NCBI GenBank assembly: GCA_036023115.1
Contig: JAYKKT010000089.1
Location: 13,522,001 to 13,586,000 of the forward strand
Length of the DNA stretch: 64,000 bases
Source: Brasenia schreberi
Lineage: Eukaryota; Streptophyta; Magnoliopsida; Nymphaeales; Cabombaceae
Reading direction: 5' to 3'
Shown: one piece after another, positions 1-64,000 of the stretch
How the letters are laid out: every line of letters begins with the position of its first letter
How positions within the stretch are numbered: position 1 is the stretch's first letter
Translations under genes and position numbers: made by a program
Notes under the pieces: model-generated
Database searches by the model: none
Told to the model about the DNA's origin: nothing
Seen by the model: only the letters and a program-made list of their open reading frames with translations

Positions 1-102
1 CGCACACTTTGTACAATGGATTCCCATGCTCATCCGTGCTTCCGCACACAGTAATGTTCGAGCTCACTCCTACGCAACATGGCTTCAGTGGATCTACAAA
101 TC
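1..102 (-). other. GDSL last exon, cut by window start
   Basis: After a GTTTCAG acceptor the minus strand reads FVDPLKPCCVGVSSNITVC and on to PLYKVC, the conserved cysteine-rich stretch that precedes the catalytic DxxH block in plant GDSL lipases. The first G+GA codon matches the phase of exon 4. The intron before it (103-2255) is long because of inserted repeats. Confidence 0.7.
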
Positions 103-712
103 CTGAAACACCAAATATATAGCATTTATGTGACAAATAAAACATAACGAAATATGTAGTCCAACAGATGAAGCACCCCTACTTGGAAAGCAAACCCCCA
201 CACCAAACGTAAGCATGCATGCGCGTTAACACGCACATCACAACAGTGAATCCTAATGGGGAATAAGTCCTTCAATATCCCCTTACTCGTCATGTAAGAC
301 GAGTGAAATCTTATTCCTTTACATCTTATAGAGAATATAATGGTATTTAACCATTATATATTTTCTTTTAGAGCTATGTATTCTAGTTTTCATTAAATTA
401 ATGGCTGCCATATTATCACATATATCACAACAAACTCATTAACTTCAAGTTGCGGTTTATACAATGGCACTAGTCACAACCATACCACAAGCAACATATT
501 CAACTTTTTATCTATACCATATTACACAACCATGTTTATTATACCTCTTCTAAATAAGAAGATATTGTTAGAGATGAATTTGCTATTATCTTTAGGTACT
601 TAAAAGTCAGCACCTGATTTACCACTCATCTTTTCTAATCTTAGAAAGTAACATTGGAATGTACTAACGTTAATATTGAGGTATCTAAAAAGTAGGACTA
701 GTTTAAGATTGT

Positions 713-1165
713 GCTTTGGATGAGAAGTTAAAAGTTCTGTGTTACACATATTTAGATTTAGAACATAATCTTGATAATTGTAGGTCTACCTTAAGTTGCT
801 TAGTTACCTTTGTAAGGGGAACAATCTCTTGCCAATCTAGACTTAAAAAGTGTATTGATTTATCATATATTGAAGCCAAATATATTGAAATTAAAGAAGG
901 TGATAAGGTGTTATTTTGGATGAAAGAGTTCATGCAAGAGCTTGGCTTTATGTAATTGAGGTATGTGTTATATTATGATAATCATAATGCTATTTGTATA
1001 GTGAAGCACTCTACTTTTCACTCAAAGACGAAGTGCATCAATAAAAAAATCATTACATCAAATCGATTGTTGAAGAGGAGTTTGACAATCCCTCAAATAT
1101 GTTGATCAATATTGTTATGATTGAGAAACATGCATTTTGAAGAAAGTTGGTGTACATGAAATTCA
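713..1165 (+). mobile_element. Ty1/copia RNase H remnant in GDSL intron
   Basis: The frame reads YLDLEHNLDNCRSTLSCLV, then GTISCQSRLKKCIDLSYIEAKYI, FWMKEFMQELGF, DNHNAICIVKHSTFHSKTK and finally NPSNMLINIVM. This matches in order the copia RNase H landmarks: RKSTSGY-type block, ISWQSKLQ, ALSTTEAEYIA, LQELG, the FHxRTKHI histidine block and NPADMLTK. A stop at 953-955, missing catalytic residues and a broken frame show it is dead. It lies antisense to the GDSL gene. A purine-rich GAGGAGG-type run near 1210 could be the old polypurine tract, but I cannot define an LTR. Confidence 0.7.
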
Positions 1166-2255
1166 CACTATTCTTTTTCTAAGTAAAGTTTGTGGTTTCC
1201 TTTGGTTAGAGGAGGAGTTTGATGGACCATCATGTCCTTCATATCTACCCAAGGGTCCCACTATTTAATGCATCCATGTTGGCCTTGTGCACAAGAAAAA
1301 AGGCCGATGCCTTAGGGTGTGTGGTTAAGAGAGAACAAAAGAAAGAGAAAAAGGAGTGGCCACTCGGTGTAAGTGTGTTCCGCCATTCAGAAGGTGAAAT
1401 CTATGGGTAAATTTAGGAGTTGCTGAAGGGTTCTGTTGATTCTACCTGCTTTGAGATCGTTTTGGAATTCATATAAATTAAAGAATTTTTACACGATCAT
1501 TCTACCTACTGCATCTATACCAAATCTGCATTTTGGTGAGGTCTTCTTTATTATCATAATTGATTTTATGTTGTTGCTTTCTATATGATTCAAATGAGCC
1601 TCCGATTTTATATTGTTTTACATACTTGTCTAATTTTAAGAATCACATTTTTCCTCTACATTGATCTGATACAGTGGAAATCTTTAGTCTTAATGGCTTA
1701 TGGTTTCTCTTTTTCTAAGTTTTTTTTTAGGTGCATGAATTCTTTTTCATTATTAATTTTATATTTAACCTTATTTTGTTTGATAGAGGTTTTTATTGTC
1801 AAATTGTGAAATCTCAATGTTGGTACTTATTTTGTCATTGGATTTACAGGTTCGACCTTACAATTATGAGTTCATATACTTTAACCAATACCAAAGAGAG
1901 GATGATGGCTTCTATTCTTCTTCCTCCTAGAAAAGGAAAAGAATCTTAAGAAGAAACAAAAAGACAAGCAACATAAATAAAAAAAACTACTTAGGCCAAT
2001 AAAAGAAAACAGGAACAGATTTGTTGCATTTCTCCAACAATTTGATATGTACATAAATGTAATCACCCTCAACCTGTTGGTGAGGGTTCAAGAACCACAG
2101 TGGCTAAAACAACAACAGTCATGTGAGGCTAATATGACATACATATGCATGGAATGTAATAAATGATAATTTACTACGAATTAAGTCGTTTTAATTCTCT
2201 AAAATTTCCTTTTAAGAAGAGAGAGAAATTCAGAAAGCAATGGAATTGAACTTAC
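1166..2255. other. GDSL last-intron sequence, no gene recognised
   Basis: AT-rich sequence with only short chance reading frames. It may contain a decayed 3' end of the copia element. I see no convincing LTR boundary, RNA gene or coding homology. Confidence 0.5.
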
Positions 2256-2543
2256 CCGTCCTATTGTGACCCTGAAAAATGGAATCAAAAGGCGTATAGA
2301 GGTCAACGATGGTGAGTTGTGATGGATGGCTCAGAGGAGAATTGATGGCATCGACGGCTGACCGTAGCAGGCTGTTGTGATGGGTGACAAATTGATTTAT
2401 GAGGTCCATGCAGGAGGAGAATGAGTTGAGCTGTGTTACCACCGGCAGGCAGCCAATTGGCTCCAGGCCCAAAATGACTATTTTCTTCAAAGCAAGTCCG
2501 GTCAGGCGTCTTAGGTCCACGGCCATCTGGTTCACCAGCTTCA
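2256..2543 (-). other. GDSL exon 4
   Basis: It encodes VKLVNQMAVDLRRLTG, then VILGLEPIGCLPVVTQ and LTIVDLYTPFDSIFQ, typical of the second half of plant GDSL lipases. The donor G|GTAAGT is consensus and phase-matches exon 5. The start is uncertain: the ATAG acceptor at 2544-2545 gives phase 1 whereas exon 3 ends in phase 0. Four residues upstream (EFIV) also resemble the family, but a TAA lies just before them. Confidence 0.7.
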
Positions 2544-2961
2544 CTATGAATTCGTTTTAGTTCTAGAATGAAAATCATACCAACAACCATTACTCAAAAT
2601 CTAGCACACAAATATTGGCATCAGTGAAAACCCCATAACTCTATCACCGGATCTAAGATCATGTGAAAATTTTCTAGTTTGGTACCCAAAAACATGTAAC
2701 ATCACATGAGGACCTTTGGAATTTTGTGTTTATCATGGCCAGATACAGCACAATAGCGATTGGGAAATCCATGTAGTCGAGATCATTTAATGTGCATTAT
2801 TGTGTGATAAGGCTTGGTTTTGGTTTTGTATTTGGTTTGTTTAATTATATGAATTGGGAAAGTTTGATAAATAGTCCCAGCTCCACATATATATATATAT
2901 ATCAAATCTTAAGGGTTAGACCCAATAAAGAATCACTAATTGTCAAATTTTCTCTCTCTCG

Positions 2962-3023
<62 letters not shown>

Positions 3024-3529
3024 GTCTGTCTTTTGGTCCACAATCTTATAGAAACATTTTAAATCAATGATAATTTTATTCATAGTTATCATTGTACAAA
3101 TTTCCATCATTAATTTCAAAGAACCGAGTGGTGAAAATGTTTATGAAAGATGATGTATTATGTATTGAAGACGCTATATATATATATATATCCCAAGTCC
3201 GATGATATATTTTTTCATTAGGTAATCTATTTGTCTTCTTTCTCAGTTCTGTTTTTTCATTAGGTAATCTATTTGCCTTTCTTGGACTTTAAGAGTTCTC
3301 CAGCAAGTCTTTTGTACCTCTAGCGGAATTCTCACAAGGTTTGATTGAATCATGAAGGTTGTTCGACCGTAAAAACAAGATTTTCAAACTCCTCTGCATC
3401 CTTTTGACGATTGAGAAAATAGATCTACAGATATTAGGAATTCTCTTTACACTCCGAACATACTACCAAACACAAATCTCTGATGCAAGGATAGAATTCT
3501 CTTTACACTCCGAGTTAAGTATCGGGTAC
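2544..3529. other. GDSL intron 3 with microsatellites
   Basis: Non-coding by inspection. It holds a (TA)n run near 2887, a compound (TA)n-(GA)n repeat at about 2968-3023 and another (TA)n near 3174-3190. A 21-bp stretch, GAATTCTCTTTACACTCCGA plus one base, occurs twice near 3440 and 3495. Confidence 0.6.
2966..3024. repeat. Compound microsatellite (TA)n(GA)n
   Basis: About 13 TA units run directly into about 13 GA units. On the minus strand this is (TC)n then (TA)n, the same order as at 22857 and 62336. Confidence 0.95.
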
Positions 3530-3801
3530 CTCAGTTGTTCCATTATTTAGAAGGTAAGCAGCATAGTCATTGCTTGCAGCCGAGACAAGAGCCACCGACG
3601 ACGACAGTTCGGACGATTTGTATGCACCTTGCTAGAGCAGTTGCTGGAAGTAATCTATCTGCGTGGTTAGGTTCTGCAGTAAAGCAAAAGTGTCGAAAAC
3701 ACCGGTGCCGCAGTATTCGAAATTCATGCCGAATCTCTTCCTATTTCCCGGAGCTCGTCTCACTTTGTAAGGAACGGGAGAAGGAATTCCTAGATATGAA
3801 G
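3530..3801 (-). other. GDSL exon 3 (block III region, in-frame TAG)
   Basis: It starts after TGCAG and reads SYLGIPSPVPYKV, MNFEYCGTGVFDT and QIDYFQQLL, then a TAG at 3632-3634. In the same frame it continues as SSSVALVSAASNDYAAYLL to a possible donor GAG|GTACCC. The family usually has GND where SND is seen here. The frame beyond the TAG is still clearly GDSL-like, so only one base stands between this exon and an open frame. Confidence 0.7.
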
Positions 3802-4379
3802 CTGCATGCATCACAACTTCGTAAGGAAAACTTTCAGACATTATCAACGAAATTGAAGACATAAGATATGACGAAGACTGCAACACGTTTTCAGAAAGAT
3901 GATCATACTCAAAATTAGTTGGAGCACTGGTTTTCCAAATGCAGATTTCCACAAATTAGCGAGTTAATTCATTAAAATCTCATTTCAAACGTGCAACTTT
4001 GGTCAATTTGAACCGGAACCAAATCGAGCTGTAGACCACTTGAAACTGGAACCGGCAAAACCTGGCCGGAAAACGTAACTGAACCCGACTTATTCTCTTC
4101 TCGGTTAAGGTTTAACCGTATTTTAGACTCAAAATTTTCATCCGAAAGTCGACTTGAAGTCCTTGAGTGAGAATGGTCTGATTGACTTGACGTTTTAAGA
4201 AGAATGTCAACAGCACTAGCACTAACTTCATGAGCTCTTAAACATTTTAAAAATTATTACATTCTATCATAATAATGAATCATAATGGCAGAATTAGTGT
4301 GACATTAGACTAGCTGACTAGTTGTGAGTAGTCATAACTACTATTGTCTTATATTCTATCGAAGAGTCATAACGTAGAC

Positions 4380-4520
4380 TTTTTTTTTTTAAAAACGAGG
4401 CAAAAACATAACACACATGCACCTTTGAGAATCGAACTCTCTACATGCTGACCGGTTGTTCCAACGCCTGAGTATTCTTGTAGCCCAGCGCCCTTAACGG
4501 AGGAGAAAGCTTCTTACCAA
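4380..4520 (-). mobile_element. Possible degenerate SINE (tRNA-like B box)
   Basis: On the minus strand a GAGTTCGATTCTC stretch resembles a Pol III B box and is followed about 50 bp later by an A-rich tail ending in A10. No convincing A box or target-site duplication was found. It lies in GDSL intron 2, in the same orientation as the gene. A chance match is possible. Confidence 0.3.
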
Positions 4521-4612
4521 CATAACTCATCCGAGAGGGTCATAATATACAGTAAGAATTCCCCGTGAGTGCTCTGCTGACGCTAAAATCAACAAAGAGA
4601 GAAGGATCGTAC

Positions 4613-4801
4613 CAACAAAGTCTGTGAGGAGACGGCCGTCGGAATATCTGCCGGCCGGTTTACCGGTGAACGTTATCCCATAGGGAGGTTTCCATGAGGA
4701 GGCGAGGAATTCCGGCGTGTTGCCCGTGTCCACGGCAGAGTCCCCAAATACAAAAAGACTCCTTGGCGATTGGTGGTCACCGAAGCCTTCGGTCGTGACA
4801 C
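4613..4801 (-). other. GDSL exon 2 (block I, catalytic Ser)
   Basis: Acceptor CTTAG and donor G|GTACG bound a 189-nt exon. It encodes SLFVFGDSAVDTGN, where the Ser of GDS is the family nucleophile, then the conserved PPYGITFTGKPAGRYSDGR. It ends in phase 1 and joins exon 3 to read DFVASYLGIPSPVPY. Confidence 0.8.
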
Positions 4802-4910
4802 CTAAGATCAACAAAGCAAGTACATCACATAATACACTGCTATATTTTCTCATCATATGCATTAAACGCATTATTCACGCAATGGACTAAGAACATTAGA
4901 AAGGTTTTAC

Positions 4911-4956
4911 CTAAGACAAGCAACAAACTTAGGCACAAGAATGTCCATGGCCCCAT
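4911..4956 (-). other. GDSL exon 1 (signal peptide)
   Basis: ATG at 4956 opens MGPWTFLCLSLLLVLG, a classic hydrophobic signal peptide, followed by a GTAAAA donor. The 46-nt exon leaves one G, which joins exon 2 in frame to give GVTTEG. A downstream ATG at 4871 opens a longer frame that reads through the intron, so the spliced start is preferred. An (ATCG)n run sits immediately upstream of the ATG. Confidence 0.7.
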
Positions 4957-5243
4957 CGATCGATCGATCGATCGAGAGATCTGGATGCTCAATGGTGGAA
5001 CAGGTGGGTGAGTAACAAAGAACCCAAAGAGGTTCCTTTGCAACTAGGCGAAGAAAGGGAAGTAATTGGCGGCCATCAGTCAATGCGGAAAATCGTTGGT
5101 TGAGTGAAGGGATTCTTCAACAATGAAGTTAATGTCGGCATTGTGTCTGCGTGTTGTATTGAAAATAAAAAATGTCAACATCTAGAGAGTCCTACCTAGA
5201 GATCTGAGATCTAGATTAAGGAAACACAGAAAAATACAAAACT

Positions 5244-5251
5244 AAGAAAAC
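5244..5251. repeat. 8-bp hAT target-site duplication (left)
   Basis: AAGAAAAC, identical to 10009-10016. Confidence 0.93.
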
Positions 5252-5261
5252 CTATGTAGCA

Positions 5262-5460
5262 CGGGTACGCCTATTTGGGCGTCGTACCCCGGGTACGCGT
5301 ATGGGTACGTTGAGTACGTACCCATACGCGTTTTGGCATACCGGTACGTCAATACGTATACCGGTACGCATACTCAAACATGAGTACGCCACGTACTGGT
5401 ACCCGGTACGTGGGTGGATTGGATTCGGGTCAGTTGACCTACCGGTACCCGAATCCAATC
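5262..5460. promoter_or_regulatory. hAT left subterminal motif array with 16-bp hairpin
   Basis: Dense copies of GGTACG/CGTACC in both orientations, as expected for hAT transposase-binding subterminal repeats. It contains a perfect 16-bp inverted repeat, ACGCGTATGGGTACGT at 5295-5310 and its complement at 5316-5331, with a 5-nt loop. Confidence 0.7.
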
Positions 5461-5507
5461 CAAACAATAAATAAAACCCTAAGCCTAACTCTCTCGATTC
5501 TTCCCCT

Positions 5508-5613
<106 letters not shown>

Positions 5614-5773
5614 TGTCTCACTACAACTTCCTTCTTCTCAGGCCGATCGCCGATCAGTGCGATCACCAACCGCCGGCCACCGTCGACCACCGTCGACCAC
5701 CATCCTTCATCTATTGACTGCCTGGTACAGTTGTTGCCTTGTTTGTTGTTCTGCTACAGGTTAACGGCACGGG

Positions 5774-5985
5774 GCTCATTTCGTATTGAAGGCATCATGA
5801 TCATGCCGAGCTATCATGTAGACGGGGCATTTGAGCTCTCTGAGTTGTAGTGTTTGTGTGCAATGCAACTGTCTAGATATCTCCTAAAGCTATGCGAAAG
5901 ATAGAGCATTTGAGCTCTCTGAGCTATCGTGGAGATGGGGCATTTGAGCTCTCTGAGCTATCATGATCATTTAAGCTCTCTCTCT
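5774..5985. repeat. Short tandem motif GGGCATTTGAGCTCTCTGAG
   Basis: Three copies of the GCATTTGAGCTCTCTGAG core, near 5826, 5906 and 5939. Two of them continue into GCTATCGTGGAGAT-like sequence. Upstream of the transposase; function unknown. Confidence 0.7.
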
Positions 5986-6828
5986 CTCTTTATAACTTGT
6001 TGTTCAATGACGACTGATGTTTCGTCACCTAACCTGGTTGATTGATTTTGGAAGCGGGGCTGCCTTGCATTTTGTATCCACTCCATTGACATCCCTACCC
6101 TAAGGCCTTAACATCCATTCTTCTTGGCCGCCAGATTAACTCTGTGTGTGCGCATTGTTTCTACTGTGATATATTCAGGTAGAAATGGGGCTCATTTCGT
6201 ATTGAAACATTGAATTGAAGGCATGCCAACATGTTTCATGTTTGTGACATTATGTGGTTTATGTACACTTACAAGTTACAACGTTATGTGGTTTATGTGA
6301 AATAGTTGTCACTTGTCAATGGAATCGGATATATACACTTACAATGTGGTTGCTATGATATGGGAGTAATCCTGTTATATGTGAGTAAGAGAGCTCAAAT
6401 GCAATGTTGCAGAACAATGAAGCACTGTTATATGTGTGCAGCAATCCTGTTATGTGTGTGTGCATCTTTACTTATTGTTATTCGTATATCCTTGTGCTAT
6501 AGTAAAGAGTCATTCTTAGAGTGTGTCCTTGTATTATAAAAGCAATCCTATTCACAGAACAATACACATGATGTATTCTTAGAGTGTTGTCCTTGTGCTA
6601 TATTCTTGTTGCTTTTACAATAGAATCGTGATTCATATGTTAGATACTCAAAACATGCTTGGCTTCTGAGTCATTCTTTGAGTAGCTTTATGCTTCCAAA
6701 CTATGGAATGAACATCCTACTTACGTTAACCTTTCTATTGGTATTTGTTAACCTTTTAACATAGTGTTCAATTATCAATTTATCATAGTAAAGATACCCA
6801 ATGACACCCTCATTTTGTTTATTTTCAG

Positions 6829-9088
6829 ATGTCTAATATGTCTGCTACTGGTAGTACTTCGTCTGCTTCAATCACTAGTAAATTTGCATTTGGAAAACCA
6901 GAAAAAGGTTACCCGCTTTGGGTATATGTGTCATTGTTACAAGACAAAAAGGCAGGAGGTGGAAATGCAAGTTGGCGGTGTAACTACTGTGGTTTAACTT
7001 ATAAAGGTTCATATTTTAGAGTGAAGTGTCACTTATTAAAGGAAAAAAGAAATGGTATAGTTGTTTGTTCGGGTGTTACTGATCAATATCTTTCAGAGAT
7101 GAGATAAATTGAGAGAGAAGCACATGAAAAATCTAGACAATTACAAGTTCCCTTACCTACTGGAACTACAAGTTTGAATCCACCTACACTTGAATCGTTT
7201 GATGGAAGTAAAAGAAAAAGATTAGGTGAAAGCCAATTGGCAAAATCATTTAACAATGAAGCAAGGGATCACTTGACATGTGAAATAGCAAGATTATTTT
7301 ACTCTACAGGTTTGCCTTTTAATGTAGCTAGAAACCCTTATTATGTTAGCGCATTTAAATATGCTTCTAACACCTCAATTTCGGGTTTTACTCCACCTAG
7401 TTACAATGCTATCAGGACTACACTATTGCAGAAAGAGAAAGCTCATTTAATGAGATTGCTTCAACCTATCAAAGATACTTAGCCAGAAAAAGGAGTAAGC
7501 ATAGTTACAGATGGATGGACTGATGTACAAAGAAGACCTTTGATTAACTTTATGACTATTTCAGATGCAGGCCCTATGTTTTTAAGGTCTATTGATTGCT
7601 CTGGTGAGGTGAAAGATAAAAACTTTATTGCGGATGAAATTATGAAAGTTATTAATGAGGTTGGATCTCAAAATGTTGTGCAAGTTATAACAGATAATGC
7701 ACCTGTTTGTAGAGCAGTTGGGATGATTATTGAATCAGTTTATCCTAATGTTTTTTGGACACCATGTGTAGTGCATACATTAAACCTTGCTTTGAAAAAT
7801 ATTTGTCAGCCTAAGAACTCTATAAATAATGAAGTTCCTTATAACGAGTGTTATTGGATAACAGATGTTGCTGATGATGCCATTGCTATTAAAAACTTTA
7901 TCATGAATCATTCTATGAGGTTAGCAATGTATAACCAGTTTGTGCATCTAAAGTTACTTGCTGTTGCTGAAACAAGATTTGCTTCGACGATTATTATGTT
8001 AAAAAGGATAAGAACCATCAAGCATGATCTTCAAAGAATGGTTATCAGTGACCAATGGTCTCATTATAGAGATGATGATGTTTCAAAGGCTGCAGTTGTG
8101 AAAGATATGATCTTGAATGATATTTGGTGAGATAAGATTGATTATATTTTAAACTTTACAAAGCCTATTTATGATATGCTTCGACTATGTAATACTGATA
8201 AGTCAGTCCTTCATTTGGTTTATGAGAAATGGAACTCTATGATCGAGTAAGTAAAGGCAGTTATTTATCAGCATGAAGGCAAAGAGTTGAATGAATATTC
8301 CACCTTCTACAAAGTAGTATATGATATTCTCATTGATAGATGGACCAAAAGTTACACACGACTTCATTGTTTGGCGCATTCTCTAAATCCGAGGTGAACT
8401 CTTTTAAGTTTTACGATTTAAATAACTTTATTTTTGTTCTTATTATGTTGATACTTGATATTTTTGTTTTCTATTTTGTAGGTATTATACAAGGCAATGG
8501 ATTGAAGAAGTTCCTAATAGAATTCCCCCACATAAAGATAATGAAATTTGTGAAGGAAGGAATAAATGTCTGCGAAGGTTCTTTCAAGATCCAAAAGAAA
8601 GGCTAGAAGTTACAAAAGAATTTGTGAAATTCTCAAGCAATGAAGAAGAACTTGGACAATTTGATTGTTTGGAAAATAGATGGAGTTTATCTCCAAAAGA
8701 ATGGTGGGTTATGCATGGGTCATCAATTCCTAAGCTTCAAACGATCGCTTTAAAGCTTCTTTCGTAACCATGCTCGTCTTCATGTTGTGAAAGAAATTGG
8801 AGCACATATTCATTCATCCATTCTTATAGAAGAAATAAGTTAAAGCCTCAAAGAAGTGAAGATTTGGTTTTTGTTCATACAAACCTTCGTCTTCTTTCAA
8901 GAAAGAGTAAGGATTACGTGCAAGGTGAAACAAAAATGTGGGATGTTGGTGGAGATGATTGGGATCCATTGGATGGAGCCGGAATTCTTGAAGTTGCATC
9001 ATTGTCTCTTGATGAACCAAATATAGAAGTAGTCCTTTTTACAGATGATAGTGAAGGAAATACTGAAATCGAGACTGTTGGAGTTTGA
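6829..9088 (+). pseudogene. hAT transposase, four in-frame stops
   Basis: From ATG 6829 the frame gives a BED-type zinc finger (WRCNYCGLTYKGSYFRVKCH), then LPFNVARNPYY, then after 7483 the DUF659-like block (VSIVTDGWTDVQRRPLINF, VQVITDNAPVCRAVG, FWTPCVVHTLNLALK). The catalytic-core Asp positions of the family (TDGW, TDNA) are visible. A likely intron follows SLNPR (donor near 8393, acceptor near 8481), then YYTRQWIEE and the C-terminal dimerisation region (RWSLSPKEWW, IPKLQTIALKLL, LVFVHTNLRLLSRK). Stops TAA 7105, TAG 7480, TGA 8128 and TAA 8248 interrupt an otherwise constant frame, and a frameshift falls near 8760-8840. Length and order match plant hAT transposases of about 700 residues. 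Confidence 0.85.
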
Positions 9089-9854
9089 AACAAAATGTAT
9101 TTAGATTCAAAATATTGTGCTTATAATATGAATTTTGATACAAACTTGTAACTTTTTTGTGTTGATATGCTTCTTGTAATATTTTGTTCGAAATTGGAAT
9201 GATATTGTTTCATAATTCATTGTATGATTGTATCCAAGTTTGTATTTGCTTGTTTGTTCATGAACTATTTAATACGAGTTTGTTGTGAGTTTATGTAATA
9301 TGTAGGAAGATTGCACTACGAAGTACGAGTTTAAAACAGGTATGCCATATCATAATCACTTTCATTTTGTTATACCTTTTTCATTGATTTTGAGCTAACT
9401 TCATGAAAATCGTTCAGATATTAAGATGGATGTGCAAGATATGCATAGCTTTAAATCTGCTTCATTTGATGTTGACATGTTGTGATTGACAAAGGTTTAT
9501 CTATCTCTTCATTAATTCTTTTTTGTATATGTTGGTCTTGCTTATATGTTGTTGACTTCATTATTCTAATTTATGATATTCTTGAAATGATGCTTCTTCA
9601 TGAGGAACTCTTGATTCTCTTATGGGAAGCACTGCAACCCCAATGATAGGGATCGCCTTTTATGTTGGTTTCAGATCTTTTCTTGCAAATTCAATTCACG
9701 ACTTCTGGTATGTGTTTGTTGTTTAATTGTTCTTACTTTGAAGAAGAATATAAATGCCATTCTCATAGTCATAGTTAGAATAAAATTATTCACAAACACT
9801 AGAATGCTCTTTAAAATATAGAATGCTCTATATAATTGTGTGTATATATATATA

Positions 9855-9861
9855 TATATAT

Positions 9862-9900
<39 letters not shown>

Positions 9901-9906
9901 TTTTTT
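9855..9906. repeat. (TTTA)n microsatellite, left arm only
   Basis: About 12 TTTA units after a short TA run, inside the hAT 3' region. The right-arm copy near 59390 keeps only the TA run, which accounts for the roughly 57-bp length difference there. Confidence 0.9.
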
Positions 9907-9910
9907 AATA

Positions 9911-10000
9911 CTGCCGTACCCGTACCTTAGTTTTTTTTAGAAAATTGCGTACCCCGTACCCGTACCCATACCGGGTACCGATACCGTACCCGTATCCATG
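9911..10000. promoter_or_regulatory. hAT right subterminal motif array
   Basis: About ten GTACC/GGTAC motifs within 90 bp of the right terminus, mirroring the left side. Also present at the truncated right-arm copy, 59301-59390. Confidence 0.7.
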
Positions 10001-10008
10001 CAACATAG

Positions 10009-10016
10009 AAGAAAAC
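10009..10016. repeat. 8-bp hAT target-site duplication (right)
   Basis: AAGAAAAC directly after the right inverted repeat. The reverse complement GTTTTCTT is also kept next to the hAT end in the right arm (59284-59291). Confidence 0.93.
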
Positions 10017-10904
10017 CCATTACAACTACCATCTTTAATATGAAGAATTGAAGTTATAAAACACAAAGTATAAAGTTAACATTATCTTTGATTCAAATTT
10101 GCATGGTTGATCTTACCAATTGAATAATAGAGATATGGGTTTTGTGTTGTTCTCTATGAGTTCGTTAAATCCAAATTCTATGTATATGGTAAACAGTTTT
10201 GAGTTAAGAGGAACCAAAATTGCAGTATCACCTTAAGAATGGAAGGAACGGAGATTGCTTTGTAGAATCTTGGAGTTGAATGAATGCATAGGTAAAGAGC
10301 AAGTAGACACTGAAGGCACAATAGTTGACTAGACAGTGCAGTACTGCACTCATGTCGACCTCTGGGAACACGGTAAATTACAGTTGAAAAGGAAGACAAA
10401 AATTTGTTGCTTTTAATTATGTAGACATAAATAAATATTAAAATAAATTGCAAACTTTCTCACCGTGCAAGTTGTGTATTGGAATTTATTGAGGGTCCCC
10501 ATGGCCGAGCAAAACAAGAACTTAATTCAATTACATCAAATGTGTTCAAGCTCTCTAATACTTGATCCAATTCCCTCATAGGAATGTTTTGAGCTGTTTT
10601 AAAGCGCCCACTCGGACGGACAAGGGGTCGAAACGGACCGGACAGACTTTCGGTATTTTCGAAAGGGTACTCCTTTTAGCTTCAATCAAAAGGACTTCCA
10701 ATTTTTTATATTTTCCTTCATTCGGATTTGATTCTATTCCTAATTTAGGATTTTCATGGATAAACCTTTTTCCATTGAGTTAAGCTGTAGGGATATGGGA
10801 AATAATTACCATGGTCCCTTCTGAAGCGTCCCGTGGTTTAAGGCAAAGAGACAGAAAATTGCTCTTTTCAGCTTTGGTTTTTCCTTTTCAATCTTTTTTT
10901 TTTC
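10017..10904. other. Left-arm unique sequence, no gene recognised
   Basis: Its mirror is about 58290-59283. It holds the 62-bp repeat at 10594-10655. Reading frames here are not conserved convincingly between arms beyond neutral identity. No homology recognised. Confidence 0.5.
10594..10655. repeat. 62-bp GC-rich dispersed repeat (copy 1)
   Basis: Begins CTGTTTTAAAGCGCCCACTC and ends in GACTTTCGGTA. Nearly identical copies lie at 24194-24255 (same strand) and at about 58645-58706 (mirror). Its GC content is well above its surroundings. Confidence 0.85.
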
Positions 10905-11136
10905 TCAATCAAAGAGAAGACCTCTTTTGGAGGAGTTTTTGTATTTCTTCTTTTTATCAGAAGTGAAGACATCGTTTTAGAGGAGTTTTTGCATTCTCTT
11001 TTCTTTCTTTTTTTTCATTCAAAGAGAAGACCTCTTTTTAGAGGAGTTTTTGCATTCTCTTTTCTTTCTTGTTACTCATTCAAAAAGAAGACCTCTTTCG
11101 GAGGAGTTTTTGTATTCTCTCTTTCTATTCGAAGGG
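10905..11136. repeat. Tandem repeat, about 60-bp unit, beside LTR (left)
   Basis: Four imperfect units, each with GAAGACCTCTTTT, GGAGGAGTTTTTG and a pyrimidine-rich spacer. The last unit abuts the TGTAGACA LTR terminus at 11137. A single unit recurs at about 15248-15285 beside another LTR edge, so the motif belongs to the retrotransposon's 3' untranslated or polypurine-tract region. Confidence 0.8.
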
Positions 11137-11900
11137 TGTAGACATGAAAATCTTTACTCCAAAGTTTATTGAAAACTTGAAGCAGACCTTTTCTATCTAC
11201 TTGATGCGCAAGCGTGCCAGCTAGTTTGTCAAAACTAGCAAAATTTTGAAAATCTAATTTCTTGTGACAATTGGGCTAAACGAGTTCTTTTCACTTAAAC
11301 CTTTTTGAACCACTGCTCAAGAGTTGTTTATGCGCTTAGAAACTTCGATTTTGAAAAGAATGAACTCCAATCCACGTGAAACTTAAGAGTTTTCAAAGTT
11401 GCAAAGTGAAGATGAAGTGTGCTTTGGTTCAAAAACTTGAAACTCATTAAGTTTTGAAAAACAGAACTGATTATGTTTTTAAGATCTTATTCCCGAATTT
11501 TTCTAGGTGGTCTAGGGATCTCTAAAATTCACAAAAATTTCATAGGATGTTTCCTGATATGTTGGGATCCTAAATTTTTATCTCGAATTTTGGGATAACC
11601 AATTCAGAGAATTAAATCTGGAACCAGTCCTAACTTCACTGTTTCAAGAGGTTCTGTAACAGAAATACAGATGCTCAATCAATTCTCTATATCTCGGTGT
11701 ACAGAACTCCAAATATCATGATTTTAGTCGTTTTGAAAAGTTATGATTGTTAGCTTTCTAATGAGACTAATTTAAGCCAAATTGGATTCCTATGAAAAGA
11801 GATATGAGACTTTTACCCAACCTCTATCTTAGAAAATCTTATATGCAGAAAATAGAAACAGTTTTATTCAGTTTTTATGGGACTGTACCGAACTTCAAAG
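11137..11900 (-). mobile_element. 3' half of a Tat-type LTR (left)
   Basis: From its TGTAGACA terminus this stretch matches 12839-13600 almost base for base and in the same orientation. It then stops at about 11900, where gag sequence begins. It is the U5-side part of a 3' LTR fused to a truncated gag by an internal deletion. The deletion is shared with the right arm. Confidence 0.75.
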
Positions 11901-11996
11901 AAGCGCTTTCAATTCGATTTTGAAATTTTTAATGATGAGCATTACTGTGCATCCTTCAGAGATGGGCTCTCTTACTTGCCCAAGGAGGGACCTCCA

Positions 11997-12703
11997 TCAA
12001 ACGATGAATGCATGGGCATCCTTGTTCGATGCTTGTTTCGTGTCCCTAAGGGTGTTCAAAGTGGGCGTCACCTCCACATTATGGGAGAATCGTTGCATGA
12101 AACAATTCACTAACTCTTCAAAAGTCACGAATTGGCTCAAGTCATATGATGCTAACCACTTTGAAGCAGTTCCCTTAAGGAAGAGGGGGAACTTGTAGAT
12201 CCATTTAGCAGAGTCTTTCTTTTTCTTATATGCTCTATGGGAAAAGAGTTGGAGTTGGGATGTAGGATCCCCAGTTCCATCATACTGGTAGAAATTCGGT
12301 ATGTAATCATCGCTATCCGTTTGATAATCAGATGGAAGAAAGTCGGATAGGGCGTATGATCTCTTTTCCTTTGCTTGGCCTTTTAGTAATTGTTGAAGAG
12401 CCTTTCGATCTTTCAAAGTGAAAGACGCATACTCTTTATCCCCCTCTACGATTGAGGTTTCCTTGGGCTTCTTAGACTTACTCATCTTTTTTGGACCCTC
12501 GCTTGTTTTTCGTGAGACGAGCATGATTCGACCATCTCGGCCTCTTGGCTAAGTGCAGCGATGCTTGCTTCGAACTCTTTTCTTAAATCTTCAAGCGACT
12601 CTTTCTTATTTTTGAAAGCTACTTTCGAAAATCTTTTGGAAAGAGGACTTGACGAGCATGAAGCCCGACTCGACACTTCATATGAATTATCTGAACTTGA
12701 CAT
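11997..12703 (-). pseudogene. Ty3/gypsy gag fragment (left)
   Basis: Two overlapping frames on the minus strand. 12703-12482 gives a Ser-rich N-terminal region ending KQARVQKR. 12524-11997 gives 175 residues with FYQYDGTGDPTSQLQLFSH, then FPLFLKGTASKWLASYDLSQ and FEELVNCFMQRFS, the standard retrotransposon gag (capsid) core. The frames overlap by about 43 nt, so a frameshift probably splits one original gag. The coding sequence stops abruptly after AHAFIV and joins LTR sequence: zinc knuckle, protease and pol are gone. Gag would form the particle around element RNA. The mirror in the right arm differs by a few residues. Confidence 0.8.
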
Positions 12704-12816
12704 GATTTATAGACTTTAAAAAACCCAACCTGTGCACAAGTTTAACAAAGTTAAACATGTTTTTGAAAGGTTTTTTGGAGTTCACTTGTTTGAAATGAAA
12801 GTTCCTTAAGACTCGA

Positions 12817-12837
12817 GTCCCACCGGGCGTACCAATT
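12817..12837 (-). other. Primer binding site (left)
   Basis: TTGGTACGCCCGGTGGGAC immediately inside the LTR end, a form common in plant Tat-type Ty3/gypsy elements. The right-arm equivalents are at 56351 and, for the related element, 49428. Confidence 0.6.
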
Positions 12838-12838
12838 C

Positions 12839-14693
12839 TGTAGACATTAAAATCTTTACTCCAAAGTTTATGGAAAACTTGAAGCAGAGCTTTTCTATAT
12901 ACTTGATGGGCAAGCGTGCCAGCTAGTTTGTCAAAACTAGCAAAATTTTACAAATTGGATTTCTTGTGGCAATTGGGTTAAGCGAGTTCTTTTCACTTAA
13001 AACCTTCTTCAACCGCCATTTAAGGGTTGGTTTAAGCGCTTAGAAACTTCGATTTTGAAAAGAATGAACTCCAATCCATGTGAAACTTAAGAGTTTTCAA
13101 AGTTGCAAAGTGAAGATGAAGTGTGCTTTGGTTCAAAACTTGAAACTCATCAAGTTCTGAAAAACAAAACTGACTCTATTTTTCAAATCTTATTCTCGAA
13201 TTTTTCTAGATGGTCTAGGGATATCTAAAATTCACAAAATTTCACAGGGTGTTCCCTGATGTGTTGGGATCCTAGATTTTTATCTCGAATTTTGGGACAA
13301 CCAATTCAGAGAATTAAATTGGGAACCAGTCCTAACTTCACTGTTTCAAGACGTTCTGTAACAGAAATATAGAGGCTCAAATAATCCTCTATATCTCGGT
13401 ATACAAAACTCAAATATCGTGATTTTAGTCATTTTAGAAAGCTATGGATGCTATCTTTCCAATGAGACTAATTTCAGCCAAATTGGATTTCTGTGGACAG
13501 AGATATGAGACTTTTACCTAATTCTTGTTTTACGAAATTCGACTGTATAGAAAACAAAAACAGTTTTATCCGATTTTCCCAATTTTATTCATGGGGTTGC
13601 ACTATCCTAAAATTCTTGAAAAATTTATTTCTAATGGAGTAGTGTGTGTAGTTGTTGTTCCTAAAATTTCAGAGTGATTGGATCACGGAATAGAGAATTA
13701 AAGTGATCAGCCTCACCTTTTGCTAGAGTTTCTCTCACCTAGCTACTCTCCCCAAGATAGAATTCTCTAAGTGATGCTAGATAGGGAACCCGCCCACCCC
13801 CTTGGCCCTTTTTATGCTGGTTGGGCCAGCCATCTTGGCCTTCCTTTGATCCACCCGACCCACTTTTGAGTGGTCCCCTTGGTGGTGAATTGGACTAGCC
13901 CCATGTGGGTTGGTCTTGAGTGTAGCCGGCCTTGACTAGGTTCCCTCCTTGGTCCTTACTTCAACCGACTAGAGTGTCATGGACTTGGCTAAGGTCGATG
14001 CACTTTAGCTGGATCATTCCACTTGATGAACCTGGTTCTTTCCATGGTGCCTTGGACCAGCCCCATGTGGGTTGGTCTAGGGTGCCACGACTTGAGCTTG
14101 AATGTGGTCAATTGGTGCAACCGGTCTTAGCTTTCCTTATCATTTTTTTACAACTTGATTCAATACTCTTGGTCGGACCTAGCTAGGTTTTTCTCATTCA
14201 GTCATGCTTGATCTTGCCTCTTGAATGGTTCACGTTCCACTTTGATTTTGACTCCACCCATATTGATCTTTAGCTCCCTTCTTGATTTGCTGGTCTCGAG
14301 TTTTTCTTTTGATCCTCGCCTGGCTTTGAATGAGTTCGTCTTGAATAAGCTTACTCTTTTTACCCAATCTTGATCCTGGTTTGGGCCTTGGTTGGGTTCA
14401 AACTTGGATCGAATTGTTTTGTTTTGCTGGTCTCGAGTTTTTCTTTTGATCCTCGCCTGGCTTTGAATGAGTTCGTCTTGAATAAGCTTGCTCTTTTTAC
14501 CCAATCTTGATCCTGGTTTGGGCCTTGGTTGGGTTCAAACTTGGATCGAATTGTTTTGTTTATAAATTGAATTTAAAACTCTTAAAACCTTTGAAAATCT
14601 TTTAAAAGCTGGTTTTTCAACTTTGTAAAGTTATAAAGGTTTAAAATTCTTCTTTTGGGAATTTTGAAAACATTTTTATTTTAGGTGTTTACA
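12839..14693 (-). mobile_element. Tat-type LTR, complete (left)
   Basis: On the minus strand it starts TGTAAACACC (14693) and ends TGTCTACA (12839), 1855 bp. It is followed by a primer-binding-site-like TTGGTACGCCCGGTGGGAC at about 12817-12837. The other side is preceded by a purine run AAAGAGGGACATG that looks like a polypurine tract, so this one LTR seems to serve two element bodies. It contains a 137-bp tandem duplication (14289-14562) absent from the right arm and has lost the TATA-like stretch the right arm keeps. Confidence 0.75.
14289..14562. repeat. 137-bp tandem duplication in LTR, left arm only
   Basis: Two adjacent near-identical units (14289-14425, 14426-14562) starting GCTGGTCTCGAG. 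The right-arm LTR has a single unit near 54740-54870. Confidence 0.9.
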
Positions 14694-15075
14694 CATGTCC
14701 CTCTTTGGCATTAATCCAAATATATTTCGATAATGTCAAAGAAGAAAACACCCTTTGTTTTTCTTCCTTAACCTTTTCTCGAGAATATGAATCATCCCAA
14801 TTTTCTTAAAACCCTTTTCTTTATGATAGGTAAGAGGAGATTCGAGCCAAAGGGGACTTCGCTTATGGTGGTTCTAGTCTTAATTGGGATCATGTACTCA
14901 ACGACCTTGCATGCATTCATGGGTATGAATGGTATGAGTGGGTGACATGAGTGATGTATTGGAATGTGACTTTCTAGAGAACTTTAAGCATACAATGACT
15001 TAACTTGGGGAGAGGCTTACGAAGGTCGGATTTCTCAAGTGAGATGATCTTATGTTGCTTGATGTTCTGGGGTTT
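14694..15075 (-). mobile_element. Retrotransposon 3' untranslated fragment (left)
   Basis: Lies between the complete LTR and a partial LTR. It ends on the minus strand in a purine-rich AAAGAGGGACATG right before TGTAAACACC, as expected for a polypurine tract. No coding homology seen. Mirror 54226-54608. Confidence 0.55.
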
Positions 15076-15246
15076 TCAAAATTCATTTTAAAACTTCGAT
15101 CGAATTGTTTTGTTTATAAATTGAATTTAAAACTCTTAAAACCTTTGAAAATCTTTTAAAAGCTGGTTTTTCAACTTTGTAAAGTTATAAAGGCTTAAAA
15201 TTCTTCTTTTGAGAATTTTGGAAACATTTTTATTTTGGGTGTTTAA
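15076..15246 (-). mobile_element. Partial LTR, first 170 bp only (left)
   Basis: Matches the first 170 bp of the LTR at 14693 (AAACACCCAAAATAAAAATG onward on the minus strand) and then diverges. It is the truncated 3' LTR of the inner Tat element body. Mirror 54056-54225. Confidence 0.7.
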
Positions 15247-15879
15247 AAGGGGAAGATCTCTTTTTGGAGGAGTTTTTGTATTCTCTTTTTCTTTTGAATA
15301 TTGCCAATTTTTCTTTTGGAGAGAGAAGTAAAATGGGGAGAAAACTTATCCCTTTGCTACTCAATTAAGCCAAGATCATCCCATTTCCTAATGGCATCTA
15401 CCATTTGAAAATATTTTGCTATTTTGAACAAGGTTTCATTTTGTAAGCCAAGGATTTTTGAAATATTACCAAATGATTTTGAAAAACTCTACTTTTCATA
15501 AATCATCAATTACCTCATTTAGGGTCATACAATCAATCTTGATCCTTCTTTCAAGAAGTTCAAAGGAGATCCATTTTAAAATCTTTTCGAAAGAATTTAA
15601 CATAGACCCTATACATAATATTTTTTTCTAAGTAATGGTCATTTATAGGGTCTACTAAACTTCTGCCCTCAACATCAAGCAATCAATATGCATTATTGAT
15701 TTTTTCGTTGCCCCTTTTTATGATATGGGGACATTCCTACTTGGGCTGCCACCCTTTTGGGCCTCTTTGGGTGAATGATGTGCATGTGATGCATGATATG
15801 TGAAAATGTATTCCATATGATATGACGAAGATACATGCCTTATAAGATGATGAATATTATTCAGTTTCCATTAAAGGTG
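15247..15879 (-). mobile_element. Tat element 3' region, no ORF (left)
   Basis: Between integrase remains and the partial LTR. It ends in a purine-rich stretch with one copy of the roughly 60-bp GGAGGAGTTTTTG repeat. Nothing coding seen. Confidence 0.5.
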
Positions 15880-16260
15880 TTGAGGGAATGCATTCTACAT
15901 GCCCCTAGTTTGGTGGAGATGGGTCCTATGATATCAAATGCTCACATGGTGAAGGGCCACGGGCTCACAATGGAATGCAAGGTGGATGATGGGATATGAA
16001 TGGCATGTCCATGCATTTGCCATTAATGACATTTCCTAATATGATCATGACAATCTTGCTTAAGAGTGGACCAAGAACAACTGGCCCTAAGTATCTTCAT
16101 GGCCATCATATTTGCATTGACATGACCAACACATTCTCCACCATGGAATTCATGTATTATATCCTAACCTCATTAAGGTCTACATATCTCAACAAGATGC
16201 CGGAAAAAATTCTTTTTATAAAGAATCCCTCCCAAAATCACATATCGGGTTGAAATTTTT
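15880..16260 (-). pseudogene. Ty3/gypsy integrase fragment (left)
   Basis: Minus-strand frames broken by shifts show HGGECGGHVNANMMAMKIL, then a KCH-type Cys-His pair and WPFTM followed by FDIIGPIS. These match the H2C2 zinc finger and the start of the integrase core (WPF..W..DIIGP). Only the N-terminal part remains. Confidence 0.6.
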
Positions 16261-16439
16261 TGAATAAAAAGTTTATCTTTAGAAAAAGCAAATTTGAGAA
16301 ATCCTCTATTTTCCAAAAAGTTTTAATGTCTTGAAAACAAGGTTTTTCCATTGAATGTTGGTCATTTTGGTAAATCTCCAAATCATGGGTGAGTGCCAAG
16401 TGTGCATGATTTGAAAGAATCGACCAATGTAGTGGCCAA

Positions 16440-17365
16440 TTCATGGTATGTTATGAGTTTTTCATTTTTGACTTGCCAAATTTTCGAAACTTGGTTTATA
16501 ACAAGCATATAATCTCCAAAGACTTCAGTACATGATGTCCCTAGATTTTCAAAATTTTTAGGCCTTGTATGAATACTTCATACTCGGCAACATTATTTGA
16601 TCACGCAAAATCTAGTCAAATGGCAGTTGGGATTTCCCCTTTCTCGGGAGATATGAGGATGAGTCCTTCACCTGACCCTTGTTGACTCTTAGCCCCATCA
16701 AAATACATTTTTCATACTTGATCTTTATTAAAATAATTTGCTAAAACATGATTTTGAAATTCATTTGCAAATATGCCTTCATCGGGCATTTCATCAATTA
16801 TGGGATATGTATCTTCAAGTGGCAATTCAGCCATATGATCGGCTAGGGAGTGTCCCTTAATGGAGGTTTTGAAGATAAAATTTTAAATCATACTCCACTA
16901 AGAGGAGCTGTCATTTACCTAGCCTACCCGTTAGGATAGGTTTTTCAAACAAGTGCTTGATTGGATCAAGTTTAGACACTATCCAAATTTCATGATCTAG
17001 GAAATAATGTCTAAACTTTTTGCAAGCCCATACCAAGGCCAAGCACATTTTCTCTATGGCTTGATAATTTCTTTCATATGCTAATAGAGTTTTTGAAATG
17101 TAGTAAATAACATACTCCTTATGGATATCATCTTCATATTGAGCAAAGAAATCACCCAATGCATTCGCATGTATGGAAATGTAAAGCAATAATGGTTTTC
17201 CTTGCTTTGGAGGTTTTAAAATCGGAGGATTCATCAAATAAGTTTTCAATCTTTCGAAAGCTTTTTGGCAATCGGAATCCCATTCAAATTTAACCCCTTT
17301 TCTTAAAAGCCTATTGAAAGGTTCACATCTTGTTGCTAAAGTGGAGATAAATCTCCTGATTGCTT
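16440..17365 (-). pseudogene. Ty3/gypsy RT tail plus two RNase H domains (left)
   Basis: The longest open part (17249-16911, 112 residues) reads MNPPILKPPKQGKPLLLYIS, then YYISKTLLAYERNYQAIEK and FRHYFLDHEIWIV, the RNase H that follows RT in Ty3/gypsy elements. Upstream, TRCEPFNRLLRKGVKFEWDS is the RT connection. Downstream, through frameshifts, come a second RNase H-like region (KMYFDGAKS, ISPEKGEIPTAIRLDFA, NNVAEYEAFIQGLK). A second RNase H is a known hallmark of the Tat lineage. The RT catalytic core is absent. Confidence 0.75.
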
Positions 17366-17646
17366 GGAGTCAACCTTGGAGGCTTCGGATTTGAGTCAAG
17401 TTGGAGGGTGGAGGCATGTCTATGATGGCTCGACACTTAGAGGTTCAACTTCAATGCCCCTTTGGCTTACCACAAACTCTTTTATAAGCTTTTGCTTAAT
17501 GGGTTTCATATTGGATTCTAAGGATAGACGATTCCATGAGTTTTGAGTCTAGACCAGGTATGTCTTTATATGTCCATGCAAATATAGGATTTCAAAAATG
17601 TAATGAATGATGCAAACATGCACATACTTTGGGTTAGACTCACTCC

Positions 17647-17946
17647 CTAAAAATCCTCTTCTACGGAACTTAAAGGGTTTTCCAAGTCAAGGATTCTATG
17701 AAATTCGGGAAGCTCGGAGGCTTGATCTTCCTCATGTATGAGGGGATCTTCCTCCTTGATTTGATCATTCTCAAGCACTTTAATTTCTAGGGAAGTGTTG
17801 GGCAAGAGAGTCGGATTGCGAATGATAAACTTGGACGATTTTGGTTTTGGAAATATATACAATTTTGGAAGAACTTGAAAATTGGCTTTGTACATGGCCA
17901 ATATTTTTGAAATTTTCATTTTTTTTTTTTTTTTAATCTTTTTCAA
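17647..17946 (-). pseudogene. Tat element internal ORF, function unrecognised (left)
   Basis: 99 residues: a basic N terminus, then an acidic tail (KEEDPLIHEEDQASELPE, LDLENPLSSVEEDF). It sits between the G-patch ORF and the RNase H remains, where protease and RT should begin. No catalytic motif seen. The right-arm copy (51354-51653) has few changes. Confidence 0.5.
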
Positions 17947-18171
17947 AACTCAAACTAAAAAGATCAATATAAGAGACTTTCTTTTTGAGGCTTTTTTCAA
18001 AACAAAGAATAGGAAAATGAATGTAAACAATTTTCTTTTTCAAAATTTCAGATTTTTCAAATGTTTTTGGGTTTTGAGAATTTTCTAATTGGTTTATCCA
18101 AATATATAATTTTTTTAGATTTTTTTCTAAAGATGGATCTTCCATCAAACCTACAAAGAAAACGCTATGAA

Positions 18172-18474
18172 TTAGACTCTAAACAAGATGTCTAAGCCAT
18201 AGGTTTCGGTGTTAGTGGGTTCTAGGGCACCCTTGACCCAAGTGGTCTTAGGTGGTGGTTCAAGGGGTATGGATGGGATGTATCCCAATCTATATCGACT
18301 TGGGTTTGGATTTGGTAGGATGGGTTCTAGCCTACCTTGGTTATGGGCTCCTAGACCTTGGTAAGGTGTGTATCCCATATTCAACATCATGTTCCAAGGC
18401 TTCTTGAGTTTTGAATTTTTTTTGTAAAATGGATGGCCTTGGATTCGAGTGTCATCAATATCATAGATATACAC
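18172..18474 (-). pseudogene. Tat element G-patch-like ORF (left)
   Basis: 100 residues. NMGYTPYQGLGAHNQGRLEP matches the G-patch seen near the protease/RT boundary of many plant Ty3/gypsy (Tat) polyproteins. The protein is identical in the right arm (50826-51128), although this could just reflect recent duplication. Confidence 0.65.
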
Positions 18475-18759
18475 ACGACTTATTTTGGGTAGGAATTGAG
18501 AGGTATGGATGGTGGAAGACTTGGGTTTGATCCTAGGTTTGGATGGCTTGGACTTGGGATTTATCCTAGGTGCAACCCATTATGCCCCTAGGGGTGGACG
18601 ACTTATGTTTATTTGAGTGCAAAGGGAAAACATGCTTGATCCCTTGCACTATGGAAATGTAAGGATTCCAAGGAAAACCATGGTCGGTCCCTTGGTGCAT
18701 TTATGAAGGTTTATGACTATAGGCTTGGGTTCATGATACAAACCTAAGCTCAAGGAGAC

Positions 18760-19642
18760 TTGTTCATGCATGATAGGATTAGGTGTACCTAGGATGTCGA
18801 TGCATGCCTTAGGAGTAACCATGTCTACTATATTTTGAACGTTATTTTATTTTTCTTTCTGAAATTCCTTTTCTTGGTGCGGGACATTTGGCGCACCTTG
18901 AAAATCCACATTTTGAGAATCATTGAGTGGGTATGTGGGTGCATGAGTGTGGTTCGATGCATCTAATGTATATGAATTAATTTTCAATCCTACACTAAGA
19001 AGGGGAGAATCGAGTGGGGAGTTTATGGGAGAATGAGATCCAGACATACCTTTTTCAAGCTTGTCTACCTTTTCATGGTGAGAGCAAGCATCCTTGCAGG
19101 CGTTCTCAGGTTGCTCTAGCTCATGCATGGCTTCGAGCTCCCATTGCTTTTTGAGGTTTTGGATTTCATCCTCCAAGCCTACGTGTGTGCAACACTCATC
19201 CTCTTATGGAACTTGTGAAATATGTGGAGTGATTCTCAAGGGATTTGAACCTGTCGGAGTGAATGTTTGTGAAGTGATGTGGATCTCACGCCCCACTCTA
19301 TTTGTGTGCTCGAAAATGTGGACTTCATTTTCAATTTTGGAATTTCAAATTTTCGATTTTGGAATTTCAAATTTTTGATTTTCAAGTTTTTTTGGTTTTT
19401 GAAGATTTTCCAATTTTTTTTGGTCTTTTGAAACATAAAATGCTTTTTTTGATTTTTCCATGGAGAATGGGATGCTTGGGGGATGGGCAAGGTTAGATGA
19501 TTCAATCTCAACACTTGCTGCATTTGAAGCCTCATTTCCTTCATCGAATTCTGAGCTAAATTTGGTTTTTCAGATATGCTTTTTCTCTCTATGCACCCGA
19601 GATGAATTTTCATGTGATCGATGCGACTTAGCCTTGTGGCTA
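18760..19642 (-). pseudogene. Tat element N-terminal ORFs (left)
   Basis: Broken minus-strand frames at 19613-19236 and 19176-18847 encode low-complexity Lys/Asn-rich and coiled-coil-like stretches (LKKQWELEAMHELEQ, HHEKVDKLEKGMSG). The start of the region, with the LTR end and primer site, is lost in this arm: right-arm 49209-49690 has no left equivalent. Confidence 0.45.
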
Positions 19643-20834
19643 TAGGTGAAAGACTCCAATTCTTGTGAAGATGTGGTGTTTTTCAAAAAAGAAATGGGTG
19701 CACTTGAGTTAAAGCTTTAAATGAACAAGTTCTGAAAAACAGAATATTCTATTTTGAGGCCATGCTTTCTAAATCAATTTCAGTGCCTTACAGACCTCCT
19801 AAAATTATCAAACTTTAACAAGACTTAGCTTGTGATGTGGAGGATCTGTATCACTTTCGGATCTTGATTCAGAGTTGTATTGAAGCAAAATTAAATCATG
19901 TAAGTGCCTCTACTCAGTTACCCGAAAGTGTTCTATCATAAAAATATAAAGGCTCAAAGATGAATCTGTATCTTAGTGCTCCAAGTTCCAAATTTAGTGA
20001 ATTTAATTTCTATGGATAGCTATGGATGTCAGATTTCTAATGAATTAAAATTCATCAGATTTGGAGGCCTATAGATAGAGTTATGGGATGAAAACTCAAG
20101 CTCTATTGTAGGAAAATAGATTTGACAAACAGTAGATAGACATCAACCCGGATTTGTACAATTTTATTTACATAGTTGCACAACCCGAAAATTCTTGAAC
20201 ATTTTATTATGAGTGGGATTATGTGAAGAATGTGTGTACAAAATTTTGGATCAATTGGAATAGAGATTCGGAAACAAAAAATGCAGCAATCAACGTATAT
20301 AGAGATGATAAAGTTCAGTTTCAGGTTTTTAAGAACATACATAATGCAAACTCACACAAATTAAAATTGCATCAACACAACATCACGAAATTAAATTGCT
20401 GAAAGTAAATGAAGGGAAATATTCATATAAGCTTAAGCATAGAGGGGGTAGAATATATTGGGGTAGAATTGCATAAACAAACACAGAATGCGTATGTGTG
20501 AGAATGGAAATTCAGTAAGAGAATAAAAATTCAGCAACTCTAATCATTATTACAACATAGGGGAGACAATGCTCCATTAATACAACCCCTTTCCAATTGA
20601 ATGAATAGAGAAGAAGAATTAAAATCAAAAGATGAAAATACTTACAGATTTTGCACCCAATGGCTAATACTACCCCACTCTCTTTCCCTCCTAGCTTCAA
20701 TCCTTGCAGCCCACGACCTACACTTGGAGCAGGAACTCCTTGCTAGAACCCAACCCCTAGCTATCTCATAAAGGCTTTAAATTGGCTTTCGACATTTGGG
20801 AGTTTTGAAAATATTTTAAATTTTGGGTGTTTAC
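19643..20834 (-). mobile_element. Tat-type LTR of inner element, end deleted (left)
   Basis: On the minus strand it starts TGTAAACACCCAAAATTTAA at 20834, inside LINE A, and runs to about 19643, where a deletion removes its last part. It matches right-arm 48003-49208. Divergence between arms is visibly higher here, about 5-6 mismatches per 100 bp in one stretch, than in the LINEs. Confidence 0.75.
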
Positions 20835-22830
20835 AATTAGGAAAGTGGCGAAAGATATGTTAGGGATATCTAAGGGAGATGTACCAGCACAAAAAGAAGC
20901 TTGGTGGTGGAGTGAACTAATACAAAATAAAATCAAGGCAAAGAGGGTATGTTACTAATTATATTATGCTAAGAAAACTAGTAAAACTTTAGAGGCTTAT
21001 AAGAAAGCAAAGAAGGAAGCGAAAAAGGTCGTGAGTGAAGCAAAAGCTAAAATTTGGGAGAACTTATATAAAAAACTCAACTCAAAAGAGGGTGAAAGAG
21101 ATATTTTTAGGATAGCTAGAGCTAGAGATAAGAAAACTAAAGATCTTAATTATGTTAGATGCATCAAAGACAAGGATGAGAAAATTCTAGTGGCAAATGA
21201 TGATATAAGAAATAGATGGAAAAATTATTTTTATAATATTTTTAATGAAAATAAAGATGTTAGTATTAGCTTAGGAGAGTTAGCCAAATCAGAAAAGTAT
21301 ATAAACCATAATTTCTATCGACGTATTCAAAAGGATGAAGTCAAAGAGGCTCTTAAACATATGAAGGATGGTAAATCGGTAGGACTAGATAATATTCCTA
21401 TAGAAGTTTGGAAAATACTAGGAGACATAGGAATCACTTGGCTCACAAGACTATTTAATGAAATATGGAAAAACCAAAAGATGCTCGAGGAATGGAGAGC
21501 AAGTACTCTTATACCCATATATAAGAACAAGGGAGACGTTCAAAATTGTGCGAATTATCGAGGTATCAAGTTAATGAGTCATACTATGAAATTATGGGAA
21601 AGAATTATCGAACGTAGGTTAAGACAAGTATCTAGTACAACAGGGAACCAATTTGGATTTATGCCAAGCAGATCTACTATTGAAGCGATTCACCTTTTGA
21701 GACATCTTATGAAACATTTTAGAGCAAAAAAGAAAGACCTTCACATGATATTTATTGATCTAGAAAAAGCTTATGATAGGGTACAGAGGGAGATTCTTTG
21801 GAGAACTTTGGAAAAAAGTGGTATCACATTGACATATATTAACCTTATAAGAGATATGTATAATGGTGCAAAAACATGTATGAGGACTCATGAAGGAATG
21901 ACAGACTTCTTTGAAGTTAAGATTGGGTTACATCAGGGATCAACCTTAAGTCCATATTTATAACGGTGATGGATGAGTTAACAAAACATATTCAAGATGA
22001 AGTACCTTGGTGTATGTTATTTGCAGATGACATTGTATTAGTGGAGGAGTCTAAGGAAAAAGTTAATAGAAAATTGGAACTATAGAGAGAAACATTAGAA
22101 AGTAAAGGCCTCCGACTTAGTAGAACAAAGACAAAATATATGGAGTGTAAGTTTGATCATTTGGTTACCTCAGAAGACATAGAAATTAAAATTGGCACAC
22201 ATTGCATCCCCCAAAAGGAAAGTTTTAAATACCTAGGGTCAATTTTTCAGAGTGATGGAAGAATTGATGGAGATGTTACGCATAAAATTGATGCTGGTTG
22301 GTTAAAATGGAGAGGAGCATCAGATATTATTTGTGATAAGAAGATACCATTAAAGTTAAAAGGTAAATATTATCGAGTAGCAATTAGGCCTGCCATGTTT
22401 TATGGATCTGAGTGTTGGGCAGTTAATCGTCAACATGTACAAAAGATGTCTGTGACAGAAATGAAGATATTGAGATGGATGAGTGGTCATACATAAAAAG
22501 ACCGTATACATAATGAGGTTATTAGAAACTAATTAGGAGTGATACCAATAGAGGATAAAATGAGAGAATATCGTTTAAGATGGTTTGGACATATAGAAAG
22601 AAGATCAAAAGAAGAACCACTAAGAATGTTAGAAAAACTAAATTTGGAAAGTATTAAAAGAGGTAGAGAATGACCACAAAAGTGTTGGAAAGAAACAATA
22701 AAGAATGATCTTACTTATTGCAAGTTAACTGCTAACATGGCACACGATAGGGATATGTGGAAACAAAGAATCAATATAGCCGACCCCGTCTAGTATGGAA
22801 AAAGGCTTAGTTGTTGTTTGTTTTTGTTTT
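20835..22830 (+). mobile_element. RTE LINE A, 5'-truncated at LTR
   Basis: An RTE-clade (plant RTE, BovB-like) LINE lacking the endonuclease part. The frame 21031-21963 gives RT motifs: [39 protein letters not shown] and [14 protein letters not shown] 4-bp deletion at about 21961 shifts the frame. The FADD catalytic box ([13 protein letters not shown]) follows at about 22010-22048, then a TAG near 22084, and 22140-22496 gives the conserved C-terminal domain. The 3' end is the RTE-typical GACCCCGTCTAGTATGG with GGCTTAGTTGTTG. An LTR element abuts its 5' side. Its 3' two thirds are missing in the right arm. Confidence 0.88.
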
Positions 22831-22853
22831 TATATGCATGAAGGTCCTAGTAT

Positions 22854-22856
<3 letters not shown>

Positions 22857-22918
<62 letters not shown>
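22857..22918. repeat. Compound microsatellite (TC)n(TA)n
   Basis: About 15 TC then about 15 TA units, directly downstream of LINE A. Confidence 0.95.
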
Positions 22919-22919
<1 letters not shown>

Positions 22920-23030
22920 TCAAGGTGCTCTATCTTTGCTTTGACTCACCAGATGTTGAGGGTTGGTTTAGGTGATCTGAACCTTGAATGGCGTGGTCGG
23001 CTCCAATCATAAATGATGCTTGTGCTTCAA

Positions 23031-23450
23031 CAATGGTCGATTAGCTTATGTGCTCCCAGTCTGTCAAATGTAGGGAAAGAAAGGCTTGTTGATATTGGCA
23101 AAGACTCTGGTCTCTCGCAAGGATTCATCTTGAGCACTTTAACCTCATGGGGTTTTGGATATATTAACCGTGTATTCGAAGTCTTCGATAACTCTTACAG
23201 AGACCGTCAGGATATATTCAATTGTCCATGAAAGAACAGACAATGGTCAATTAGCTTATGTGCTCCCAGGGCTGTCAAATGTAGAGAAAGAAAGGCTTGT
23301 TGATCTTGGACACTGGCCTCTCGCAAGGATTCATCTTGAGCACTTGAACCTCATGGGGTTTTGGATATATTAACCGTGTATTCGAAGTCTTCAATAACTC
23401 TTACAGAGACTGTCAGGATATATTCAATTGTCCATGAAAGAACAGATACG
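23031..23450. repeat. 210-bp tandem duplication
   Basis: Units 23031-23240 and 23241-23450, both starting CAATGGTC and ending in ATGAAAGAACAGA, differ by small indels and substitutions. The right arm has only one unit (about 47110-47318), with the G of unit 1 in one place and the GGGCTG of unit 2 in another. No coding assignment. Confidence 0.85.
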
Positions 23451-24062
23451 GCAGTGCAGAGACACTCTTTAAAGAGACTTGAAGGTATTCTATGTGATTT
23501 TTTGGTGTTAAATACAATTCACAAAGTTTTAAATCTGGTTAACGGATAGTGCAACTTTGCTGGCACAGAGAAAGTCAGTCAGAGTAAATTTTGAAGGTGC
23601 CTTTAGAGTATTTCTCATGTGATGGCATGTTTAGGTGGTGAGAAGTGTTATCCTCTCGTCAGTGGTGTGATCACTCATTCTTCGTAGTTATAACTTATTG
23701 ACAAGAGCATTATATTTAACAACCGAATGTTAGTCAGACAGTCTGTCCCTGAGCTTTTTGAGGGCATATATATCAAAGCTTTATATATTATTCGGTGTTG
23801 CTAGTCACAAAAAGTTGGATGAGCACCAAAGAAGCTAACTATCCGAAAGATATATGCGTTGAAAAACATAATTTTAGCTTTACGTTTATCAACCAACACA
23901 GCATGCCTCAGTCGCTAAATAGAGAGAAAAAGAAAACGATAGAACCAAGTCACATACTTTATGAAGGCAACCACCGACGAGAACCGCTCGATCTCATCCA
24001 CCCAGGAAAAAGAAAAAGATAGAACCTCTACTCGTTGCCCGGATCAAAGAAGACTAAATCAG

Positions 24063-25839
24063 GTTTGCGAGTGGAAACTAGAAACCCTCACTAGAGAACC
24101 GCAAAAGCCCCAGAATTTGTTTTCTTTCGGTAGGGAAAACCCTAGAATTTCTCACAGACAAAGAGAGAGAGAGAGAACGAGCGCAAAAATTGTCTGTTTT
24201 AAAGCGCCCACTCGGACGGACAAGGAGTCCAAACGGACCGGACAGACTTTCGGTAAGCGTGGGTCAGGGTCCGCCACTCTCAGTCCGGACCCTGGACTGG
24301 AGTCTCCTCCTGGCCCATGGACACATTCGGGTCTGACTACATTCTGAGATTTCGGACCTGATTCAATTCCTAGAGCTGGTAAACAAGCCAAATGAACTAA
24401 ACTGAGACCTCCATTTAGGGCTGGCCAAATGAACCAAACAGTGAGTTAGCCATACTAAATGGGGTCGGCTACATGGATTCTTTGTTTCCACAGAGCTCTA
24501 TGGCATGCCATGTTTGCAGTTAACTCACAATAACCTAGGCGAGTGGAGAAGACGGTGACTGAAGATAAAACATGCCTAAGGCACATCTTATTTAAAAGAT
24601 AAACATGCTCACGATGCGCCTCTATTTGAAAAGCAACATGCAGTAAGCACATCTTTGTCCAAAAGGTGGCATGACCAAACCACATCAATCCTTAATGGCC
24701 GATGATGAGACATGTTTAAGGCACGTTTTGTTTAAAGAATAGACGTGTCCATGATACTTTATCATTTAAAGTGTGACATGAAATGAACTTTTTTTTCGAG
24801 AAAATCGTGTTTGGAAGGAGAGAATGAGAGAGAAAACGGGAATGGGGATAGTTTTGAAAAATATAGAATGGATATATGCTTCGTTATCCAACACTCAGTA
24901 CAAGAATTGTAGGAGCACTATGATATGCAACCTTGGATAATAGAAATCTTCATATGCATCTTGCTAACATTTATGCAATGAAAGACATTGGTTTGTAATG
25001 GCTTATCTATAATTAAGCATTACTTTGCTGTTAAACTAGATGTAAAAAAATTCACAACTTGTGTACATACTGAAGGAAAATAACCATGTTTGAAATGAAG
25101 AACACAAAGTCTACAAGTAAAGATGTTGCTGATGCACCACAAACCATATAACTTTATCACCAAAACCAACTTCCTTTAAGATCCACCAAGTCATGGTATT
25201 AGCAAGAGGTTCACTGATTACTTCCAAGTTGTTATGATATGCCGAAGCTAACATGTATACTTTTAAAAGTCGAAGAGAAGTTTTTGTTTTGGAGTTATGA
25301 TCAAGTGTAAGAAAGATTGCATGCTGCTTCAAATACCAGATGTTTATAATTGAAGTACTCATACCACAGCCTGCCATTAGTTAAGCCCTTTCAAGTATGT
25401 AACTTATCACTTTTCTGTTCATTCTTGTCAAACTCGTATTGTGCTTGAATATGCAGTTTGATCTAGGACTAAAATGAGAAAGAGTTATCTTCCACTACAC
25501 AAATAAGAAAAAATAAAGCCAAATATGCACCAAAATACTTTGAGCAGTTGAAACTGAAAAACATGTTGCACAGTTCCATCATATACAAGACAGCTTACAA
25601 TATCATCCAAATTGCTATCATTGAGCAGTTGAAACTGAAAAACAAGTTGCACAGTTCCGCAAGAATGGTTTCTGTATATCTAGCCAATAATGAAAAACAT
25701 GTTAATGGATTCTATCATCTGTTCCAACCAAACGAGGGACTTCCTTCTCAATTATCAACTGCATACTCAAAACAAGAGATCAAAATTTGAAAGTTTCAAG
25801 TTTCAATATGATGCCCTAGCACCTATAATCTGAGTTCAG
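24063..25839. other. 1777-bp block present only in left arm
   Basis: Absent from the right arm, where the flanks join at a shared TCAG. It contains the 62-bp repeat (24194-24255), a GC-rich stretch, an RTE 3'-end fragment on the minus strand (about 24448-24535: GGGGTCGGCTACATGGATTC), a diverged roughly 140-bp-spaced repeat (about 24565 and 24706) and an 82-bp direct repeat (25541 and 25623). No gene recognised. Confidence 0.7.
24194..24255. repeat. 62-bp GC-rich dispersed repeat (copy 2)
   Basis: About 3 mismatches against 10594-10655. It lies in the segment missing from the right arm and is followed by a GC-rich stretch (24256-24350) absent at the other copies. Origin unknown. Confidence 0.85.
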
Positions 25840-26177
25840 ATCTCTTGAACTACAATAAGCAAATCTCTGAATCTTGCTTTTATGCATACATGCCAAATGT
25901 GATGATTCAAAACAAGAAAGTGAACAGCCTCAAAAGAAGTAGGATTACACCATTCATATCAACGCAATTCATTTTCTGTTTCAACTGTAAATCTGTGCAT
26001 TCAAATAACATTGAAGTTTCAACACCCAATATATTTACCAAGAAGAGAAGTTTCACCATTGAGGAAAATTTCTAGCAACAAGCACAGGAATCAAAACATA
26101 CCACCAAACCAAAAGTTTTCAAAAACCCAATTCACTAAGTGACAGTATCAAAACTCCCATTGGAAGCACGAAGAAGA

Positions 26178-26510
26178 AACAACAACTAAACCTTTTCCAT
26201 ACTAGATGGGGTCCGTTACATGATTTCTTTGTTTCTATAAAACTTGACCATGTATGATGCTAACAATTAACTCAACATAAGCTAGATCATTCTTTATTAT
26301 TTCCTTCTAACATCTTTGTGTTCTTCCTCTTCCTCTTTAAATATTTTTACCAAATAATTTCTCATACCTTCCGATCAAAGCTTCTTTTCATCATCTTTCA
26401 TGTGTCTAAACCATTTAAAAGATTTTCTCTCATTTTTTCTTCTATTGATGCAACTCCCAATTTGTTTTTAATAACCTCAATATATATACGATATTTCCTT
26501 GTGTGACCAT
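26178..26510 (-). mobile_element. Old RTE LINE fragment, 3' end part (left)
   Basis: Minus-strand RTE 3' end (AACAACAACTAA...CTTTTCC, then GATGGGGTCCG), more diverged than the other LINEs. It is interrupted at 26510 by LINE B and resumes at 29793. Confidence 0.8.
26493..26510. repeat. 18-bp LINE B target-site duplication (left flank)
   Basis: ATTTCCTTGTGTGACCAT, identical to 29775-29792. Its complement flanks the right-arm copy at 45797-45814 and 42511-42528. Confidence 0.93.
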
Positions 26511-26719
26511 AACTCCGCTCATGTAAGAATTACCCTTGTATTGCCGGTCCCAAGCCCGAATAAAGGAGGAGGGTTGTGTGTTAGGCTTCTGACAGCTAGC
26601 GTAAAACTTCATCGGATTTTTATGACATGGATTACAAAAATTATGAGCAATGCTTTGGGGTGTCCCCACCTAGCGACGTGCTATAGAGCCCGAATGAAGT
26701 AAGAAGTAAGCAAGGATCA

Positions 26720-26890
26720 CTACATTTTTGCCTGAATGTAGTGAATCAATTGCAGAGAGGGTTCCCACATCATGGACGAGTGTGGGTAAAGAAGTTAATC
26801 CCGCTACATTGCTGCCCGAATGTAGTGAAAAATTTTCAGAGAGGGTCTCTGCATTTTGATTATAGACGGATGCGGGAGGTAAGAAACCTA
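26720..26890 (+). repeat. Two tandem 84-bp units in RTE 5' leader
   Basis: Each unit starts with a small hairpin (CTACATT ... AATGTAG, 7-bp stem) and continues with CAGAGAGGGT. A similar pair is in LINE C near 36936-37080, so it belongs to the RTE 5' untranslated region. Confidence 0.7.
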
Positions 26891-27619
26891 GTCCTAGATA
26901 ATAAGATTTGTATTGGTTCTTGGAATATCGGAACATTATCTGGTAAGCTAATGGAGGTGGTAGATACTATGATTCGGAGAAAGATTCATATTCTATGTTT
27001 ACAAGAGACAAAATGGGTTGGAGAAAAAGCAAAGGAGATAGAGGATACAGGTTTTAAATTATGGTACTCAGGTAAAGAAAAGGCTCGAAACGGATTTAGT
27101 ATTATCATAAATAAAGATTTAAAGGAGAGTGTAGTAGACATACAACGATATGGTGACCGAATCATAACGTTGAAATTAGTGTTAGGACCAGAGGTTTTGA
27201 ATATAGTTTGTGCTTACGCACCCCAAGTAGGACTAGAAGATAGTATAAAGACAACTTTTTGGGAAGAGTTAGATAAGGTGTTTCAAAAGATTCCACAAAG
27301 GGAGATGATTTGTTTAGGAGGAGATTTAAATGGACATGTCGGTAAAGAGGCATTAGGATGTCATGGGATTCATGGAAACTTTGGTTTTGGAGATATAAAT
27401 GAGGAAGGTAGGGAGATTTTAAATTTTGCTATGGCATTTGATCTCTTTATAGTCAATACAATCTTTAAAAAATGAGATGAACATTTAATTACTTATAAGA
27501 GTGGCTTATCACAAACATAAATTGATTACTTTATTTGTAGAAAAAAAGATAGAGCGTGTTGTAAAGATTGCAAGGTAATTACAGGAGAAAGCTTAACCAC
27601 CCAAGATCGACTTTTAGTT
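26741..27619 (+). pseudogene. RTE LINE B endonuclease domain (left)
   Basis: The apurinic-type endonuclease that nicks target DNA for reverse transcription. Motifs in order are ICIGSWNIGTLSGK (first catalytic Asn), HILCLQETKWVGEK (Glu), LNIVCAYAPQVG and GGDLNGHVG (Asp-x-Asn). At 27474-27476 the frame reads KK then TGA then DEHL. LINE C has CGA at this codon, so it is a C-to-T change at a CpG. A second stop, TAA in place of CAA, follows near 27518. Both stops are also in the right-arm copy. The expected final SDH-type block is not clear. Confidence 0.88.
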
Positions 27620-29745
27620 ATGGATTTACAAATAAAAAAGTGGACAAAGAAGAAAAGAGCGCATCGAGCTATTCGGACTAAATGGTGGAACCTCAAAAGC
27701 GAGAAAGAAGATATATTTAAACAGAAAGTCCTGCAAGGAGATGTTTGGAATTATGTTGGCACACCCTGTGATATGTGGAACAATATGGCTTTACATATTA
27801 GGAAAGTTACGAAAGATGTGTTAGGGGTATCTAAGGGAGGTGTACGGGCACAAAAAGAAGCTTGGTGGTGGAGTGAAGTAGTACAAAATAAAATCAAGGT
27901 AAAGAGGGCATGTTACAAATTACATTATGCTAAGAAAACTTGTGAAACTTTAGAAGCTTATAAGAAAGCAAAAAAGGCCGTTGTGAAGCAAAAGGTAAGA
28001 TTTGGGAGGACTTATATAAAAAACTCAACTCAAAAGAGGGTGAAAGAGATATTTTTAGGATAGCTAGGGCTAGAGATAAGAAAACTAAAGATCTTAATTA
28101 TGTTAGATGCATAAAAGACGAGGATAAAAAAATTCTAGTGGCAAATGGTGATATAAGAAATAGATGGAAAAACTATTTTTATAATCTTTTTAATGAAAAT
28201 AAAGATGTTAGTATTAGTTTAGGAGATTTAGCCAACCCAGAAAAGTATGTAAACCACAATTTCTACCGACGTATTCAAAAGAATGAAGTCAAAGAGGCTC
28301 TTAAACATATGAAGGGTGGTAAATCGGTAGGACTAGATAATATTCCTGTAGAAGTTTGGAAAATACTAGGAGAAATAGGAATCACTTGGCTCACAAGACT
28401 ATTTAATGAAATATGAAAAAACCAAAAGATGCTCGAGGAATGGAGAGCAAGTACACTTATACCCATATGTAAGAACAAGGGAGACATTCAAAATTGTGCG
28501 AATTATCGAGGTATCAAGTTAATGAGTCATACTATGAAATTATGGGAAAGAATTATCGAACGTAGGTTAAGACAAGTATCAAGTACAACAGAGAACCAAT
28601 TTGGGTTCATGCCAAGCATATCTACTATTGAAGTGATTCATCTTTTGACACGTCTTATGAAACATTTTAGAGCAAAAAAGAAAGACCTTCACATGATATT
28701 TATTGATCTAGAAAAAGATTATGATACGGTACCGAGGGAGGTTCTTTGGATAACTTTGGAAAAAAGAGGTATCCCATTGACATATATTAACCTTATAAGA
28801 GACATGTATGATGGTGCAAAAACATGTGTGAGGACTTGTGAAGGAACGACAGACTTCTTTGAAGTTAATATTGGGTTACATCAAGGATCAACTTTAAGTC
28901 CATACTTATTTATAATGGTGATGGATGAGTTAACAAAACATATTCAAGATGAAGTACCTTGGTGTATGTTATTTGCAGATGACATTGTATTAGTGGAGGA
29001 GTCTAAGGAAAAAGTTAATAGAAAATTGGAACTATGGAGAGAAACATTAGAAAGCAAAGGCCTCCGACTTAGTAGAACAAAGACAGAATATATGGAATGT
29101 AAGTTTGATCATTTGGTTACTTCAGAGGACATTGAAACTAAAATAGGCGCATATTGCATTCCTCTGAAGGAAAGTTTTAAATACGTAGGGTTAATTTTTC
29201 AGAGTGATGGAAGAATTGATGTAGATGTTACGCATAGAATTAATGCTGGTTGGTTAAAATGGAGAGGAGCATCAGGTATTCTTTGTGATAAGAAGATACC
29301 ATTAAAATTAAAAGGTAAATATTATAGAGCAGTAATTAGGCTTGTCATGTTTTATGGTTCTAAGTGTTGGTCAGTTAATCATCAACATGTACAAAAGATG
29401 TCTGTGACAGAAATGAATATGTTGAGATGGATGAGTGGTCATAAATGAAAAGACCGTATACATAATGAGGTTATTAGAAACAAAGTAGGAGTGGCACCAA
29501 TAGAGGATAAAATGAGCCAACATCGTTTAAGATGGTTTGGACATATAGAAAGAAGATCAAAAGAAGAACCTTTAAGAAGGTTAGAAAAACTAAATTTGGA
29601 AAGTATTAAAAGAGGTAGAGGACGACCACAAAAGTGTTGGAAAGAAACAATAAAGAACGATCTAGCTTATTGGGAGTTAACTGCTAACATGGCACAAGAT
29701 AGGGATATGTGGAAACAAAGAATCCATGTAGCCGACCCCGTCTAG
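27620..29745 (+). pseudogene. RTE LINE B reverse transcriptase (left)
   Basis: Reverse transcriptase region in pieces 27620-28063, 28138-28416, 28429-29448 and 29491-29745. It shows [66 protein letters not shown] and the FADD box in [15 protein letters not shown] (metal-binding Asp pair kept). The C-terminal part ends KQRIHVADPV, as in other RTE copies here. Defects are a frameshift near 27985, TGA at 28414-28416 (Trp codon TGG elsewhere) and TGA at 29446-29448. The 28414 stop is shared with the right arm. Confidence 0.88.
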
Positions 29746-29774
29746 TATGGGAAAAGGCTTAGTTGTTGTTATTG

Positions 29775-29792
29775 ATTTCCTTGTGTGACCAT
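29775..29792. repeat. 18-bp LINE B target-site duplication (right flank)
   Basis: ATTTCCTTGTGTGACCAT, identical to 26493-26510. Confidence 0.93.
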
Positions 29793-30053
29793 ACATCAAT
29801 ATTAATATCTTCGTTTATGTCACAAGCATATTTCACACATGTTGATGGTTAATTGTTAAAACCCACCGCCATAAAAAATAGTAGTTTATGCTCTATAATG
29901 TTTACCCCTCTTGTTACATAAAATACTTGATGTATCAGTTTTTTCGTTACTGAAAAACTAATCCTAGGTATTTAAAATTTTCCTTATAAGGATTGTAATG
30001 TGTATCAATCTTAGTTTTTATGTCAACTAATGTAACCAAATGATCCACCATTG
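29793..30053 (-). mobile_element. Old RTE LINE fragment, inner part (left)
   Basis: Continuation of the 26178-26510 fragment beyond LINE B: minus-strand RT C-terminal sequence, ending where the FAR 3' half begins. Mirror about 42254-42510. Confidence 0.75.
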
Positions 30054-31044
30054 CCTCAACCTCTCTTCTCTACAGGCTTTTATATATACTCTAAAAGGTA
30101 CAACATAAAGGGAAGAAGAATCATATCTTCTTACCTGACGCCATAAAATGCACCAACTACATGTCATCCCCATGGCATGTATTTTAACTCAACATACACG
30201 GATTCACCTAAATACAAACATTCTATCAACGCTTACAAAGAATAGCCACGTACAGGTTTCTTTGCACAACAATGACGAAGGAACTTGGTGTCTCTTAAAA
30301 CTTTTCAGAATCCCTTCACTGATTTTCCATTGGAGAAGTTGACTAAGTTTCATGAAGTCTTCGAGTAGAGCAGAAGAACTTTTTAGTTTTCTTATACCCC
30401 ATGGTGCTGAGGAGGGAGATCTCTCCTACAATGATGGGGTTTCCATTCTTCCCATAACAGGGATTAGCTTTAAAGTTACGTTAACCACAATCTACCATCT
30501 TCGAATACGTCAGGGGATTCTTTGCAGATGATCCAATATGGTAGATAAATTGAGAGGATTGGCCAGAGTGCAGGACCATGCTCACTATCATTGCATTCAC
30601 TGTCATATCACCTGGAATCTACACATTATATATCATTTTTACCAATTTATTCTGGAGAATAAAGTCAGTGTGTAATATACTAGATTATTAGCCGATCAAG
30701 TGACCCAGTCAATGGATATTTTGGAAGCAATAAGATTCCCAATATCTATTTATATATTCAATCCTTGTGACAATTAAGTTGTTGTTAGGTCTAAAGTCCC
30801 ATCAATTCACTATGTTTTACAGGTTGCACCAAACGTTGGCTGAATATGGAACTCAGTAATTCCTAAAGTTTATGGGCGTTCTTTGCTACATATCTCTAAA
30901 AGTTGAATTTGAAAGGCAGATAGAAATCTTACCACATCAAGGACAAGCTCCCCATTAGCCAAAAAGGAGACTAATTTTCCCTTGCAATAACTAATCAGCA
31001 AGCTATCCACAATTCTGCATGTGTGTAACGAAAGGATAAGCAAC
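30054..31044 (-). pseudogene. FAR 3' half, inverted copy (left arm)
   Basis: Reverse-complement copy of 41258-42253. On the minus strand it carries the FAR exon IVDSLLISYCKGKLVSFLANGELVLDV (about 31013-30932), the exon starting IPGDMTVNAMIVSMVLHS (about 30618) and the following HIGSSAKNPLTYSKMVDCG block with the same TAA as the right arm. It has no promoter or 5' exons, because the duplication breaks inside LINE C. It is therefore antisense to FAR copy 1, about 4.5 kb upstream of that copy's first recognised exon. Confidence 0.85.
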
Positions 31045-31058
31045 ATTAATATGCATAA

Positions 31059-32447
31059 AGCAACAACAACAACAACAACTAAGCCTTTTCCCATACTAGA
31101 CGGGGTCAGCTACATTCTTTGTTTTCACATAGCCCTATCATGTGCCATGTTAGCAGTTAACTCACGATAAGCTAGATCCTTCCCTACTATTTCTTTTCAA
31201 AACTTTTGTGGACGTCCTCTACATCTTTTAATACTTTCAAAATCTAATTTTTCATACCTTCTTAAAGGTTCTTCTTTTGATCTTCTTTCTATATGTCCAA
31301 ACCACCTTAAACGATATTATCTCATTTTATCCTCTATTGGTGCCACACATAATTTATTTCTAATAACCTCATTATGTATACGGTCTTTTCTTGTATGAAC
31401 ACTCATCCATCTCAACATCTTCATTTTTGTCACAAACATCTTTTGTACATGTTGATGATTAACTACCCAACACTCAGAAGCATAAAACATGGTAGGTGTA
31501 ATTGTTGCTCTATAATATTTACCTTTCAACTTTAATGGTATCTTCTTATCACAAAGAATACTTGATGCTCCTCTCTATTTTAACCAACCAACATTAATTC
31601 TATGCGTAACATCTCCTTATAACTCTGAAAAATTTACCATAGGTATTTAAAACTTTCTTTTTTGAGGATGCAATGTATGTCAATTTTAATTTTTATGTCC
31701 TCCGAAGTAACCAAATGATCAAATTTACATTCCATATATTTTGTCTTTGTTCTACCAAGTCGGAAGCTTTTACTTTCTAATGTTTCTTTCCATTGTTCTA
31801 ATTTTTTATTAACTTTTTCCTTATGCTCCTCCACTAATACAATGTCATTTGCAAATAACATACACCAAGGTACTTCATCTTTAATATGTTTTGTTAACTC
31901 ATCAATCACCATTATAAATAAGTATGAACTTAAAGTTGATCCTTGATGTAACCCAATATTAACTTCAAAAAAGTCTGTAATTCCTTCATGAGTCCTCATA
32001 CATATTATTGCATCATCGTACATGTCTCTTATAAGGTTTACGTATGTCAATGAGATACCTTCTTTTTCCAAGGTTTTCTAAAGAACCTCTCTCGGTACCC
32101 TATCGTAAGTTTTTTCTACATTAATAACTATCATGTGAGTGTCTTTCTTTTTTACTCTAAAATGTTCCATAAGACGTCTCAAAAGGTGAATTGCTTCAAC
32201 AGTAGATCTACCTAGCATTAATCCAAATTGGTTCTCGTTTGTACTCGATACTTGTTTTAACCTACATTCGATAATTCTTTTCCACAATTTCATAGTATTG
32301 CTCATTAACTTGATACCTCGACAATTCACACAATTTTGAATCTCTCCCTTGCTCTTATAAATGGGCATAAGTGTACTCGCTCTCCATTCCTTGAGCATCT
32401 TTTGGTTTCTCCATATTTCATTAAATAGTCTTGTGAGCCAAGTTATC
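31059..32447 (-). mobile_element. RTE LINE C, 3' part (left)
   Basis: Minus-strand RTE from its 3' tail (AACAACAACAACTAAGCC) through the RT frames 31529-31317, 32071-31634 and 32449-32078, interrupted at 32448 by LINE E. The FADD box reads MLFANDIVLVEE (second-to-last Asp changed to Asn), so it is catalytically dead. It is preceded by TTAATATGCATAAA (31045-31058), the complement of the target duplication seen around the right-arm copy. Confidence 0.85.
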
Positions 32448-33750
32448 AAGTGAGATATTCAAAATTGTGCGAATTATCGAGGTATCAAGTTAATAAGCCA
32501 TACTATGAAATTATGGGAAAGAATTATCGAACGTAGGTTAAGACAAGTATCAAGTACAACAGAGAACCAATTTGGATTCATGCCAGGCAGATCTACTATT
32601 GAAGCGATTCACCTTTTGAGACGTCTTATGGAACATTTTAGAGCAAAAAAAAAAGACCTTCACATGATATTTATTGATCTAGAAAAAGCTTATGATAGGG
32701 TACCGAGGGAGTTTCTTTAGAGAATTTTGCAAAAAAGAGGTATCCCATTGACATATATTAACCTTATAAGAGACATGTATGATAGTACAAAAACATGTGT
32801 GAGGACTCATGAAGGAACGACACACTTCTTTGAAGTTAATATTGGGTTACATCAAGGATCAACTTTAAGTCCATACTTATTTATAATGGTGATGGATGGG
32901 TTAACAAAACATATTCAAGATGAAGTACCTTGGTGTATGTTATTTGCAAATGACATTTTATTAGTGGAGGAGTCTAAGGAAAAAGTTAATAGAAAATTGG
33001 AACTATGGAGAGAAACATTAGAAAGAAAAGGCCTCCAACTTAGTAGAACAAAGACAAAATATATGGAATGTAAGTTTGATCATTTGGTTACTTCAGAGGA
33101 CATAGAAATTGAAATTGGCACACATTGCATCCCCCAAAAGAAAAGTTTTAAATACGTAGGGTCAATTTTTTAGAGTGATGGAAGAATTGATGGAGATGTT
33201 TTGCATAAAATTAACATTGGTTGGTTAAAATAGAGATGAGCATCAAGTATTCTTTGTGATAAGAAGATACCATTAAAGTTAAAAGATAAATATTATAGAG
33301 CAGTAATTACGAGTGCCATGTTTTATAGTTTTGAGTGTTGGGCAGTTAATCATCAACATGTACAAAAGATGTCTGTGACAAAAATGAAGATGTTGAGATG
33401 GATGAGTGGTCATACAAGAAAAAACCATATACATAATGAGGTTATTAGAAACAAATTAGGAATGACACAAATAAAGGATAAAATGAGAGAATATCGTTTA
33501 AGATGGTTTGGACATATAGAAAGAAGATCAAAAGATGAACCTTTAAGAAGGTTAGAAAAAATAAATTTGAAAAGTATTAAAAGAGGTAGGGGACGACCAC
33601 AAAAGTATTGGAAAGAAACAATAAAGAATGATCTAGCTTATTACGAGTTAACTGCTAACATGGCACACGATAGGGATCTGTGGAAACAAAGAATCCATGT
33701 AGTTGACCCCGTCTAGTATGGGAAAAGGCTTAGTTGTTATTGTTGATGTT
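32448..33750 (+). mobile_element. RTE LINE E nested in LINE C (left), 5'-truncated
   Basis: Plus-strand RTE starting in mid-RT (ATTCAAAATTGTGCGAATTA) and running to the GTCTAGTATGGGAAAAGGC 3' end. Imperfect 20-bp flanking repeats (GTCTTGTGAGCCAAGTTATC at 32428, GTCTTGTGAGCTATGTAATT at 33751) look like a decayed target duplication. RT frames 32505-32720, 32727-33173 and 33318-33716 are interrupted, and the catalytic box reads [13 protein letters not shown]. Confidence 0.85.
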
Positions 33751-34169
33751 GTCTTGTGAGCTATGTAATTCATGTTTCTCCTACAATCTTCCAAACTTCT
33801 CTAGGAATATGTCTAAGAGCCTCTTTTACTTCATTCTTTTTAATATGTCGGTAGAAATTGTGGTTTATATACTTTTCTGATTTGGCTAACTCTCCTAAGC
33901 TAATACTAACATCTTTATTTTCATTAATAAACTTAAAAAAATAGTTTTTTCATCTATTTCTTATATCATCATTTGCCACTAGATTTTTTTCATCCTGATA
34001 TATAATGCATCTAACATAATTAAGATCTTTAGTTTTCTTATCTCTATCCCTACCTATCTTAAAAATATCTCTTTCACTCTCTTTGGAGTTGAGTTTTTTA
34101 TATAAATCCTCTCAAATTTTAGCTTTTAATTTCCTTACGACCCATTTCGCTTCCTTCTTTGCTTTCTAA
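33751..34169 (-). mobile_element. RTE LINE C, middle part, ends at palindrome break (left)
   Basis: Resumes LINE C beyond LINE E (minus-strand RT N-terminal region) and stops at 34169, where matching to 38141 ends. The 5' third of LINE C is missing in this arm. Confidence 0.85.
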
Positions 34170-34184
34170 CATTTCACTCTCTTT

Positions 34185-34545
34185 AGAGGATATAGAAATT
34201 AAGATTGACACACATTACATCACTCACAAGAAAAATTTTAAATAACTAGACTGAGTTTTCGAGAGTGATAGAAAAATTGATGGAGATGTTATGCATAGAA
34301 TTAATGCAGGTTAAAATAGAGAGGGTGAAGAAGATACTATTAAAGTTAAAAGGTAAATATTATAGAGCAACAATTAGACCTACTATATTTTGTGATTATA
34401 AGTGTTTGTGGTAGAAATGATGAGATGAATGATTCATTATTATTAAAAACAAATTGGGAGTGGTTCAAATAGAGGATAAAATAAGAAAGATCGTTTGAAC
34501 ATATAGAGAAATAACCAAAAGAAACTCTAGTAAAAAGGTATGAAT
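34185..34545 (+). mobile_element. Decayed RTE LINE fragment
   Basis: Plus-strand RTE C-terminal RT sequence (GATATAGAAATTAAGATTG, AAGTTAAAAGGTAAATATTA, GAGGATAAAATAAGA), heavily mutated with deletions. It starts at the palindrome's inner break. Confidence 0.7.
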
Positions 34546-35540
34546 AGAAACCAACTAATTGGATATGGTATTGGAACTCCCCATACCGTGTTAAAAGGGT
34601 ATTGGAACTACCCATACCATGTAAAGAAAATAAAATAATTTTCACTTAGATCCTTAATATAATTTGTAAAGAAAATAATAATAATAAGGATGAGCATGAA
34701 TAGAAACCAAGTTTGATGCCTTTTTCGTGTTTCATGGATAAGGTATTGGAACTCCCCCATATAAGTTATATATATAAAAATTGGATCACCCATAACTCTT
34801 ACATGTGTTTTTTATGGTAGAAGTGTAATTTAAATTTTTTTAAGAGGTTTCAGAAAATATGAAGGATGTTGTTTTCATATTCATATCACCTCAAGTAGAT
34901 GAACAATGTCAAAGGTGAGCAGATCCACTCACTATATATAGAGAGAAACTGATGTATGCTAGCATATTTAGGTGTTAGCAAATTCAAATAAATTTTAACC
35001 ATTTATCTTTGATAATAGATTATTGAAATTTGAATTTAAAAAATAAAAATACCAATATAATTAAAATACACATGTACATTTTACTTTTAAATTAAAATAT
35101 TAATCATCCACACAGAAGTATGCTATCATATACCAGTTCCTATATATATATATTCCTGATAAGTTATACAACTTATGAAAATGACTCGAATTAGTTTGGG
35201 GAACGATTTTCAGGGTTCTATACGTCCACTTAGTTACTTTAGCCAAGTAAAGAGCTACACCGTTGGATTTCTGTTTAGCTTTAGAGATTTGGAAAAACCG
35301 AAAATATAACATATATGATAGCCACGATTTTGCCTTGTAGTTTCAGATCGCTATAAAAAAAATGAAAAAATTTGCAAAATAATGAAATATGCAAGTTCCA
35401 TGATGATGGAATCGATCATAGATGTACTGAAACCATTGACATTGATGTGAAGCATTGATTACTCCATCCTTTCCAATTCAAGCATAAAAAAACTAAATTA
35501 AGGTTTCTAATTTCTCTCCGCATCTCTTATGTGGTCACCA
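34546..35540. other. FAR copy 1 upstream/intron sequence
   Basis: AT-rich, non-coding. Includes a repeated GGTATTGGAACTCCCCATA motif (about 34567, 34600 and 34743). From about 34640 it matches 60487 onward directly, except that copy 2 lacks about 35065-35370. The N-terminal FAR exons (Rossmann GxxGxxG part) are not found here. Confidence 0.6.
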
Positions 35541-36056
35541 GCATATGTTTCTGGTACCAAGACTAGATTGATACCAGAGACAGGATTCAAACTGGGTGAG
35601 GTACTGTCTGGGAACCCAACTTTAGACGTAGAAGCTGAGATGCGGCTGATGAAGAAGAGGTTAGAAGAACTGCGAGCTGAGGGAGCTACGAAAGAGGCTG
35701 AAAGGTCTGCCATGAAAGCATTAGGTCTCCAGAGGTACAAGGGCCACAAATTATTTTCCCTTCCTTTCCAGCATTCATCATACTTAAAATGTGTTTTAGC
35801 AACATGTTTATGAACTCCTTCATGTCAATGAGATAGAAACCGATGCTTGGCGATTCGTAACCTAAATTGATAGTTTATTTTGTATGTATCTGCAGAGCTA
35901 AGTTGTTTGGCTGGACTAACACTTATGTCTTCACAAAATCCATCGGAGAAATGTTGATTGGAGAAGTCAAGGGGACATACCCTTGGTGGTCATCCGCCCA
36001 ACCGTAATAGAGAGCACTTATTCTGATCCCTTCCTCGGATGGATGGAAGGCACAAG

Positions 36057-36741
36057 GTTTGCACAGCCATTAATACTGAACTAAATACTTGAAAGAGTCT
36101 GAAAGTGGGAGCACAATGAGTTTTCCTTTTCGTGGGAGATTCTTGACTCCAAACATATGGTCTGAGTTGCTTGATGACTATAAGAGTCTGAAAGTGGGAG
36201 CAGTTGGGACCAATATTGGTGTGCTGATTCTTGTAGAACCTGTCAAAATACAGTAGTTGGTAGGCTCCAACTCGGCCAATAATGCTAGCTATCTCATTGT
36301 ATGAGGGGTATCGATAGGTCGATCTCCATCATATTCATGAAAATCTAGATCAGGTTCCATTTTAGGAAGCAAGTAGCAGATCACTGAGATCCCAAAATGC
36401 AAGCCATGCTCCAAAAGCAATAGTTTTTTTGTGTTAACACATAAATTTCATAAACGATACGCGTTCTATCTATCAGTCAAGTAATATTACAGGTCTGTCT
36501 TTGGCTAATTGGTGGATGTATTCTTTTCTAAGAAACCCGAGCTGATTCTAATGGCCTCGGTGCAGTTCTGGTTCCGGTAGAACTTCACCTGCTGATGCCT
36601 TTGGCATGTATGACATGAGATCCTAACGATGTAGAACCTGATCCTCTGTAGTAGGCACCCAAGTATTAATCAAGCGTGTTCTTGGGGTGCCCAAGTCTCA
36701 ACATGCTCGCGGGGTCTTTTACATGATTTTAAGGCACTTGA
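36057..36741. other. FAR copy 1 intron before LINE C
   Basis: Starts with a donor GTTTGC after GGCACAAG. No gene recognised. It holds a repeated TATAAGAGTCTGAAAGTGGGAGCA (about 36093 and 36179, partly). Absent from FAR copy 2. Confidence 0.5.
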
Positions 36742-36755
36742 TTTATGCATATTAA
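36742..36755. repeat. 14-bp LINE C target-site duplication (5' side)
   Basis: TTTATGCATATTAA, identical to 41244-41257. Confidence 0.92.
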
Positions 36756-38559
36756 ACTTCACCCATGTAAGGGATCACCCTTACATCGCCACCAGAATAA
36801 AGGAAGAGGGTTATGTTAGACTTTCAACAACCAACATACTATGCATTACACAAATTATAAGCATTGCTTTGGGGTGTCCCCACTAGCGACGCGTTGTAGA
36901 GCCTGAATGCAATGAAAAATAAGCAAGGACCACTACATTTTCGCTCAAATGTAGTGAATCAATTGCAGAGAGGGTTCCCACATCATGGACGGGTGTGGGT
37001 AAAGAAGTTAGTCCTAGATAATAAGAGAGGGTCTCCGCATTTTGAATATGGACGGATGCGGGGATAAGAAAGTTAGTCCTAGATAATAAGATTCATATTG
37101 GTTCTTCGAATATGAGAACATTATCCGATAAGCTAACGGAGGTGGTAGATACTATGATTCAGAGAAAGATTCATATTCTATGTTTACAAGAGACAAAGTG
37201 GGTTGGAGAAAAAGCAAAGGAGATTGAGGATACAAATTTTAAATTATAGTACTCAGGTAAGGAAAATGCTCGAAACGGAGTTGGTATTATCATGAATAAA
37301 GATTTAAATGATAGTGTAATAGACATACAATAATATGGTGACCGAATCATGACATTTAAATTAGTGTTAGGAGCAGAGGATTTGAATATAGTTTGTGCTT
37401 ATGCACCCCAAGTAGGACTAGAAGATAGTATAAAGATGGCTTTTTGGGAAGACTTCATAAGGTGATTCAAGGAATTCCACAAAGGGAGATTATTTGTTCA
37501 GGAGGAGACTTAAATGGACATGTCGGTAAAGAGGCATTATGATATCAAGCCATTCGTGAAAACTTTGGTTTTGGGGATATAAATGAGGAAGGTAGGGAGG
37601 TTTTAAATTTTGGTATTGTATTTGATCTCTTTATAGTCAATACAATCTTCAAAAAACGAGATGAACATTTAATTACTTATAAGAGTGGCTTATCACAAAC
37701 ACAAATTGATTACTTTATTTGTAAAAAAAAGATAGAGCATGCTGTAAAGATTGCAAGGTAATTCTAGGAGAAAGCTTAACCACCCAACATCGACTTTTAG
37801 TTATGGATTTACAAATAAAAAAAATGAACAAAGAAGAAAAGAGTGCATCGAGTTATTCGGACTAAATGGTAGAACCTCAAAAGCAAGAAAGAAGATATAT
37901 TTAAATAGAAGTCCTTCAAGGAGATGTTTGAAATTATATTGGTACACCTTGTGATATATGGAACAATATGCTTATATATATTTGGAAAGTGGCAAAAGAT
38001 GTGTTAAGTGAATCCAAGGGAGGTTTACCGAAACAAAAAGAAGCTTGGTGGTGGAGTAAAGTACTACAAAATAAAATCAAGGCAAAGAGGTCATATTAGA
38101 AATTACATTATGCTAAGAAAACTAGTGAAACTTTAAAGGCTTAGAAAGTAAAGAAGGAAGCGAAATGGGTCATAAGGAAAGCAAAAGCTAAAATTTGAGA
38201 GGATTTATATAAAAAACTCAACTCCAAAGAGAGTGAAAGAGATATTTTTAAGATAGGTAGGGATAGAGATAAGAAAACTAAAGATCTTAATTATGTTAGA
38301 TGCATTATATATGAGGATGAAAAAAATATAGTGGCAAATGATGATATAAGAAATAGATGAAAAAACTATTTTTTTAAGTTTATTAATGAAAATAAAGATG
38401 TTAGTATTAGCTTAGGAGAGTTAGCCAAATCAGAAAAGTATATAAACCACAATTTCTACCGACGTATTAAAAAGAATGAAGTAAAAGAGGCTCTTAGACA
38501 TATTCCTACAGAAGTTTGGAAAATCGTAGGAGAAACATGAATTACATAGCTCACAAGAC
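36756..38559 (+). mobile_element. RTE LINE C, 5' part (right)
   Basis: Begins right after the target duplication with the RTE 5' leader (tandem hairpin units at about 36936-37080). The endonuclease then reads through many frame breaks (about 37085-37700), including an intact RDEHLITYKSGLSQTQIDYF stretch where LINE B has two stops. The start of RT is broken at several points. Interrupted at 38559 by LINE E. The palindrome's inner break (38141) falls inside this part. Confidence 0.88.
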
Positions 38560-39855
38560 AACATCAACAATAACAACTAAGCCTTTTCCCATACTAGACG
38601 GGGTCAACTACATGGATTCTTTGTTTCCACAGATCCCTATCGTGTGCCATGTTAGCAGTTAACTCGTAATAAGCTAGATCATTCTTTATTGTTTCTTTCC
38701 AATACTTTTGTGGTCATCCCCTACCTCTTTTAATACTTTTCAAATTTATTTTTTCTAACCTTCTTAAAGGTTCATCTTTTGATCTTCTTTCTATATGTCC
38801 AAACCATCTTAAACTATATTCTCTCATTTTATCCTCTATTTGTGTCATTCCTAATTTGTTTCTAATAACGTCATTATGTATACGGTTTTTTCTTGTATGA
38901 CCACCCATCCATCTCAACATCTTCATTTTTGTCACAGACATCTTTTGTACAAGATGATTAACTGCCCAACACTCAAAACTATAAAACATGGCACTCGTAA
39001 TTCCTGCTCTATAATATTTACCTTTTAACTTTAATGGTATCTTCTTATCACAAAGAATACTTGATGCTCATCTCTATTTTAACCAACCAATGTTAATTTT
39101 ATGCGTAACATCTCCATCAATTCTTCCATCACTCTGAAAAATTGCCCTACGTATTTAAAACTTTTCTTTTGGGGGATGCAATGTGTGCCAATTTTAATTT
39201 CTATGTCCTCTCAAGTAACCAAATGATCAAACTTACATTCCATATATTTTGTCTTTGTTCTACTAAGTTGGAGGCCTTTGCTTTCTAATGTTTCTCTCCA
39301 TAGTTCCAATTTTCTATTAACTTTTTCCTTAGACTCCTCCACTAATAAAATGTCATCTGCAAATAACATACACCAAGGTACTTCATCTTAAATATGTTTT
39401 GTTAACCCATCCATCACCATTATAAATAAGTATGGACTTAAAGTTGATCCTTGATGTAACCCAATATTAACTTCAAAGAAGTGCGTCGTTCCTTCATGAG
39501 TCCTCACACATGTTTTTGTACTATCATACATGTCTCTTATAAGGTTAATATATGTCAATGGGATACCTCTTTTTGTAAAATTCTCTAAAGAAACTCCCTC
39601 GCTACCCTATCATAAGCTTTTTCTAGATCAATAAATATCATGTGAAGGTCTTTCTTTTTTGCTCTAAAATGTCCATAAGACGTCTCAAAAGGTGAATCGC
39701 TTCAATAGTAGATCTGCCTGGCATGAATCCAAATTGGTTCTCTGTTGTACTTGATACTTGTCTTAACCTACGTTCGATAATTCTTTCCCATAATTTCATA
39801 GTATGGCTTATTAACTTGATACCTCGATAATTCACATAATTTTGAATATCTCACT
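38560..39855 (-). mobile_element. RTE LINE E nested in LINE C (right)
   Basis: Mirror of 32448-33750. RT frames 39835-39638 and 38989-38714 are open; the rest is broken. A 1-bp loss in the right arm makes RRLMEHF read RRLMDIL. Confidence 0.88.
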
Positions 39856-41243
39856 AGATAACTTGGCTCACAAGACTATTTAATGAAATATGGAGAAACC
39901 AAAAGATGCTCAAGGAATGGAGAGCGAGTACACTTATGCCCATTTATAAGAGCAAGGGAGAGATTCATAATTGTATGAATTGTCGAGCTATCAAGTTAAT
40001 GAGCAATACTATGAAATTGTGGAAAAGAATTATCGAATGTAGGTTAAAACAAGTATCGAGTACAAACGAGAACCAATTTGGATTAATGCTAGGTAGATCT
40101 ACTGTTGAAGCAATTCACCTTTTGAGACGTCTTATGGAACATTTTAGAGTAAAAAAGAAAGACCCTCACATGATAGTTATTAATGTAGAAAAAACTTACG
40201 ATAGGGTACCGAGAGAGGTTCTTTGGAAAACCTTGGAAAAAGAAGGTATCTCATTGACATACGTAAACCTTATAAGAGACATGTACGATGATGCAAAAAT
40301 ATGTATGAGGACTCATGAAGGAATTATAGATTTTTTTGAAGTTAATATTGGGTTACATCAAGGATCAACTTTAAGTTCATACTTATTTATAATGGTGATT
40401 GATGAGTTAACAAAACATATTAAAGATGAAGTACCTTGGTGTATGTTATTTGCAAATGACATTGTATTAGTGGAGGAGTATAAGGAAAAAGTTAATAAAA
40501 AATTAGAACAATGGAAAGAAACATTAGAAAGTAAAAGCTTCCGACTTGGTAGAACAAAGACAAAATATATGGAATGTAAACTTGATCATTTGGTTACTTC
40601 GGAGGACATAAAAATTAAAATTGACATACATTGCATCCTCAAAAAAGAAAGTTTTAAATACCTATGGTAAATTTTTCAGAGTTATAAGGAGATGTTACGC
40701 ATAGAATTAATGTTGGTTGGTTAAAATAGAGAGGAGCATCAAGTATTCTTTGTGATAAGAAGATACCATTAAAGTTAAAAGGTAAATATTATAGAGCAAC
40801 AATTACACCTACCATGTTTTATGCTTCTGAGTGTTGGGTAGTTAATCATCAACATGTACAAAAGATGTTTGTGACAAAAATGAAGATGTTGAGATGGATG
40901 AGTGTTCATACAAGAAAAGACCGTATACATAATGAGGTTATTAGAAATAAATTATGTGTGGCACCAATAGAGGATAAAATGAGATAATATCGTTTAAGGT
41001 GGTTTGGACATATAGAAAGAAGATCAAAAGAAGAACCTTTAAGAAGGTATGAAAAATTAGATTTTGAAAGTATTAAAAGATGTAGAGGACGTCCACAAAA
41101 GTTTTGGAAAGAAATAGTAGGGAAGGATCTAGCTTATCGTGAGTTAACTGCTAACATGGCACATGATAGGGCTATGTGAAAACAAAGAATGTAGCTGACC
41201 CCGTCTAGTATGGAAAAGGCTTAGTTGTTGTTGTTGTTGTTGC
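39856..41243 (+). mobile_element. RTE LINE C, 3' part (right)
   Basis: Includes a 254-residue open frame (39906-40670) covering the RT core: [43 protein letters not shown] and MLFANDIVLVEE. The catalytic box has Asn for Asp, as in the left arm. The tail is CCCCGTCTAGTATGG with (GTT)n, followed directly by the target duplication. Confidence 0.88.
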
Positions 41244-41257
41244 TTTATGCATATTAA
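41244..41257. repeat. 14-bp LINE C target-site duplication (3' side)
   Basis: TTTATGCATATTAA, identical to 36742-36755. The reverse complement is kept at 31045-31058 in the left arm. Confidence 0.92.
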
Positions 41258-42253
41258 TGTTGCTTATCCTTTCGTTACACACATGCAGAATTGTGGATAG
41301 CTTGCTGATTAGTTATTGCAAGGGAAAATTAGTCTCCTTTTTGGCTAATGGGGAGCTTGTCCTTGATGTGGTAAGATTTCTATCTGCCTTTCAAATTCAA
41401 CTTTTAGAGATATGTAGCAAAGAACGCCCATAAACTTTAGGAATTACTGAGTTCCATATTCAGCCAACGTTTGGTGCAACCTGTAAAACATAGTGAATTG
41501 ATGGGACTTTAGACCTAACAACAACTTAATTGTCACAAGGATTGAATATATAAATAGATATTGGGAATCTTATTGCTTCCAAAATATCCATTGACTGGGT
41601 CACTTGATCGGCTAATAATCTAGTATATTACACACTGACTTTATTCTCCAGAATAAATTGGTAAAAATGATATATAATGTGTAGATTCCAGGTGATATGA
41701 CAGTGAATGCAATGATAGTGAGCATGGTCCTGCACTCTGGCCAATCCTCTCAATTTATCTACCATATTGGATCATCTGCAAAGAATCCCCTGACGTATTC
41801 GAAGATGGTAGATTGTGGTTAACGTAACTTTAAAGCTAATCCCTGTTATGGGAAGAATGGAAACCCCATCATTGTAGGAGAGATCTCCCTCCTCAGCACC
41901 ATGGGGTATTAAGAAACTAAAAAGTTCTTCTGCTCTACTCGAAGACTTCATGAAACTTAGTCAACTTCTCCAATGGAAAATCAGTGAAGGGATTCTGAAA
42001 AGTTTTAAGAGACACCAAGTTCCTTCGTCATTGTTGTGCAAAGAAACCTGTACGTGGCTATTCTTTGTAAGCGTTGATAGAATGTTTGTATTTAGGTGAA
42101 TCCGTGTATGTTGAGTTAAAATACATGCCATGGGGATGGCATGTAGTTGGTGCATTTTATGGTGTCAGGTAAGAAGATATGATTCTTCTTCCCTTTATGT
42201 TGTACCTTTTAGAGTATATATAAAAGCCTGTAGAGAAGAGAGGTTGAGTCAAT

Positions 42254-42510
42254 GGTGGATCATTTGGTTACATTAGATGACATAAAAACTAAGATTGATA
42301 CACATTACATTCCTTATAAGAAAAATTTTAAATACCTAGGATTAGTTTTTTAGTAACAAAAAAACTGATACATCAAGTATTTTATGTAACAAGAGGGGTA
42401 AACATTATAGAGCATAAACTACTATTTTTTATGGCGGTGGGTTTTAACAATTAACCATCAACATGTGTGAAATATGCTTGTGACATAAACGAAGATATTG
42501 ATATTGATGT
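42254..42510 (+). mobile_element. Old RTE LINE fragment, inner part (right)
   Basis: Mirror of 29793-30053: GGATCATTTGGTTACATTAG onward, decayed RT C-terminal sequence. Confidence 0.75.
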
Positions 42511-42853
42511 ATGGTCACACAAGGAAATCAACAACAACAACTAAGCCTTTTCCCATACTAGATGGGGTCGGCTACATGGATTCTTTGTTTCCACATATCC
42601 CTATCTTGTGCCATGTTAGCAGTTAACTCCCAATAAGCTAGATCGTTCTTTATTGTTTCTTTCCAACACTTTTGTGGTCGTCCTCTACCTCTTTTAATAC
42701 TTTCCAAATTTAGTTTTTCTAACCTTCTTAAAGGTTCTTCTTTTGATCTTCTTTCTATATGTCCAAACATCTTAAACGATGTTGGCTCATTTTATCCTCT
42801 ATTGGTGCCACTCCTACTTTGTTTCTAATAACCTCATTATGTATACGGTCTTT

Positions 42854-43801
42854 TCATGTATGACCACTCATCCATCTCAACATATTCATTTCTGTCACAG
42901 ACATCTTTTGTACATGTTGATGATTAACTGACCAACACTTAGAACCATAAAACATGACAAGCCTAATTACTGCTCTATAATATTTACCTTTTAATTTTAA
43001 TGGTATCTTCTTATCACAAAGAATACCTGATGCTCCTCTCCATTTTAACCAACCAGCATTAATTCTATGCGTAACATCTACATCAATTCTTCCATCACTC
43101 TGAAAAATTAACCCTACGTATTTAAAACTTTCCTTCTGAGGAATGCAATATGCGCCTATTTTAGTTTCAATGTCCTCTGAAGTAACCAAATGATCAAACT
43201 TACATTCCATATATTCTGTCTTTGTTCTACTAAGTCGGAGGACTTTGCTTTCTAATGTTTCTCTCCATAGTTCCAATTTTCTATTAACTTTTTTCTTAGA
43301 CTCCTCCACTAATACAATGTCATCTGCAAATAACATACACCAAGGTACTTCATCTTGAATATGTTTTGTTAACTCATCCATCACCATTATAAATAAGTAT
43401 GGACTTAAAGTTGATCCTTGATGTAACCCAATATTAACTTCAAAGAAGTCTGTCGTTCCTTCACAAGTCCTCACACATGTTTTTGCACCATCATACATGT
43501 CTCTTATAAGGTTAATATATGTCAATGGGATACCTCTTTTTTCCAAAGTTATCCAAAGAACCTCCCTCGGTACCCTATCATAATCTTTTTCTAGATCAAT
43601 AAATATCATGTGAAGGTCTTTCTTTTTTGCTCTAAAATGTTCCATAAGACGTGTCAAAAGATGAATCACTTCAATAGTAGATATGCTTGGCATGAACCCA
43701 AATTGGTTCTCTGTTGTACTAGATACTTGTCTTAACCTATAATTCTTTCCCATAATTTCATAGTATGACTCATTAACTTGATACCTCGATAATTCGCACA
43801 A
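42854..43801 (-). pseudogene. RTE LINE B reverse transcriptase core (right)
   Basis: 315 residues with [44 protein letters not shown] and [13 protein letters not shown]. The metal-binding Asp pair is kept. DYDRV here versus DYDTV on the left shows the arms mutate independently. Confidence 0.88.
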
Positions 43802-44831
43802 TTTTGAATGTCTCCCTTGTTCTTACATATGGGTATAAGTGTACTTGCTCTCCATTCCTCGAGCATCTTTTGGTTTTTTCATATTTCATTAAATAGTCTT
43901 GTGAGCCAAGTGATTCCTATTTCTCCTAGTATTTTCCAAACTTCTACAGGAATATTATCTAGTCCTACCGATTTACCACCCTTCATATGTTTAAGAGCCT
44001 CTTTGACTTCATTCTTTTGAATACGTCGATAGAAATTGTGGTTTACATACTTTTCTGAGTTGGCTAAATGTCCTAAACTAATACTAACATCTTTATTTTC
44101 ATTAAAAAGATTATAAAAATAGTTTTTCCATCTATTTCTTATATCATCATTTGCCACTAGAATTTTTTTATCCTCGTCTTTTATGCATCTAACATAATTA
44201 AGATCTTTAGTTTTCTTATCTCTAGCCCTAGCTATCCTAAAAATATCTCTTTCACCCTCTTTTGAGTTGAGTTTTTTATATAAGTCCTCCCAAATCTTAC
44301 CTTTTGCTTCACAACGGCCTTTTTTTCTTCCTTTTTTGCTTTCTTATAAGCTTCTAAAGTTTCACTAGTTTTCTTAGCATAATGTAATTTGTAACATGCC
44401 CTCTTTGCCTTGATTTTATTTTGTACTACTTCACTCCACCACCAAGCTTCTTTTTGTGCCCGTACACCTCCCTTAGATACCCCTAACACATCTTTCGTAA
44501 CTTTTCTAATATGTAAAGCCATATTGTTCCACATATCACAGGGTGTGCCAACATAATTCCAAACATCTCCTTGCAGGACTTTCTGTTTAAATATATCTTC
44601 TTTCTCGCTTTTGAGGTTCCACCATTTAGTCCGAATAGCTCGATGCGCTCTTTTCTTCTTTGTCCACTTTTTTATTTGTAAATCCATAACTAAAAGTCGA
44701 TGTTGGGTGGTTAAGCTTTCTCCTGGAATTACCTTGCAATCTTTACAACATGCTCTATCTTTTTTTCTACAAATAAAGTAATCAATTTATGTTTGTGATA
44801 AGCCACTCTTATAAGTAATTAAATGTTCATC

Positions 44832-45680
44832 TCATTTTTTAAAGATTGTATTGACTATAAAGAGATCAAATGCCATAGCAAAATTTAAAATCTCCCTACC
44901 TTCCTCATTTATATCTCCAAAACCAAAGTTTCCATGAATCCCATGACATCCTAATGCCTCTTTACCGACATGTCCATTTAAATCTCCTCCTAAACAAATC
45001 ATCTCCCTTTGTGGAATCTTTTGAAACACCTTATCTAACTCTTCCCAAAAAGTTGTCTTTATACTATCTTCTAGTCCTACTTGGGGTGCGTAAGCACAAA
45101 CTATATTCAAAACCTCTGGTCCTAACACTAATTTCAACGTTATGATTCGGTCACCATATCGTTGTATGTCTACTACACTCTCCTTTAAATCTTTATTTAT
45201 GATAATACTAAATCCGTTTCGAGCCTTTTCTTTACCTGAGTACCATAATTTAAAACCTGTATCCTCTATCTCCTTTGCTTTTTCTCCAACCCATTTTGTC
45301 TCTTGTAAACATAGAATATGAATCTTTCTCCGAATCATAGTATCTACCACCTCCATTAGCTTACCAGATAATGTTCCGATATTCCAAGAACCAATACAAA
45401 TCTTATTATCTAGGACTAGCTTTCTTACCCCCCGCATCCGTCTATAATCAAAATGCAGAGACCCTCTCTGAAAATTTTTCACTACATTCGGGCAGCAATG
45501 TAGCGGGATTAACTTCTTTACCCACACTCGTCCATGATGTGGGAACCCTCTCTGCAATTGATTCACTACATTCAGGCAAAAATGTAGTGATCCTTGCTTA
45601 CTTCTTACTTCATTCGGGCTCTGTAGCACGTCGCTAGGTGGGGACGCCCCAAAGCATTGCTCATAATTTTTGTAATCCAT
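44832..45680 (-). pseudogene. RTE LINE B endonuclease domain (right)
   Basis: 282-residue open frame with SWNIGTL, LQETKW, CAYAPQVG and GGDLNGHVG, identical to the left copy over nearly all positions. It opens further upstream than the left copy (MDYKNYEQCFGASPP) because the left copy has a TAG there. It ends at the shared TGA. Confidence 0.88.
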
Positions 45681-45814
45681 GTCATAAAAATCCGATGAAG
45701 TTTTACGCTAGCTGTTAGAAGCCTAACACACAACTCTCCTCCTTTATTCGGGCTTGGGACCGGCAATACAAGGGTAATTCTTACATGAGCGGAGTTATGG
45801 TCACACAAGGAAAT

Positions 45815-46130
45815 ATCGTATATATATTGAGGTTATTAAAAACAAATTGGGAGTTGCATCAATAGAAGAAAAAATGAGAGAAAATCTTTTAAATGGTTTA
45901 GACACATGAAAGATGATGAAAAGAAGCTTTGATCGGAAGGTATGAGAAATTATTTGGTAAAAATATTTAAAGAGGAAGAGGAAGAACACAAAGATGTTAG
46001 AAGGAAATAATAAAGAATGATCTAGCTTATGTTGAGTTAATTGTTAGCATCATACATGGTCAAGTTTTATAGAAACAAAGAAATCATGTAACGGACCCCA
46101 TCTAGTATGGAAAAGGTTTAGTTGTTGTTT
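45815..46130 (+). mobile_element. Old RTE LINE fragment, 3' end part (right)
   Basis: Mirror of 26178-26492, ending CCCCATCTAGTATGG and GGTTTAGTTGTTG. Confidence 0.8.
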
Positions 46131-47317
46131 CTTCTTCGTGCTTCCAATGGGAGTTTTGATACTGTCACTTAGTGAATTGGGTTTTTGAAAACTTTTGGTT
46201 TGGTGGTATGTTTTGATTCCTGTGCTTGTTGCTAGAAATTTTCCTCAATGGTGAAACTTCTCTTCTTGGTAAATATATTGGGTGTTGAAACTTCAATGTT
46301 ATTTGAATGCACAGATTTACAGTTGAAACAGAAAATGAATTGCGTTGATATGAATGGTGTAATCCTACTTCTTTTGAGGCTGTTCACTTTCTTGTTTTGA
46401 ATCATCACATTTGGCATGTATGCATAAAAGCAAGATTCAGAGATTTGCTTATTGTAGTTCAAGAGATCTGATTTAGTCTTCTTTGATCCGGGCAACGAGT
46501 AGAGGTTCTATCTTTTTCTTTTTCCTGGGTGGATGAGATCGAGCGGTTCTCGTCGGTGGTTGCCTTCATAAAGTATGTGACTTGGTTCTATCGTTTTCTT
46601 TTTCTCTCTATTTAGCGACTGAGGCATGCTGTGTTGGTTGATAAACGTAAAGCTAAAATTATGTTTTTCAACGCATATATCTTTCGGATAGTTAGCTTCT
46701 TTGGTGCTCATCCAACTTTTTGTGACTAGCAACACCGAATAATATATAAAGCTTTGATATATATGCCCTCAAAAAGCTCAGGGACAGACTGTCTGACTAA
46801 CATTCGGTTGTTAAATATAATGCTCTTGTCAATAAGTTATAACTACGAAGAATGAGTGATCACACCACTGACGAGAGGATAACTTAGTCTTCTTTGATCC
46901 GGCAACGAGTAGAGGTTCTACTTCTCACCACCTAAACATGCCATCACATGAGAAATACTCTAAAGGCACCTTCAAAATTTACTCTGACTGACTTTCTCTG
47001 TGCCAGCAAAGTTGCACTATCCGTTAACCAGATTTAAAACTTTGTGAATTGTATTTAACACCAAAAAATCACATAGAATACCTTCAAGTCTCTTTAAAGA
47101 GTGTCTCTGCACTGCCGTATCTGTTCTTTCATGGACAATTGAATATATCCTGACAGTCTCTGTAAGAGTTATTGAAGACTTCGAATACACGGTTAATATA
47201 TCCAAAACCCCATGAGGTTCAAGTGCTCAAGATGAATCCTTGCGAGAGGCCAGTGTCCAAGATCAACAAGCCTTTCTTTCTCTACATTTGACAGCCCTGG
47301 GAGCACATAAGCTAATC
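46131..47317. other. Right-arm unique sequence, no gene recognised
   Basis: Mirror of parts of 23239-26177 with the 1777-bp block missing (join at about 46469-46472). It carries a 37-bp templated insertion at 46884-46920. No coding homology recognised. Confidence 0.6.
46884..46920. repeat. 37-bp templated insertion (filler DNA)
   Basis: TTAGTCTTCTTTGATCCGGC onward copies 46473-46510, about 410 bp away in the same orientation, with one G missing. The left arm lacks it (23650-23654 is uninterrupted). Confidence 0.9.
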
Positions 47318-48002
47318 GACCATTGTCAAGAGTACTTGCTCTCCATTCTTCGGGCATCTTTTGGTTTTTCTATATTTCATTAAATAGTCTTGTGAGCCAA
47401 GTGATTCCTATTTCTCCTAGTATTTTCCAAACTTCTATAGGAATATTATCTAGTCCTACCGATTTACCATCCTTCATATGTTTAAGAGCCTCTTTGACTT
47501 CATCCTTTTGAATACGTCGATAGAAATTATGGTTTATATACTTTTCTGATTTGGCTAACTCTCCTAAGCTAATACTAATATCTTTATTTTCATTAAAAAT
47601 ATTATAAAAATAGTTTTTCTATCTATTTCTTATATCATCATTTGCCACTAGAATTTTCTCATCCTTGTCTTTGATGCATCTAACATAATTAAGATCTTTA
47701 GTTTTCTTATCTCTAGCTCTAGCTATCCTAAAAATATCTCTTTCACCCTCTTTTGAGTTTAGTTTTTTATATAAGTTCTCCCAAATTTTAGCTTTTGCTT
47801 TACTCATGACCTTTTTCGCTTCCTTCTTTGCTTTCTTATAAGCCTCTAAAGTTTTAGTAGTTTTCTTAGCATAATATAATTAGTAACATGCCCTCTTTGC
47901 CTTGATTTTATTTTGTATTAGTTCACTCCACCACCAAGCTTCTTTTTGTGCTGGTACACCTCCCTTAGATATCCCTAACATATCTTTCGCCACTTTCCTA
48001 AT
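47318..48002 (-). mobile_element. RTE LINE A, truncated (right)
   Basis: Mirror of 20835-21510. The remaining RT N-terminal part has the frame 47807-47619 (MSKAKAKIWENLYKKLN). The 3' two thirds are absent. Confidence 0.85.
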
Positions 48003-49427
48003 TGTAAACACCCAAAATTTAAAATATTTTCAAAACTCCCAAATGTCGAAAGCCAATTTAAAGCCTTTATGAGATAGCTAGGGGTTGGGTTCTAGCAAGG
48101 AGTTCCTGCTCCAAGTGTAGGTTGTGGGCTGCAAGGATTGAAGCTAGGAGGGAAAGAGAGTGGGGTAGTATTTGCCATTGAGTGTAAAATCTGTAAGTAT
48201 TTTCATCCTTTAATTTTAATTCTTCTTCTCTATTCATTCAATTGGAAAGGGGTTGTATTAATGGAGCATTGTCTCCCCTATGTTGTAATAATGATTAGAG
48301 TTGCTGAATTTTCATTCTCTTGCTGAATTTCCATTCTCACACATACGCACTCTGTGTTTGTTTATGTGATTCTACCCCAATATATTCTATAGAACACTCT
48401 ATACTCTCTACCCCCTCTATGCTTAAGCTTATATGAATATTTCCCTTCATTTACTTTCAGCAATTTAATTTCGTAATGTTGTGTTGATGCAATTTTAATT
48501 TGTGTGAGTTTGCATTATGTATGTTCTTAAAAACCTGAAACTGAACTTTATCATCTCTATATACGTTGATTGCTGCATTTTTTATTTTTGAATCTCTACT
48601 CCAATTGATCCAAAATTTTGTACACACATTCTTCACACATAATCCCACTCATAATAAAATGTTCAAGAATTTTAGGGCTGTGCAAATATATAAATAAAAT
48701 TGTGCAAATCCGGGTTGATGTCTGTCTACTGTTTGTCAAATCGATTTTCCTACAATAGAGCTTAAGTTTTCATCCCATAACTCTATCTGTAGGCCTCCAA
48801 ATCTGATGAATTTTAATTCCTGGCATCCATATCTATCCATAGAAATTAAATTCACTAAATTTGGAACTTGGAGCACTAAGATACAGATTCATCTTTGAGC
48901 CTTTATATTTTTGTGATAGGACAGTTTCAGGTACCTGAGTAGAGGCACTTATATGATTTAATTTTGCTTCAATACAACTCTGAATCAAGATCCGAAAATG
49001 ATACAGATCCTCCACATCACAAGCTAAATCTTGTTAAAGTTTGATAATTTTAGGAGGTCTGTAAGGCACTGAAATTGATTTGGAAAGCATGGCCTCAAAA
49101 TAGAATATTCTATTTTTCAGAACTTGTTCATTTAAAGCTTTAACTCAAGTGCACCCATTTCTTTTTTGAAAAACACCACATCTTTACAAGAATTGGAGTC
49201 TTTCACCTATAGCATTGAAGTTTCTAAGTGCTTAGGCTGACCCTTGAATATTTGTTGAAGAAGGCGTAAAGCGAAAAGAGCCTGCTTAGCCACAATCACC
49301 AAAAAGTTAGATTTATTAAAATTTTGCTAGTTTTTGCAAACTAGCTGGCACGCTCGCGCATCGTGTAGATAAGAAATTATCATTTCAAGTCTCTACATAG
49401 AGTTAAAGTGAAAATTTCGTGTCCATA
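48003..49427 (+). mobile_element. Tat-type 5' LTR of inner element (right, complete)
   Basis: Starts TGTAAACACCCAAAATTTAA inside LINE A and ends just before a primer-binding-site-like GAATTGGTACACCCCGTGGG (49428). 1425 bp. The terminal dinucleotide is TA rather than CA. Its U5 end (AGCTGGCACGCTCGCGCATC) resembles that of the LTR at 54609, so the two are related subfamilies. Confidence 0.8.
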
Positions 49428-50540
49428 GAATTGGTACACCCCGTGGGACTCGAGCATTAAGAAACTTCAACTTAGGTGATCTCCAATTCCAAGTTTTCAA
49501 AATCGTGGTGTTCATAAGTGCACAAATTGATTTCAAAATCAATGTCTATAGATGATTCATTCGAAAACAAGCCGAGGAAATCCTCATCGCATGTCTCAAA
49601 ATGGTTTTCCAAATCCTCTAAAACCCGAGATGAAGAGCTTGCTTTCCTAAGGGAAATAGAAAAGAAAATCGATGCTCTAAGCCACAAGGCTAAGTCGCAT
49701 CGATCACATGAAAATTTATCTCGGGTGCATAAAGAGAAAAAGCATATCTGAAAAACCAAATTTAGCCCAGAATTCGATGAAGGAAATGAGGCTTCAAATG
49801 CAGCAACTGTTAAGATTGAATCATCTAACCTTGCCCATCCCCCAAGCATCCCATTCTCCATGGAAAAATTTAAAAAAAGCATTTTATGTTTCAAAAGACC
49901 AAAAAAATTTGGAAAATCTTCAAAAACCAAAAAAACTTGAAAATCAAAAATTTGAAATTCCAAAATTGAAAATGAAGTCCACATTTTCGAGCACACAAAT
50001 AGAGTGGGGCGTGAGATCCACATCACTTCACAAACATTCACTCCGACAGGTTCAAATCCCTTGAGAATCACTCCACATATTTCACAAGTTCCATAAGAGG
50101 ATGAGTGTTGCACACACGTAGGCTTAGAGGATGAAATCCAAAACCTCAAAAAGCAATGGGAGCTCGAAGCCATGCATGAGCTAGAGCAACTTGAGAACGC
50201 CTGCAAGGATGCTTGCTCTCACCATGAAAAGGTAGACAAGCTTGAAAAAGGTATGTCTAGATCTCATTCCCCCATAAACTCCCCACTCAATCCTCCCCTT
50301 CTTAGTGTAGGATTGACAATTAATTCATATACATTGGATGTATCGAATCACACTCATGCGCCCACATACCCACTCAATGATTCTCAAAATGTGGATTTTA
50401 AAGGTGTGCCGAATGTCCCGCACCAAGAAAAGGAATTTCAAAAAGAAAAACAAAATAACGTTCAAAATATAGTAGACATGGTTACTCCTAAGGCATGCAT
50501 CGACATCCTAGGTACACCTAATCCTACCATGCATGAATAA
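49428..50540 (+). pseudogene. Tat element N-terminal gag-like ORFs (right)
   Basis: The frame 49518-49751 (DDSFENKPRKSSSHVSKWFS, EELAFLREIEKKIDALSH) resembles the N-terminal gag ORF of the second Tat body (56486-56707) in layout: Ser-rich, then SKxFSK, then EIEKKIDALS-like. 50172-50540 encodes a coiled-coil-like stretch followed by Pro/Ser-rich sequence. The capsid core seen at 56665 is not recognisable here, so this body may have lost it or carry a different ORF. Confidence 0.5.
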
Positions 50541-50825
50541 GTCTCCTTGAGCCTAGGTTTGTATCATGAACCCAAGCCTATAGCCATAAACCTTCATAAA
50601 TCCACCAAGGGACCGACCATGGTTTTCCTTGGAATCCTTACCTTTCCAAAGTGCAAGGGATCAAGCATGTTTTTCCTTTGCACTCAAATAAACATAAGTC
50701 GTCCACCCCTAGGGGCATAATGGGTTGCACCTAGGATAAATCCCAAGTCCAAGCCATCCAAACCTAGGATCAAACCCAAGTCTTCCACCATCCATACCTC
50801 TCAATTCCTACCCAAAATAAGTCGT

Positions 50826-51128
50826 GTGTATATCTATGATATTGATGACACTCGAATCCAAGGCCATCCATTTTACAAAAAAAATTCAAAACTCAAGAAG
50901 CCTTGGAACATGATGTTGAATATGGGATACACACCTTACCAAGGTCTAGGAGCCCATAACCAAGGTAGGCTAGAACCCATCCTACCAAATCCAAACCCAA
51001 GTCGATATAGATTGGGATACATCCCATCCATACCCCTTGAACCACCACCTAAGACCACTTGGGTCAAGGGTGCCCTAGAACCCACTAACACCGAAACCTA
51101 TGGCTTAGACATCTTATTTAGAGTCTAA
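50826..51128 (+). pseudogene. Tat element G-patch-like ORF (right)
   Basis: Same 100 residues as the left arm, with NMGYTPYQGLGAHNQGRLEP. Preceding codons include in-frame stops. Confidence 0.65.
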
Positions 51129-51353
51129 TTCATAGCGTTTTCTTTGTAGGTTTGATGGAAGATCCATCTTTAGAAAAAAATCTAAAAAAATTATATATTT
51201 GGATAAACCAATTAGAAAATTCTCAAAACCCAAAAACATTTGAAAAATCTGAAATTTTGAAAAAGAAAATTGTTTACATTCATTTTCCTATTCTTTGTTT
51301 TGAAAAAAGCCTCAAAAAGAAAGTCTCTTATATTGATCTTTTTAGTTTGAGTT

Positions 51354-51653
51354 TTGAAAGGGATAAAAAAAATAAAAAAAATGAAAATTTCAAAAATATT
51401 GGCCATGTACAAAGCCAGTTTTCAAGTTATTCCAAAATTGTATATATTTCCAAAACCAAAATCGTCCAAGTTTATCATTCACAACCCGACTCTCTTGCCC
51501 AACACTTCCCTAGAAATTAAAGTGCTTGAGAATGATCAAATCAAGGAGGAAGATCCCCTCATACATGAGGAAGATCAAGCCTCCGAGCTTCCCGAAATTC
51601 ATAGAATCCTTGACTTGGAAAACCCTTTAAGTTCCGTAGAAGAGGATTTTTAG
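51354..51653 (+). pseudogene. Tat element internal ORF, function unrecognised (right)
   Basis: Mirror of 17647-17946 with a few substitutions. Acidic C terminus. Followed by only about 280 bp before the RNase H region, so protease and RT core are missing from this body in both arms. Confidence 0.5.
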
Positions 51654-51934
51654 GGAGTGAGTCTAACCCAAAGTATGTGCATGTTTGCATCATTCATTAC
51701 ATTTTTGAAATCTTATATTTGCATGGACATATAAAGACATACCTGGTCTAGACTCAAAACTCATGGAATCGTCTATCCTTAGAACCCAATATGAAACCCA
51801 TTAAGCAAAAGCTTATAAAAGAGTTTGTGGTAAGCCAAAGGGGCATTGAAGTTGAACCTCTAAGTGTCGAGCCATCATAGACATGCCTCCACCCTCCAAC
51901 TTGACTCAAATCTGAAGCCTCCAAGGTTTACTCC

Positions 51935-52860
51935 AAGCAATCAGGAGATTTATCTCTACTTTAGCAACAAGATGTGAACCTTTCAATAGGCTTTTAAGAA
52001 AAGGGGTTAAATTTGAATGGGATTCCGATTGACAAAAAGCTTTCGAAAGATTGAAAACTTATTTGATGAATCCTCCGATTTTAAAACCTCCAAAGCAAGA
52101 AAAACCATTATTGCTTTACATTTCCATACATGCGAATGCATTGGGTGCTTTCTTTGCTCAATATGAAGATGATATCCATAAGGAGTATGTTATTTACTAC
52201 ATTTCAAAAACTCTATTAGCATATGAAAGAAATTATCAAGCCATAGAGAAAATGTGCTTGGCCTTGGTATGGGCTTGCAAAAAGTTTAGACATTATTTCT
52301 TAGATCATGAAATTTGGATAGTGTCTAAACATGATCCAATCAAGCACTTGTTTGAAAAACCTATCCTAACGGGTAGGCTAGGTAAATAACAACTCCTCTT
52401 AGTGGAGTATGATTTAAAATTTTATCTTCAAAACCTCCATTAAGGGACACTCCCTAGCCGATCATATGGCTGAATTGCCACTTGAAGATACATATCCCAT
52501 AATTGATGAAATGCCCGATGAAGGCATATTTGCAAATGAATTTCAAAATCATGTTTTAGCAAATTGTTTTAATAAAGATCAAGTATGAAAAATGTATTTT
52601 CATGGGGCTAAGAGTCAACAAGGGTCAGGTGAAGGACTCATCCTCATATCTCTCGAGAAAGGGGAAATCCCAACTGCCATTCGACTAGATTTTGCGTGAT
52701 CAAATAATGTTGCTGAGTATGAAGCATTCATACAAGGCCTAAAAATTTTGAAAATCTAGGGACATCATATATTGAAGTCTTTGGAGATTATATGCTTGTT
52801 ATAAACCAAGTTTCAAAAATTTGGCAAGTCAAAAATGAAAAACTCATAACATACCATGAA
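51935..52860 (+). pseudogene. Ty3/gypsy RT tail plus two RNase H domains (right)
   Basis: Mirror of 16440-17365. 52051-52389 is the open 112-residue RNase H part. The second RNase H-like region (about 52460-52750) has DHMAELPLEDTYPI, GAKSQQGSGEGLILIS and NNVAEYEAFIQGLK with stops and shifts. Confidence 0.75.
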
Positions 52861-53039
52861 TTGGCCACTAGATTGGTCGATTCTTTCAAATCATGCACAC
52901 TTGGCACTCACCCACGATTTGGAGATTTACCAAAATGACCAACATTCAATGAAAAAACCTTGTTTTCAAGACATTAAAACTTTTTGGAAAATGGAGGATT
53001 TCTCAAATTTGCTTTTTCTAAAGATAAAGCTTTTTATTC

Positions 53040-53420
53040 AAAAAATTTCAACCCGATATATGATTTTGGGAGGGATTCTTTATAAAAAGAATTTTTCTCG
53101 GCATCTTGTTGAGATATGTAGACCTTAATGAGGTTAGGATATAATACATGAATTCCATGGTGGAGAATGTGGAGGTCATGTCAATGCAAATATGATGGCC
53201 ATGAAGATACTTAGGGCCGGTTGTTCTTGATCCACTCTTAAGCAAGATTGTCATGATCATGTTAGGAAATGTCATTAATGGCAAATGCATGGACATGCCA
53301 TTCATATCCCATCATCCACCTTGCATTCCATTGTGAGCCCGTGGCCCTTCACCATGTGAGCATTTGATATCATAGGACCCATCTCCACCAAACTAGGGGC
53401 ATGTAGAATGCATTCCCTAA
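53040..53420 (+). pseudogene. Ty3/gypsy integrase fragment (right)
   Basis: HGGECGGHVNANMMAMKIL zinc-finger start and SPWPFTM, FDIIGPIS of the core, frame-shifted. Mirror of 15880-16260. Confidence 0.6.
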
Positions 53421-54055
53421 ACACCTTTAATGGAAACTGAATAATATTCATCATCTTATAAAGCATGTATCTTCGTCATATCATATGGAATACATTTTCA
53501 CATGTCATGCATCACATGCACATCATTCACCCAAAGAGGCCCAAAAAGGTGGCAACCCAAGTAGGAATGTCCCCATGTCATAAAAAGGGGCAACGAAAAA
53601 ATCGATAATGCATATTGATTGCTTGATATTGAGGGCAGAAGTTTAGTAGACCCTATAAATGACCAATACTTAGAAAAAAATATTATGTATAGGGTCTATG
53701 TTAAATTCTTTCGAAAAGATTTTAAAATGGATCTTCTTTGAACTTCTTGAAAGAAGGATCAAGATTGATTGTATGACCCTAAATGAGGTAATTGATGCTT
53801 TATGAAAAGTAAAGTTTTTCAAAATCATTTGGTAACATTTCAAAAATCCTTGGCTTACAAAATGAAGCCTTGTTCAAAATAGCAAAATATTTTCAAATGG
53901 TAGATGCTATTAGGAAATGGGATGATCTTGGCTGAATCGAGTAGCCAAAGGGATAAGTTTTCTCCCCATTTTACTTCTCTCTCTAAAAGAAAAATTGACA
54001 ATATTCAAAAGAAAAAGAGAATACAAAAACTCCTCCAAAAAGAGGTCTTCCCCTT
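53421..54055 (+). mobile_element. Tat element 3' region, no ORF (right)
   Basis: Ends in a purine-rich tract with one CAAAAACTCCTCCAAAAAGA unit right before the partial LTR. No coding sequence seen. Confidence 0.5.
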
Positions 54056-54608
54056 TTAAACACCCAAAATAAAAATGTTTCCAAAATTCTCAAAAGAAGA
54101 ATTTTAAGCCTTTATAACTTTACAAAGTTGAAAAACCAGCTTTTAAAAGATTTTCAAAGGTTTTAAGAGTTTTAAATTCAATTTATAAACAAAACAATTC
54201 GATCCAAGTTTTAAAATGAATTTTGAAAACCCCAGAACATCAAGCAACATAAGATCATCTCACTTGAGAAATCCGACCTTCGTATGCCTCTCCCCAAGTT
54301 AAGTCATTGTATGCTTAAAGTTCTCTAGAAAGTCACATTCCAATACATCACTCATGTCACCCACTCATACCATTCATACCCATGAATGCATGCAAGGTCG
54401 TTGAGTACATGATCCCAATTAGGACTAGAACCACCATAGGCGAAGTCCCCTTTGGCTTGAATCTCCTCTTACCTATCATAAAGAAAAGGGTTTTAAGAAA
54501 ATTGGGATGATTCATATTCTCGAGAAAAGGTTAAGGAAGAAAAACAAAGGGTGTTTTCTTCTTTAACATTATCCAAATACATTTGGATTAATGCCAAAGA
54601 GGGTCATC
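54056..54608 (+). mobile_element. Partial LTR plus 3' fragment of another Tat copy (right)
   Basis: 54056-54225 matches the first 170 bp of the LTR at 54609. 54226-54608 is unrelated to the LTR and ends in AAAGAGGGTCATC, a polypurine-tract-like run, just before the complete LTR. This is the debris of a recombination between two element copies. Confidence 0.6.
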
Positions 54609-56350
54609 TGTAAACACCTAAAATAAAAATGTTTTCAAAATTCCCAAAAAAAGAATTGTAAACCTTTATAACTTTACAAAGTTGAAAACCAGCTTTTAAA
54701 AGATTTTAAGAGTTTTAAATTCAATTTATAAACAAAACAATTCGATCCAAGTTTGAACCCAACCAAGGCCCAAACCAAGATCAAGATTGGGTAAAAAGAG
54801 CAAGCATATTCAAGACGAACTCGTTCAAAGCCAGGCAAGGATCAAAAGAAAAACTCGAGACCAGCAAATCAAGAAGGGAGCTAAAGATCAATATGGGTGG
54901 AGTCAAAATCAAAGTGGAACGTAAACCATTCAAGAGGCAAGATCAAGCATGGCTGAATGAGAAAAACCTAGCTAGGTCCGACCAAGAGTATTGAATCAAG
55001 TTGTAACAAAATGCCAAGGAAAGCTAAGACCGGTTGCATCAATTGGCCACATTCAAGCTCAAGTCATGGCACCCTAGACCAACCCACATGGGGCTGGTCC
55101 AAGGCACCATGGAAGGAACCAGGTTCATCAAGTGGAATGATCCAGCTAAAGTGCATCGACCTTAGCCAAGTCCATGACACTCTAGTTGGTTGAAGTAAGG
55201 ACCAAGGAGGGAACCTAGTCAAGGCCGGCTACACTTAAGACCAACCCACATGGGGCTGGTCCAATTTACCACCAAGGGGACCACTCAAAAGTGGGTCGGG
55301 TGGATCAAAGGAAGGCCAAGATGGCTGGCCCAACCCGCCCCAAAGAGGGGCCTAGAAGCCAGCCCCTTGGCTTATAAAAAGGGCCAAGGGGGTGGGCGGG
55401 TTCCCTATCTAGCATCACTTAGAGAATTCTATCTTGGGGAGAGTAGCTAGGTGAGAGAAACTCTAGCAAAAGGTGAGGCTGATCACTTTAATTCTCTATT
55501 TCGTGATCCAATCCCTCTGAAATTTTAGGAACAACACCTACACACACTACTCCATTAGAAATAAATTTTTCAAGAATTTTAGGATAGTGCAACCCCGTGA
55601 ATAAAATTAGGAAAGATCGGATAAAACTGTTTCTGTTTTCTATACAGTCGGATTTCGTAAAACAAGAATTAGGTAAAAGTCTCATATCTCTGTCCATAGA
55701 AATCCAATTTGGCTGAAATTTGTCTCATTGGAAAGCTAGCATCCATAGCTTTCTAAAATGACTAAAATCATGATATTTGAAGTTTTTTACACGAGATATA
55801 GAGGATTATTTGAGCCTCTATATTTTTGTTACAGAACATCTTGAAACAGTGAAGTTAGGACTGGTTCCTGATTTAATTCTCTAAATTGGTTGTCCCAAAA
55901 TTCGAGATAAAAATCTAGGATCCCAACACATCAGGGAACACCCTGTGAAATTTTGTGAATTTTAGATATCCCTAGACCATCTAGAAAAATTCGGGAATAA
56001 GATTTGAAAAATAGAGTCAGTTCTGTTTTTCAGAACTTGATGAGTTTAAAGTTTTGAACCAAAGCACACTTCATCTTCACTTTGCAACTTTGAAAACTCT
56101 TAAGTTTCACATGGATTGGAGTTCATTCTTTTCAAAATTGAAGTTTCTAAGCTCTTAAACCAATCCTTAAACGGCGGTTGAAGAAGGTTTAAGTAAAAAG
56201 AACTCGCTTAACCCAATTACCACAAGAAATCCGATTTGTAAAATTTTGCTAGTTTTGACAAACTAGCTGGCACGCTTGCACATCAAGTATATAGAAAAGC
56301 TCTGCTTCAAGTTTTTCATAAACTTTGGAGTAAAGATTTTAATGTCTACA
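54609..56350 (+). mobile_element. Tat-type LTR, complete (right)
   Basis: TGTAAACACC to TGTCTACA, 1742 bp. It is flanked by a polypurine-like run upstream and a primer-binding-site-like GAATTAGCACGCCCGGTGGG downstream, so it is both a 3' and a 5' LTR. It keeps a TATA-like box at 55373-55380 that the left copy has lost. Confidence 0.78.
55373..55380 (+). promoter_or_regulatory. TATA-like box in LTR (right arm only)
   Basis: TATAAAAA preceded by CT and followed by GGGCC, mid-LTR, a plausible U3 promoter element. The left arm reads CATAAAAA because a roughly 45-bp deletion ends there. Confidence 0.5.
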
Positions 56351-56485
56351 GAATTAGCACGCCCGGTGGGACTCGAGTCTTAAGGAACTTTCATTTCAAA
56401 CAAGTGAACTCCAAAAAACCTTTCAAAAACATGTTTAACTTTGTTAAACTTGTGCATAGGTTGGGTTTTTTAAAGTCTATAAATC

Positions 56486-57192
56486 ATGTCAAGTTCAGAC
56501 AATTCATATGAAGTGTCGAGTCGAGCTTCATGCTCGTCAAGTCCTCTTTCCAAAAGATTTTCGAAAGTAGGTTTCAAAAATAAGAAAGAGTCGCTTGAAG
56601 ATTTAAAAAAAGAGTTCGAAGCAAGCATCGCCGCACTTAGCCAAGAGGCCGAGATGGTCGAATCATGCTCGTCTCACGGAAAACAAGCGAGGGTCCAAAA
56701 AAGATGAGTAAGTCTAAGAAGCCCAAGGAAACCTCAATCGTAGAGGGGGATAAAGTGTATGCGTCTTTCACTTTGAAAGATCGAAAGGCTCTTCAACAAT
56801 TACTAAAAGGCCAAGCAAAGGAAAAGAGATCATACGCCCTATCCGACTTTCTTTCATCTGATTATCAAACGGATAGCGACGATTACATACCAAATTTCTA
56901 CCAGTATGATGGAACTGGGGATCCTACATCCCAACTCCAACTCTTTTCCCATAGAGCATATAAGAAAAAGAAAGACTCTGCTAAATGGATCTATAAGTTC
57001 CCCCTCTTCCTTAAGGGAACTGCTTCAAAGTGGTTAGCATCATATGACTTGAGCCAATTCGCGACTTTTGAAGAGTTAGTGAATTGTTTCATGCAACGAT
57101 TCTCCCATAATATGGAGGTGACGCCCACTTTGAACACCCTTAGGGACACGAAACAAGCATCGAACAAGGATGCCCATGCATTCATCGTTTGA
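56486..57192 (+). pseudogene. Ty3/gypsy gag fragment (right)
   Basis: Mirror of 11997-12703: the frame 56486-56707 (Ser-rich N terminus) overlaps 56665-57192 (FYQYDGTGDPTSQLQLFSH, FPLFLKGTASKWLASYDLSQ, FEELVNCFMQRFS). It ends after AHAFIV and runs into LTR sequence within about 110 bp. Few residue differences from the left. Confidence 0.8.
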
Positions 57193-57299
57193 TGGAGGTC
57201 CCTCCTTGGGCAAGTAAGAGAGCCCATCTCTAAAGGATGCACAGTAATGCTCATCATTAAAAATTTCAAAATTGAATTGAAAGCTCTTCTTTGAAGTTC

Positions 57300-58052
57300 T
57301 GTACAGTCCCATAAAAACTGAATAAAACTGTTTCTATTTTCTGCATAGTCAGATTTTCTAAGATAGAGGTTGGGTAAAAGTCCCATATCGCTTTTCATAA
57401 GAATCCAATTTGGCTTAAATTAGTCTCATTAGAAAGCTAACATTCATAACTTTTCAAAACGACTAAAATCACGATATTTGGAATTCTGTACACCGAGATA
57501 TAGAGAATTGATTGAGCATTTGTATTTCTGTTACAGAACCTCTTGAAACAGTGAAGTTAGGACTGGTTCCAGATTTAATTCTCTGAATTGGTTATCCCAA
57601 AATTTGAGATAAAAATTTACTATTCCAACATATCAGGAAACATCTTGTGAAATTTTTGTGAATTTTGGAGATCCCTAGACCATCTAGAAAAAATCGGGAA
57701 TAAGATCTGAAAAACATAGTCAGTTCTGTTTTTCAAAACTTAATGAGTTTCAAGTTTTGAACCAAAGCACACTTCATCTTCACTTTGCAACTTTGAAAAC
57801 TCTTAAGTTTCACATGGATTAGAGTTCATTCTTTTCAAAATCGAAGTTCCTAAGCACTTAAACCAACCCTTGAGCGGCGGTTCAAAAAGATTTAAGTGAA
57901 AAGAAGTCGTTTAGCCCAATTGTCACAAGAAATCAGATTTTCAAAATTTTGCTAGTTTTGACAAACTAGCTGACACGCTTGCGCATTAAGTAGATAGAAA
58001 AGCTTTACTTAAGTTTTCAATAAACTTTGGAGTAAAGATTTTCATGTCTACA
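57300..58052 (+). mobile_element. 3' half of a Tat-type LTR (right)
   Basis: Mirror of 11137-11900. Matches the second half of 54609-56350 and ends TGTCTACA at 58052. Confidence 0.75.
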
Positions 58053-58290
58053 CCCTTCGAATAGAAAGAGGGAATACAAAAACTCCTCCGAAAGAGGTCT
58101 TCTTTTTTAATGAGAAACAAGAAAGAAAAGAGAATGCAAAAACTCCTCTAAAAAGAGGTCTTCTCTTTGAATGAAAAAAAAAGAAAGAAAAGAAAATGCA
58201 AAAACTCCTCTAAAATGATGTCTTCACTTCTGATAAAAAGAGGAAATACAAAAACTCCTCCAAAAGCGGTCTTCTCTTTGATTGAGAAAA
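58053..58290. repeat. Tandem repeat, about 60-bp unit, beside LTR (right)
   Basis: Mirror of 10905-11136: units with CAAAAACTCCTCC and AAAGAGGTCTTC next to purine-rich AGAAAGAAAAGA spacers, immediately after the LTR end at 58052. Confidence 0.8.
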
Positions 58291-58460
58291 AAAAAAGATT
58301 GAAAAGGAAAAACAAAAGCTGAAAAGAGCAATTTTCTGTCTCTTTGCCTTAAACCACGGGACGCTTCAGAAGGGACCATGGTAATTATTTCTCATATCCC
58401 TACAGCTTAACTCAATGGAAAAAGGTTTAACCATGAAAATCCTAAATTAGGAATAGAATC

Positions 58461-58569
58461 TACTTATGTGGAATTCATTTTGTTTGAGAATTAGACTCTA
58501 TTATGTGAGAAATGGAACTTTGAAATGTTTTCCAAATTTCCTACAAAACCTCTACTAAGTTGTATATAT
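58461..58569. other. 110-bp insertion, right arm only
   Basis: Interrupts GAATC/ATCCGAATG, which is nearly continuous in the left arm (about 10720-10735). Source not found in this window. Confidence 0.75.
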
Positions 58570-58644
58570 TGAAATCCGAATGAAGGGAAATATAAAAATT
58601 GGAAGTCCTTTTGATTGAAGCTAAAAGGAGTACCCTTTCGAAAA

Positions 58645-58706
58645 TACCGAAAGTCTGTCCGGTCCGTTTCGACCCCTTGTCCGTCCGAGTGGGTGCTTTA
58701 AAACAG
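58645..58706. repeat. 62-bp GC-rich dispersed repeat (right-arm mirror)
   Basis: Reverse complement of the 10594-10655 copy, at the mirrored position. Confidence 0.8.
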
Positions 58707-59291
58707 CTCAAAACATTCCTATGAGGGAATTGGATCAAGTATTAGAGAGCTTGAACACATTTGATGTAATTGAATTAAGTTCTTGTTTTGCTCGGCCATG
58801 GGGACCCTCAATAAATTCCAATACACAACTTGCACGGTGAGAAAGTTTGCAATTTATTTTAATATTTATTTATGTCTACGTAATTAAAAGTAACAAATTT
58901 TTGTCTTCCTTTTCAACTGTAATTTACTGTGTTCCCAGAGGTCGACATGAGTGCAGTACTGCACTGTCTAGTCAACTGTTGTGCCTTCAGCGTCTACTTG
59001 CTCTTTACCTGTGCGTTCATTCAACTCCAAGATTCTACAAAGCAATCTCCGTTCCTTCCATTCTTAAGGTGACACTGCAATTTTGGTTCCTCTTAACTCA
59101 AAACTGTTTACCATATACATAGAATTTGGATTTAACGAACTCATAGAGAACAACACAAAACCCATATCTCTATTATTCGATTGGTAAGATCAACCATGCA
59201 AATTTGAATCAAAGATAATGTTAACTTTATACTTTGTGTTTTATAACTTCAATTCTTCATATTAAAGATGGTAGTTGTAATGGGTTTTCTT

Positions 59292-60089
59292 CTATGTTGC
59301 ATGGATACGGGTACGGTACCAGTACCCGGTACGGGTACGGGTACGGGGTACGTAATTTTCTAAAAAACTAAGGTACGAGTACGGCAGTATTAATATATAT
59401 ATATACACAATTATATAGAGCATTCTATATTTTAAAGAGCATTCTAGTGTTTGTGAATAATTTTATTCTAACTATGACTATGAGAATGGCATTTATATTC
59501 TTCTTCAAAGTAAGAACAATTAAACAACAAACACATACCAGAAGTCGTCAATTGAATTTGCAAGAAATATCTGAAACCAACATAAAAGGCGATCCCTATC
59601 ATTGGGGTTGCAGTGCTTCCCATAAGAGAATCAAGAGTTCCTCCTGAAGAAGCATCATTTCAAGAATATCATAAATCAGAATAATGAAGTCAACAACATA
59701 TAAGCAAGACCAACATATACAAAAAGAATTAATGAAGAGATAGATAGACCTTTGTCAATCACAGCATGTCAACATCAAATGAAGCAGATTTAAAGCTATG
59801 CATATCTTGCACATCCATCTTAATATCTGAACGATTTTCATGAAGTTAGCTCAAAATCAATGAAAAAGGTATAATAAAATGAAAGTGATTATGATATGGC
59901 ATACCTGTTTTAAACTCGTACTTCGTAGTGCAATCTTCCTACATATTACATAAACTCACAACAAACTCGTATTAAATAGTTCATGAACAAACAAGCAAAT
60001 ACAAACTTGGATACAATCATACAATGAATTATGAAACAATATCATTCCAATTTCGAACAAAATATTACAAGAAGCATATCAACACAAAA
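59292..60089 (-). mobile_element. hAT right end, truncated copy (right arm)
   Basis: Terminal repeat CTATGTTGCATGGATACGGG at 59292 with the neighbouring GTTTTCTT target-site half (59284-59291). It runs about 800 bp inward to the palindrome's outer break in the 3' untranslated region of the transposase. No transposase coding sequence is left. Confidence 0.9.
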
Positions 60090-60486
60090 CAGTAGATTTA
60101 CGGATCCACTGGACTGCTGGCATATCAACACAAAACAATCATACAGTAGAATTATGAAATACAAACTCTCTTACAGTATATGTAGACGACCCTTGAACTG
60201 CTGGCCTCACTGGACGATCAACAACATCCCTTTAACCCATCCAGCATAGCACTCGAAGCATAGGGTTCAACATCATCTCAATGATTACACGGTAGACTTT
60301 CTAATAACTAAAATCGAAACATTTAACATAGATCGATATATAATAGGAGTTGCCAAACAATCAATTCTAGAGTTCCCAAGTCCCATATCTAAATTTCAAT
60401 CAAGCCATTTAAAATTTAATGAACAACTTGAAACCACCTTTTATGGATATACGGATATCATCTAGCTAGGTTCTCCATATATCACA
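60090..60486. other. Junction between right arm and FAR copy 2
   Basis: Not found elsewhere in the window. It opens with short scrambled repeats (GCATATCAACACAAAACA at 60073 and 60119; GGACTGCTGG at 60110 against GAACTGCTGG at 60194) that look like filler DNA. No gene recognised. Confidence 0.6.
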
Positions 60487-61119
60487 TAGATCCTTAATAT
60501 AACTTTTTAAAAAAATAATAATAATAAGGATGAGCATGAATAGAAACCAAGTTTGTTGCCTTTTTCCTGTTTCATGGATATGGTATTGGAACTTCCCCAT
60601 ATAAGTTATATATATAAAAATTGGATCACCCATAATTCTTCCATGTGCTTTTATGGTACAAGTGTAATTTAAAATTTTTTAAGAGGTTTCAGAAAATACA
60701 AAGGACGTTGTTATCATATTCATATCACCTCAAGTAGATGAACAATGTCAAACGTGAGCAAGATCCACTCACTATATATATAGAGAAACTTATATAATGC
60801 TAACATATTTAGGTGTTAGCAAATTCAAATAAATTTTAACCATTTATCTTTGATAATAGATTATTGAAATTTGAATTTAAAAAATAAAAATACCAATATA
60901 ATTGACAACATTGATGTGAAAATAATGAAGTATGCAAGTTTTCTAATAATTGACACCATTTATCTTTGCAAAATAATGAAATATGCAAGTTCCATGATGA
61001 TGGAATCGATCATAGATGTAGTGATGATGTGAAGCATTGATTACTCCATCCTTTCCAATTCAAGCATCAAAAAACTAAATTAAGTTTTCTAATTTCTCTC
61101 CACATCTCTTTTGTAGTCA
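60487..61119. other. FAR copy 2 upstream sequence
   Basis: Direct repeat of 34640-35520 with about 300 bp missing near 60905. Non-coding. Confidence 0.75.
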
Positions 61120-62501
<1,382 letters not shown>

Positions 62502-62519
62502 AAACTTTAGGGTATTAAG

Positions 62520-62741
62520 AAACTAAAAAGTTCTGCTCTACTCGAAGACTTCATGAAACTTAATCAACTTCTCCAATGGAAAATCAGTGAAGGGATTCTG
62601 AAAAGTTTTAAGAGGAAGTTCATTAAAGTTGGCTTTCAATGGGTAGAATGTTTCTATGTTAAGGGCGGTGAGCAAATGCCTCTTCAAGGTAGAAGGGCAC
62701 TTGCCCGCTTTATGCGCAAGGCTTCAGCATAAATCATCATT
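62520..62741 (+). other. Open frame of about 70 codons, unassigned
   Basis: In the frame starting near AGTTCTGCTCTAC it reads SALLEDFMKLNQLLQWKISE, then LKSFKRKFIKVGFQWVECFY and GRRALARFMRKASA before a stop. Copy 1 has the first 100 bp (41905-42010) and then diverges. I do not recognise it. It lies after the FAR C-terminal motif, so it is not normal FAR coding sequence. It could be chance. Confidence 0.3.
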
Positions 62742-62745
62742 GCTT

Positions 62746-64000
62746 GAATCGCACTTCACCAGCTAGGCTAAAAATTTGGCCACAAGATTCATTCTTCTGT
62801 CAATATCATCAATCTTAAACTGGTGCTGCCAATATGGTGGTGCATCCTAAAGTCAGTAACTGGTTTCAGCAAGGGGTGATAAATCAGGTAAATAGGTTGA
62901 GTTCAGATCACTTTGGTTCCAGGTCCAAAGAAGGTTGACTTGGACCCCACTACAAAAGGGACTAATGAAAGAGTAGTCCCATAAAAACTGGAACAACAAA
63001 ACTCAAATGATCTATTAAACTCCATAACAAGATTTATTCCAATAAGTGTAAAACTTCAAAAAAAAATTATCCGCTTTTTGTGTTTGGTACCGAGATGAGT
63101 GATTTCCCGGGAAATCCATGTCCGACACCCTCTAGTTGATCCCAACTAGTGCAGAAAAGGATTGACTGGGTCCGATTCTCTTGTTCACTAATACCTGCTT
63201 TATTTGGGATGGATTGCGGGCCTCCGGTGAAGTCTCATGTTCTTCATTAACCCTTTCTTTTCTTCTTTTCTTTTCTGAGTGAGAACATGCCTGGGCGTGG
63301 GGCTCTTAATGAGTCAATATTAGATAGTTACTCCTGGTGAGTGCCAAGCCTGAGACTGATTAGTGCGACCTCAGGAGGAACCGATCCAGACAGAGGGGGA
63401 GGTCCACCATCATCTCTGCATCTACGCGACCCGATTGACTAATCGAAGTCAGGTTAAGTTTGCTGAGATTCTTGCAATATTATGAAACATGTAAATCCAT
63501 TAGAAAGAAGAAAATGTGCATGTCGGACGAAATGCTTCGAATCATTGCCTTAATTGAATGATTTGAATAAAATAGTTACGCCTTTCTCTTAGGCATCGGC
63601 AGATCAATAGACCGGTTTGTCCTATTAATACAACAACAATTGGCCTGCATTTCTGGTGCAAGTCTGAAGCTTTCTTTTGCAATAATTGGGATTTTGTTGG
63701 TACAAACTAGAGCAGGCGTGATTTATGACTGAATAACATGCTTGCAACCACGAAAACATAAAGGCTGGCATGTCTATAACCATGAAGACATAAAATTCCA
63801 CTGCCATGACTCATGCAGTATCACTAAAACAAAGATCTACTAAGCACATTGTTCTGATTCTTGGTCGAAACGACGTAGCTCAGTTACTCCATCTTATTTA
63901 TCCCATTGATCAGTTGAAGGACCGACACTCCCTGCCAAAGGTTGCCAAAGAATGGTGCCGACGAAGCAAATCCTGTATCACACTATCTAATGGAAGTGGA
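62746..64000. other. Right flank, no gene recognised
   Basis: Single-copy within the window, moderate GC. Only short reading frames. No repeat, element end or RNA gene recognised. Confidence 0.5.

Follow-up and report, generated by a model that had tools for sequence, protein, structure and literature searches.

The window, that is, the whole 64,000-nucleotide stretch of DNA analysed here, comes from a plant genome of 1.06 Gb, in which its contig measures 42.8 Mb, and forms part of a gene cluster that is rich in direct and inverted duplications. Judged by their domains and by relatives that bear this name, the genes of the cluster are predicted plant fatty acyl-CoA reductases (FAR): A protein of ~490 residues matches NAD_binding_4 (PF07993, E 3e-71) and Sterile (PF03015, E 2.8e-15). 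BLASTN of the window against itself returns six inverted blocks, from 9151-10737/60093-58564 through 25836-34169/46471-38141, which form one chain with identities of 94.7-98.7%, gaps counted. Together with a global alignment of arm versus arm, they delimit the following parts:

9151..34169, plus strand: left arm (25.0 kb), inverted match to 38141-60093
38141..60093, minus strand: right arm (22.0 kb), from self-BLASTN and global alignment
34170..38140, unstranded: spacer, 3,971 bp, natively continuous with the right arm

The ~51-kb imperfect palindrome with arms of 22-25 kb and a 4-kb spacer that a sequence-only reading had proposed is thereby borne out; its ends had been placed with an error of no more than 4 bases, and the sums of paired coordinates step from 69,244 in the outer to 72,310 in the inner part, as had been claimed. 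The window thus holds what is expected of a fold-back duplication, namely two inverted, collinear and highly similar copies of a single multi-kb locus, and the longest block (8,346 columns, 98.7% identity) excludes a chance origin of the match. Across 21,260 paired sites the arms differ by 388 substitutions (1.83%; 275 transitions and 113 transversions) and by 35 gaps, ten of which comprise at least 15 bases. A simple mirrored read is thereby ruled out, and the earlier argument to the same effect, from substitutions and independent indels, holds also with regard to the polarity provided by a third arm copy (see below). For structured RNA, Rfam at gathering thresholds gave no match in the window.

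The genes and repeats that matter for the history of the arms are these:

35535..41906, plus strand: remains of gene FAR-a (PF07993), interrupted by LINE A; matched parts 35535-35735, 35888-35983, 35974-36078, 41275-41373 and 41685-41906, the last containing one stop
30397..31028, minus strand: FAR match in the left arm that mirrors the second part of FAR-a
60164..63131, plus strand: FAR-b copy beyond the right arm, first exons missing, stops in one matched stretch
36756-41243, plus strand: LINE A, 36742..41257 with its 14-bp target duplications (36742-36755 and 41244-41257)
31046..34169, minus strand: left-arm copy of LINE A, which retains its 3' target duplication (31046) and breaks off at 34169
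26493..29793, plus strand: LINE C, with 19-bp target duplications
11137..13577 (approximate extent), minus strand: old LTR-like element with 0.74-kb direct repeats (88% alike) and a mirror copy in the right arm

All FAR copies within the reported arms are broken. Intact paired genes, as they are known from the arms of ampliconic palindromes, occur here only outside the reported arms, where mirror blocks contain two intact FAR-c genes whose products differ in 3 of 492 residues. Within LINE A, at about 38560-39855, lies an inverted piece of LINE sequence; the insertion of LINE C is shared by the right arm (42510-45814) and the third copy. Between the repeats of the LTR-like element lies a short gag-like frame (12000-12548) whose gag match falls below the Pfam cut-off. 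The idea that a FAR copy in the right flank preserves the precise empty site of LINE A was dropped: This copy is free of the LINE, but since it, along with three other copies, appears without about residues 251-275 of the probe, it does not represent a pre-insertion site.

How the arms were joined can be read from two junctions:

34169..34181, unstranded: fold junction J1, comprising the left-arm end, an 11-bp filler (34170-34180) and the native spacer start
60094..60163, unstranded: outer junction J2, a 70-bp filler patched out of both flanks

LINE A and its matching target duplications straddle the boundary between spacer and right arm at 38141. Because LINE A crosses this position, spacer and right arm are natively joined, and the truncated copy is the left arm; the locus hence displays the offset spacer, native to one arm, and the broken junction at the other arm (J1) that characterize a fold-back. 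For the filler at J1 a template is not clearly evident, as its 9-mer cover is equalled by 56 of 1000 shuffles and its longest match by 14 of 300. At J2, 44 of the 70 filler bases lie in exact flank words of at least 9 bases (shuffle mean 3.2), a value reached by none of 1000 shuffles, from which we take this filler to be templated from both sides. In a genome search with 34020-34320, in which 40 of 6,355 candidates were scored, no match spanning J1 was listed other than the window itself.

The direction of change within the arms is provided by the third arm copy (T) at -63921..-43265, negative numbers denoting bases before the window. T contains all three stretches that are absent from one arm:

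21511..23238, plus strand: 1,728 bp without right-arm counterpart, at the step from the outer, more diverged to the inner, less diverged arm
24059..25835, plus strand: 1,777 bp without right-arm counterpart, with 4-bp TCAG at each end
49214..49682, minus strand: 469 bp without left-arm counterpart, from the arm alignment and the third copy

Since T has both large left-only stretches, these mark deletions in the right arm, and since it also has the 469-bp right-only stretch, this one marks a deletion in the left arm; with T as the reference, independent deletions occurred in both arms. The same yardstick was applied to substitutions. Relative to T, the left and right branches are similar, with 102 (left) and 115 (right) private changes in the outer arms and 22 and 12 in the inner arms; the ratio of arm-private to T-private changes is 217:353 in the outer versus 34:172 in the inner part (Fisher p = 4.5e-9). 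Judged against this copy, the inner arms resemble each other more closely than their own mutation rate would allow, and a lower mutation rate behind the likeness is ruled out by the comparison. The excess suggests gene conversion as its cause, which we infer from this difference in rates; alternatively, the inner likeness could stem from a second, younger duplication.

Mirror homology, interrupted and of mixed ancestry, extends beyond the arms as far as about -18.4 kb on one side and +79.4 kb on the other (~98 kb), in three further inverted block pairs:

-7096..-5360 with 60164-61920
-8798..-7091 with 62982-64684
-18377..-8795 with 69802-79355

While the long inverted repeat proposed by the earlier reading is itself upheld, its 51 kb do not stand alone, being the inner portion of a more extensive but broken mirror arrangement within the FAR cluster. 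Portions of the arms recur at further places in the cluster, and the spacer/right-arm piece 35957-39053 has an extra copy at -21470..-18385. Compared with each of three other copies, FAR-b shows 57-59 private changes in its left and 2 in its right copy, and within part of block B the three copies lie at roughly equal distances from one another (12, 7, 6). By these private changes the outer blocks do not fit one clean event, and a single clean duplication of the whole 98 kb was dropped on the grounds that other or equally close copies exist for FAR-b and part of block B.

We consider it probable that the palindrome is a real fold-back, that is, a head-to-head inverted segmental duplication in the FAR cluster, which subsequently underwent patchy conversion and erosion. 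In this scenario, one copy of the locus would have been broken inside LINE A (34169), inverted and joined to a second copy broken ~4 kb further along (34181); end-joining at J1 would have left the 11-bp filler, and the spacer would correspond to the 4-kb offset between both breaks. For the breakage route, which like the repair enzyme we infer, fusion of sister chromatids after breakage would suffice, as would a template switch during replication. As the copies evolved apart, the right arm lost ~1.7 and 1.8 kb and the left arm 0.5 kb by deletion, the right end would have come to stop at 60093 in the templated 70-bp filler, and arm-to-arm gene conversion may have raised the likeness in patches, chiefly in the inner 11 kb. 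Filler at joins is a feature of fold-back inversions and breakage-fusion-bridge duplications. With these, the locus shares the inverted copies, the offset spacer, the homology-free join and the short fillers (one clearly templated); it differs in that the palindrome is inherited, partly decayed and nested in an already tandem-duplicated cluster.

A real but multi-step origin, in which the inner inverted duplication is younger than the outer and gene conversion plays no part, strikes us as rather unlikely: The divergence step at 21511-23238 is sharp and upheld against the third copy, and the blocks beyond the arms differ in their closest copy, but in both copies the inner and outer arms keep one collinear order and share their surroundings, so that the second duplication would have needed to replace the first exactly, and no second fold junction was found within the arms. 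Lower still do we rate an assembly artefact, in which the head-to-head join would connect two haplotypes of one locus, making the arms alleles. Allelic differences of ~1.8% occur in outcrossing plants, the divergence of the arms is of comparable size, and the gap at J2 as well as the arm deletions could be allelic. An overlap-made join, however, is argued against by J1, where shared homology amounts to a few bases at most and where neither of the marks of such a join, a shared stretch or an N, is present. Moreover, the structure lies well inside its contig with two outer sides that are unlike in sequence, the third arm copy and many direct and inverted copies are found within 110 kb, and a second mirror-ordered FAR cluster exists on another contig (C36). 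That the palindrome as a whole is a mobile element, or a nested pair in opposite orientation, is suggested by the retrotransposon-rich arms, but we regard it as ruled out for practical purposes, as, among the 40 of 12,074 candidates scored, the query 14425-17500 has just three full-length matches (100, 97 and 95%), which sit within ~106 kb on this same contig, and otherwise shorter, dispersed ones nearly all at or below 91%, while the arms end inside a LINE or beside filler and the mirror order extends past their ends.

The related FAR cluster on C36 carries two copies per side of the right half of the J1 query, and the same search with 34020-34320 (40 of 6,355 candidates scored) did not find the J1 junction there. 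As C36 thus has this half without the junction, an ancestral fold shared with the contig of the window (C89) is not supported by the sequences. Tentatively, FAR loci may repeatedly become palindromic, with C89, C36 and perhaps C66 as separate mirror arrangements built of units of ~45-47 kb, in which conversion would keep genes such as FAR-c intact and alike. If true, this would be the counterpart, in an ordinary plant enzyme gene cluster, of the ampliconic palindromes of sex chromosomes.

Among the passages covered by a literature search, nothing closer was found than a palindrome of the Salix purpurea W chromosome, a plant sex-determining region, which is described there with arms of 20,071 and 19,550 bp, a spacer of 3,586 bp, more arm copies nearby and an uneven arm likeness attributed to gene conversion (Zhou et al. 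2020, PMC7023750). According to this description, both palindromes share arms of ~20 kb, a spacer of a few kb, extra arm copies nearby and uneven arm likeness; the Salix palindrome, however, contains other genes (PMC7023750), whereas FAR genes are found here, and the evidence for conversion here comes from comparing rates against a third copy in one species. At the soybean I locus, as portrayed in the relevant passages, an inverted cluster of chalcone synthase genes yields small RNAs that silence the family (PMC3534067). In both cases, a plant chromosome carries inverted copies from a single enzyme gene family; the soybean locus acts through small RNAs, whereas the FAR cluster is known from its DNA.

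An ordinary plant gene cluster can accordingly fold back on itself, and the wax-alcohol genes offer an example, in an enzyme cluster, in which the palindrome is well resolved, a third copy serves as a yardstick, the junctions can be read and a sister cluster is mirror-ordered as well. This opens the questions of how palindromes begin, of whether arms undergo conversion beyond sex-determining regions and of whether inverted duplication may be a regular route by which the wax-alcohol gene family is enlarged.

Comparison of the window with itself chains six inverted blocks into one palindrome, with arms at 9151-34169 and 38141-60093 and a spacer of 3,971 bp, and a global alignment of arm to arm counts 388 substitutions and 35 gaps over 21,260 paired sites: both bear out the coordinates and coordinate sums of the sequence-only reading. 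The palindrome claimed there is thus real, but the true structure is larger and more complex than reported. It lies in contig C89 (42.76 Mb; the window is 13522001-13586000), within an assembly of 1.055 Gb in 92 contigs, and is most likely biological in origin. Besides the palindrome, many direct and inverted duplications more than 96% alike occur across the 264 kb read.

The mirror continues beyond the reported arms (negative coordinates precede the window): -7096..-5360 mirrors 60164-61920 (62 of 1,724 sites differ), -8798..-7091 mirrors 62982-64684 (11 of 1,699) and -18377..-8795 mirrors 69802-79355 (81 of 9,545), giving a whole extent of about 98 kb. About 14.5 kb on the left (-5359..9150) have no counterpart between 60093 and 60164, and about 1.1 kb (61921-62981) and 5.1 kb (64685-69801) on the right have none on the left. 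Pieces of a hAT-type transposase (7483-9085; DUF659 and two dimerisation-domain halves below Pfam's cut-off) end 66 bp short of the left arm's outer end. The hAT transposase of the left flank has its closest relative in Sarracenia, although transposons say little about the relationships of their host.

The junctions reveal which arm is native. The retrotransposon LINE A (36756-41243), flanked by exact 14-bp repeats, crosses the arm boundary at 38141, so that spacer and right arm are native. Its left-arm copy ends at 34169, followed by 11 bases and then by sequence that has a different left neighbour elsewhere. When 301 bases across this fold junction were searched against the genome (best 40 of 6,355 candidates scored), only the window's own match among the 42 listed spans the junction; the others each cover the sequence on one side of it only. 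The word match of the 11-bp filler to its surroundings is reached by 56 of 1000 shuffles, the filler alone being too short for proof of templating, while the 70-bp filler at the right arm's outer end is patched from both flanks to a degree that none of 1000 shuffles reaches. The right half may be a single unit, about 44.75 kb long, of an earlier tandem array, as suggested by a direct repeat (34181-34989 and 78929-79737) whose copies differ at 8 of 809 sites.

A third copy of much of the arm (-63921..-43265) holds the stretches that the right arm lacks (from 21527 on, and 24059-25835) as well as 469 bp absent from the left; consequently, both arms lost sequence independently. The third copy itself lacks about 1.35 kb (20173-21526), ending where the right-arm deletion starts; the start of that 1.7-kb deletion and the end of the 1.35-kb one are at most 16 bases apart (21511-21527), in one LINE. 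Changes private to the arms and to the third copy stand at 217:353 over 8,309 outer sites and 34:172 over 5,342 inner sites (odds ratio 3.1, p = 4.5e-9), so that the inner arms are more alike than their own rate predicts. A younger second duplication is the rival account of this excess likeness, of which gene conversion is the likeliest cause.

Private-change counts in the outer blocks are mixed. Against each of three other copies, FAR-b, one of the fatty acyl-CoA reductase (FAR) genes of the cluster, has 57-59 private changes in its left copy and 2 in its right; the right copy therefore resembles other members of the cluster more than it does its mirror. Over part of block B the three copies are about equidistant (12, 7 and 6 private changes), and in the intervening block the mirror copies are nearer each other (7, 4 and 12). 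The counts at FAR-b and part of block B speak against a simple history, and because of this mixture the outer mirror blocks may have exchanged with, or derived from, other cluster copies. A block of 5.6-5.9 kb occurs three times in the cluster (-693..4887, -69780..-63931 and 79810..85721), in an order not collinear with the palindrome, one copy adjoining the third arm copy.

Matches to the FAR probe extend from -77.6 to +104.8 kb. Within the window all FAR copies are broken: LINE A interrupts FAR-a, which also contains a stop; FAR-b is missing its first exons, and one of its matched stretches holds stops. FAR-c lies as an intact pair at mirror positions outside the window:

-9267..-15744, minus strand, FAR-c left copy
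70274..76734, plus strand, FAR-c right copy

In a gene model built by a homology-guided script, both copies have ten exons, nine GT-AG introns and a predicted open frame of 492 residues; six coding positions differ, three of them changing residues. Pfam finds both PF07993 and PF03015 in the full FAR protein, and one or the other in five of ten short exon pieces. Among the best 120 of 1,926 relatives of one FAR protein from the cluster (8,000 candidates scored), three Nymphaea colorata proteins score highest (68-70% identity), and Victoria cruziana proteins come shortly after (69% identity across 87% of the query for one, 61% for another). On the strength of this single gene, the plant is probably related to the water lilies. 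Separately, a G-patch domain (PF01585, E 5e-8; 18175-18579, minus strand) lies in a reading frame that has RNase H sequence of a retrotransposon next to it (16914-17369).

Contig C36 (7.73 Mb) carries 27 FAR matches at 6.902-7.034 Mb, 15 minus followed by 12 plus. Of the 50 same-part pairs that could be formed, seven share a single stepping mirror axis (sums 13,920,270 to 13,924,740), and a second query places seven further pairs near it (13,921,598-13,921,612 and 13,924,658, sums added by hand). In one pair, read over 3 kb per side, the two sides agree at 98.3% across 2,708 columns; among matches that link C36 with the window's contig, the longer ones bearing FAR sequence show 91-95% likeness. 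Among the matches listed in the genome search (best 40 of 6,355 candidates scored), none in C36 crosses the fold junction. The simplest reading is that the two folds arose separately. The C36 cluster (6.896-7.033 Mb, L034-L038) has minus copies left and plus copies right, and two of its plus-copy groups are directly offset by about 47.1 kb (e.g. 6981736 and 7028858). A third FAR locus, on C66 (21.81-21.90 Mb), runs from minus-strand matches (21.81-21.82 Mb) to plus-strand ones (21.89-21.90 Mb), with one 55-bp and one 81-bp minus match as exceptions to this order; it may be another head-to-head arrangement.

If a plant substitution rate of about 6.5e-9 per site and year holds in this lineage, the outer-arm distance of 2-4% (K2P 0.022-0.037) would mean that the outer arms are some two to three million years old, as an order of magnitude only. 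The palindrome is a further instance of an already known kind of structure.
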